A program made the translations under genes and the position numbers. This document shows, piece after piece, positions 1 to 37,814 of a stretch of DNA of 37,814 nt. The stretch's first letter is position 1, and the number at the start of each line of letters is the position of its first letter. The notes beneath the pieces are model-generated. The model ran no database searches and was not told the origin of the DNA. It saw only the letters and a list, made by a program, of their open reading frames with translations. The DNA lies in assembly GCA_017466805.1 (NCBI GenBank), contig JAFTTN010000092.1, forward strand, positions 1 to 37,814. The letters run 5' to 3'. This DNA is from Clostridia bacterium. GTDB taxonomy: Bacteria; Bacillota; Clostridia; Oscillospirales; CAG-382.

Positions 1-1861
1 GATCGGGATCGGTACCGCCCGATTCATTTGCGATCCTTATATACGCAGAATCCCAAGCACCCTCGACAACTGCCATTCCGTGCCCTAAAACAGGAAACAG
101 ACTGTTGGTGGTGATACAGGAATCGCCGTTTTTCTCTCTTATAGAAAACTCGCCTGCATATATTTCGAAATTTCCGCCGAATTCGTCTTCGGGGTTGTAT
201 ATTTCGATAATCGAATATTCACCTGCAATCGCTTCGATTGTAACGATACCGCCGTTCTGGTAATAGCCGGTTGCACCTATACCGTACATTGAGGCACTAC
301 CAGAAATATTAATATTGCCGCCGTTGACTTCGATAATACCCTCGCCATCATCCGTTGCGGAAGCCTCGAGATAGCGTGCAAACAAATTGCCGCTGTTAAC
401 GGTAATCGTGGCATCCTTATCGTAATCAAGACAGTAAATCGATAACGAACATTCGGAATAGATATTCAAGCTGCAGCTTTCCATAGTAAAAGTTATATCG
501 TCGGTTGCATAGTCGCCCAACAAGAGAACACCTGAATAACTCTCATCGTTGCCAATATCAAGGCTGCCGTCGCCTTCAACAGTTAAAGAACCGTAGATTG
601 CGATAGCGTAATCGTATTGCTCGGGCGTAATTGAGTTTTCGCCCTTTAATACGAGCTCAAGATTATTCGTAGAGTAAATACAAGCATTTTCGCCTTCAAA
701 ATGTCCGCTTCTGCCCCAAGTGAAATTAACCGATTCGGATACCTCGAAGTCGTTTAGCTCGAGCACACCGACACCATAGCCGTTTACGGTATAATAGGCG
801 TAGCCGTCCGTCGACGGCTTTTCGGTCGTAGTTCTATATCCGTCCGTTTCGAGATAATCGCCGTCGTAAAGATACACACCGCCGACTACAACGTATGTAC
901 GCGGATATGCAACGTACACATTATCTGTGACGGTACCAAAATCGACATACATCGTTTTTAGGTCGACCTTAGTCATAGACGACCTGATGCTGTTGCCCGC
1001 CACCGCGGTTACGATAATATCGATATAAGACTCAGTAAGGTTGACCTCACCGCTCTGTGCATAAAGACCGCAATCGACGACATAACAAATATAGCTTCCG
1101 CCTTCAAAGCGAATGTCCTCGGCGTAGATGCCGTAATCACAACCGCTCACCATAACGTCGGCAACGTCTGAGGAAAACTGGCGTTTTTCGCCATCAGGCG
1201 CGGCAATCGCAATACCGCTCTGTGCGTTATCGCCGTTAATCGTAAGCGAGCCGCTGTAAAGCTGAACGAACGCTCCCATTTCCTCGGAGCCTACCGCCAA
1301 CCCGATACCGCCTTTGGTATTTATCGTGACATCGACGTTATTCTGCGTGTAACGCGGGTTGTAATCGCTATTGGCGTCATCCATAAGCATAATGCCGAAG
1401 GAAGCATCGATTTTAATCGCGGCAGTATTATCCGAGAAATCAATCGTGACGTTTTCGACACTAAGATAGCCCTCGCAATATATGCCCACACCGTTATCGG
1501 TGGTGCAAACGATGCTGTTTTCGCCGCTCAATTTAAGTTGTACGTTTTTTACACGGATAGCAGCGGGGCGCTTCCCCGCTTCGTTATATCCGGGACCGTT
1601 ATATTCGTAATTGTGCAAAAGCAATCTGCCTCCACCAAAGTACGCAAAGCCTTCGTTTTCGAGTTCATCATAAGTATAATCCCGAAGAACATCCGACAAC
1701 TGCTTCGGCTCGGTTTCGCCCGAGAAAAGCAAATAGTCACTTTCGAGCTCTACGTTGCCGATGTAAACGCTGCTTGAAGCCGCAGAAGAAACGAGCGTGA
1801 ATACAGGTATCGAAGAAAATACCATTATCAAGCACAAAACAAAAGACAGAATTTTTTTCAT
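1..1861 (-). CDS. Secreted beta-helix/carbohydrate-binding-like repeat protein, partial
   Basis: An open frame runs without a stop from an ATG at 1861 to the window edge, giving 620 codons; the C-terminus lies outside. The first 27 or so residues form a Sec signal peptide (MKKILSFVLCLIMVFSS, then a small-residue region ending SSAAS). The mature part has many short strand-like units with Asn/Gly turns, such as LTINGD, LTVEGDG and IEVNGGNINISG. This resembles DUF4353-like 'carbohydrate-binding domain' and parallel beta-helix proteins of gut Clostridia. There is no lipobox. A modest ribosome site (AGAGGT) lies about 7 bases upstream. It is separated from the operon upstream on the same strand by the terminator at 2057-2098, so it is probably its own unit. 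The role is not known; surface or extracellular binding is an inference from the fold type. Confidence 0.75.
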   Translation of the reverse strand, partial: MKKILSFVLCLIMVFSSIPVFTLVSSAASSSVYIGNVELESDYLLFSGETEPKQLSDVLRDYTYDELENEGFAYFGGGRLLLHNYEYNGPGYNEAGKRPAAIRVKNVQLKLSGENSIVCTTDNGVGIYCEGYLSVENVTIDFSDNTAAIKIDASFGIMLMDDANSDYNPRYTQNNVDVTINTKGGIGLAVGSEEMGAFVQLYSGSLTINGDNAQSGIAIAAPDGEKRQFSSDVADVMVSGCDYGIYAEDIRFEGGSYICYVVDCGLYAQSGEVNLTESYIDIIVTAVAGNSIRSSMTKVDLKTMYVDFGTVTDNVYVAYPRTYVVVGGVYLYDGDYLETDGYRTTTEKPSTDGYAYYTVNGYGVGVLELNDFEVSESVNFTWGRSGHFEGENACIYSTNNLELVLKGENSITPEQYDYAIAIYGSLTVEGDGSLDIGNDESYSGVLLLGDYATDDITFTMESCSLNIYSECSLSIYCLDYDKDATITVNSGNLFARYLEASATDDGEGIIEVNGGNINISGSASMYGIGATGYYQNGGIVTIEAIAGEYSIIEIYNPEDEFGGNFEIYAGEFSIREKNGDSCITTNSLFPVLGHGMAVVEGAWDSAYIRIANESGGTDPD

Positions 1862-1911
1862 AGCTTTACCTCTGCTAAATACATAATAACCTATTACTAT
1901 ACAAGTCTTGG

Positions 1912-1917
1912 ATTATA
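1912..1917 (-). promoter_or_regulatory. Possible -10 box for the partial secreted protein
   Basis: On the minus strand this is a perfect TATAAT about 50 bases upstream of the ATG at 1861. The hexamer 17 bases further upstream (1935-1940) is ATTTTC, a poor -35, so the assignment rests mainly on the -10 and on the position just after a strong hairpin. Confidence 0.35.
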
Positions 1918-1942
1918 TAATAACGCATTAAAGCGAAAATGT

Positions 1943-1977
1943 CCCCACACTTTCGAAGAAAAAAGTGTGGGGTTTTT
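1943..1977 (+). terminator. Strong hairpin followed by T5 (terminator-like in plus orientation)
   Basis: Eleven-base arms (CCCCACACTTT and AAAGTGTGGGG) enclose a short loop and are followed by TTTTT on the plus strand. No plus-strand gene ends here. It may block antisense transcription, or act as a structural boundary just upstream of the minus-strand promoter at 1912. Confidence 0.5.
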
Positions 1978-2056
1978 ATGTTTTATTACAAGAACCAGGT
2001 ATAAGTCACGAATATTATGGGATTATTATTGTGTTTTTGTATTTAAAGTTATGCAG

Positions 2057-2098
2057 AAAAAACGCGAGAGAACCACTTGTTCAAAAGCGGTTCTCTCG
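2057..2098 (-). terminator. Rho-independent terminator of the large minus-strand operon
   Basis: A 10-base-pair stem (CGAGAGAACC with GGTTCTCTCG, 2065-2074 and 2089-2098) is followed on the minus strand by a run of six T. It begins about 25 bases after the stop codon of the dockerin gene and is the only convincing terminator seen downstream of 25141 on this strand. Confidence 0.8.
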
Positions 2099-2123
2099 TA
2101 TTCTTGCTTTTATTATTTTGTAA

Positions 2124-3179
2124 TTAACCAATCACGAACGTGCCGAAGTAGTGGCGCGCGATAAGAACGTAATCGTACTGGTCTACGGTTCCGTCATCGT
2201 TTACGTCTGCACGGATTTCTTCTTCGGAAGTAAGAATACGTGTTTCGAAGTAGTGACGTTTTACAAGGATATAATCGTATTGGTTAATATCGCCGTCGTT
2301 ATTAACGTCGCCCAAGCCGTTGCTTTCGCCAAGATAATAGCAAGCATACATCCAAGCGTCATCGAGCTCGCCGCCTACCCAGCCGTCTGCGCCATACCAG
2401 CTATTGCTCTTGCCCATTTCCTGATAAATTTTTATAATATCTGCGGTAAGAGGGTAGAAGCCTTCATCGGAGCAGTTGAAATATTCTTCGAACGCGGCGT
2501 TAAAATCGATTTTCGCTACAGCTTCGCCGTCCTCGTAAATTACGGCAACGAGCTGTCCGTAGCCATATGCATCTGCAAGCGACATCATAGAATCGGCAAG
2601 ATTTGCGTAAAGGATAGGACCTTCGGCGGAATCGAGATGATAATATCCGTCTTCGCCGAGCACTGCGGTATTTTCGATTTCATCGAAGGTATCGACGTAC
2701 TGCAAAGCGTTTTTATTGCCATCGAAGGTGAATGCTTCGGGGGTTACGGTGTTAACGTACGGGGTGCGGGGAATCGTTACGATAACAAGCTCCTCCCACT
2801 TTATATTTACCGAAACGCTTGCACTGTTGCTATCGATTGCAAACCAAATCGATTGGCCTACACCGGTGCATTCCCAGCTAAAGCTGTTTTCGGCAACCGT
2901 TTCTGCAGAGGGCTCGGTTGTAATCCACATACCGTTATTACTTACCAAAGCAATAGCCGCATCGGTTACGGTAAAGGTATATTTACCTATTTCTTCGGGA
3001 ACGAAATCATATACGGTATATTCGTATTCGCTGTTGATTTCAAGTGAATTATCGCCTACCGCAACGTTTGCGGATTCGATTAAAATATAGTTTTCGCCCT
3101 CTGCGGACACGCCGACGGAAAGCAAGAGCATTAACGCCGCAAGCACGAGCGGAAACGCTTTTTTGAGAATTTTCTTCAT
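2124..3179 (-). CDS. Secreted protein: beta-sandwich region, shared unknown domain, C-terminal dockerin
   Basis: A 351-residue exported protein. Residues 1-26 are a signal peptide ending GVSAEG, with no lipobox. Residues about 30-135 look like an all-beta domain (GKYTFTVTD core), also seen in the neighbour at 5508. Residues about 178-285 hold an unrecognised domain containing YYHLDSAEGPILYANL and ending WMYACYYLGE; copies occur in the proteins at 5508 and 6779. Residues 289-346 form a type I dockerin with two EF-hand-like calcium loops: D291, N293, D295, D297, D302 and D325, N327, D329, D336. Both loops carry QYDY where cellulosomal dockerins have their cohesin-recognition residues. Start chosen from AAAGGAG upstream of the ATG. 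Last gene of the operon, 14 bases behind its neighbour. Docking to a cohesin-bearing surface protein is inferred from the family; no cohesin is visible in the window. Confidence 0.85.
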   Translation of the reverse strand: MKKILKKAFPLVLAALMLLLSVGVSAEGENYILIESANVAVGDNSLEINSEYEYTVYDFVPEEIGKYTFTVTDAAIALVSNNGMWITTEPSAETVAENSFSWECTGVGQSIWFAIDSNSASVSVNIKWEELVIVTIPRTPYVNTVTPEAFTFDGNKNALQYVDTFDEIENTAVLGEDGYYHLDSAEGPILYANLADSMMSLADAYGYGQLVAVIYEDGEAVAKIDFNAAFEEYFNCSDEGFYPLTADIIKIYQEMGKSNSWYGADGWVGGELDDAWMYACYYLGESNGLGDVNNDGDINQYDYILVKRHYFETRILTSEEEIRADVNDDGTVDQYDYVLIARHYFGTFVIG

Positions 3180-3193
3180 TATATTATACTCCT

Positions 3194-4171
3194 TTATGCG
3201 TAAACTGCATTCCAGGTTATATCGACCGCAGGAATATTATTGCGCTTATCGCGCTGTGCACCTACAACGATTATTAGCTCGTCGCCTGCCTTTACCTCGA
3301 TTTCGACGTATTCGGCTTCGGTTTCCTCGCTCGTGCGGTTAGCAGATGTGGAATTGTTCGTTACCGAAAGCAAACTTGCAACCGACGCAGTCATATAGAA
3401 GCGAAGAGTGCCGTCCTTTTCGGCGATATACTTAAAGTGGTAGCCGGTTTCGTTACCTGCGGGGATAGATACCGAGTTATCGTCGGAAATATTCTCGACA
3501 GACTTGGGGTTTGCCATAGTTCCTTCGGGATTTTCGAACTGAAGAAGGAAGGCTTCATCGCTTTCGCCCTCGTTACAGATTTCGAAAAGTATCGCATCGC
3601 TTGCAAGCGCATATGCGATTTTTACCACTACCTTGCCCTTCTTTGCGATATATGGAATGCCTTCGTATTCAACCGATACGTTTTCGTTTTCGATTGTAAG
3701 AATCGTACCGCCGACGCGATAGATAGCGTAGTACTGCGATTCGCCCGCAGGGATATTATAAGTAGTTACGGTTTTATCCTCGGCAGGAATCATAAGAAAG
3801 GGATCGTTTTTCGTACCGGTGCCGAGAATTTCGGGTTCGATAGTCGTATCCGCTTCGGAGGATTCCTCTTCGGGAACCGAAGATTCATCGTTCGCCTCGG
3901 AGCTTTCGGTATTGGATTCGATTTCCGATTCGGTTAACGAGCTATCCTCGCTCGAGGTATCGGCAGAGGAGGCGTTTTCGTATACTGCGGCAGAGCTTTC
4001 GCTATTTGAAACGGCTTCGCTTACCGAAGCAGAGCTATTGGTTTCTGCAGCAGAAGAGCTTTGTTCGGTTTCGCCGCAGCCCGCAAGCGCAAGCGCAAAA
4101 AGCGAAACGAGCAAAACGAACGCAACCGAAGTTTTGAACAGATGCGAGGTCTTTTTATTAATACCTGCCAT
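3194..4171 (-). CDS. Lipoprotein with Ser/Glu-rich linker and C-terminal beta domains
   Basis: A 325-residue predicted lipoprotein of unrecognised family. The signal peptide ends LALAGC, with the lipidated Cys at 32. Residues about 35-115 are a low-complexity Ser/Glu/Ala linker of the kind that spans the cell wall in Bacillota lipoproteins. Residues about 118-325 look all-beta, in two similar halves (TTYNIPAGESQYYAIYRV and VSIPAGNETGYHFKYIA), suggesting a duplicated pre-peptidase-C-like or jelly-roll sandwich. I start at the ATG at 4171 rather than the upstream in-frame TTG at 4189, because AAAGGGTG sits 6 bases before this ATG. The start touches the stop of the preceding gene, so translation is probably coupled. 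A role in binding extracellular ligands is only an inference from location. Confidence 0.75.
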   Translation of the reverse strand: MAGINKKTSHLFKTSVAFVLLVSLFALALAGCGETEQSSSAAETNSSASVSEAVSNSESSAAVYENASSADTSSEDSSLTESEIESNTESSEANDESSVPEEESSEADTTIEPEILGTGTKNDPFLMIPAEDKTVTTYNIPAGESQYYAIYRVGGTILTIENENVSVEYEGIPYIAKKGKVVVKIAYALASDAILFEICNEGESDEAFLLQFENPEGTMANPKSVENISDDNSVSIPAGNETGYHFKYIAEKDGTLRFYMTASVASLLSVTNNSTSANRTSEETEAEYVEIEVKAGDELIIVVGAQRDKRNNIPAVDITWNAVYA

Positions 4172-4172
4172 A

Positions 4173-4595
4173 TTATTCACCCTTTGCAAGCGTTACTGTG
4201 TATTCGGTAATTCCGCTTTCGAGATAAATTTCGGCATCGCCGCTGTAGCTGTAGCCTTCGGGACAGGAGAGCACCGAAAGCTTATACCCATCGGTAATTT
4301 CCACAGGGAAGGTTGCAACACCGTCTTCGCCGGTTTTTGCGGGGATGCAGGTATCCTTGCAAAGCTGAATCATAACGCCCGAAACGGCGTTGCCATCGGC
4401 ATCTGTCACGAGCACCTTGAAGCTTGCGGTTACGGTAGATTCTTCTTTGCTTTCGGCTTCGCTTTGGATATTGCTTATATCTTGGCTGGTTTCGGTCTTG
4501 CTGCTTTCTGCAGCCGAGGTATCGCTTCCCTCTCCGCAGGCGCAAAGGCAGAACAAGGCGGTAACCAAAAGCATTACTGCAATTATTCTTTTCAT
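4173..4595 (-). CDS. Small lipoprotein with a prealbumin/SpaA-like beta domain
   Basis: A 140-residue lipoprotein. The signal peptide ends LCAC, with lipidated Cys 20. A Ser/Glu linker (about 23-52) leads to one beta-rich domain (about 53-138) beginning FKVLVTDADGNAVSGVMIQL. That pattern is typical of prealbumin-like, SpaA-like or carboxypeptidase-regulatory-like domains. A related domain opens the neighbours at 4616, 5508 and 6779, where it is fused to other modules; this gene carries it alone. AAGGATG lies upstream of the ATG. It sits between a thioredoxin-domain lipoprotein and another lipoprotein with 20- and 1-base spacings, so it is co-transcribed. The ligand is unknown. Confidence 0.7.
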   Translation of the reverse strand: MKRIIAVMLLVTALFCLCACGEGSDTSAAESSKTETSQDISNIQSEAESKEESTVTASFKVLVTDADGNAVSGVMIQLCKDTCIPAKTGEDGVATFPVEITDGYKLSVLSCPEGYSYSGDAEIYLESGITEYTVTLAKGE

Positions 4596-4615
4596 ATTAT
4601 TACATCCTTTTTATA

Positions 4616-5518
4616 TTATTGTATTTCGCTTATATTTTTAATCGGCTTTTGAATATAATCATCGGCGGTAAAATAAGCGAAAAGCTTTTCGAAAACCTCT
4701 TTTTCGGTTATAGCACCGGTGTGCATAAACACGACCATTCCGTAGCGGTCTATTATAACGGTTGTCGGATATCCCGCAAGCCCTTTTATCGCCGTTTGCC
4801 ATTCGGCATCCACAGACGCCATCGGGAAGGTTAGCGACATCGATTCGGCATATTTCTCAACGCCTTGCTGATTACTGTCGAGCGGATTAAGGGCAAGAAT
4901 TTCGAGCTTATCTTTAAAGCCGTTATAGGCTTCCTGCATATACGGAAATTCCATTTTGCAGGGACCGCAGTTTTCGAACCAGAAATTTAACACCAACGCC
5001 TTTTTGGTTTTTAATATCTCGCTCGCTTTATGCGTTGCTCCGCTTGAATCGGTTATTTCGAAATCGAACGCAACATCGCCAAGACCAAGCATTGCGTCTT
5101 TTACAGGTCCTTCGATCAGCTCGGTTTTAACGGCAAATTCATTATCCTTCGATTTGATCGAATAATACGACTCGGGTACGTATCCGCCCAAGCTCGAAAA
5201 GCCTTTGAGCTCGGCAATATAATTATCCGATTGCTTTGCCGAGAATCTGTAAAAGCCTTCGCTGTCGGTTATGCCGTTTGCAACAAGATTTTTCGCTTCG
5301 GTATTATCGTACACCGAAACGTATATATGCTCGAGCGGCATTCCTCCGGCAGTTACTACCCTTATTATATACTGTTGCTTTGGTCCTTCGGTTTCGGTCG
5401 TTTCCTTACCGCTAAAAAGGCTTCGCAAGAAGCTGTTGCAGGAGGAAAGCGAGAGCAGCGCACACAGTGCGAGAAATACGAGTGCAATTCTTTTTAGCTT
5501 CATAGTTTTATTCAACAT
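4616..5518 (-). CDS. TlpA-like thioredoxin-domain lipoprotein (CGPC)
   Basis: A 300-residue membrane-anchored extracellular thiol-disulfide oxidoreductase candidate. The signal peptide ends LSSC, with lipidated Cys 27. Residues about 46-135 form a prealbumin-like domain (VVTAGGMPLEHIYVSVYD). Residues about 142-285 form a TlpA/ResA/AhpC-TSA-type thioredoxin fold with the active site CGPC (C184, C187) after VLNFWFEN, and the cis-proline loop GYPTTVIIDRYG (P251). In this family the CXXC pair reduces or exchanges disulfides outside the membrane; the partner cannot be read from sequence. The start is ambiguous: ATG at 5518 or the second ATG at 5503, neither with a clear ribosome site. The start overlaps the end of the upstream gene by 11 bases, suggesting coupling. 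Likely electron source: the thioredoxin-tailed polyferredoxin at 26088 (inference). Confidence 0.88.
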   Translation of the reverse strand: MLNKTMKLKRIALVFLALCALLSLSSCNSFLRSLFSGKETTETEGPKQQYIIRVVTAGGMPLEHIYVSVYDNTEAKNLVANGITDSEGFYRFSAKQSDNYIAELKGFSSLGGYVPESYYSIKSKDNEFAVKTELIEGPVKDAMLGLGDVAFDFEITDSSGATHKASEILKTKKALVLNFWFENCGPCKMEFPYMQEAYNGFKDKLEILALNPLDSNQQGVEKYAESMSLTFPMASVDAEWQTAIKGLAGYPTTVIIDRYGMVVFMHTGAITEKEVFEKLFAYFTADDYIQKPIKNISEIQ

Positions 5519-6751
5519 AGCAGCACATTAAAAGCCAAGCAAGCTCGGGGTTTATCGAAAGGTCGTTATTGCCGTTTGCATCCTTGAACAAATAGCCGTT
5601 GCTTGCGGAATCCCACCAGCCGACGTATTCGCCGCGATTGGTTACGATATGCTTTAAATCCTCGGTAAGAGGATATACGCCCTCGATTGCATCGACGTAT
5701 TCGATATATTCAAGCAGACATTCGGAATAGCTTACTTTTTCGGAAAATTCACCGTTTTCATCGTAGAAATAGCGGCTTACGCCCGAACGGTCGAGTATGG
5801 TTTTGAAGCAGGCGATATAATCGCAATCCTCGGCAAGACGCATTAAAACGAGCGGACCTTCGGCAGAGCCGAGGTGATAAAAGCCGTCTTGCTCGTTAAG
5901 CACGAGGGTATAGGCATCCGTTGCGGCGGTTAAATCGAATTCCTTTATAACCGCGTCTTCGGGAAGATTATATTCCGAAAGCTCAACCGTCTTTTTATAA
6001 ATAGTCCAAGGCTCGTCCTCGATAGTGCGGTCGGGCTCGCCAAGACGGTTAATGCAAAGCACGCAATCGTTTTTATCGGTTGCATCGATACCTATAACGT
6101 AGGTAGAGGTGCCGGTATCGCCGGTACCGATCATTGAAGCGCTGACCGAAACAGTAAAGCTTTTGCCGTTCATTTCCGCAATATTTTCGCTTTGTACAAA
6201 ATGCGGCGCGCCGTAATATCCGATCGTTGCATTCACGTTATCGTAAACGGTAAATTCGTATTTACCCGGTTCTGTGGGGCTGAAAAGGAAATAGCTTCTT
6301 GCGTTTTCGGTTAGTTTTACATAAGTACAGCCTGCGGTTACGGCATATGCATCGAATTGGTTTGCGCTTACAAATAGTTTAACAGCATTTTCACCGACCG
6401 TTTTCGAGAGCAATACAGTGACTTCGTTATTTGCGGCGGTGAGCTTAATGTTTTTATCGTAATGATAAGTAACCGTCGAGTTGGTAAATCCGAGCTCGAT
6501 AGTATATTCCCCGCTTGCCAAGGTTTTGCTTGCAACGCCGTTTTCATCGCAAAGCTGCATTGCTACCTGCTGACCGTTTTGCATAAACTTTACGACAGTG
6601 CCGCTTTCACAGGGGGCACCCAACGCATCGGCAACGGTGACCTTATAGGTTATTTCGGAGGGTGCGGTGACCTTATCACCGCATCCGCCGAGCACTGCGG
6701 AGGCGCACAAAAGTGCCGCCGCAAGAAGTGTGTATAATATTCTTTTTGCAT
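5508..6751 (-). pseudogene. Lipoprotein gene with an apparent 1-base frameshift at codons 2-4
   Basis: The long frame encodes a lipoprotein of about 413 residues: signal peptide ending LGGCGD, a prealbumin-like domain, an all-beta domain related to the one in the dockerin protein (GKYEFTVYD), and a copy of the shared unknown domain (FYHLGSAEGPLVLMRL to WLLMCCYVE) that ends the protein. No sound start exists in this frame. The strong ribosome site GAAGGAAGG (6760-6768) points 8 bases on to an ATG at 6751, but that ATG is one base out of frame, in ATGCAAAAAGAATA. One more A in the five-A run (6743-6747) would give MQKRILYTLLAAALLCASA, a textbook lipoprotein start. The only in-frame upstream start is a TTG at 6821 inside the previous gene with no ribosome site. 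So this is a sequencing/assembly error, a recent inactivating mutation, or slippage. The rest of the frame is intact, which favours error, slippage or a recent event. Confidence 0.65.
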
Positions 6752-6759
6752 TATCGTTA

Positions 6760-6768
6760 CCTTCCTTC
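6760..6768 (-). promoter_or_regulatory. Ribosome binding site that locates the 5508-6751 start
   Basis: GAAGGAAGG on the minus strand, 8 bases before the ATG at 6751. It is the evidence that translation should begin at 6751 and hence that the downstream frame is broken by one base. Confidence 0.7.
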
Positions 6769-6778
6769 GCCGCAACAA

Positions 6779-9553
6779 TTACGCGCCGAGGTAGTCGTAA
6801 TAGTAGCAAAGCTTGATCCAAGCGTTTTCGACTCCCTCGAAGGTATATTTATCCATTAGCTTTTGGAGCATAGATGCCAATTCCTCATCAACTTCGACAC
6901 AGCCGTTGCGCTCATCGGACGATTTGATTATTTTGGGAAGATATGCACGCATTGCTTCGGTATAGTCCTCGCCGTTGCCGTGATATCTACCTGCAAATAT
7001 ATCGTCAAGCTGATAGATTTTCGCATTCTCATCGTAATCGTCGCCCCAAAGCTTTTTTAGATATTCTCTGGTCTTTTCTACGTCGTTATCGTTCTGCTTA
7101 AGATAGGCAAGGATCTCGCCGTCGGTTTCGCTCTTGCTGAAATCGAAGCCACCCATTTCGATCATTTCGGTTATCGAGCGGTCGAAAACGGTCGTAAGAC
7201 CTGTAAAATCGGCATAGATAAGACTGTTTTGCTCTGATTCGTAATACTTGCCATCCTTGAGCACGGGCTTGATACCGCCCGAGATGATATCGTACATAAC
7301 ATCTCCGGTTGCATCGCTGTCGTAGGTAAAATAGCCCGGTGCACAAAGCCTGAACAGCTTATAGGAGGAACCTAAAAATTCAACATCATATTCAATCGCA
7401 CCGGTTTCATAAACGTCCCAGAACGCCATATTGATATAGTAGGGAGTTCCTGCTTCCATGTAATATACCATAGAGCAATTTTTATCATCTGTGTACATTC
7501 TTTCGTCGTGCTCGTAGGTATAAATAACTTCGCGGTTTGCGTTAAATATCCAGGCGTCTATACCATCTTTATAATCGCTCTTGCTGGTAAAGCGGTACAC
7601 GCCGGATTTTGTGGGAACGAATTCCGAAAGAAGACCGCGGGGGATTATTGCTCTGTCGTAATAGAAGCAGTTTTCGGATTTATTCTTACCCAAAACGGTA
7701 GTGAACGCCGAGAAGGGCGCAAGACCTTTTATGGGGTCGACAAGCTGTGTGCCGTTGGGACCGAACGTCTCGAAATACATACATATTTTCAGCCATTCGT
7801 TTTCGTCCTCGTTGTTGAAGCCTGCAACCTCTGCAACCTGCTTTAGCATTTCGGCAAGCTCGGCATTAACGGTGCAAACACCGTTGAGCGACGAATTGGA
7901 GGCATAGGAGAAGTAATCCACCATACCCTTGCCGCCGTTTTCTTTATCGTAAAGGCTTATTCCGTCTTTATCGGCATCGCCGTTATATACGATTTCGTAT
8001 ACGGTTTGCTCCTCGTTAAAGAGGCTATAGTTCATAAGGTTTGCCAAAAGCAACGGGCCCTTTTCGCTGCCGACGTGATAATAACCGTCTTTTTCGTTGA
8101 ATACGATTTCGACGTAGCTGTAATCGAAGCCGTCTTCGCTTGTTGCAGCTTCACGCGGGAGATAGGTATCGACGTCGATATCGTCCTTATCTACAACACG
8201 GAAGTTGGAAAGATAAACCGTATCGTCGCCTTCGGCGGTATCGCTGTCCTTTAGGAAGCAGAACGCTATTTCATAAACGCCGTCCTCCTCTGCAACACAG
8301 GGATAGCAGGTTTTCCATTCCTCGTTTGCATCGGCACCCGAAATCTGAAAGATATCGTCGCCATCGACTATAACGTAGAGAATATCCGAATATCTTTCGG
8401 AGGAAACGAGGTAATCGATACCGAGTGCTTCGCCTGCTTTAAGCGTTACGTCGGCATAAATTATCGCATACGACGAATCGATGCCGATATTGGAAGCCTT
8501 GATACAATCCTTATCGAGCTTTTTATCGATAATAAAGGGCCAGATAAATTCTGCGTTATCGTCCTCGGTTTCGGGGCGGTAGGTTACCTCGATTTCGCCG
8601 TTATTCACGGCGGAAGCAATTTCTTCGCTTGTGGGCATTTCGTAGGTAGGTGCAACCTGAGTTACGAGGTCGCCGATGCCGTTGACACAAAGCGTTTGCT
8701 TATAGTTGTCTGCAGTAAAATGGTCGAAGGCAGACATAAAGGGGCGTTTGCTGGTTATTGCGCCCGATTCGATAAGGCAAACGGTACCGTAGCGGTCGAT
8801 AAACACCGACGTGGGATAGCCCTGAACACCGAAGGTTGCCGACCAGGACGACGGGCAGGACGCCATTGGAAATTCCAAGCCGTACTGTGCCTGGAACGCC
8901 TTTACAGCGTTTGCATCGTCGATCGGGTCGAGCGCGATTATTTCAACGTCGTCTTTATAATCGCGGTAAACCTCGTTCATTATCGGGAACTCCTCCAAGC
9001 ACCAGGAGCAAGTGGTATACCAGAAGTTAAGCACCACGAGCTTTTTGGTTTTAAGAACTTCCGAAAGGGTTATTTCGCTTCCGTCGGACTTCATAACCGT
9101 AAAATCGTACATTACGCTGCCAAGCCCGATAGTTGCGCTCGAAAGCTCACTATCGGTGATAAGCTCGGATTCGAGCACGATTGCGGCGTTTTCGCCAACG
9201 AAGCTATAGCTTGCGTTGACCTTATAGCCCTTGGGCGCGCCCGAAATTACGATTGCATAGTTATCGTTTTTGGCAAGGCTGAAGGTAGCCTGTCCTTCGG
9301 AATTGGTTTTTGCAAAATCCTTCATATCGGCAAGGCTCGAATCTGCATAGATATAAACGTCGAGCTCTGCCATAACCATACCGCCCGCAGTTTTTACGCT
9401 AACGGTATAGGTTGTGTTTTCTCCGTAAGACTGATCCGCCGAGCTTTCGCTGTCGCCGCTGCCGTTTCCGTTGCAGGAAGCAAGACAGGCAACGAGCATA
9501 ACCGCGGCAAGAAGGCAGGAAAGCAGCCTTAACGGCGTTTTTCTGTTTTTCAT
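6779..9553 (-). CDS. Large multidomain lipoprotein: TlpA-like thioredoxin (CSWC) plus two copies of the shared unknown domain
   Basis: A 924-residue lipoprotein, lipidated Cys 27 (ACLASC). Residues about 47-130 are a prealbumin-like domain. Residues about 140-290 are a TlpA-like thioredoxin fold with CSWC (C182, C185) after VLNFWYTT and cis-proline P247 in GYPTSVFIDRYG. CSWC is unusual for TlpA proteins, which mostly have CXPC; the residue before the second Cys affects redox potential in thioredoxin folds. Residues about 330-460 look like a carbohydrate-binding-type beta sandwich. Residues about 488-593 (YYHVGSEKGPLLLANL to WLKICMYFE) and about 766-920 (YYESEQNSLIYADF to WIKLCYYYDYLG) are two copies of the shared domain, separated by a beta region (about 610-730). 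AAGGAG precedes the ATG. It is the likely surface hub of the lipoprotein set, but its substrate is unknown. Confidence 0.88.
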   Translation of the reverse strand: MKNRKTPLRLLSCLLAAVMLVACLASCNGNGSGDSESSADQSYGENTTYTVSVKTAGGMVMAELDVYIYADSSLADMKDFAKTNSEGQATFSLAKNDNYAIVISGAPKGYKVNASYSFVGENAAIVLESELITDSELSSATIGLGSVMYDFTVMKSDGSEITLSEVLKTKKLVVLNFWYTTCSWCLEEFPIMNEVYRDYKDDVEIIALDPIDDANAVKAFQAQYGLEFPMASCPSSWSATFGVQGYPTSVFIDRYGTVCLIESGAITSKRPFMSAFDHFTADNYKQTLCVNGIGDLVTQVAPTYEMPTSEEIASAVNNGEIEVTYRPETEDDNAEFIWPFIIDKKLDKDCIKASNIGIDSSYAIIYADVTLKAGEALGIDYLVSSERYSDILYVIVDGDDIFQISGADANEEWKTCYPCVAEEDGVYEIAFCFLKDSDTAEGDDTVYLSNFRVVDKDDIDVDTYLPREAATSEDGFDYSYVEIVFNEKDGYYHVGSEKGPLLLANLMNYSLFNEEQTVYEIVYNGDADKDGISLYDKENGGKGMVDYFSYASNSSLNGVCTVNAELAEMLKQVAEVAGFNNEDENEWLKICMYFETFGPNGTQLVDPIKGLAPFSAFTTVLGKNKSENCFYYDRAIIPRGLLSEFVPTKSGVYRFTSKSDYKDGIDAWIFNANREVIYTYEHDERMYTDDKNCSMVYYMEAGTPYYINMAFWDVYETGAIEYDVEFLGSSYKLFRLCAPGYFTYDSDATGDVMYDIISGGIKPVLKDGKYYESEQNSLIYADFTGLTTVFDRSITEMIEMGGFDFSKSETDGEILAYLKQNDNDVEKTREYLKKLWGDDYDENAKIYQLDDIFAGRYHGNGEDYTEAMRAYLPKIIKSSDERNGCVEVDEELASMLQKLMDKYTFEGVENAWIKLCYYYDYLGA

Positions 9554-9586
9554 AACAGTTTCTCCTTATAAATATAGATTTAAGGA

Positions 9587-9826
9587 TCACATTATCCAAA
9601 ATAGCAGACTGACGATAAGAAACGCGGCAACGATGAATCCTACTGCAACGAGCGTAGGCTTAATCATCATTTTAGTGGCGCCCCAATAGGTTTGCCAAAT
9701 ATCCCCAAAGCTCGAGCTTGTGCCCTGCTTATACCAGCGGCTTCCACCCGAAACGTTCGACATATCGGCTATCGTGCGGCCGTCGTCGATATAGGTTATC
9801 TTTTGCTTTTTTTCTTTCTTTTTCAT
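9587..9826 (-). CDS. Small single-pass membrane protein (DDGRTIADM motif)
   Basis: A 79-residue protein. The N-terminus is very basic (MKKKEKKQK), followed by YIDDGRTIADMSNV, a Gly/Ser/Trp-rich stretch, and one C-terminal hydrophobic helix (about 57-78). As best I recall, small proteins with a DDGRTIADM motif recur next to transporter genes in Clostridia, without a known function. The predicted topology has a cytoplasmic basic end and one membrane span. It lies 23 bases after oppF and 33 bases before the large thioredoxin lipoprotein gene, so it is part of the operon and might be an accessory subunit of the transporter (inference). Confidence 0.8.
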   Translation of the reverse strand: MKKKEKKQKITYIDDGRTIADMSNVSGGSRWYKQGTSSSFGDIWQTYWGATKMMIKPTLVAVGFIVAAFLIVSLLFWIM

Positions 9827-9849
9827 CGGTCTTCTACCTTTATATTATA

Positions 9850-10848
9850 TTAGCCAAGCAGGTGGCAGGCGGCGCAATGGCCGTTGCCGTAATCCTTATA
9901 CTCGGGTGTTACTTCCCTGCATTTATCGGTCGCGTGGGGGCAGCGCGTATGGAAGCGGCAGCCCTTTGGCGAGTTTGCGGGAGAGGGAATATCGCCCTTT
10001 AAGATTATTCGGTTCATCTTCACGTCCGGGTCGGGATGCGGTATAGCCGAAAACAGCGCTTTCGTATAGGGGTGCAGAGGATTCGAGAAGATATCCTCCT
10101 TACTGCCGAATTCGACCATAGAGCCGAGATACATAACGCCGATTTTATCGGAAATGAACTTTACTACCGAAAGGTCGTGCGAGATAAAAACGTAGGTGAG
10201 ATTAAGCTCGTTTTGGAGCTGCTTAAGCAGATTGATTATCTGTGCCTGAATAGAAACGTCAAGCGCGGAAACCGGCTCGTCACAGATAACCAGCTTCGGC
10301 TTTACCGAAAGCGCGCGCGCAATACAACTACGCTGTCTTTGTCCGCCCGAAAACTCGTGGGGATAGCGTTCGTAATAGTAATCGCGCAGGCCGCATTTTG
10401 TCATAAGATCGAGAACGTAATCCTTAACCTGCTCCTTGGGCACGATATTGTGCACCTCGACGGGCTCGGAAAGAATACCGCCGACCGTACTGCGCGGAGG
10501 GAGCGAGGAATAAGGGTCCTGAAAGATTATCTGCATCTTCGTGCGGATATCGCGCATTTGCTTCGAATTATAATCGGTAATATCCTTGCCCTCGAAGAAA
10601 ATTTTGCCGCCGGTTGCCTCGTGAAGCTTTAATATCGTTCTGCCGAGCGTGGTTTTTCCGCAGCCCGATTCGCCAACGATACCAAGCGTTTCGCCCGCCT
10701 TAAGCTTGAACGAAACGTTATCTACGGCGATTAATTCCTGCGTTACCTTGCCGGTCACCGTCTTTTTAAGCGGGAAGCATTTACGGAGGTTACGGACTTC
10801 GAGTATTGCATCGGTATCGATTTCTTGGTTTTTAATTTCTTCCGACAT
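9850..10848 (-). CDS. oppF: Oligopeptide ABC transporter ATPase, OppF type
   Basis: A 332-residue ABC ATPase of the peptide/opine/nickel class. Walker A GESGCGKT (59-66), Q-loop in IIFQDPYSSL, signature FSGGQRQR (about 166-173), Walker B LVICDEP, and H-loop FISHDLS are all intact. The C-terminal peptide-transporter extension includes the cluster-like Cys pattern CRFHTRCPHA. The Q-loop region reads SLPPRSTVG where most OppF proteins have SLNPR. The start is an ATG overlapping the stop of oppD, with GGAGG 7 bases upstream. It forms the ATPase heterodimer with the next gene and energises peptide import at the cytoplasmic face. Confidence 0.95.
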   Translation of the reverse strand: MSEEIKNQEIDTDAILEVRNLRKCFPLKKTVTGKVTQELIAVDNVSFKLKAGETLGIVGESGCGKTTLGRTILKLHEATGGKIFFEGKDITDYNSKQMRDIRTKMQIIFQDPYSSLPPRSTVGGILSEPVEVHNIVPKEQVKDYVLDLMTKCGLRDYYYERYPHEFSGGQRQRSCIARALSVKPKLVICDEPVSALDVSIQAQIINLLKQLQNELNLTYVFISHDLSVVKFISDKIGVMYLGSMVEFGSKEDIFSNPLHPYTKALFSAIPHPDPDVKMNRIILKGDIPSPANSPKGCRFHTRCPHATDKCREVTPEYKDYGNGHCAACHLLG

Positions 10849-11993
10849 TATTTATCCTCCCCTCCGTACAAATGGCAGGCAACGAAGTGATTAGGCGTTA
10901 CCTCGACCATATCGGGATAATCGCCCGAGCACTTTTTGGTGCATTGCGAGCATCTTTCCCTGAAATAGCAATAATTGGGCATATTCACGGGGTTGGGAAC
11001 GTTACCCGGAATATTGAACAGCGTATCGCTGTCCGAATCGAGAGTGGGCTTGGACTTTTGAAGTCCTATAGTATAGGGGTGAAGCGGATTGTGGAAGATT
11101 TCCTTGACAGGACCGCGCTCTATCACGCGGCCTGCATACATTACCACAACGTAATCCGCCATTTCGGCGATAACGCCCAAATCGTGTGTGATAAGCATTA
11201 TAGAACCGTCGATTTTGGTTTTAAGGTCGCGCAGGAGGTCGAGTATCTGCGCTTGAATTGTAACGTCGAGCGCGGTGGTCGGCTCGTCGGCAATAATCAA
11301 GCGGGGGTTGCTCGCAAGCGCCATAGATATCATAACGCGCTGACGCATACCGCCCGAAAGCTCGTGGGGGAACGCGTTATAGACACGTTCGGGCATTGCG
11401 ATGCCCACAAGCTCGAGCATTTCGATCGATTTCGCCTTTGCCGATTCCTTCGTTGCGTTGGGGTCGTGAATAAAGCTGACCTCATCGAGCTGTTGACCGA
11501 TAGTAAACACGGGGTTAAGCGAGGTCATAGGCTCTTGGAAAATCATCGATATCTGGTTGCCGCGGATTTTATGTATATCGCGGATAGGCATTTTTGCAAT
11601 ATCGTATACCTTGCTTTCGCCGTTCTTTTCCTTTGCGTTAAAGCGGATACTGCCCGAATATATCTGACCTGCGGGGCCTTGGATAAGCCGCATAACCGAC
11701 ATACTCGTAACCGATTTACCGCAGCCCGATTCGCCTACTACGCCGACAGTGGTATTCTTCGGGATATTGAAGGAAACGCCGTTTACCGCCTTTACAACAC
11801 CCTGCTCGGTGAAGAAATAGGTATGCAGATTATCGATTTCCAAAATATTGTTTTGGTCGGACATATGTCCGAGGTATTCCGATTCGTCTGCCTTACGGTT
11901 TTTATAAGCCTCGAGCGATTTTATAACACGCTTATTTTCTTTGGCAATGGCGCGGACCTCTTTACCCGACAGGTGATTGCTGTTTTTACTCAT
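10848..11993 (-). CDS. oppD: Oligopeptide ABC transporter ATPase, OppD type
   Basis: A 381-residue ABC ATPase. Walker A GESGCGKS (87-94), signature LSGGMRQRV, Walker B LIIADEP, H-loop LITHDLG and the Opp C-terminal extension with Cys pattern YFRERCSQC are visible. About 45 residues of charged sequence precede the usual beginning (ILEIDNLHTYF), so this is longer than most OppD proteins. A second ATG at codon 44 could give a standard-length protein but has no ribosome site, whereas GAGG lies 9 bases before the first ATG, overlapping the end of oppC. Three bases separate it from oppC, and its stop overlaps the oppF start by one base. Confidence 0.95.
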   Translation of the reverse strand: MSKNSNHLSGKEVRAIAKENKRVIKSLEAYKNRKADESEYLGHMSDQNNILEIDNLHTYFFTEQGVVKAVNGVSFNIPKNTTVGVVGESGCGKSVTSMSVMRLIQGPAGQIYSGSIRFNAKEKNGESKVYDIAKMPIRDIHKIRGNQISMIFQEPMTSLNPVFTIGQQLDEVSFIHDPNATKESAKAKSIEMLELVGIAMPERVYNAFPHELSGGMRQRVMISMALASNPRLIIADEPTTALDVTIQAQILDLLRDLKTKIDGSIMLITHDLGVIAEMADYVVVMYAGRVIERGPVKEIFHNPLHPYTIGLQKSKPTLDSDSDTLFNIPGNVPNPVNMPNYCYFRERCSQCTKKCSGDYPDMVEVTPNHFVACHLYGGEDK

Positions 11994-11996
11994 AAA

Positions 11997-13037
11997 CTAA
12001 CGCCTCGCTTTCGGGTCAAGTGCATCACGCAGACCGTCGCCGATGAAGTTGAATCCGAGCACGGCAATGACTATGCATATACCTGCAGGAACCCAAACGT
12101 TTAGGTGGTTCTGCAAAATGTCCTGATTGGTGGAAATAATATTTATCATCGTACCCCAAGCGGCATAGGGTGCCTTTACGCCCAGATTAAGATAGGAAAG
12201 AGTTGCCTCGTAAAGTATCATACTGCCCAAGGAAAGACTCATTTGAACGATAAGCTGGGGCATTACGTTGGGAACGAGATGCTTGAATATTTTGCGCGGT
12301 GCGGAATAGCCCATTGCTTCTGCCGCAACCATATATTCCTGCTCGCGCAGGGAGAGTATCTGACCTCTTACGAGTCTTGCGGTACCCGGCCAGGAAATAA
12401 AGGTAAGGTAGATCATAAGAAGATAGATACGGTATTTCGCATCGATTTCCGATGCATCGAGTATAGTGCTTATAATAAGCAATATGGGAATACCGGGAAG
12501 GCAGATAAGCACGTCGCACAGACGCATTATAATATTATCTATCGCTCCGCCGAAGAAGCCGGCGATACCGCCCATAATAACGCCGAGCACGGTGATAAGG
12601 AACACCGCAATAAAGCTTACGATAAGCGATATTCTGCCGCCGTACATTAATCTTACGAAGATATCGTAGCCCTCGTTGTCGGTACCGAGTATATGCTCTG
12701 CCGAGGGGGGAGCGAGGAAATTATCCTTCAACGATTTTTCGGTGGTTTGGCGCACCACGTATTCCCTGCCGTTTACGGTATAGGTTGTTTGCGACACCGA
12801 ATATTCGGTTTTGCCGCTTTCATCGAGCTCGATTTCGCCCCATTCGGTATATACCAACGGGCCGACGAAGCTGAACAAAAACAGGCTGATAACCATTACC
12901 AAGCCGACTATCGACAGCTTGGAGCGGAAAAATCTGCGCACTACCATACGCGTAGGCGACATTAATCTAACTGTTTTATCGAGAGGCACTTCGGTGTTTT
13001 GGGTTTCCAAAGCTTCGTTTTTGGTTTGTTCTTCCAC
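11997..13037 (-). CDS. oppC: Oligopeptide ABC transporter permease, OppC type
   Basis: A 346-residue inner-membrane permease of the DppC/OppC family. An N-terminal cytoplasmic segment leads to a first membrane helix (LSIVGLVMVISLFLFSFV). An extracellular segment of about 75 residues follows, then five helices with the EAA-type coupling loop (EYMVAAEAMGYSAPRKIFKH). The C-terminus reads GDGLRDALDPKARR, typical of OppC. I place the start at the GTG at 13037, 8 bases after GGAGG. The in-frame TTG at 13043 lies only 2 bases after that site, too close. It pairs with OppB to form the channel. Confidence 0.93.
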   Translation of the reverse strand: MEEQTKNEALETQNTEVPLDKTVRLMSPTRMVVRRFFRSKLSIVGLVMVISLFLFSFVGPLVYTEWGEIELDESGKTEYSVSQTTYTVNGREYVVRQTTEKSLKDNFLAPPSAEHILGTDNEGYDIFVRLMYGGRISLIVSFIAVFLITVLGVIMGGIAGFFGGAIDNIIMRLCDVLICLPGIPILLIISTILDASEIDAKYRIYLLMIYLTFISWPGTARLVRGQILSLREQEYMVAAEAMGYSAPRKIFKHLVPNVMPQLIVQMSLSLGSMILYEATLSYLNLGVKAPYAAWGTMINIISTNQDILQNHLNVWVPAGICIVIAVLGFNFIGDGLRDALDPKARR

Positions 13038-13050
13038 TTTCAATGCCTCC

Positions 13051-14043
13051 TCATTCCAATTTTACTCTCGGGTCGACTATGCCGTACATCAAATCGGCAA
13101 GCAGAACGCCGATAACGCTCAACAGCGCAAGGAACATATTGTATCCCATTATAAAGGGGATATCGCCGCGGTTCATCGCATCGAGTGCGATATTACCGAT
13201 ACCGGGAAGGTCGAACACCTGCTCGGTAATAATCGCGCCCGAGAAAAGCGAGGGCAAAAGCCCCGCAAGCGAGGTGACCATAGGTATAAGGGTATTGCGG
13301 AAGGCGTGCTTATTTACAACCACGCTTTCTTTTAAGCCCTTTGCACGCGCGGTGCGGATATAATCGGAATTCATAACCTCGAGCATATTGGTTCGTGTCA
13401 TTCTCATTCTTGCGCCGATAGAAAGAATTACTATCGTTAATATCGGTATAAAGCAGTGCTTTGCATAATCGAGCAGCAGAGCCATTCCGGTATTCGAGGC
13501 GGTTGCATTGACCAAGCCGGATGCCGGGAACCACCCGAGCTTTAGCGCAAGCACATCCTTTAGCATTTGCCCGAAGAAGAACGACGGCAGTGAAATGCCT
13601 ATCATAACCAAAACGGTAACGAGGTAATCACGGAAGCTGTATTGATGAGTTGCCGCGGTAATGCCGAGCGGTATTGCTATTAAAAATTCGAACACGGTTG
13701 CAATAAGCGCTATTGCAAAGGATATTCCCATATGCTCGAAGATAACGTCGGCAACCGGACGGGCATAAACGAAGCTGGTGCCCAAATCGAAGGTAGCAAG
13801 CGCACCGAGCCAGCTTAAATAGCCCTTTAATATGCCGAGAAAGCTGTTATCGCCGAGTCCGTACATTTCATACATTGCGTTTACCGTTTCTTCGCTTACC
13901 GTTGCGCCGCCTTGATTTATGGCGTTGATTTTATCCTGAATAAAATCAACCGGCATCAAGCGGATAAGGAAGTATATTATCATCGAAACGCCCAATAGTA
14001 TGAGAACCGACATCAGCAGTCGTTTTACTATATATTTAAGCAT
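13051..14043 (-). CDS. oppB: Oligopeptide ABC transporter permease, OppB type
   Basis: A 330-residue permease of the DppB/OppB family. The N-terminus (MLKYIVKRLLMSVLILLGVS) is the typical first helix; the EAA-type loop is near DYIRTARAKGLKE; the C-terminus ends DLMYGIVDPRVKLE, as is usual. Six membrane helices are predicted by eye. GGAG stands 6 bases before the ATG. It lies 14 bases downstream of the binding-protein gene and 13 bases before oppC, in the normal oppABCDF order. Confidence 0.94.
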   Translation of the reverse strand: MLKYIVKRLLMSVLILLGVSMIIYFLIRLMPVDFIQDKINAINQGGATVSEETVNAMYEMYGLGDNSFLGILKGYLSWLGALATFDLGTSFVYARPVADVIFEHMGISFAIALIATVFEFLIAIPLGITAATHQYSFRDYLVTVLVMIGISLPSFFFGQMLKDVLALKLGWFPASGLVNATASNTGMALLLDYAKHCFIPILTIVILSIGARMRMTRTNMLEVMNSDYIRTARAKGLKESVVVNKHAFRNTLIPMVTSLAGLLPSLFSGAIITEQVFDLPGIGNIALDAMNRGDIPFIMGYNMFLALLSVIGVLLADLMYGIVDPRVKLE

Positions 14044-14057
14044 TTGCTACTCCGTTT

Positions 14058-16625
14058 TTATTTTGCAAATTCTACTTCCCAAATTCTATCGAGCGGCGAG
14101 GAGTAGGGGTTAAGCTCGGATTCTGCGGGAAGGCTTTCGGTAGAGATAACCTTGGAGTTATAAGCGTAAAGCACGCTTCTTTGATATACGGGAAGCTCGA
14201 TTGCGAGCTCGAGTATCTGCGACATAGCCTGCTTATAGAGATTTGCACGGACAGATTGGTCGTTGGTTTCACGCGCTCTGTCGATAAGGTCGCTCAATTC
14301 ATCGAGAATTTGGGTTTCTTCGGCGGTGCCGCTTGTCTTTAAGTAGTTATAGCCCCAAGCGAGAGTGCTGGTTGCAGTGGAATCCTTGTGGTAAACCTGA
14401 TACATATCGGGGTCGAGAGCCGAGGACCAAGCCGCTGCCCAAACCTCCAAGGAGCCGGTATTGATTTTGGTAAGTGCCTGGGTATCGCAGACAACCTCTA
14501 CGTCCCAGCCGAGAGAGTTCAGAAGCGCCGCTGCATCGCGGAATACCTTATAGGTCGGGTGGTCCTGAAGGCTCGAGCCTGCGATAGTGAATTTTACCTT
14601 TAATGCAGAATCGCCTGCGCTTACGCCTGCAGCCTGCATATACTTTTCGATATTGGTCTTTGCGATATCCTCGCTAAACGTGCCGAGAGGCGGATAATCG
14701 TGGCCGTTATCGGTTGCGTCGGTTCCCTTGGGGTACGCCCAGCTTACCTTCGACATCGGCCAGAAGATCTGTTCGGCGGTGCCTGCGCGGTAGTAGTCGA
14801 TAGCGAGCGAGGTATTCATCGCACACATAATTGCTTTACGGAGGTTGATATCGTTAACCTTTGCGGCGTTGATGCCTATATAACCGTAGCCGAGCTGATC
14901 CTCGGTAAGAGTAACCATACCCTTCGAGGAAAGCTCGCCGAGCTTTTCGTAGTTATCGGGGGTAAGTGCGGGAGAGATATAGTGAACGTTGCCCTCTTCC
15001 AAAGCGGCGATTGCGTTTGCGGAGCTTACTACCTGATAGCGAATTTTTTCGATTTTTGCGTTTTCGATACCTTCGCCTACGGTATTGAAATTATTGTTAG
15101 CCTTGAAATATACAACGTTGTTCGTATAGAAATCCGCTTCGGAGGGAGTATCGCTGTTTTGGGTATTGGTTGCCTTATATGCGCCCGCGCCGACGGGGAT
15201 TTTGATATTTCTGGTGGACTGAATAATATCGGTCATAAAATCGAAGCTTGCGAATTCAACGCCGAACTTGCTTGCCGCGATATCCACGCCAACCTTACTT
15301 CCCTCTCCGTAATAGTGCTGGGGAGCAACGTTGATTGCGAAGTTCCAGATATCCTTGTGGTCAACGCCGTTGATGGTTATTTGGAGCACGTCGTATTCGT
15401 CTGCATTTACCACGGTGCCGTCTGCGTTATGCGAGGAAGCAACCTTATAGTCAGTGCCGTTAACGGTAACCGTGCTGCCGGCTTTATCGGTATGACCGAG
15501 AGAAACGATACCCGAAATATTCTTTACCGCAAGGGTGCCGTCGCTTGCAACGTTTTCGTGAAGAATAACCTCCTTTGCCTTTGCGGTGAATTCGGTATTA
15601 AGGGTTGCCGCGGTTGCCCAATACTGAAGAATGATATTGAGTTCTCTTGCGATTTTGTCGTTATAGATATAATCGATAGCCACTTCCTTTGTGGTAATAG
15701 AGGAAGGATATGCGGGGGTAAGGGTTTGAATTTTGGTGTGGTCCTTTTTACCGTCTGCGCCTTCTGCGTATTCTACTTCAACGTAGCCCTCGGTATACAT
15801 AAAGCAGAAGATTTCGTTTTTGAATTCCTCGTGGGACTTATAGGGCTCGTCGATATAGGATTCCTGAGCACCGAGATAGTCGGTTTCGAGCTCTTCCTTG
15901 AAAAGCTTGAGTGCGTATTCGTAGTCTTCCAAAAGGTTCTTGTTGGTAACCTCATCGGGATTATTCGAAATAGCGGTCTTATAGCCGTTGCTTACCGAAT
16001 AGGAAGCGATAGCGCTCTTCATTGCCTCGTAGCCGACTTCCTTGGTAGAGGACGATTTGATTTGCGAATTGAAGAGGTTGATAAGCTCGTTAAGGCGAGC
16101 GTTTGCGCGCGAAGCGGCTTGGGATGCGATAAGGTTATCGCTGTTATCGGAGGCAGAGCCGACTGTTTGGGTTCTGTATTCGGCAAGGCCGACGATATCG
16201 GTCGAATAAAGGGTGTTCGAGCCGGTGTAAACGGGGTCGAGATATACGTAGTAGTTAAAGAGGATATCCTCCATAGTAAGAGGCTGGCCGTCGGAGAATT
16301 TGATTCCGTTCTTTACGACGAAGGTATAAACGGTTTTATCGCCGTTTTCTACGATATCGTAGTCCTTTACGACAACGGCTTCGTTTTCGCCGTATGCGAC
16401 CTTAACCTCGCCGTTTTCGTATTTAGAGCCGAGCATACCTATCTGTGTCATTGCGACGATAGTGCCGTCGGGTGCGGAGGTATAGAAGAAGGGGTTGAAC
16501 AAGCCGTCAAGCTGTTCGGTCATAATAACGAATGCGTCGGTATCGGCGCTGCCGCCCGAACAGCCTGCGAGCACGCTTATGCACATAAACGCGCACAGGA
16601 TGAGCGAAAGAATTCTTGTTTTCAT
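14058..16625 (-). CDS. oppA: Extracellular oligopeptide-binding lipoprotein (OppA/DppA, SBP family 5), enlarged
   Basis: An 855-residue solute-binding lipoprotein, lipidated Cys 22 (SVLAGC). The family-5 signature is clear near the N-terminus (TEQLDGLFNPFFYTSA, then VKNGIKFSDGQPLTMEDILFNY) and near the C-terminus (DLIDRARETNDQSVRANLYKQ). Usual OppA proteins have about 520-600 residues. Here about 250 extra residues, rich in Lys/Glu/Ser, lie between roughly residues 150 and 400. The start is the ATG at 16625, 6 bases after AAAGGTG; the in-frame GTG three codons earlier lies within that ribosome site. It delivers peptides to OppBC. Its place directly after the subtilase and the InlB-like lipoprotein suggests the ligands are products of that protease (inference). 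Confidence 0.93.
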   Translation of the reverse strand: MKTRILSLILCAFMCISVLAGCSGGSADTDAFVIMTEQLDGLFNPFFYTSAPDGTIVAMTQIGMLGSKYENGEVKVAYGENEAVVVKDYDIVENGDKTVYTFVVKNGIKFSDGQPLTMEDILFNYYVYLDPVYTGSNTLYSTDIVGLAEYRTQTVGSASDNSDNLIASQAASRANARLNELINLFNSQIKSSSTKEVGYEAMKSAIASYSVSNGYKTAISNNPDEVTNKNLLEDYEYALKLFKEELETDYLGAQESYIDEPYKSHEEFKNEIFCFMYTEGYVEVEYAEGADGKKDHTKIQTLTPAYPSSITTKEVAIDYIYNDKIARELNIILQYWATAATLNTEFTAKAKEVILHENVASDGTLAVKNISGIVSLGHTDKAGSTVTVNGTDYKVASSHNADGTVVNADEYDVLQITINGVDHKDIWNFAINVAPQHYYGEGSKVGVDIAASKFGVEFASFDFMTDIIQSTRNIKIPVGAGAYKATNTQNSDTPSEADFYTNNVVYFKANNNFNTVGEGIENAKIEKIRYQVVSSANAIAALEEGNVHYISPALTPDNYEKLGELSSKGMVTLTEDQLGYGYIGINAAKVNDINLRKAIMCAMNTSLAIDYYRAGTAEQIFWPMSKVSWAYPKGTDATDNGHDYPPLGTFSEDIAKTNIEKYMQAAGVSAGDSALKVKFTIAGSSLQDHPTYKVFRDAAALLNSLGWDVEVVCDTQALTKINTGSLEVWAAAWSSALDPDMYQVYHKDSTATSTLAWGYNYLKTSGTAEETQILDELSDLIDRARETNDQSVRANLYKQAMSQILELAIELPVYQRSVLYAYNSKVISTESLPAESELNPYSSPLDRIWEVEFAK

Positions 16626-16652
16626 TGTTTTCACCTTTATATAATTATTTTT

Positions 16653-17975
16653 TTATTCTGTAAATTCAACGGTTACGCTGTTGCCGTCTACCGTGATGCT
16701 TAGCTTTTCGGGGTTATCGCCCACCGCAACACAGTTGATTTCGGCTGTTTCCACAGCGTTTTCGTTGCCCATACCGCAGACAAGACCGATAGAATAATCG
16801 TCTGCCCCGAAATAGCAGGAGGAATCGATTTGAAGCGTACTTGCAAGAATTTTTATTCCCGAAAGCTTTGCATTGCCCGAGATTGTTCCCGCAAAGGCAC
16901 CGTAGCTTGTGCCGACTACGCGCGTACCTGCTTTTACAGTAAAGGTCAGGTTTTCGATAGTAAGGTCCGAAACGGATGAGGTTTCGGTAAGGTTGCCGAA
17001 CAGACCTGCATTTACCTTGGAGTTATTGGTTTGAACGAGCTCGATATTTTTAAACGTATGGCCGTTACCCTTTATCGTACCGCCGAAATTGCCGTACATA
17101 AACACGGTGGGCCAGATTTCGCCTTCGAAATCGAGGTCGGCAAATATTTCGTAATTGCCGTTTAAGCTTGCGTTATCGAGGAACTGCTCGGTATTGTAAA
17201 TTCTGTACCATTCACCCTCGGTCCAATCGATATAAACCTTCATAACCGAGTTGCTTGCCGTTCCGGTTGCATAATCGATAACGCCGCTATGCTGAAGCGT
17301 TGCGGTTTCCACCGCGTTATTTCCCTCGGAATCGTAGTACGCCTTATTGAAGGTATAACCCGATTTTTTGGGGAAATTGAACATATCCACACTGCCGCTG
17401 TCGGTATTCCATTCGGGTACCTTTATTTCGGAGGCAGATGGGTCGTAGGAATAGGAATCGAGATATTCACCCGTACCGAGCGAATAGAATTCGATTTCGA
17501 AAAGCGGCACCCACGCGGCATAAAGCGTTAACACGGGGGTTTGCGAGGAATACTGCTTGCCCTTATCGATTTCGAGCAAGCCGTTTTCGAAGTCCCATTT
17601 ATTCGAATAGGTGTAATAGGTATTTCCTTCTCCGTCTGTTTTTTCGATTCTTTCCGAATACCATCCTGCGAGGAAATAGCCGTTATTTACAGCCGAGAAG
17701 GCGTCGTTGCCTCTTGCCGAATTATCGGGCGAGAGAAGCGCGATTTCCGCCTTGCCGTTTGAATTAACGGGAAGCTCCGAAAGATTATATGAATCCACTA
17801 TCGACGAGGTGTTCGTCGTAAAGATACCCCCGTTAGCGTCGTATCTGACGCTAACGGTATAGTTTTCTGCATCGTTCGTTTCATAGGGGGTGGGCTCGGC
17901 GGCACAGCCTGCAAAAAGCAATGCCGAAAGAACAAGAGCCAAAGCGAGCAACGCGTATATTTTTTTGTTTTTCAT
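16653..17975 (-). CDS. Lipoprotein with InlB-like repeat and GLUG-like region
   Basis: A 440-residue lipoprotein, lipidated Cys 24 (LLFAGC). Residues about 39-155 resemble an InlB B-repeat/Listeria-Bacteroides repeat: VRYDANGG near the start, GYFLAGWYS in the middle, VLTLYAAWVP at the end. A second beta region follows (156-255). Residues about 265-400 look like a GLUG/beta-helix segment with NGHTFKNIEL, AGLFGNLT and SYGAFAGTISGNAKLSGI. All are adhesion or surface-display modules in other proteins; none has a known catalytic role. It sits 5 bases behind the subtilase gene. GGAGG is 15 bases before the ATG, within the subtilase's last codons, which is long, so expression may depend on coupling. 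Recruitment of substrate to the protease or transporter is possible but not shown. Confidence 0.82.
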   Translation of the reverse strand: MKNKKIYALLALALVLSALLFAGCAAEPTPYETNDAENYTVSVRYDANGGIFTTNTSSIVDSYNLSELPVNSNGKAEIALLSPDNSARGNDAFSAVNNGYFLAGWYSERIEKTDGEGNTYYTYSNKWDFENGLLEIDKGKQYSSQTPVLTLYAAWVPLFEIEFYSLGTGEYLDSYSYDPSASEIKVPEWNTDSGSVDMFNFPKKSGYTFNKAYYDSEGNNAVETATLQHSGVIDYATGTASNSVMKVYIDWTEGEWYRIYNTEQFLDNASLNGNYEIFADLDFEGEIWPTVFMYGNFGGTIKGNGHTFKNIELVQTNNSKVNAGLFGNLTETSSVSDLTIENLTFTVKAGTRVVGTSYGAFAGTISGNAKLSGIKILASTLQIDSSCYFGADDYSIGLVCGMGNENAVETAEINCVAVGDNPEKLSITVDGNSVTVEFTE

Positions 17976-17980
17976 TTAGC

Positions 17981-20900
17981 TTAATCTTGTCCTCCTTCCG
18001 AATTCTTTTCCTTGCGGTTTCTGTAAACGATGAACCCGACGAATGCGGCTACGCAAAGCACTATTACTGCAATCATTCCGCCGTTCCCGCCGGACTCTTT
18101 AGCGTTATCCTGTCCGTCCTCGGTAGGAGTAAGTGCAGCGATACGCTGTTCTGCCGAAACGAGATTCGAATAGTTGGTTACGAGAGCCATTTGCTCCATA
18201 GTGGCAATCTTATCGTATGCGGCGCGTGCGGCTTCGACGGTTGCTTTATCGTCAAGCGTGACGCGTTCGGGAATAAGCTTTATCGCCTTGATTGCCGCAA
18301 CGGTAATCTTATCGGGTGCGGCAGGGCCTTCGATACGGTAATCGAAATACTGATTGCAGATATAGGAATCGTATCCGATACCGTTTACGGGGTAAACCAT
18401 TATAAGCTTTTCATCGACGTAGCCGACGTAATCTACAAAATTTGCACCGTAGAAGACGTTGGAATACATCGAGCCGGTAGCGTTCCACATAAAGTACGGA
18501 ACGAGTCCGAGACCGTTGATAACCACCTCGTTACCGTCATAATCGGTATAGGTGCCGTAATCGCCGGTGCCGGGGATATGCTCAAGCGATTCGTAATAGG
18601 TCGGGTCGAATTCCTCCTCGAAGATAGGCACGGTATAGCTGCCGAACACAACTATTTCCAAATCATCGCAGGAATAGAAGGCTTTATGACCGATTGCGGT
18701 AACGGTATAAGGCATTTTGATTCTTTCGACCTTACTGCCCGCAAACGCAAGCGCAGAGATACGAACGGTATCCTCGGCGACGGTTGCATCGGCGTTATCG
18801 GTTCCCGCATAGGTGATAAGCTCGTAGCCGTTTATATTCTTGTAGTAGAGCGAGCCTTCGATAACCTTTACCTTATCGGTAATATCGTATGTATATGTAA
18901 CCGCATCGAGTTCAAAGCCGTTGATTTCTTCTGTCGTATTACGGAAGAAGGGCTCGACAGCACACATTGCGAAGGGGTTATCGCCAAGCGTTTGAAGCTT
19001 TTCGCCGAGCGTTACCTTGAAGGGCGTTGCTTCTTCCTTCATAAATGCGTTTTTACCTATCGATACCGCGCCCGAAAGGACTGCTTCGGTAACAGCGGTA
19101 TAAGCAAAGGCGTAATCGCCGATATTTTCGACGGAAGCAAGGTTTTCGATATTTGCAAGAGGATCGCAATAGGCGAACGCACCCTCACCTACCCTGCTTG
19201 CTTCGGAATTAAGCTTAACGCTTGCGAGAAGCCTGTTCGAAACGAAGGCGTATTTGCCTATATCGGTTGCGCCCGAAACGTCGACAGCCTCTAATCCGCA
19301 TTCCATAAACGCATAATCGCCGATTGATTCGATATTTTCGAGGTTGATATTTTTGATTGAAGCACAGCCCGCGAACGCATACTGCGGAATTTCCTTTATT
19401 GCTTCGCCGAGCTTAACTTCGGCAAGGCTGCGGCAATACGAGAAGGAATATTCGCCGATGCTTTCGGCAGAGGAAAGGTCGATGCTTTCCAAAAGCGGTG
19501 CGTGGTAGGTATAGATATAATACCCGTCGGAGTTGACAGCCGCAACAGACATATTTTCGTCGAGGCAGGCGTAGTAAACGTCGCCCGAGATTGCGTAATC
19601 ACCGACCGAAACGACCTTTGAAAGATCGATATTCTTTAGCGAGGACGCATTGTAGAATGCCTGCTTACCCAAAACCGCACCGTTGCCGAGGGTTACGGAT
19701 TCGAGGCTTGCCGCGTTCATAAACGCAGATTCGCCGATATTTACGTTTTCGCCGATTGTAAGCGAGGTGAGCGGCGAGGAAAATTCATAGCGGAAGAGTT
19801 TTTGCTCGTTTTCGGTATACTGCATTACCTTGAACGCATTATCCTTGTTCATACTGAACGCGAACTTACCAACGGTTACGTTATTACCGATAACTACCGT
19901 TGCGAGATTAAGACATTCGCTGTAGGTGCCCTCGGCGATAACCGCGTTATCGGGGATATTTACCTCGGCAAGCTTAGTATGCGAGAAGGCGTATTTGCCG
20001 ACCTTGGTTTCCGCGGTAATTTCGGGCATTACGGTTATTGCGGTTTCGAAGAAGCCGTAATCGCCGATGCTTTCGAGCTTGCCGAGCGACACAGACGCAA
20101 GGCTTTCGTTGGAAGCCAATCCGTAATCGCCGATTTTCGTAACGTTGTTCATTACGACAGCGGTTATGCTTTGGTTATGCGAGAACGCGCCCTTGCCGAT
20201 AGCGGTGATATTCGCATCGCTGTATTCGCCGTTTAAGGTAGGCGCGACGGCCACAAGCGTTTTTCCATCGGAGGAAAGGATAGTGCTAGCGTTTTGAACC
20301 TTATATACGGTATTGCCTGCCGATACCGAGAATTCGTTTATTTTGGTATCTCTGAACGCGAAAGCGCCGATATCCTTTACGTCTGCGCCTATGGTTACCT
20401 TTTCGAGCGATTCACATTCATAGAACATACCCTCGGGCAGAACCGCGGAGTTAACGTAGAATTCGGTTATCGATTCGCAATCGGTGAAGGCGTAAGCGCC
20501 GTATTTAACCTTTTCGGAGTTAATGGTAGGGTTATTGAGCTTTTTACAGCCCGCGAACGCATACTGTCCGACCGAAAGGAGCGATTCGGGAAGCGTTATA
20601 TTTTCGAGACTTTGGTTGCCTGCAAAAGCATAGTCGGAAATCACGCAGATGGATTTCAAATCGAGAGAGCCGCTTAAATTACAGTTTTCGAATGCGTTCT
20701 GGCTGATTATCTGCAGATTGTTTTCGCCGCTGAAGGTTATCTTTTTGAGCGATACGCAGTTATAGAACGCGCCGTATTCGATAGAGCGCAAGGTCGAGGG
20801 AAGAACGATTTCCTCGAGCGCGGTGAGGTTTGCAAAGGCGTAACTGTTGATTTTTTCGACGCCTTCGGGGATAACCACCTTGGTAACGGTATTATCACCG

Positions 20901-23900
20901 ATAAACCAGGCTTTAGAGGTTTCGGCATCGTCGAACGCCAATTCCTCGGCGGTTTTCATTATGTATTCGAAGTTCGAGAACGCGAACTGACCTATTTCAC
21001 GCAGGTTGAGTCTTTCGGGAATAACGACCAAGCCGCCGTTGCCGTAATAGTGAGTAAGGCTTGCACCCGTGGTAATATAGGGGTCCTTGACCTCGACCGA
21101 AACGGTTTCGGAATAATAGGTGCTTTGATTATCGAGCAGCACCTTTACGGTTACCGAGGCAAATCCCTCGGCAACGCCGGTGACCAAGCCGCTTGAATCG
21201 ATTTTTACGATATTTTCGTTACTCGATTCGAACGCCACGGTGGTATCCTTGGGGAAATAGGAATCGAGCGAATAGTTCAAGCGAACGCTTTCGGAGGGAT
21301 AAAGCGCGAGGTTGAAGTTGCCCTCGAAGAAATTGATATTTCCGGTATCGCCTATATCCTTTTCGGCGTTATCGATAACGTAGTAAGCCTTAACGGTTTC
21401 GTATCCGTCGAGAGTGAAAACGTCGACAACGGGACGGTCGAATCTTTGATATCCTTCGTCGTCCTCATCGAGAACCGTAACGGTAAAGGTTACGCTTTCG
21501 TTGGTGTTGGGATCCTGTGCCTTGATAATTGCGCTGCCCGAGGAAACGGCAACGATTTTATTGTTGACGATTCTTGCAACGCTGGGCTTCGAGGATGCGT
21601 ATTCGAGAAGCTCGGACCATTCGGTATAAGGCAGTACCGTGGGAGAGAGCGTATATACCTCGTTGGGCGAGAGAGTCAAGCCGTCCTCGAGGCTTTCGAA
21701 ATAAAATTCGGTGAAATCGTCGGGAAGGCCGATTTCGTACGTAGCATAGTTAAGCGCGTAGTCGTAAACCGTAAGAACGAAGCTGTTTTTATTGGTAGAG
21801 TTGTTCTTGATATCGTAGAGATAATCGGTTAATTCATAGGTTACGCGTGTGGTGCTGTTGCGTTCGGAATAAACCGGAGTCATATAATGCTCGAACGCCT
21901 TTAATTCGGGAGCGGGGTTATCGTTTTCGTCGGTGCCTTGGGTAACGTAGCCTATCTGCGAGGACATTGTATAGTGGTTATCGTAGATAAGCACGTCGGC
22001 GTAAAGACGGTTTTTGTTAAGAGTTTTATCGTATTTGTAGTAATACTCGATTCCCGTTACGGTGGGTGCTTCGAAGTCGATAGTCAACGGGAATTCGAAC
22101 ACGTTGTTTTCGTTGGTTGCAAGCCCGCCGTCGCCGTAATCGAGATAGCCGACGAGTTTAACGATATATTCGCTGTTATTTGCAAGGTTGTATTCGGTGG
22201 TATCGAATTCAATCTTGACGTTTGCGGGATAGATCGACGCGCCGCCGTCGCTATAGGATTTGCGCACGTCGTTTTCGGTACGGGTGAATATTACCTCGCC
22301 CGTGGTTGCATTGGTGATAGAAATATCTATCTTCGCGGCGTTACGTAGCATACCTGCCCAAACGAAACGGAGCGAATGAACTGTACCCTCCTGATTGGAA
22401 AGTGCGATATAGTTTTCGTTTGCCGAAATAACCATATCCTTCGAATCCTGAAGGAAGTAATAGGAGCCGAGGTAGCTGACGTAATCATCGCTTACGCCGC
22501 CGATGGGACGGGTTGCGTATGCGTCTGCTTTGGTTTTGTCCTCTTCGTCGATACCGGTATCGAGCTCGTCGGCGTTGGTATCGTAATAGGTGAGGTCGAA
22601 GAGCGGTGCCACGGTCCAATCGCCGTAATATGCGAGATAGGGAACGCTCAAATCGATATCGGTGCCGCTGTCTGCTTTAAGAGTTATAAAGCCTTCGACG
22701 TACATACCGTTTTTGAAGGATTCATCGAGATACCTTTTATCCGATTCGCCGAGCGTTACGGTTACGGTAACCTCCAGGCTTTCGCCGGCATAAACGGTTA
22801 CCTCCTTACCCTTGATATGACCGCCCTTATCGTCCTTGCTTGTTAGAGTAACGGTTGAGCCGTCGAGGATATAGGCTTCCTCGGTTACCGTGGTTTTACC
22901 TGCCGAGGTTTTGGTGTCGCTTACGCCTTCGGTCATAACGTATGCACCCAGATCGTAGGAAACGGTTGCATCGCCAAAGTTATTCACGGTGAAGGTCATT
23001 TCGTAAACACCGTTTTTATCGGGGTCGTCGCCGAGCTCGAGCTTGGCTTTATCCATAACCTTGCCGTTTTTATCACGCGTGGTGATATATGCGGGGGTAT
23101 TTATCGAATTAAGGAGATTTGCAAGACCCGCGCCCTGCTTTCTTACCGAATAAGGCAAGCCATTGGTGTTGAGCGCGATATCCGCGGTGGACATCATAAG
23201 CGAGAACACCATTGCGTTTACTTTTACGTTATCGTTTGCGATTTCGGGGAAGTTTTCAACAACGTACTGTCTTAAAAGAACTACCACGCCCGAAAGGTTG
23301 GGGCACGCCATCGAGGTGCCCGAAAGTCGATCGTAGCCGCCGCCGGTTATTGCCGAAAGAATGCTGCCGCCGTGTGCGGTGATTTCGGGCTTAAGGCGAA
23401 GGTCGGGGGTAGGACCCCAAGAGGAGAAATCCGAAATAAAGGGACCCGAGGTTTGATTACGGCCGATTTTGAGAACGCCGTTCCCCTTTGCGAGCATTTC
23501 GCCGTCATCCTGCGAGATCGAGCAGACGGCAAGAGTTGCTTCGCCTACGTTCATTTTGATATCGCCCGAAACGTTATTGTAAATAATAATGCCTGCGGCA
23601 CCCTGCTGCTGTGCGATCATCGCCTTTTCCTCGAAGGTGTTCGAGCCGCGGCGCACGAGTGCGATTTTACCCTTTACGTCCATACCCGTATAGTCTGCAC
23701 TTCTGCCGACGCCGGGGATTAAAACGTATTCCATATCGACGCTGTCCTTATCGCCGAGAAGCGTATCGAAGAATTTATTTTCCTCGCCGGAGGCATCGGA
23801 GGATTCGGTGAAATACACGATAGTATCGCCGTAAAGGATATAGGGTGTTTCGACACCGCTTATCGAAGCGACCGACATAACGCCTTCATAGGTAGAGGGT

Positions 23901-25141
23901 GAGCCGACGGTGCCTGTATCGGGGTTGGTGGTAAGACCAAGGTTACCGTTTGCCTCGGAGCCGTATGCCGAGGAATAGCTGTTGGAGGCCGCAACGACCA
24001 TACTGATGCCTGCCGCACGGATTCTGTCGTAGATACCGTTGAGCTTTTCCTCATCGGTCTCGCGCGAGAAGCCGCAGGCGGTACCGATAGACATATTGAT
24101 AACGTCGACACCGAGAACGACGCAATCCTCGAGTGCGGCGAGGATCCAAGCCGATCTTGCGGTATCCATAACGTCGGAGAAAATCTTCATCGAAACGAGC
24201 TGTGCGTTGGGAGCTACGCCGCGAATCGTATCGTCGTTACCAACGATAACGCCCGAAACGTGAGTACCGTGCTCGTTGTGGGTGGAATAAACGTCGGAAT
24301 CGTTATCGGCGTAGTCGAAGCCGAAGGGGACTTTATCGTTTATATAAACGTCGTCCACGGTTAAGCCGCCGGTAAGCTTGCTCGCGGCGGTATTGCCGAC
24401 CACGGACGCAACCTCTTCGTAGGTAAGACCGAGCTTATTCGAGCTGAAGTTTTTGGGAGAAAACGCGGTGTGGTTGGAATCAAGGCCGGTATCGAGAACC
24501 GCCACAACAACACCCGAGCCGTCGAAGCCGGAATCCGAGCTGTCGAATATACCGGTATCGAAAACGTTTACCTCGTTTTCGACAAGCTTGGTTTCGCAGC
24601 GCTCGTATTCCTCGCCGAGAATTACGCCCATTCCCTTGCCGAGCGATTTGCAGGTGTTTTCGAACTCGCCGCCTTTAATAACGAGCTCGAAGCCGCAAAG
24701 AATTGCGGAATACTCCTCTCCCTCGGAATAGGCAATATTCTTTTCGTCAAGCGATTTCAAAAGAGCCTGTTTTTTCTGTGCAACGGTATTTTTTATATCC
24801 GATGCAGTATTGCTCTTTAAAGCGTAATCGGTAAAGCTCATTGCTTTATCGGATTTTTCGTACGCGTCGAGAATACTTATATTATCGACGGTTACGATAA
24901 CCGAAATTTCCTGCTCGTCGCCGATAGATTCTGGGAGCTTGAACATTACCGAGCTGTCGAGATATTGAGAATATCCGAACTGCTGATCGAGTCTTTCGAT
25001 ATACGACCCGTTGTTTTCGTCTGCCAAAGCATTGGAGCCGATACGCATTGCGGGAACGATAAGCGCGCCTGCAAGAAGTGCAGCCGCCATCGACACCGAA
25101 AGCGCAGATCTCAATGCTTTGAAAAGCCTTGTTTTTTTCAT
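17981..25141 (-). CDS. Giant cell-surface subtilase (peptidase S8) with PA, Ig-like and BspA leucine-rich repeats
   Basis: A 2386-residue serine protease. Order of parts: signal peptide (1 to about 40, ending ALADEN); propeptide-like region (about 45-190); S8 catalytic domain with D217 in AVLDTGLDS, H294 in EHGTHVSG, oxyanion N387 in AASNSY and S610 in SGTSMACP; PA insert (about 480-540, KGKIALVRRG) between H and S; fn3-like region (about 700-850); two bacterial Ig-like (Big_2) domains (about 1154-1224 and 1274-1337); roughly 30 BspA-type repeats of about 23 residues (about 1364-2165, IGDYAFAY-like); a helical linker (VEAARAAYDKIATMEQ); one membrane helix (about 2354-2370); and a basic tail, without LPXTG. 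The layout resembles lactocepin-type cell-envelope proteinases, which feed Opp transporters in lactic acid bacteria. All catalytic residues are present. GGAG lies 13 bases before the ATG, rather far. First gene of the operon. Confidence 0.95.
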   Translation of the reverse strand: MKKTRLFKALRSALSVSMAAALLAGALIVPAMRIGSNALADENNGSYIERLDQQFGYSQYLDSSVMFKLPESIGDEQEISVIVTVDNISILDAYEKSDKAMSFTDYALKSNTASDIKNTVAQKKQALLKSLDEKNIAYSEGEEYSAILCGFELVIKGGEFENTCKSLGKGMGVILGEEYERCETKLVENEVNVFDTGIFDSSDSGFDGSGVVVAVLDTGLDSNHTAFSPKNFSSNKLGLTYEEVASVVGNTAASKLTGGLTVDDVYINDKVPFGFDYADNDSDVYSTHNEHGTHVSGVIVGNDDTIRGVAPNAQLVSMKIFSDVMDTARSAWILAALEDCVVLGVDVINMSIGTACGFSRETDEEKLNGIYDRIRAAGISMVVAASNSYSSAYGSEANGNLGLTTNPDTGTVGSPSTYEGVMSVASISGVETPYILYGDTIVYFTESSDASGEENKFFDTLLGDKDSVDMEYVLIPGVGRSADYTGMDVKGKIALVRRGSNTFEEKAMIAQQQGAAGIIIYNNVSGDIKMNVGEATLAVCSISQDDGEMLAKGNGVLKIGRNQTSGPFISDFSSWGPTPDLRLKPEITAHGGSILSAITGGGYDRLSGTSMACPNLSGVVVLLRQYVVENFPEIANDNVKVNAMVFSLMMSTADIALNTNGLPYSVRKQGAGLANLLNSINTPAYITTRDKNGKVMDKAKLELGDDPDKNGVYEMTFTVNNFGDATVSYDLGAYVMTEGVSDTKTSAGKTTVTEEAYILDGSTVTLTSKDDKGGHIKGKEVTVYAGESLEVTVTVTLGESDKRYLDESFKNGMYVEGFITLKADSGTDIDLSVPYLAYYGDWTVAPLFDLTYYDTNADELDTGIDEEDKTKADAYATRPIGGVSDDYVSYLGSYYFLQDSKDMVISANENYIALSNQEGTVHSLRFVWAGMLRNAAKIDISITNATTGEVIFTRTENDVRKSYSDGGASIYPANVKIEFDTTEYNLANNSEYIVKLVGYLDYGDGGLATNENNVFEFPLTIDFEAPTVTGIEYYYKYDKTLNKNRLYADVLIYDNHYTMSSQIGYVTQGTDENDNPAPELKAFEHYMTPVYSERNSTTRVTYELTDYLYDIKNNSTNKNSFVLTVYDYALNYATYEIGLPDDFTEFYFESLEDGLTLSPNEVYTLSPTVLPYTEWSELLEYASSKPSVARIVNNKIVAVSSGSAIIKAQDPNTNESVTFTVTVLDEDDEGYQRFDRPVVDVFTLDGYETVKAYYVIDNAEKDIGDTGNINFFEGNFNLALYPSESVRLNYSLDSYFPKDTTVAFESSNENIVKIDSSGLVTGVAEGFASVTVKVLLDNQSTYYSETVSVEVKDPYITTGASLTHYYGNGGLVVIPERLNLREIGQFAFSNFEYIMKTAEELAFDDAETSKAWFIGDNTVTKVVIPEGVEKINSYAFANLTALEEIVLPSTLRSIEYGAFYNCVSLKKITFSGENNLQIISQNAFENCNLSGSLDLKSICVISDYAFAGNQSLENITLPESLLSVGQYAFAGCKKLNNPTINSEKVKYGAYAFTDCESITEFYVNSAVLPEGMFYECESLEKVTIGADVKDIGAFAFRDTKINEFSVSAGNTVYKVQNASTILSSDGKTLVAVAPTLNGEYSDANITAIGKGAFSHNQSITAVVMNNVTKIGDYGLASNESLASVSLGKLESIGDYGFFETAITVMPEITAETKVGKYAFSHTKLAEVNIPDNAVIAEGTYSECLNLATVVIGNNVTVGKFAFSMNKDNAFKVMQYTENEQKLFRYEFSSPLTSLTIGENVNIGESAFMNAASLESVTLGNGAVLGKQAFYNASSLKNIDLSKVVSVGDYAISGDVYYACLDENMSVAAVNSDGYYIYTYHAPLLESIDLSSAESIGEYSFSYCRSLAEVKLGEAIKEIPQYAFAGCASIKNINLENIESIGDYAFMECGLEAVDVSGATDIGKYAFVSNRLLASVKLNSEASRVGEGAFAYCDPLANIENLASVENIGDYAFAYTAVTEAVLSGAVSIGKNAFMKEEATPFKVTLGEKLQTLGDNPFAMCAVEPFFRNTTEEINGFELDAVTYTYDITDKVKVIEGSLYYKNINGYELITYAGTDNADATVAEDTVRISALAFAGSKVERIKMPYTVTAIGHKAFYSCDDLEIVVFGSYTVPIFEEEFDPTYYESLEHIPGTGDYGTYTDYDGNEVVINGLGLVPYFMWNATGSMYSNVFYGANFVDYVGYVDEKLIMVYPVNGIGYDSYICNQYFDYRIEGPAAPDKITVAAIKAIKLIPERVTLDDKATVEAARAAYDKIATMEQMALVTNYSNLVSAEQRIAALTPTEDGQDNAKESGGNGGMIAVIVLCVAAFVGFIVYRNRKEKNSEGGQD

Positions 25142-25174
25142 AGGTTCGCGGGTTCTCCTTTTATTTGTGATAAT

Positions 25175-25228
25175 TATTTACTTATATAAATATATAAAAC
25201 CAATTTATTTTACTCTATTTCGAGTCAA
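25175..25228 (-). promoter_or_regulatory. Probable promoter region of the protease/Opp operon
   Basis: The AT-rich gap holds two minus-strand candidates: TTGGTT (25198-25203) with TAAATA (25175-25180), spacing 17; and TTGACT (25223-25228) with TAAATT (25202-25207), spacing 15. Neither is ideal, so the exact start is open. The region lies back to back with the well-formed plus-strand promoter at 25282. Confidence 0.35.
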
Positions 25229-25281
25229 ATTGCAATATATTTACGTTATTATTTAAAATATTTTAATTTTTTTAATACTCA

Positions 25282-25310
25282 TTTACATTCGAACGATATT
25301 GTGTTATAAT
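25282..25310 (+). promoter_or_regulatory. Sigma-A-type promoter of the redox module
   Basis: TTTACA (25282-25287), 17-base spacer, TATAAT (25305-25310), with TG one base before the -10 (extended -10). Transcription should begin near 25317, which rules out an upstream ATG at 25299 as the start of the first gene. Confidence 0.8.
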
Positions 25311-25340
25311 TTATACATACTTTTTCAGCGAGGAAAAGCT

Positions 25341-26081
25341 ATGAACGACAAAAACCAGCTTATAATACGCCGAGTAACAGCGGCTCTTACGGCGATTTCG
25401 GTAATAATAGCCGGAATTTGCTTGATTTCCGCCTGCCTTTCGATATACTTCGGCGAAGGTGAATACACGCGTGAAGCGGTAAGCGAAGCGTTTTCGCCGA
25501 TTTCGGTCGCGGTACTTTTGTGTCCCGCGCTCGCTTTATTGGGACTGTTGGAGGAAATAATTCTGCCCAAGCATACGCAATCCGACAGCAAGCCAAACAT
25601 GCTTTACACTCTTCAAAAGCGGCTTGCCGCAACAAAACAGCCGAGCGCCGAAATTTTGGCAGAGCGCAAAAAGCGCCGTATCGCAAAAGCCGCGCTTGCG
25701 GCAATTCTTGCAATTTGCGCCTTGATTTTCTTTATTTACGCGCTTAATTCGGATAATTACACCTCCGATATAAACGCCTCGGTAATCGGCGCGCTATATC
25801 TGCTTATTCCCTGCCTTGCGGTTAGCTTTTGCGCCGCTTGTACGGTTTTGGTATTCGACGAAAAGAGCGTAAAGCACGAAGCCGAGCTTTTAAAGCAAGC
25901 CGAAAGCAAGGAAGGCACAGACGTCAAGAAAGCAAAAAAGACGAGCGTCGTGCCCGCTTTGCGCTTTTCGGTGCTTCTTATTGCGCTCGTTTTACTTATA
26001 TACGGCTATATACTCGGCGGTACGGCAGACGTACTGACAAAAGCGGTGAATATCTGCACCGAGTGCATTGGATTGGGGTGA
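25341..26081 (+). CDS. Membrane protein with C-terminal CD1871A-like CXXC tail
   Basis: A 246-residue integral membrane protein with four or five hydrophobic segments (about 13-33, 50-70, 113-133, 142-165, 208-228) and charged cytoplasmic loops. The end, VLTKAVNICTECIGLG, has C239 and C242 and matches what I recall of the small CD1871A-family CXXC proteins of Clostridia. Such proteins are short and free-standing; here the motif appears fused to a larger membrane protein. The start is the ATG at 25341, behind GAGG and inside the transcript predicted from the promoter at 25282. The next gene, a polyferredoxin with a thioredoxin domain, begins 6 bases after the stop, so the CXXC may pass electrons to or from it (inference from context). 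Confidence 0.75.
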   Translation: MNDKNQLIIRRVTAALTAISVIIAGICLISACLSIYFGEGEYTREAVSEAFSPISVAVLLCPALALLGLLEEIILPKHTQSDSKPNMLYTLQKRLAATKQPSAEILAERKKRRIAKAALAAILAICALIFFIYALNSDNYTSDINASVIGALYLLIPCLAVSFCAACTVLVFDEKSVKHEAELLKQAESKEGTDVKKAKKTSVVPALRFSVLLIALVLLIYGYILGGTADVLTKAVNICTECIGLG

Positions 26082-26087
26082 TGGGCG

Positions 26088-27578
26088 ATGAAGAAATTTT
26101 GGTTGAAATTAAAAACGTTTATCCCCACCAAGCGAAAGCTTGCGCAATTATATTTCGCTCTGCTTTTCAACGCAAATATTAAAGGCTTTATATCCGGAAA
26201 CATATATCAGGGCACGACGAAGCAGATGTGCGTTCCCGGAATAAACTGCTATTCCTGCCCGGGTGCAATAGGCGCCTGCCCGCTCGGCTCGCTTCAGGGA
26301 TCGTTTTCGGCAGACAAAAGCACTCTGTTTTACGTCGGCGGCATACTTTTGCTGTACAGCGTAATTTTCGGCAGAATGATATGCGGTTGGTTGTGTCCGT
26401 TCGGCTTTATTCAAGAGCTTTTATACAAGATAAAAACACCGAAGCTGAAAAAGAGCCGAATAACCTGGCTTTTATCGTTTTTGAAGTACGTTATACTTAT
26501 ATTTTTCGTATTCATCGTACCGATAATATATGCGCTGCGCGATACACCCCTGCCCGCATTTTGCAAATACATTTGCCCTGCAGGCACGCTTGAGGGCGGT
26601 ATAGGCCTGCTGGCAAACAAGGTAAACGAAAGCTATTTTTCGATGCTCGGTCCGCTTTTCACCTGGAAATTCGCGCTGATGGTCAGCATTATCGTTGCCT
26701 GCATATTTATTTTCAGAATGTTTTGCCGCTTTATATGCCCGTTGGGTGCATTGTACGGCTTATTTAACAAAATATCCTTCTTCGGCGTTAAGGTCGAGGA
26801 CGAAAAATGCGTTGACTGCAACAAATGCACGGCGCATTGCAATATGGACGTAAAAAAGGTGGGTGACGCCGAATGCATTGCCTGCGGCGAATGTATCGAC
26901 GTGTGCCCGACGAAAGCGATTGTTTGGAAGGGCTCGCAGATATTTATACGCAAAAGCGAGCTTCCCGAAGTGCAGACGGCACCCGAAAAGAGCAAGAAAA
27001 AAACGGTTGTGCGCGCGGTTTCCTGTTTTGCGGCGGTCGCCGTACTTATTGCCGCATTTGCTTTTTATTGGAGCGACGGCAAGGAAAAGCAGGAGCAAAG
27101 CTCTTACCCGACCGACGAAAGCGGAAATATCGAATACGGCAACGAAAAGGGCGATTACTGCTACGGTGCAGAGCTTGAAATTATTACCGCCGAGGGAATT
27201 GCAGAAGGCAGGCTCGACCCAAGCAAGACCGGCAGGATTACGGTTATAAACTTTTGGGGTACCTGGTGCACGCCCTGTGTTAACGAGCTTCCCTATTTCG
27301 ACCGCATTGCAAGCGAATATTCCGACACGGTAAGCGTGGTTGCAATACACACGAATATGGTTTCGGAAACAGCACCCGAATATATCGGAAATTACTATAA
27401 AAACAGCAAAATAACCTTCCTGCGCGACAGCGAAAACGAAGGTTATTACGCAACGCTCGGCGGCAGAGGAACCTATCCCTACACGGTGGTTATAAATGCC
27501 GAAGGCAAAATAACCGAAATATTCTTCGAAGCGTTGGAATACGAGGATTTGAAAGCCGCGGTAGACGCCGCAAAATAA
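26088..27578 (+). CDS. NapH-like 4Fe-4S membrane protein fused to an extracellular TlpA-like thioredoxin domain
   Basis: A 496-residue membrane redox protein. N-terminal part (1 to about 225): membrane helices with NapH/CcoG-type motifs CGWLCPFG (C99, C103), CKYICPAG and CRFICPLG (C213, C217), plus a Cys cluster CVPGINCYSCPGAIGACPLG (C48, C54, C57, C64). Then a 2[4Fe-4S] ferredoxin domain: C241/C244/C247/C251 and C263/C266/C269/C273. One more helix (about 312-328) leads to a thioredoxin domain (about 355-496) with CTPC (C394, C397) in NFWGTWCTPC and a proline loop at GTYPYTVVI. The arrangement suggests electrons pass from a cytoplasmic ferredoxin across the membrane to an outside thioredoxin. 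This is a known architecture in Clostridia, but its partners are poorly known. The two TlpA lipoproteins of the divergent operon are obvious candidates. Confidence 0.9.
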   Translation: MKKFWLKLKTFIPTKRKLAQLYFALLFNANIKGFISGNIYQGTTKQMCVPGINCYSCPGAIGACPLGSLQGSFSADKSTLFYVGGILLLYSVIFGRMICGWLCPFGFIQELLYKIKTPKLKKSRITWLLSFLKYVILIFFVFIVPIIYALRDTPLPAFCKYICPAGTLEGGIGLLANKVNESYFSMLGPLFTWKFALMVSIIVACIFIFRMFCRFICPLGALYGLFNKISFFGVKVEDEKCVDCNKCTAHCNMDVKKVGDAECIACGECIDVCPTKAIVWKGSQIFIRKSELPEVQTAPEKSKKKTVVRAVSCFAAVAVLIAAFAFYWSDGKEKQEQSSYPTDESGNIEYGNEKGDYCYGAELEIITAEGIAEGRLDPSKTGRITVINFWGTWCTPCVNELPYFDRIASEYSDTVSVVAIHTNMVSETAPEYIGNYYKNSKITFLRDSENEGYYATLGGRGTYPYTVVINAEGKITEIFFEALEYEDLKAAVDAAK

Positions 27579-27589
27579 CAGCAAAAAAC

Positions 27590-27620
27590 AAGCTCCGATG
27601 CTAAAATCGGAGCTTTTTTT
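27590..27620 (+). terminator. Rho-independent terminator of the redox module
   Basis: Arms AGCTCCGAT and ATCGGAGCT with a six-base loop, followed by T7, starting 12 bases after the polyferredoxin stop codon. Confidence 0.9.
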
Positions 27621-27621
27621 C

Positions 27622-27650
27622 TTGACTAAAGCTTTGGTGTAATATATAAT
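27622..27650 (+). promoter_or_regulatory. Sigma-A-type promoter of the glycosidase gene
   Basis: TTGACT (27622-27627), 17-base spacer, TATAAT (27645-27650). It follows directly on the preceding terminator, making a compact unit boundary. Confidence 0.85.
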
Positions 27651-27658
27651 ACACCAAA
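27633..27658 (+). promoter_or_regulatory. Inverted repeat over the -10 box: likely repressor operator
   Basis: Nine-base perfect arms TTTGGTGTA (27633-27641) and TACACCAAA (27650-27658) flank an eight-base AT centre and cover the -10 hexamer. The position suits a dimeric repressor. No regulator gene lies next to it, so the regulator would be encoded elsewhere. Confidence 0.6.
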
Positions 27659-27693
27659 CGAAAACTTTTTTTAAAAAGCGCAGGACGAAAAGT

Positions 27694-29610
27694 ATGTCAG
27701 AGCAGATTTGGAAGATAGAAAACAAAGCTATAGTATGGCAAGTGAAGGATAGGCAGACGCATTTCGACGATATTGAAATGAGCGGTCTTTACGCTGATCT
27801 TTGGGCAAAATACGGAGCCAAAGAAAACGGCGAGCTTTCGATTGATTACAAGCTGTACTTCCCCACGCTAAGAACCATTCCGAACAACACCCACGCCACC
27901 TATTGCTTTGGCTTGACCGATTCCGAAAGACCGCGATTGGTATGCGGCGGAAAAGCGGTTGCCGAATACCCGACCGAATTTCGATTCGACGGCGTGCTTA
28001 GGGTGAAATGCAAAACCGATTTCGGATTTACCACCGAGCGAGCGATATTCCCCGCAAGCGAAGAAAAATGCTGTATCGAGCTGATAACCGTTCACGCCGA
28101 GCGCGATATCGAGCTTGAATTATCGCACGGAAGCGGCTTTATTCATTCCTACGGCAGAGGCACGAAGGGTGTTTATATTTCGCGCATATGCAACGATTGC
28201 TGTGACGGTATGTGGCTTGAAGCCGACAGCAGCATTAGCTTTGGTATTTATTATTCCACCCTGCTTGCAAACGAAATTCCGACGATTCCCAACCCCCACG
28301 CAGAGCTAAAAAGGCGCAAGGAACGTATCGACGAGCTATGCGATAGCTCGCTCGTGCTGGAAAGCGGCAACGAGGAGCTCGACACGATGATGCGTCTTGC
28401 AAAGCTGCGTGCGGGTGAAAGCATTTTCGAAACGGTTACCGGAAAATACCATTCGCCCGGCGGGCACGCTTATTACGCGGCGATATGGTGCAATGACGAA
28501 ATCGAATATGCGGGACCGCATTTTGCAATGACCGGTGATAAAACCGCTATCGAAGCGTCGCTGAACGCATACAAGGCGTATATCCCCTTTATGTCCGAAA
28601 GCTACCACCGTCTTCCCTCTTCGATTATTGCCGAAGGGCTTGATATTTGGGAGGGTGCGGGCGACAGAGGCGACGCGGCAATGTATCTGTACGGTGCTTC
28701 GCTGTTTTGTCTTTACCTCGGCGACGAGGCAACCGCGCGCGAGCTTTGGGGCGCAATAAAATGGTGTGCCGAATACTGCGAAAGAATGAAAACTCCGGAA
28801 GGCGTTATACGCTCGGACGCCGACGAGCTCGAAGGCAGATTCCCGACCGACAGATACGCCAATCTTTCTACCTCGAGCCTTTGCTACGGCGGTTTGATAA
28901 ACGCGGCCAAGCTTGCGTGCTCGCTTGGCGAATCGGATATTGCCGAGCTATACGCAAAGCGTGCAAACGAGCTTTGCGAAGCTATCGAAAAATATTTCGG
29001 TGCAAGCCTGCACGGCTACGAAACCTACCGATATTCCAAGGGCTTTGACACCTTGCGCGCCTGGATTTGTCTGCCGATTTGTATGGGAATCAACAAGCGT
29101 GCCAAGGCGACGCTCGACGCGATGCTTTCCGATTATCTTTGGACCGAAGAGGGTATGCTAACCTGCGAACGCTCGAGCGAGAACACGAGCGACACGATTT
29201 GGGACAGAAGCACGCTTTACGGTATGAAATGTGCCTTCCTTGCGGGCGACAGCGAAAGAATGGTAAAGCCGCTTTTGGATTACTGCCGCAAAAGATTATT
29301 GTGCGACAGAGTGCCTTATGCGGTCGAGGCTTATCCCGAAGGCGACAAAAGGCATCTTTCGGGCGAAAGCGCGCTGTTTGTTCGTGTTATCACCGAGGGC
29401 ATTTTCGGTATTCTTCCCGAAGGGCTTGACAGCTTTTCGTTTACAGCTTCCCTGCCAAGCGGATTTGAACGCTTAAGCCTTAAAAGGATACGAATATGCG
29501 GCGGTGTTTTCGATATTGAAATCGACGCGAACGAATACAGAGTCTACTCCGACAGTGTATTGCATTCGCGTGGCGAAGCGAGCCGAAAAAGGATTATTAT
29601 TAAAAAATAA
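27694..29610 (+). CDS. Six-hairpin (alpha/alpha)6-barrel glycoside hydrolase, probably cytoplasmic
   Basis: A 638-residue protein with no signal peptide. Residues about 1-215 look like the beta-sandwich that precedes the barrel in six-hairpin glycosidases. Residues about 230-560 are helical, with aromatic and acidic motifs typical of the clan: YAAIWCNDEIEYAGPHF, GLDIWEGAGDRGDAAMYLYG, WDRSTLYGMKCAFL. A short beta tail (about 585-638) closes the protein. The exact GH family and sugar specificity cannot be assigned by eye; relatives include trehalase-, rhamnosidase- and fucosidase-like enzymes. AGGA precedes the ATG. It is a single-gene unit with its own promoter, a putative operator over the -10, and a terminator, suggesting induction by a sugar (inference). 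No sugar transporter is adjacent. Confidence 0.8.
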   Translation: MSEQIWKIENKAIVWQVKDRQTHFDDIEMSGLYADLWAKYGAKENGELSIDYKLYFPTLRTIPNNTHATYCFGLTDSERPRLVCGGKAVAEYPTEFRFDGVLRVKCKTDFGFTTERAIFPASEEKCCIELITVHAERDIELELSHGSGFIHSYGRGTKGVYISRICNDCCDGMWLEADSSISFGIYYSTLLANEIPTIPNPHAELKRRKERIDELCDSSLVLESGNEELDTMMRLAKLRAGESIFETVTGKYHSPGGHAYYAAIWCNDEIEYAGPHFAMTGDKTAIEASLNAYKAYIPFMSESYHRLPSSIIAEGLDIWEGAGDRGDAAMYLYGASLFCLYLGDEATARELWGAIKWCAEYCERMKTPEGVIRSDADELEGRFPTDRYANLSTSSLCYGGLINAAKLACSLGESDIAELYAKRANELCEAIEKYFGASLHGYETYRYSKGFDTLRAWICLPICMGINKRAKATLDAMLSDYLWTEEGMLTCERSSENTSDTIWDRSTLYGMKCAFLAGDSERMVKPLLDYCRKRLLCDRVPYAVEAYPEGDKRHLSGESALFVRVITEGIFGILPEGLDSFSFTASLPSGFERLSLKRIRICGGVFDIEIDANEYRVYSDSVLHSRGEASRKRIIIKK

Positions 29611-29621
29611 GCATAAAAATT

Positions 29622-29648
29622 GCCGATGCATTACGCATCGGCTTTTTT
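29622..29648 (+). terminator. Rho-independent terminator of the glycosidase gene
   Basis: Arms GCCGATGC and GCATCGGC with a five-base loop, followed by T6, 11 bases after the stop codon. Confidence 0.9.
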
Positions 29649-29793
29649 AAAGAAAAAAGCGGGGTAGAATTAACACGCCCCAACATATTCAGTATAACAC
29701 AAGAGGATATGATTGTCAACAAGAAGTTGCTGTTTTGCCCAACATTCTGCTATTTGAATAAATATTTATAGTGCATTTTGTAAGTATTGTGTA

Positions 29794-29822
29794 TTGAAAA
29801 AGCTGTTGACCTGTGATATTAT
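29794..29822 (+). promoter_or_regulatory. Sigma-A-type promoter of an orphan transcript
   Basis: TTGAAA (29794-29799), 17-base spacer, TATTAT (29817-29822) with TG one base before the -10. It would drive a transcript from about 29829 to the terminator near 30254, with no intact gene between. Confidence 0.55.
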
Positions 29823-29935
29823 AAAGACAAGGAAAGGGTGAGTCCAATGTACAGGTAAAAACGAGCATAAAGGTCTTAATTCTGTTTCTCCAAGCTTTGA
29901 TTTATACTAAATAAGTGTTCTAAATTGTACGTTAA

Positions 29936-30209
29936 AAAAATGAAGTAAACACCACGACTGTTGAAGAAGATGTAGAATATAGAAGAGTGTTGCAGAAGAA
30001 ACCTTGATGTTACGTAAGATCCGAAATCTATAACGGATCGCCACCCCACAACCTTTAATGCAGTTCCGAAAAAAGCCGAGGAGCGTCCTACCTACAGGAT
30101 AAAAGGTGTTGATAAGGCAGAGAGTGCGGAGCAGTCATTCAAAGGTATTTCAAAAATCCAAGAAAGAGAGGTTAAATTGATGCTGGATATCAAGATAGAA
30201 AATAGATAA
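29936..30209 (+). pseudogene. Decayed coding fragments, or an orphan RNA
   Basis: The 29649-30295 stretch has no intact gene. Two open pieces in different frames look protein-like. Bases 29936-30007 read KNEVNTTTVEEDVEYRRVLQ and then KKP before a stop. Bases 30018-30209 are 63 codons with no start, containing TTFNAVPKKAEERPTYRI and FKGISKIQEREVKLMLDI, ending with a stop inside the terminator stem. I recognise neither. A promoter lies before them and a terminator directly after, as expected for a gene that lost its reading frame. Alternatively the roughly 425-base transcript is a noncoding RNA: short hairpins are present, for example GATCCG with CGGATC at about 30019-30040. It does not match what I know of tmRNA, RNase P RNA, SRP RNA or 6S RNA. 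Confidence 0.3.
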
Positions 30210-30254
30210 CCCTTGGTTGTAATTATAGATTATACAGCCAAGGGTTATTTTTTT
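30208..30254 (+). terminator. Rho-independent terminator of the orphan transcript
   Basis: Arms AACCCTTGG (30208-30216) and CCAAGGGTT (30238-30246), with partial further pairing inside the loop, followed by A and T7. It overlaps the stop codon of the decayed frame. Confidence 0.8.
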
Positions 30255-30262
30255 GTTTTGCT

Positions 30263-30284
30263 GCACCGCAAGGGTGCTTTTTTT
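30263..30284 (+). terminator. Second, tandem terminator in plus orientation
   Basis: Short stem GCACC with GGTGC, loop GCAAG, followed by T7. With the terminator just before it, this seals plus-strand transcription ahead of the convergent desulfurase gene. Confidence 0.6.
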
Positions 30285-30295
30285 ATTTTACGCAA

Positions 30296-31417
30296 TTATT
30301 TTATTTCGCCGAGAATTTTCAGAAAGCGTTCGATATCGCGGCGGGTATTATATTTCGAAAGCGAAACGCGCACTCCGCCGATTTCGTAGCTGCCGATAGT
30401 TTTATGCGCGTTCGGAGCGCAATGAAAGCCCGCCCGCACCGCAACACCGTTTTCCGAAAGTATTGCGGCAACCGTTTCGCAATCAAGGTTATTTTTATTA
30501 AAAAGCACTACCGGAACGAAGCCCCGGGATATATTTTCGTCGGGTGCGCCGTGCAACGTTATGTCAACCGCATCGTGCAACCCCTTTAACAAATATTCAT
30601 AAAGGCGGTATTCACTTCCGTTGAAAGATAATTCGTCGAGCGCAGCGGATAGACCTGCAATACCGCTTATATTCACCGTACCGGACTCAAGCTTTTCGGG
30701 GTATTCTTCAGGCATTTCGAAGATTTTCGAATTCGTCCCCGTACCGCCCTCTATCAAAGGCTCGATTAATATATCACTGTAAGGATTTATAATCAACGCA
30801 CCGACTCCCATCGGGCCGCAAAGTCCTTTATGCGCAGGCACACAAATTATGTCAACCCCGAGCTCGACTATATCTATTGGTATATGCCCTGCCGTTTGTG
30901 CGGCGTCGAGAATAAAAACCGAGTCGTTCGGAGCGACGCTTTTCAGGCATTCTATCGGCAATATTTTTCCGCATACGTTCGATGCGTGTGTAACGACGAT
31001 ATTGGTTGCCGAGCGGGCGACGCTTGCGAAATTTTCACAGGTGACCGAATCTCTTTTTATATCCACAAGAAATTGGCGCATTACTGTTTCGCCCTTTTTT
31101 CGCAATGAATTTACGGGGCGCATAACCGAATTATGCTCCATTGACGAAACGAGAGTTACGCCGCCGACACGATTCGTGCCCTTTATTGCTATATTCAGCG
31201 CCTCGGTTGCAGAGGATGTGAATATTACCAATTCCGGTCGTGTATTGAACAGACGCGCCAGCTTTTTTCGGCAATTATAGACGGTTTCTGCAGAATTGAG
31301 CGCGAATTTGTGACCGCTTCTGCCCGAATTTCCGCAGTTTTTCATCGCATACGACATTGCGCTGATAACCGATTTTGATTTAGGCAGAGTGGTTGCCGCA
31401 TTATCCAGATATATCAT
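30296..31417 (-). CDS. Class V aminotransferase: cysteine desulfurase/selenocysteine lyase-like
   Basis: A 373-residue PLP enzyme of the NifS/SufS/CsdB family. It would abstract sulfur (or selenium) from cysteine (or selenocysteine), leaving alanine. Visible motifs: the N-terminus MIYLDNAATTLPKS; VTHASNVCGKILP near the cofactor; the PLP lysine K197 in VPAHKGLCGPMG; and the catalytic Cys C333 in RAGFHCAPNAH, a CsdB/SufS-like setting. I start at the ATG at 31417, which overlaps the stop of the DUF3343 gene (ATGA) and has GAGG just upstream; the frame extends 33 codons further, but inside the previous gene. Pairing with DUF3343, a proposed Se/S carrier-like family, points to sulfur or selenium handling rather than general iron-sulfur assembly (inference). 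Confidence 0.9.
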   Translation of the reverse strand: MIYLDNAATTLPKSKSVISAMSYAMKNCGNSGRSGHKFALNSAETVYNCRKKLARLFNTRPELVIFTSSATEALNIAIKGTNRVGGVTLVSSMEHNSVMRPVNSLRKKGETVMRQFLVDIKRDSVTCENFASVARSATNIVVTHASNVCGKILPIECLKSVAPNDSVFILDAAQTAGHIPIDIVELGVDIICVPAHKGLCGPMGVGALIINPYSDILIEPLIEGGTGTNSKIFEMPEEYPEKLESGTVNISGIAGLSAALDELSFNGSEYRLYEYLLKGLHDAVDITLHGAPDENISRGFVPVVLFNKNNLDCETVAAILSENGVAVRAGFHCAPNAHKTIGSYEIGGVRVSLSKYNTRRDIERFLKILGEIK

Positions 31418-31635
31418 TTTTCCTCGGTGCTCCCTACTATCATTACACCTGCATCGGCAAGCAGAGAATTTACCTTTTCGGATACCGACGGATCGAAGCT
31501 TATGCCATATCCGCATCCGCGTACGCTGCGCACCGCCTTTGATCGCGTTATATTCGAATAAATGCCGTTGCTTTTTAATATTTCCTGCGCCTTAAGCGCA
31601 TAGGTGACAGATGAAAGGACGATTATCTTTTTCAT
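31414..31635 (-). CDS. DUF3343 protein, putative Se/S carrier-like
   Basis: A 73-residue protein beginning MKKIIVLSSVTYALKAQEIL, with RSVRGCGYGISFDP in the middle. This matches DUF3343, a small family often encoded beside cysteine desulfurases or SelD/YedF-type genes in anaerobes and proposed to carry sulfur or selenium. The single conserved-looking Cys lies in RGCGYG. The ATG at 31635 is chosen because GGGGAG lies 8 bases upstream; an upstream in-frame start (31668) would add 11 residues without a ribosome site. The 4-base overlap with the desulfurase gene indicates a two-gene operon. Confidence 0.85.
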   Translation of the reverse strand: MKKIIVLSSVTYALKAQEILKSNGIYSNITRSKAVRSVRGCGYGISFDPSVSEKVNSLLADAGVMIVGSTEEK

Positions 31636-31665
31636 AATTTTCACTCCCCTGCTACAGAATATGAG

Positions 31666-31705
31666 CAAAAAGAAAAAGCGGTGAAATACCGCCGTATCAC
31701 CGCTT
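31666..31705 (-). terminator. Terminator of the Nudix gene
   Basis: Arms AAGCGGTGA (31676-31684) and TCACCGCTT (31697-31705), followed on the minus strand by a T-rich run interrupted by one C. It lies directly after the Nudix stop codon. Confidence 0.7.
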
Positions 31706-31709
31706 CGTA

Positions 31710-32528
31710 TTATATATATCCCTTTTCTTTAAAATAGCCTTCGAAACGTTTCTTTTGGGGTTCTATGACCTTATCCGAATTCAAAAATTCGGCAAATTTC
31801 TTTTCGGACAGCCATACGTAGCCCTCGGTTTCGCCCGTTTGCAGCCTTACCGAATCCTTTTCGCAATCAACTATACCCAAAAAACAATAATAAACGGTTT
31901 GCTTTTCTTCATCGCGTATAACAGCAAGCTCTTTAAGATTATTGCAGGAAAGCCCCGTTTCTTCGCGCAGCTCGCGCTTGGCACACTGCCATTTATCCTC
32001 GCCGGAAAGTGCAGAGCCGCCCGCAGTCGACTCGTAACAATTCGGGTAGTTTTCCTTTGCAGATGCGCGCTTCATACAAAGATAACTGCCGTCCTTATGA
32101 AGAACGAGTATTTCGCACACCATATGATATAAGCCTTTTGGTATTGCATCGCCGCGTTTGATTTTTTGCTTCGAAAGCTTGTTTTCGGCGGTATAAAGAT
32201 CCCAAAGCTCATCGGTCGGCTCGATTTCGGAATTTAAAGCGACCGATTTTTGTTTTTTCTTTATTTCACGAGCTTTGCAAACGTAAACCGCAACAATCAA
32301 TCCGAGCATAAACAGACACACAAGCCCTACAATGACCGCGCCGACAACGCTGCCCTCACGGGCTAAATAAACCGTTCCGTATACACCCAAGCCACATAAA
32401 GCAACGCATACGGCGAGCAAAACCAGCGATGCCAAAAGCCGCAACGACCAATGCACCTTTTTATCGCTTGCCGCGTCCAAAACGAGCTCGAGCAGGCCTT
32501 CCAATATACCTTCAAGCAGTACTTCCAC
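31710..32528 (-). CDS. Membrane-anchored Nudix hydrolase
   Basis: A 272-residue protein. The first 25 residues are acidic and amphipathic. Two hydrophobic helices follow (about 29-52 and 59-82), then a charged linker. The C-terminal half is a Nudix domain with a perfect box: G, five residues, E, seven residues, then RELREETGL (in GGSALSGEDKWQCAKRE). Nudix enzymes cleave nucleoside diphosphate-linked or isoprenoid diphosphate substrates; the MutT/IPP-isomerase-like surrounding (YLCMKRAS, YPNCYESTAGG) resembles the YfcD/IDI branch. I start at the GTG at 32528, 6 bases after GAGGTG. The longer frame from 32579 would begin inside the upstream terminator and before the promoter. Membrane anchoring is not usual for this family. 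The substrate is unknown. Confidence 0.85.
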   Translation of the reverse strand: MEVLLEGILEGLLELVLDAASDKKVHWSLRLLASLVLLAVCVALCGLGVYGTVYLAREGSVVGAVIVGLVCLFMLGLIVAVYVCKAREIKKKQKSVALNSEIEPTDELWDLYTAENKLSKQKIKRGDAIPKGLYHMVCEILVLHKDGSYLCMKRASAKENYPNCYESTAGGSALSGEDKWQCAKRELREETGLSCNNLKELAVIRDEEKQTVYYCFLGIVDCEKDSVRLQTGETEGYVWLSEKKFAEFLNSDKVIEPQKKRFEGYFKEKGYI

Positions 32529-32546
32529 AGTTCTCACCTCGAGCCG

Positions 32547-32575
32547 ATTATAGCAAAAAAAGAAGTGCGTTTCAA
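32547..32575 (-). promoter_or_regulatory. Nudix gene promoter nested in the serpin terminator
   Basis: Minus strand: TTGAAA (32570-32575), 17-base spacer, TATAAT (32547-32552), with TG one base before the -10. The -35 box lies within the loop of the terminator hairpin at 32555-32588. The leader before the GTG is only about 12 bases. Confidence 0.75.
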
Positions 32576-32588
32576 GCACTTCTTTTTT
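32555..32588 (-). terminator. Rho-independent terminator of the serpin gene
   Basis: Arms GAAGTGC and GCACTTC (32562-32568 and 32576-32582) extended by A/T pairs, followed on the minus strand by T7, just after the serpin stop codon. Confidence 0.85.
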
Positions 32589-32592
32589 AACT

Positions 32593-34359
32593 TTATTCGG
32601 TTATATCGTTAAGAACGCCGATAAACACAGGGATGCAGGATTCGGTATCTACTATCATATACACAAACGGGCGGTCGAAGCATAGGCTCCATCCGCATTC
32701 CACAGCACCCTCTGTGTCAAATTCTACCGAGGTTACCGCGCCCGCTTTCGTGCCGAGCTCATCGACCTGAATAAAGGTTTTATGCAGTACGCTTCCGATA
32801 TAGATATTTCCGTTTTCCGATTCTGCCATATTTGTAAAATCCGCCATATTTTCATTAAAGGCTGTCGGCATACCGAGCGTTTGAAGGGTATCGTTAAGCT
32901 TGGCTAAATATTCGGATTTGAACTTTGGCAGCTTTGCTATACCGTAGGACGTTTTCGTATCCGTGATAAGCGTTTTCAAGCCTTCGGCATCGAGAGATTC
33001 GACATAATCGCCTATCGCGATATTTTCGTTTGGCATAACTGCATAGAAGGCGTATTTAGAGCCCTTATAGCTCTTTACAAAGCCCTTTGCGTTATCGGTT
33101 TCGATATATTTGCCCTCCTCCGAGCACATCATTTCTACCCGACGCACCTCGCCCGAGAGACTTTTGAATTCTCCGTTTTGAATATCGTTCTTACTGTAGG
33201 GAGTTGACCATTCAGCCTCGAAGCAAAGCGCATTGATGATATACGCAACCGCGTCCTCGCCGATTTCTTCGATAATTTGATCTATCATACCGTCGGTTTT
33301 TTCGTCTACCCAGCCATTAATTTCATCGACGGTGCTTTGGTCGAACGCCCTTCTGAACACCGAAGCGTTATAGGTATTTTCGTTAATTTTAATGAACGAG
33401 TCCTTGACTGTAAGGCTTTGGACATCGCGGAGCCATATAGAATTTGCGATTTTGAGCGTTTCGTCTTCTTTGGAAAGCTTATCGAGATATTCGGCGAAAT
33501 ATTTGTTCATATCCTTTAAAAGCAGCTCGTTGCAAAGCAAATTCTGCATTTCGGAATAGGTTTCGCCCTTTGCGCCGTTTGCCGACATCGTAAGCGCGAG
33601 CTGAACCGACAGCGGAGAGATAAGAAGGTTTTTATCGCCGTTTTGCCTATAGGCTTCCTTTAGCAATTCGGAGGCGAAATTAATTTGCGCATCCAATACT
33701 TTTTCGGGAACGGAGGAATAGAGATTGATATTTATATTCTCTTCGGATTCGATTATAAATTCACTGCTTATTTCGATAATCACGTGATACTCTGCCATAT
33801 CGAAGGTTTGTGCCATCGGTACGTGGCGGTGTATATTTATATCCAAATCAATATTCTCCAAATCGTCTTCTCCGTTTACCTCGACAGGTCTGAATCCGCC
33901 ATAAGTAAGCTTTGTAACGGTATGGCTTATAGAGCCGCTTCCTTCACGCAGGCGCACGAAAACGAGATAATTTCGGTTGAAGTATTCCTCGTCATACTTA
34001 TCGCAGGCATCGAGGAAGCCGATAGTTGTGTCGGAATACACCTTATCGACGCGCTCGAGCGGAAATATATCCTTGTACTCCAGATAATAGTCGTCGAGCT
34101 GTTTGCGCGATTTAATAACTACAGCACTCGGAAATTCAACCTTATCTGTAGCGGAATCGGTACGGACGTATTGCGCATTGATATCCAAGCTATACGGACC
34201 GACCTCGGTGACCTCTGTACAAACGGTATCGGATTCAAGGCTTATCGGGGCACTTGCCGAATCCGAGCTTTCGACGGCAGGCGAGGAGCTATCCGATACG
34301 TCGCCGCAGGCGGACAAAAGCAAAAGCGCACACAATGCAAAAGCCAATATACGTTTCAT
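32593..34359 (-). CDS. Serpin-type protease inhibitor lipoprotein
   Basis: A 588-residue surface lipoprotein, lipidated Cys 18 (LLSACGD). Residues about 45-210 are an extra N-terminal domain I do not recognise, followed by a serpin domain (about 221-585). Serpin landmarks: NLLISPLSVQLALTMSANGA, INALCFEAEW, the hinge ELGTKAGAVT (from E534) and the closing FDRPFVYMIVD. The hinge keeps the small residues needed for loop insertion, so an active inhibitor is likely. Counting from the hinge as in alpha-1-antitrypsin puts P1 near E550, in DTEGAVECG, but the loop is about three residues longer on the prime side, so P1 is uncertain. AAGGAG lies 9 bases before the ATG. It is a single-gene unit. Serpins trap serine or cysteine proteases; protection against host proteases or control of the surface subtilase are both possible. 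Confidence 0.92.
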   Translation of the reverse strand: MKRILAFALCALLLLSACGDVSDSSSPAVESSDSASAPISLESDTVCTEVTEVGPYSLDINAQYVRTDSATDKVEFPSAVVIKSRKQLDDYYLEYKDIFPLERVDKVYSDTTIGFLDACDKYDEEYFNRNYLVFVRLREGSGSISHTVTKLTYGGFRPVEVNGEDDLENIDLDINIHRHVPMAQTFDMAEYHVIIEISSEFIIESEENININLYSSVPEKVLDAQINFASELLKEAYRQNGDKNLLISPLSVQLALTMSANGAKGETYSEMQNLLCNELLLKDMNKYFAEYLDKLSKEDETLKIANSIWLRDVQSLTVKDSFIKINENTYNASVFRRAFDQSTVDEINGWVDEKTDGMIDQIIEEIGEDAVAYIINALCFEAEWSTPYSKNDIQNGEFKSLSGEVRRVEMMCSEEGKYIETDNAKGFVKSYKGSKYAFYAVMPNENIAIGDYVESLDAEGLKTLITDTKTSYGIAKLPKFKSEYLAKLNDTLQTLGMPTAFNENMADFTNMAESENGNIYIGSVLHKTFIQVDELGTKAGAVTSVEFDTEGAVECGWSLCFDRPFVYMIVDTESCIPVFIGVLNDITE

Positions 34360-34391
34360 AATCGAGTTCTCCTTATTTTGTTATTACGTCA

Positions 34392-34397
34392 ATTATA
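34392..34397 (-). promoter_or_regulatory. Probable -10 box of the serpin gene
   Basis: A perfect TATAAT on the minus strand, 32 bases before the ATG and after the M18 terminator. No good -35 hexamer is seen at 16-18 bases spacing, so activation by a factor is possible. Confidence 0.45.
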
Positions 34398-34426
34398 CGT
34401 TTAAAAAGAGAAAAACACTCACTTAT

Positions 34427-34456
34427 TATTAAAAAGGGCGCAAACTGCGCCCTTTT
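34427..34456 (-). terminator. Terminator of the tsaC-coaE-slt-M18 operon
   Basis: Ten-base arms AAAAGGGCGC (34432-34441) and GCGCCCTTTT (34447-34456) with a five-base loop; on the minus strand the stem runs into T5. Confidence 0.85.
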
Positions 34457-34459
34457 GTT

Positions 34460-35833
34460 TTAGCTGTTCAGGAATGCTACGCTCGCCTTATACATTTCAT
34501 AGATATCGTATTTGCTTGCAAGCTCGGTTACCGAGTGCATAGAAAGTATCGGCACGCCGCAATCGACCACCTCGATACCGTAGTGCGCGATTTCGGAGGC
34601 AACAGTACCCGCGCCGCCCTGATCGACCTTGCCGTATTCGCCAACCTGCCAAGCAACGCCGGCTTTATCGAATATTTGGGTAACCTTCGAAAGCGTTTCG
34701 GCAGAAGCATCGGAGCAGCCGCCCTTCCCGCGCGATCCGGTGTATTTGCTTATTGCAACGCCGCGGTTGAGGTATACCGAGTTAGATGCCTCGTACGCTT
34801 CGGCGTAGCAGGGATCGTAGGCACCGCCGACGTCTGCAGATAGGCAGATGCTTGCCTTCTTGCAGGCGAGATAGCTTTCGCCCGTGGATTCGCAAAGCGC
34901 GCGGATAAAATCGGGGTAGGATTCGCTGCCCAAGCCGGTTACGCCATAGGAGCCGATTTCTTCTTTATCGGCAAGCATAATAACCGAGGTATGCTCGGGG
35001 ATATCGCCATCGATAATCGCACGGAGCGAGGGATATGCGCAAATTCTGTCGTCGTGGCCGTACGCTGCGATAAGCGAGCGGTCGAAGCCGACCTCGCGCG
35101 ACATAATTGCGGGCACCGCGGTAAGCTCTGATGTGATAAGGTCGCGTTCGGTAATACCGTATTTTTCGTTAAGAATAGAAAGCACCTTTAGCTTTACGCC
35201 GCCGTCTTCATCGAAAGGAAGCGAGCCGTTGATTATATTCAAGCCCTCGCCCGAGATAAATTCCGATGCCGATTTACTCATCTGATCCTTGCCGATATGC
35301 GGCATAAGGTCGGAAATATAGAAAACCGGATCCTGCGGATCTGCACCGATATTAATATCAACACGTGTGCCGTCGGCACGGTAAACTACGCCGTGAAGCT
35401 CGAGCGGAACCGCCGTCCACTGATATTTTTTTATTCCGCCGTAGTAATGCGTTTTGAAATATGCAATGCCGCTGTTTTCGTAAAGCGGTTGGGGCTTTAG
35501 ATCAAGACGCGGGTTATCGATATGCGAAGCGATTATACGGCAGCCCTCGGACAAGGGCTTTTTGCCGATAACGGCAAGCATAACGCTCTTTTCTCGGTTT
35601 ACATAACATATCTTGTCGCCTGTCTTTAACGGCTCGCCGAGGGTATAGGGTCTAAAGCCCTTTGCCACAGCCTCGCCCTCGGCATAGTTAACCGCGCCTC
35701 GTTCGGTCTTTGCATTATCGATAAAATGGCGGTAATCCTTAATAAACTCTTCTACTTTAAGCAATTCCGCAGTATCCTTGGGTACCGAGCAGGGCTTTTT
35801 GTATTCTAATTTTTCGGCTTCTTTTCTTTCCAT
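34460..35833 (-). CDS. M18 family aminopeptidase
   Basis: A 457-residue cytoplasmic metallo-aminopeptidase of family M18 (ApeB/LAP4-like), which removes N-terminal residues from peptides using two metal ions. Metal and catalytic motifs: ASHIDNPRLD (H104, D106), DKEEIGSYG (E291, E292), LSADVGGAYDP (D334) and LSMHSVTE (H433); all expected positions are filled. The length is normal for the family. GAGG stands 9 bases before the ATG, overlapping the last codons of the transglycosylase gene, 4 bases away. Last gene of a four-gene operon. It could process peptides brought in by the Opp transporter, though it is a housekeeping enzyme in many bacteria. Confidence 0.94.
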   Translation of the reverse strand: MERKEAEKLEYKKPCSVPKDTAELLKVEEFIKDYRHFIDNAKTERGAVNYAEGEAVAKGFRPYTLGEPLKTGDKICYVNREKSVMLAVIGKKPLSEGCRIIASHIDNPRLDLKPQPLYENSGIAYFKTHYYGGIKKYQWTAVPLELHGVVYRADGTRVDINIGADPQDPVFYISDLMPHIGKDQMSKSASEFISGEGLNIINGSLPFDEDGGVKLKVLSILNEKYGITERDLITSELTAVPAIMSREVGFDRSLIAAYGHDDRICAYPSLRAIIDGDIPEHTSVIMLADKEEIGSYGVTGLGSESYPDFIRALCESTGESYLACKKASICLSADVGGAYDPCYAEAYEASNSVYLNRGVAISKYTGSRGKGGCSDASAETLSKVTQIFDKAGVAWQVGEYGKVDQGGAGTVASEIAHYGIEVVDCGVPILSMHSVTELASKYDIYEMYKASVAFLNS

Positions 35834-35837
35834 TTTA

Positions 35838-36401
35838 TTATTCCTCTTCTTTATAATACAGTTTTTTATAGTGTTTTAAATTGTTGTTGATTTTGTTTAC
35901 ATAATTCCGTGTTTCCTCGATCGGAATATTTTTTAGATTAACTCCGTCATCGCTGTATCGCGAATCCTTCAGCCAATTCCCTACTCTGCCGTGGCCGGCG
36001 TTATACGCAGCGAGCGCGGTATCCCAACAGCCGAATCGGTTATATAAATGCCGCAGGTAATAGGTGCCGTATTTTATATTCGTTTCGGGGTCGGTTATTT
36101 CGCCCGTGGGGGATTCCTCATCGAGCAGGCGCGACAGCCAATCGAGCGTATCCGGCACGAGCTGCATCAGGCCGATTGCGCCCGCGTGCGAGCGCGCGTT
36201 CGGATCGAAGCCGCTTTCGGCAAGGATAACCGAATAAACGAGTGCCTCGGGCACGTCGTATTCCGAAGCATACTTTTCGACGAATTCGGAATATTCACGC
36301 GGGTATAGCCGCTTTTGCAACGCACCGACTGCAAACACAGCAACGAAGGCAAATATTAAAAGTATTATTACACAGACGGCAAGAGCCGAGCGTTTATTCA
36401 A
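35838..36401 (-). CDS. Membrane-anchored lytic transglycosylase (SLT domain)
   Basis: A 187-residue protein. One N-terminal membrane helix (about 6-27) anchors a Slt70-type lysozyme-like domain (about 36-180). The catalytic Glu is E62 in LAESGFDPNARS, followed by GAIGLMQLVPDT, YLRHLYNRF and ALAAYNAGHGRVGNW, all typical of the family. It cleaves peptidoglycan to 1,6-anhydro products outside the membrane. The start is a TTG at 36401, supported by GGAGG 7 bases upstream and a 4-base overlap with the coaE stop (TTGA). Placement after coaE is a common Clostridia arrangement. Confidence 0.93.
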   Translation of the reverse strand: MNKRSALAVCVIILLIFAFVAVFAVGALQKRLYPREYSEFVEKYASEYDVPEALVYSVILAESGFDPNARSHAGAIGLMQLVPDTLDWLSRLLDEESPTGEITDPETNIKYGTYYLRHLYNRFGCWDTALAAYNAGHGRVGNWLKDSRYSDDGVNLKNIPIEETRNYVNKINNNLKHYKKLYYKEEE

Positions 36402-36991
36402 GCTTTTTCCTCCTTGATAGACAGCAGCAGGCTTTGTGACGCCTCACAAAAGGCTTCGTAGGACGAATCGTTGATTATGATATAGTCACTGTTTTCGATA
36501 ATAAAATCGTTTGTGCGTTGATTTGAAAGGCGCGAGCGTGCCTGTTCTTCGGTTATGCCGTCGCGCGCGATTATGCGGGCAATGCAAGCCTGATCGGGCG
36601 CGGTTATTCCGATAACCGATTCGCAGGCGCTATCGAGTCCGCTTTCGAAAAGTGCGGGAGCATCGAGAATTACGATTTCGTTTTCGCCGTACTCGGCAAT
36701 AATTTCGAAAACGCGTTTACTGATATGCTTATGTGTTATTTTATTAAGCAAAAGCAGCTTTTCTTTGTCCGAGAAAACTATTTGCGCCACCGCTTTTCGA
36801 TTAAGAGCGCCGTCCTTGATTGCGATATCGCCGAAATGCTCGACGATTTCTTCGAGGCAGGGTGTACGCTTCGAAACGAGCTCGGCGTATACCTCGTCGC
36901 AATCTACAACCTTATATCCGAGCTCTTTTGCAAGCTTACAAAAGCCGGTTTTTCCGCTTCCGCTTCTGCCGCAAAGCCCTATCATTCGCAT
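36398..36991 (-). CDS. coaE: Dephospho-CoA kinase
   Basis: A 197-residue P-loop kinase that phosphorylates dephospho-CoA, the last step of coenzyme A synthesis. P-loop GRSGSGKT (8-15), the substrate motif VVDCDEVYAEL (about 28-38), the conserved IVILDAPALFESGLD segment and SRLSNQ are present; the length is standard. The ATG at 36991 overlaps the end of the tsaC gene by 10 bases and lies 8 bases after GGAGGTG. Confidence 0.95.
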   Translation of the reverse strand: MRMIGLCGRSGSGKTGFCKLAKELGYKVVDCDEVYAELVSKRTPCLEEIVEHFGDIAIKDGALNRKAVAQIVFSDKEKLLLLNKITHKHISKRVFEIIAEYGENEIVILDAPALFESGLDSACESVIGITAPDQACIARIIARDGITEEQARSRLSNQRTNDFIIENSDYIIINDSSYEAFCEASQSLLLSIKEEKA

Positions 36992-37620
36992 TTCCCGAGC
37001 ACCTCCTCGATTTTTTCCTTCGGGAACGAGCCGACACGCAAAATCTTCGGTCTTTCGCCAACGAGCGATACTATTGTGGATTCCAAGCCAAAAATGCAGC
37101 TTCCGCCGTCGATTATTATATCGGCAACCGATTTTACAGCATCGAGCTCGGTAGCGCTTACCGCACTTTTGAAGCCCGAAAGGTTTGCGCTCGTGGCGGC
37201 TATCGGCTTGCCGAAGGCTTTTGAAATTTCGAGAAAAATTTTATTCGACGGGAAGCGCAAGCCGACTGTTTCGCCGCCCGAAACGGCAACCGAAGGCACG
37301 GCAGGCTTCTTTTTTACGACAAGGGTTAAAGGCCCGGGTGAAAAGCGTTTGATAAGCTCGCGCGCGGTATTATCCAGAACTCCGACCTCTTCCGCCATAT
37401 CGATACCCGAAATATGCATAAGCAAGGGTTTATCGAGCGGGCGCTGCTTTTTTTCGTAAAGCGATTTTACAGCCCGAGCGTTGAACGCATCTGCGCCGAT
37501 ACCGTAGACCGTTTCGGTAGGAAACACCAAAAGCCCGCCGTTTTTTAGCAGCTCTGCGGTTTTATTGATTATATTAATATCTATATTGTTTTCATCAACG
37601 CTATAAAGATTTGCGCCCAT
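36982..37620 (-). CDS. tsaC: L-threonylcarbamoyladenylate synthase (Sua5/YciO/YrdC family)
   Basis: A 212-residue YrdC-domain protein that makes threonylcarbamoyl-AMP for the t6A modification of tRNA. Motifs: FPTETVYGIGADA (ATP and threonine site), KKQRPLDKPL, RFSPGPLTLV, GLRFPSN, IAATSANLSG and GLESTIVSL. There is no C-terminal Sua5 domain, so TsaC length. AGAGGTG lies before the ATG. First gene of the operon that ends at 34460; divergent from metA. Confidence 0.95.
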   Translation of the reverse strand: MGANLYSVDENNIDINIINKTAELLKNGGLLVFPTETVYGIGADAFNARAVKSLYEKKQRPLDKPLLMHISGIDMAEEVGVLDNTARELIKRFSPGPLTLVVKKKPAVPSVAVSGGETVGLRFPSNKIFLEISKAFGKPIAATSANLSGFKSAVSATELDAVKSVADIIIDGGSCIFGLESTIVSLVGERPKILRVGSFPKEKIEEVLGKCE

Positions 37621-37640
37621 AAAATCACCTCTTTGAATAA

Positions 37641-37669
37641 ATTATAGCACACAAAGGTATGTTTTTCCA
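37641..37669 (-). promoter_or_regulatory. Promoter of the tsaC operon
   Basis: Minus strand: TGGAAA (37664-37669), 17-base spacer, TATAAT (37641-37646), with TG one base before the -10. The -35 is weak, the extended -10 compensates. Confidence 0.65.
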
Positions 37670-37689
37670 CAGTTTAGAGAAAAAAACTA

Positions 37690-37718
37690 TTGAATAAGCC
37701 GCAAATGTTTGATATAAT
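37690..37718 (+). promoter_or_regulatory. Promoter of metA
   Basis: TTGAAT (37690-37695), 17-base spacer, TATAAT (37713-37718), with TG one base before the -10. The leader is only about 23 bases, too short for a SAM or T-box riboswitch. Confidence 0.75.
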
Positions 37719-37747
37719 AGCCTTAATTATAAGATTTGGAGCAAATA

Positions 37748-37814
37748 ATGCCTATTAAGATTCCTATGTCTTTGCCCGCGGCAGAGGCTTTGATAAAAGA
37801 AAATATTTTCGTTA
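37748..37814 (+). CDS. metA: Homoserine O-acyltransferase MetA, 5' end only
   Basis: Only 22 codons are inside the window: MPIKIPMSLPAAEALIKENI followed by FV. This matches the well-conserved MetA N-terminus (MPIKIP...LPA...L..ENIFVM). MetA transfers a succinyl or acetyl group to homoserine in methionine synthesis; which acyl group cannot be told from this fragment. GGAG lies 6 bases before the ATG. Divergent from tsaC. Confidence 0.85.
   Translation, partial: MPIKIPMSLPAAEALIKENIFV

Follow-up and report, generated by a model that had tools for sequence, protein, structure and literature searches.

Cell-envelope proteinases of the lactocepin/C5a-peptidase type pair with Opp peptide feeding, and both protease-Opp feeding and outer thioredoxins are known, each separately. 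In lysosomes, the pairing of a reductase with cathepsins would be an intracellular counterpart of the surface machine that we propose below. The subtilase (SUB) of the locus analysed here resembles the lactocepin/C5a-peptidase type in its S8, PA and fn3_5 architecture and in having peptide transporter genes in its run, and differs in its LRR tail, its membrane anchor without LPXTG and the extra redox block of its locus.

On the redox side, the CcdA-Etrx1/Etrx2-MsrAB2 system of Streptococcus pneumoniae (PMC3914529) has CcdA as the conduit and a methionine sulfoxide reductase as the client. In contrast, the candidate conduit here is a NapH-like fusion protein (FDX) with a protease and Opp for neighbours, and CcdA went undetected in the genomes searched. 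NapH-like outward electron modules, as portrayed in passages of PMC8238504, are alike in that a membrane Fe-S protein passes electrons to outer partners, and in their modular use. The modules covered by those passages carry or accompany FMN-binding domains, whereas FDX carries a thioredoxin domain instead and gave no FMN-binding match in Pfam. Finally, Fervidobacterium breaks down feather keratin quicker with a reductant, and passages on F. islandicum AW-1 (PMC4587914) also present disulfide breakage and proteases acting jointly on tough proteins; the candidate reductases are genome-inferred there, and those passages describe no dedicated surface cluster. Among titles and abstract openings of mostly open-access literature, we found no conserved unit coupling cytoplasmic reducing power to outside protein breakdown, nor did the literature searched yield a description of a protease-Opp-thioredoxin cluster. 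To our knowledge, such a coupling unit is undescribed.

Gene content and layout of the locus

The window, a stretch of 37,814 nucleotides from a Clostridia bacterium, carries the following features.

17981..25141, minus strand: SUB, surface subtilase of 2386 aa (Pfam: S8 with PA insert, fn3_5, Big_2, BspA-type LRRs; C-terminal membrane anchor)
16653..17975, minus strand: INL, InlB-like lipoprotein (name from the first reading of the sequence), first gene 3' of SUB
14058..16634, minus strand: OppA, peptide-binding lipoprotein of 858 aa (SBP_bac_5; orthologues)
13051..14043, minus strand: OppB permease (Pfam)
11997..13043, minus strand: OppC permease (Pfam)
10848..11993, minus strand: OppD ATPase (Pfam)
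9850..10848, minus strand: OppF ATPase (Pfam)
9587..9826, minus strand: 79-aa protein in the oppF/T6 interval, with a single C-terminal membrane segment and the motif YIDDGRTIADMS (conserved frame)
6779..9553, minus strand: T6, lipoprotein (AhpC-TSA/thioredoxin by Pfam; predicted fold)
5508..6821, minus strand: P5, lipoprotein with an Ig-like stretch, a middle stretch common to P1 and one shared domain (sequence and profile comparison)
4616..5518, minus strand: T4, TlpA-like lipoprotein with CGPC (AhpC-TSA/thioredoxin by Pfam)
4173..4595, minus strand: P3, small Ig-like lipoprotein (below Pfam cut-offs; lipid-type Cys20)
3194..4189, minus strand: P2, lipoprotein with an acidic/serine linker (sequence, no Pfam family; relatives)
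2124..3179, minus strand: P1, secreted, shared domain and C-terminal dockerin (PF00404, 47.4 bits)
25341..26081, plus strand: P11, five hydrophobic segments and a C-terminal CTEC motif (CD1871A family, NF040920)
26088..27578, plus strand: FDX, NapH-like membrane polyferredoxin fused to a TlpA-type thioredoxin (CTPC) placed by inference on the outer side (Fer4_5, Redoxin)
25142..25340: divergent intergenic region with promoter-like sites (promoter scan)
2065..2098, minus strand: terminator-like hairpin of 14 pairs closing the long run (hairpin scan)
27590..27615, both strands: bidirectional terminator-like hairpin 3' of FDX (hairpin scan)

An earlier note on this DNA had described one tight run on a single strand, from the subtilase to the dockerin protein. 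The open reading frames lie at or near the places it gave, with several of those listed overlapping and adjacent genes spaced by at most 33 bases once the 79-aa membrane protein is counted, whose frame is kept in 10 of 10 genomes examined. Pfam agrees with the domains that had been named, namely the subtilase, a complete OppABCDF (family 5 SBP, two permeases, two oligo_HPY ATPases), the thioredoxins and the dockerin. Divergent to the long run stand P11 and FDX, the latter with the Fer4_5 (PF12801, 68.8 bits) and Redoxin (40.9 bits) domains of the fusion that the note had read there.

Promoter-like sites are at chance level (21 versus 21.0 expected, and 16 versus 18.4). A hairpin at 17830-17857, strong but with a weak T run and barely within INL, the second gene, may end transcription internally and part SUB from the remaining genes, making separate transcripts possible. 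The best promoter-like site of the divergent region is an 11/12 match on the plus strand. The number of terminator-like sites agrees with chance expectation in 1500-15000 (22 versus 18.1) and exceeds it in 15000-29000 (30 versus 19.6). A search for RNA elements in Rfam gave zero matches at gathering score.

SUB has the features of S8 cell-envelope proteinases of the C5a peptidase/lactocepin type, with a PA insert, fn3_5 and a D-H-S triad (D217/H291/S610) invariant in 22/22 sequences. Its closest PDB chain is C5a peptidase 7edd (E 8.5e-68), and its score with NF040553 is under the cut-off (262 bits versus 1400). By eye, no LPXTG sortase anchor is seen at its C-terminus, where a membrane segment and a charged tail are found. 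The Opp4A model NF045467 scores 98 bits against a cut-off of 650. INL had zero matches in a Pfam search; its position is constant in relatives, and its lipid-type Cys24 is present in 25/26 homologues.

Co-inheritance of protease, transporter and redox genes

Among 394 genomes from the order, the same 13 carry T6 and the full FDX fusion, and an OppA orthologue is found in 12 of these plus genome G029. Within the family, T6, FDX and SUB mark the same 16 of 63 genomes, SUB being additionally present in G029, which has SUB-INL-Opp; there, the T6 block is missing after oppF and no FDX was found, the FDX side falling beyond the contig end. A scan yielded 78 named T6 loci that were retained; FDX is in the genome of 74 of them, and SUB in that of 73 of the 77 tested. 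Where the T6 flank is without FDX, it lies elsewhere in 28/32 genomes, and likewise for SUB in 30/34; four T6 genomes are without both, perhaps through incomplete assembly. The lipoprotein genes are hence not found mostly without the protease, an outcome that the earlier note held would tell against its reading. P5-like proteins occur in four genomes where no SUB was found (G026, G027, G028 and G030; neighbourhoods read for the first three). Because carriers are mostly draft or metagenome genomes, single absences are weak.

The gene order is rearranged in g5 and f20 with the linkage kept. On an RpoB tree of 27 of the 30 genomes (G016 had no RpoB match, the fragments of G005 and G018 were dropped, and the 10 cluster-free genomes were our choice), cluster presence changes eight times, at least five of these changes being forced by well-supported branches. 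Judged from gene content, the linkage of protease, Opp and outer thiol chemistry exceeds chance, since these genes recur as a set in different genomes. A functional link among the three is strongly supported by these sequence comparisons, because co-occurrence is near-perfect, order is reshuffled yet linkage retained, and gain or loss is repeatedly joint. The named loci occur in Clostridia and Bacilli, and all those with a gut region in their title (53/53) come from ruminant cecum, colon or rectum.

Redox proteins and their putative surface partners

FDX has the Fer4_5 membrane domain and Fe-S cysteines of NapH/MauN ferredoxin-type proteins; its 18 Fe-S-type cysteines are kept in 46/46 sequences and its CxxC in 45/46. 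With TIGR02163 it reaches 71 bits, below the curated score of 213, and its sequence marks it as a NapH-like relative rather than NapH. DsbD_TM/CcdA (PF02683) was over the cut-off neither in 18 carriers nor in G029 (19 genomes in all, 61-98% complete), with a single weak match in G014, while 10/14 control genomes were positive. Together with the conserved redox cysteines, this absence points to FDX as the likely electron source of the outer thiol chemistry. Unfused polyferredoxin genes of Clostridia offer the same parts without the fusion, a TlpA-like gene adjoining in 10/15 stretches and a CD1871A-like end in one (L205). In contrast to FDX, no SUB or Opp orthologue lies beside these stand-alone genes of the order in the 15 stretches examined, which suggests that such linkage is peculiar to the fused form.

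The first reading had overlooked the C-terminal CD1871A-type CXXC domain of P11 (NF040920, 40.5 bits, cut-off 32), whose CxxC is kept in 35/35. The literature searched held no paper on CD1871A.

T6 comprises an Ig-like stretch, a ResA-type thioredoxin (CSWC), a MAM-like jelly roll, a shared domain, a PPC/collagen-binding-like domain and a second shared domain. Its predicted structure (pLDDT 91) was built from the window protein and 56 of 73 relatives found; an earlier model from 12 sequences (pLDDT 64.5) was too weak outside the thioredoxin domain and was set aside. The model matches folds of a ResA-like reductase, of VesC/meprin-type MAM-like domains and of ColG-type collagen-binding (PPC) domains. 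With the whole model, Foldseek ranked ColG top at low TM-scores with unrelated large proteins among the best matches, and none of the matches was attributable to the shared domain alone. Since MAM-like and PPC domains are accessory parts of secreted proteases, the predicted folds would favour protein substrates; the match lists also include receptors, sugar-binding modules and sugar-acting enzymes, given which the predicted domains need not bind protein.

T6 and T4 have the thioredoxin fold, CxxC, ResA-type Glu and cis-Pro of ResA/TlpA reductases, and both score under the curated ResA model NF002854 (82.6 and 88.2 bits, cut-off 170). The ResA-type Glu and the cis-Pro are invariant in T6 and T4 and present in 45/46 FDX rows, the remaining row being gapped. 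The third CxxC residue of T6 is mostly aromatic (CSWC, CTYC or CTWC in 59/74), as is typical of glutaredoxin- and DsbC-type proteins. The T4 CxxC is kept in 18/18, and in two relatives, G034 and G037, T4 is part of a longer protein (~1080 aa). The pair Cys885/Cys916 of T6 is complete in 68 sequences, absent in 3 and reduced to Cys916 in 3, and the lipid-type Cys20 of P3 is present in 59/59. The counts for the CxxC of T4, P11 and FDX and for Fe-S-type and lipid-type cysteines come from frames that span 60% or more of the window protein and stay clear of contig ends. The unnamed domain that the earlier note saw in P1, P5 and T6 stands up to profile comparison (E 4e-28 and 9e-12) and, by eye, occurs twice within T6.

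A possible route from reduction to import

Gene content, co-inheritance and the conservation of redox and catalytic residues are established here. The earlier note had proposed that extracellular proteins are reduced at the surface and cut, and the peptides imported, and we narrowly favour this as the best explanation. FDX would draw cytoplasmic electrons, probably from reduced ferredoxin, and relay them through its Fe-S centres to the thioredoxin domain on its outer side; the outer CXXC of P11 may assist. FDX, perhaps with P11, would reduce the lipoproteins T4 and T6 at the surface; T6 would grip protein substrates via its MAM-like, PPC-like and shared domains and reduce their disulfides, with P5, P2, P3 and P1 as additional surface binding or scaffold proteins. 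Anchored SUB would then cut the opened proteins and OppABCDF take up the resulting peptides. Co-inheritance supports the linkage of protease, Opp and thiol chemistry, and the protease-type domains of T6 lend plausibility to the order of steps; we infer that order, as well as topology, electron direction, disulfide substrates and product import. With slightly more belief than doubt, we take the locus to be best explained as a transferable protein-utilisation unit. The fuller claim, that of a mobile ferredoxin-powered locus whose reductase, equipped with accessory domains of protease type, opens up disulfide-bonded proteins at the cell surface for protease and transporter, we hold with slightly more doubt than belief.

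The thioredoxins could alternatively serve the cluster's own proteins, keeping or isomerising cysteines of SUB, OppA, P5, P1 and T6 or activating SUB by reducing a disulfide of its catalytic domain. This is unlikely, even if SUB has conserved catalytic-domain cysteines (Cys340 and Cys356, each in 24/25; Cys540, in 23/25) and others in its LRRs, T6 and P5 bear additional conserved cysteines, and pneumococcal surface thioredoxins serve the cell's own enzyme MsrAB2 (PMC3914529). However, Cys340 and Cys356 are each lost once among 25 rows, never jointly, and the LRR cysteines may merely be buried; T6, at ~890-1140 aa where the frame is complete, carries big MAM-like and PPC-like domains that would be odd for a single-partner reductase.

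Scavenging of sulfur or cystine, in which small cystine peptides, mixed disulfides or glutathione disulfide would be reduced for Opp import and the protease would be secondary, suits the identity of the transporter and the aromatic CxxC residue of T6. We nevertheless regard it as improbable, given a ~2400-aa protease in nearly all genomes with T6 loci and the resemblance of T6 folds to protease accessory domains. Equally improbable is a role in oxidative-stress repair or surface electron disposal, with protease and Opp linked merely as surface genes, although MoxR-DUF58-BatA or parts of it adjoin FDX in 5/78 loci (L263, L267, L279, L281 and L283), BatA being an aerotolerance regulator (N-terminal). 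NapH-like modules also serve many oxidoreductases, according to passages of PMC8238504. Nonetheless, no Msr or peroxidase gene lies within the run, a weak point that concerns the window only, and stand-alone polyferredoxins keep apart from SUB and Opp orthologues in the 15 stretches examined.

If the reading of reduction, cutting and import is true, hindgut anaerobes could live on proteins that survive host digestion. The locus would provide a genetic entry point to the use, by gut anaerobes, of disulfide-rich proteins such as host enzymes, immunoglobulins, mucins and plant inhibitors, and would give a use to the Clostridial polyferredoxin, TlpA and CD1871A parts, of which we found no account in the literature searched.

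The dockerin, which the earlier note had treated as a special ingredient, was rejected as a key part of the cluster. P1 does carry a type I dockerin (PF00404), one of 37 dockerin matches over the cut-off in this genome, and in G006, one of nine aligned relatives, P1 ends in a membrane segment instead; from these sequences, the dockerin seems to be an anchor that can be exchanged for another. Also rejected was an ABC transporter assignment, suggested by size, for the genes upstream of T6 in one subclade (609, 299 and 292 aa in L215), whose first residues resemble, by eye, a translation GTPase, an exonuclease and a radical-SAM-like protein.

Distribution of the protease, transporter and redox genes

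Comparing the neighbourhoods of the giant surface subtilase (SUB) and the TlpA-like lipoproteins, as the earlier note had advised, revealed a linked set. In a search of 63 genomes of the family, weak matches to the thioredoxin lipoprotein T6 and to FDX, a NapH-like polyferredoxin fused to thioredoxin, were present in 34 and 48 genomes, respectively, mostly as lone thioredoxin or ferredoxin domains; only long matches of at least 54% identity were taken as T6 or FDX orthologues (at least 65% for SUB and 62% for OppA). On this basis, T6 and the full-length FDX fusion occurred in an identical set of 16 family genomes, all with SUB, which was otherwise found only in G029, and 15 of the 16 had OppA, as did G029 (the exception was the fragmented G010). 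Sampling the order more widely (394 genomes) again put T6 and the full fusion in an identical set, of 13 genomes, with OppA in 12 of these plus G029. FDX and SUB lay head to head in all 16 family carriers (the CXXC membrane protein P11 was not called in G013), and also in G081 and G305, from another family. The redox lipoproteins follow oppF in genus g1 where contigs permit, and lie on the opposite side of FDX in G305 and in those g5 genomes whose contigs are long.

Named genomes, scanned for T6 by two peptide patterns, gave 115 relatives, the best 80 of which correspond to 78 loci. Within their flanks (up to 10 kb, often ended by contig edges), FDX was found at 34 loci, SUB at 34, at least one Opp gene at 26, and any of these at 53. 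Whole-genome searches recovered FDX elsewhere in 28 of 32 further genomes and SUB, sometimes in pieces, in 30 of 34. Combined counts, which include loci matched to genomes already examined and two loci from the same assembly as tested loci, place FDX in the genome of 74/78 and SUB in that of 73/77 of these loci from the best 80 (L220 left out), which does not bear out the case that the earlier note had named against itself, that of lipoproteins mostly without the protease. Seventeen genomes were positive in both whole-genome searches: in 12, FDX and SUB stood head to head, 0.6-1.6 kb apart, with T6 not seen beside them (its contig was cut, or it lay more than 10 kb away), one pair was 13 kb apart, and four were on separate contigs. 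In Bacilli (L279, L281, L283), T6, P11 and FDX are co-directional, followed in L279 by the InlB-like lipoprotein gene (INL) and oppABC.

Judged from sequence comparison, SUB, Opp, T6 and FDX make up a unit. Counting against the working proposed for it below are G029, where SUB, INL and Opp are present without the T6 block (FDX was not detected there, its side of SUB lying past the contig end), P5-like lipoproteins in g3 genomes lacking SUB, and four T6 genomes, the same for both proteins, in which whole-genome searches found neither FDX nor SUB.

Several loci showed further features. The solitary P5-like proteins of three g3 loci (L186, L187, L188; ~33% identity) have neighbouring frames similar in size from genome to genome. 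MoxR-DUF58-BatA genes, or part-sets, adjoin FDX/T6 genes in 5 of the 78 loci from the best 80 (the three Bacilli loci, and L263 and L267 in Clostridia). Two assemblies carry two T6 loci each (L231 and L249; L238 and L252), and an InlB-like gene lies next to T6 on the opposite strand in L249, L252 and L243.

Gain, loss and habitat

Mapping cluster presence onto an RpoB tree of 27 genomes required 8 changes, or 7-8 across bootstrap replicates, and well-supported branches force at least 5 of them. Shuffled labels gave a mean of 8.8 changes, and 181 of 500 shuffles were as low; the set is thus scattered over the tree and, as far as these sequences indicate, has been repeatedly gained or lost jointly. 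Draft genomes could miss single genes by chance; most of the 10 cluster-free tree genomes are more than 90% complete. Compared with the window, G081, from a different family, has an OppA 79% identical (RpoB 68%), and G037 and G036, g5 genomes of the same family, a SUB only 63-65% identical (RpoB 74-75%). These identities, out of step with RpoB, suggest horizontal transfer, the main caution being misbinning of a 185-kb contig.

A ruminant gut region was named in 53 of the 78 locus titles (best 80 of 115), and by hand count all 53 were cecum, colon or rectum; for its 370 samples the source study reports 148 from stomach, 111 from small intestine and 111 from large intestine, which are sample numbers and not genomes per region (PMC8199421). 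Hindgut protein would be the leftovers of host digestion, which would favour a system acting on outside proteins.

Gene order and transcript signals in the window

The window genome is a 1.89-Mb draft (92 contigs, 73% complete). From 25141 to 2124 its minus strand reads SUB, INL, oppA, oppB, oppC, oppD, oppF, a 79-aa membrane protein, T6, P5, the second TlpA lipoprotein T4, P3, P2 and the dockerin protein P1, with P11 and FDX divergent from SUB on the plus strand.

9587-9826, minus strand: 79-aa membrane protein between oppF and T6
2098-2065, minus strand: strong terminator-like hairpin after P1
27590-27615, both strands: bidirectional terminator-like hairpin closing the P11-FDX pair

The one-strand run and divergent electron module of the earlier note are therefore present as described, but a single transcript is opposed by a hairpin just within INL (17830-17857), whose T run is weak, and by an excess of terminator-like sites in 15000-29000 (30, against 19.6 in shuffles).

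Of the relatives, only G003 and G014 also have flanking genes such as P0012 or a serpin beside the cluster. The lipoprotein-like serpin (32593-34359, minus strand, 278 bits) adjoins an M18 aminopeptidase, also close to the cluster in both relatives, and might perhaps act as a shield against host proteases. Kept next to FDX in the same two genomes only is a glycoside-hydrolase-like protein (weak match; 27694-29610, plus strand), with its own 11-of-12 promoter 3' of the FDX terminator. The 1.9-Mb draft has 37 dockerin matches over cut-off, so its surface is likely cellulosome-like or dockerin-anchored.

Predicted electron path and competing explanations

In FDX, a C-terminal TlpA-type thioredoxin is joined to a NapH-like membrane Fe-S protein, and P11 has five hydrophobic segments and a C-terminal CTEC in a CD1871A-family domain above the family cut-off. 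Hydrophobic segments and the positive-inside rule would orient FDX with its ferredoxin part facing in and its thioredoxin facing out, and would place the CTEC of P11 on the outer side as well, a topology requiring one weak membrane segment (~18-36) absent from the hydrophobic-segment scan. NapH has a comparable segment. A lipid-type cysteine is found in most homologues of T6, T4, P5, P3, P2, INL and OppA, and SUB ends C-terminally in a membrane segment.

The CxxC is conserved in T6 (74/74), T4 (18/18), P11 (35/35) and the FDX thioredoxin (45/46, the remaining row being a gap), as are the 18 Fe-S-type cysteines of FDX (46/46); a ResA-type glutamate and cis-proline are invariant in T6, T4 and the 45 ungapped FDX rows. 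The motif is CSWC, CTYC or CTWC in 59/74 T6 rows, CGPC in 13/18 for T4 and CTPC in 28/46 for FDX. DsbD_TM/CcdA, the usual conduit and the one other conduit family searched, stayed below cut-off in all 18 carriers searched and in G029 (0/19; a single weak match, in G014), with 10/14 control genomes positive, which makes FDX the most likely electron source for the outer thioredoxins.

The most likely working is that outside proteins are reduced, cut and imported. Beyond gene content and predicted folds, we infer that electrons would exit via FDX and pass to T4/T6, which would reduce disulfides of bound proteins; SUB would then cut these and Opp import the products. Under the main rival explanations, the redox parts may maintain or switch the cluster's own cysteine-bearing proteins, scavenge cystine peptides, or serve surface stress repair.

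To our knowledge, the literature searched has no description of the combination as one conserved, moving unit. Its parts all have relatives that are known (C5a-peptidase-type proteases, Opp, ResA/Etrx thioredoxins, NapH-like conduits, CD1871A). A further 43 genomes of the order have unfused polyferredoxins, mostly ~300 aa long; none of 15 stretches read around them held a SUB or Opp orthologue, and in 10 a TlpA-like gene adjoined the polyferredoxin. In one T6 homologue (L280:9716-12847), a rubredoxin-like stretch scores 24.2 bits against PF21349, just below the cut-off of 26.5.
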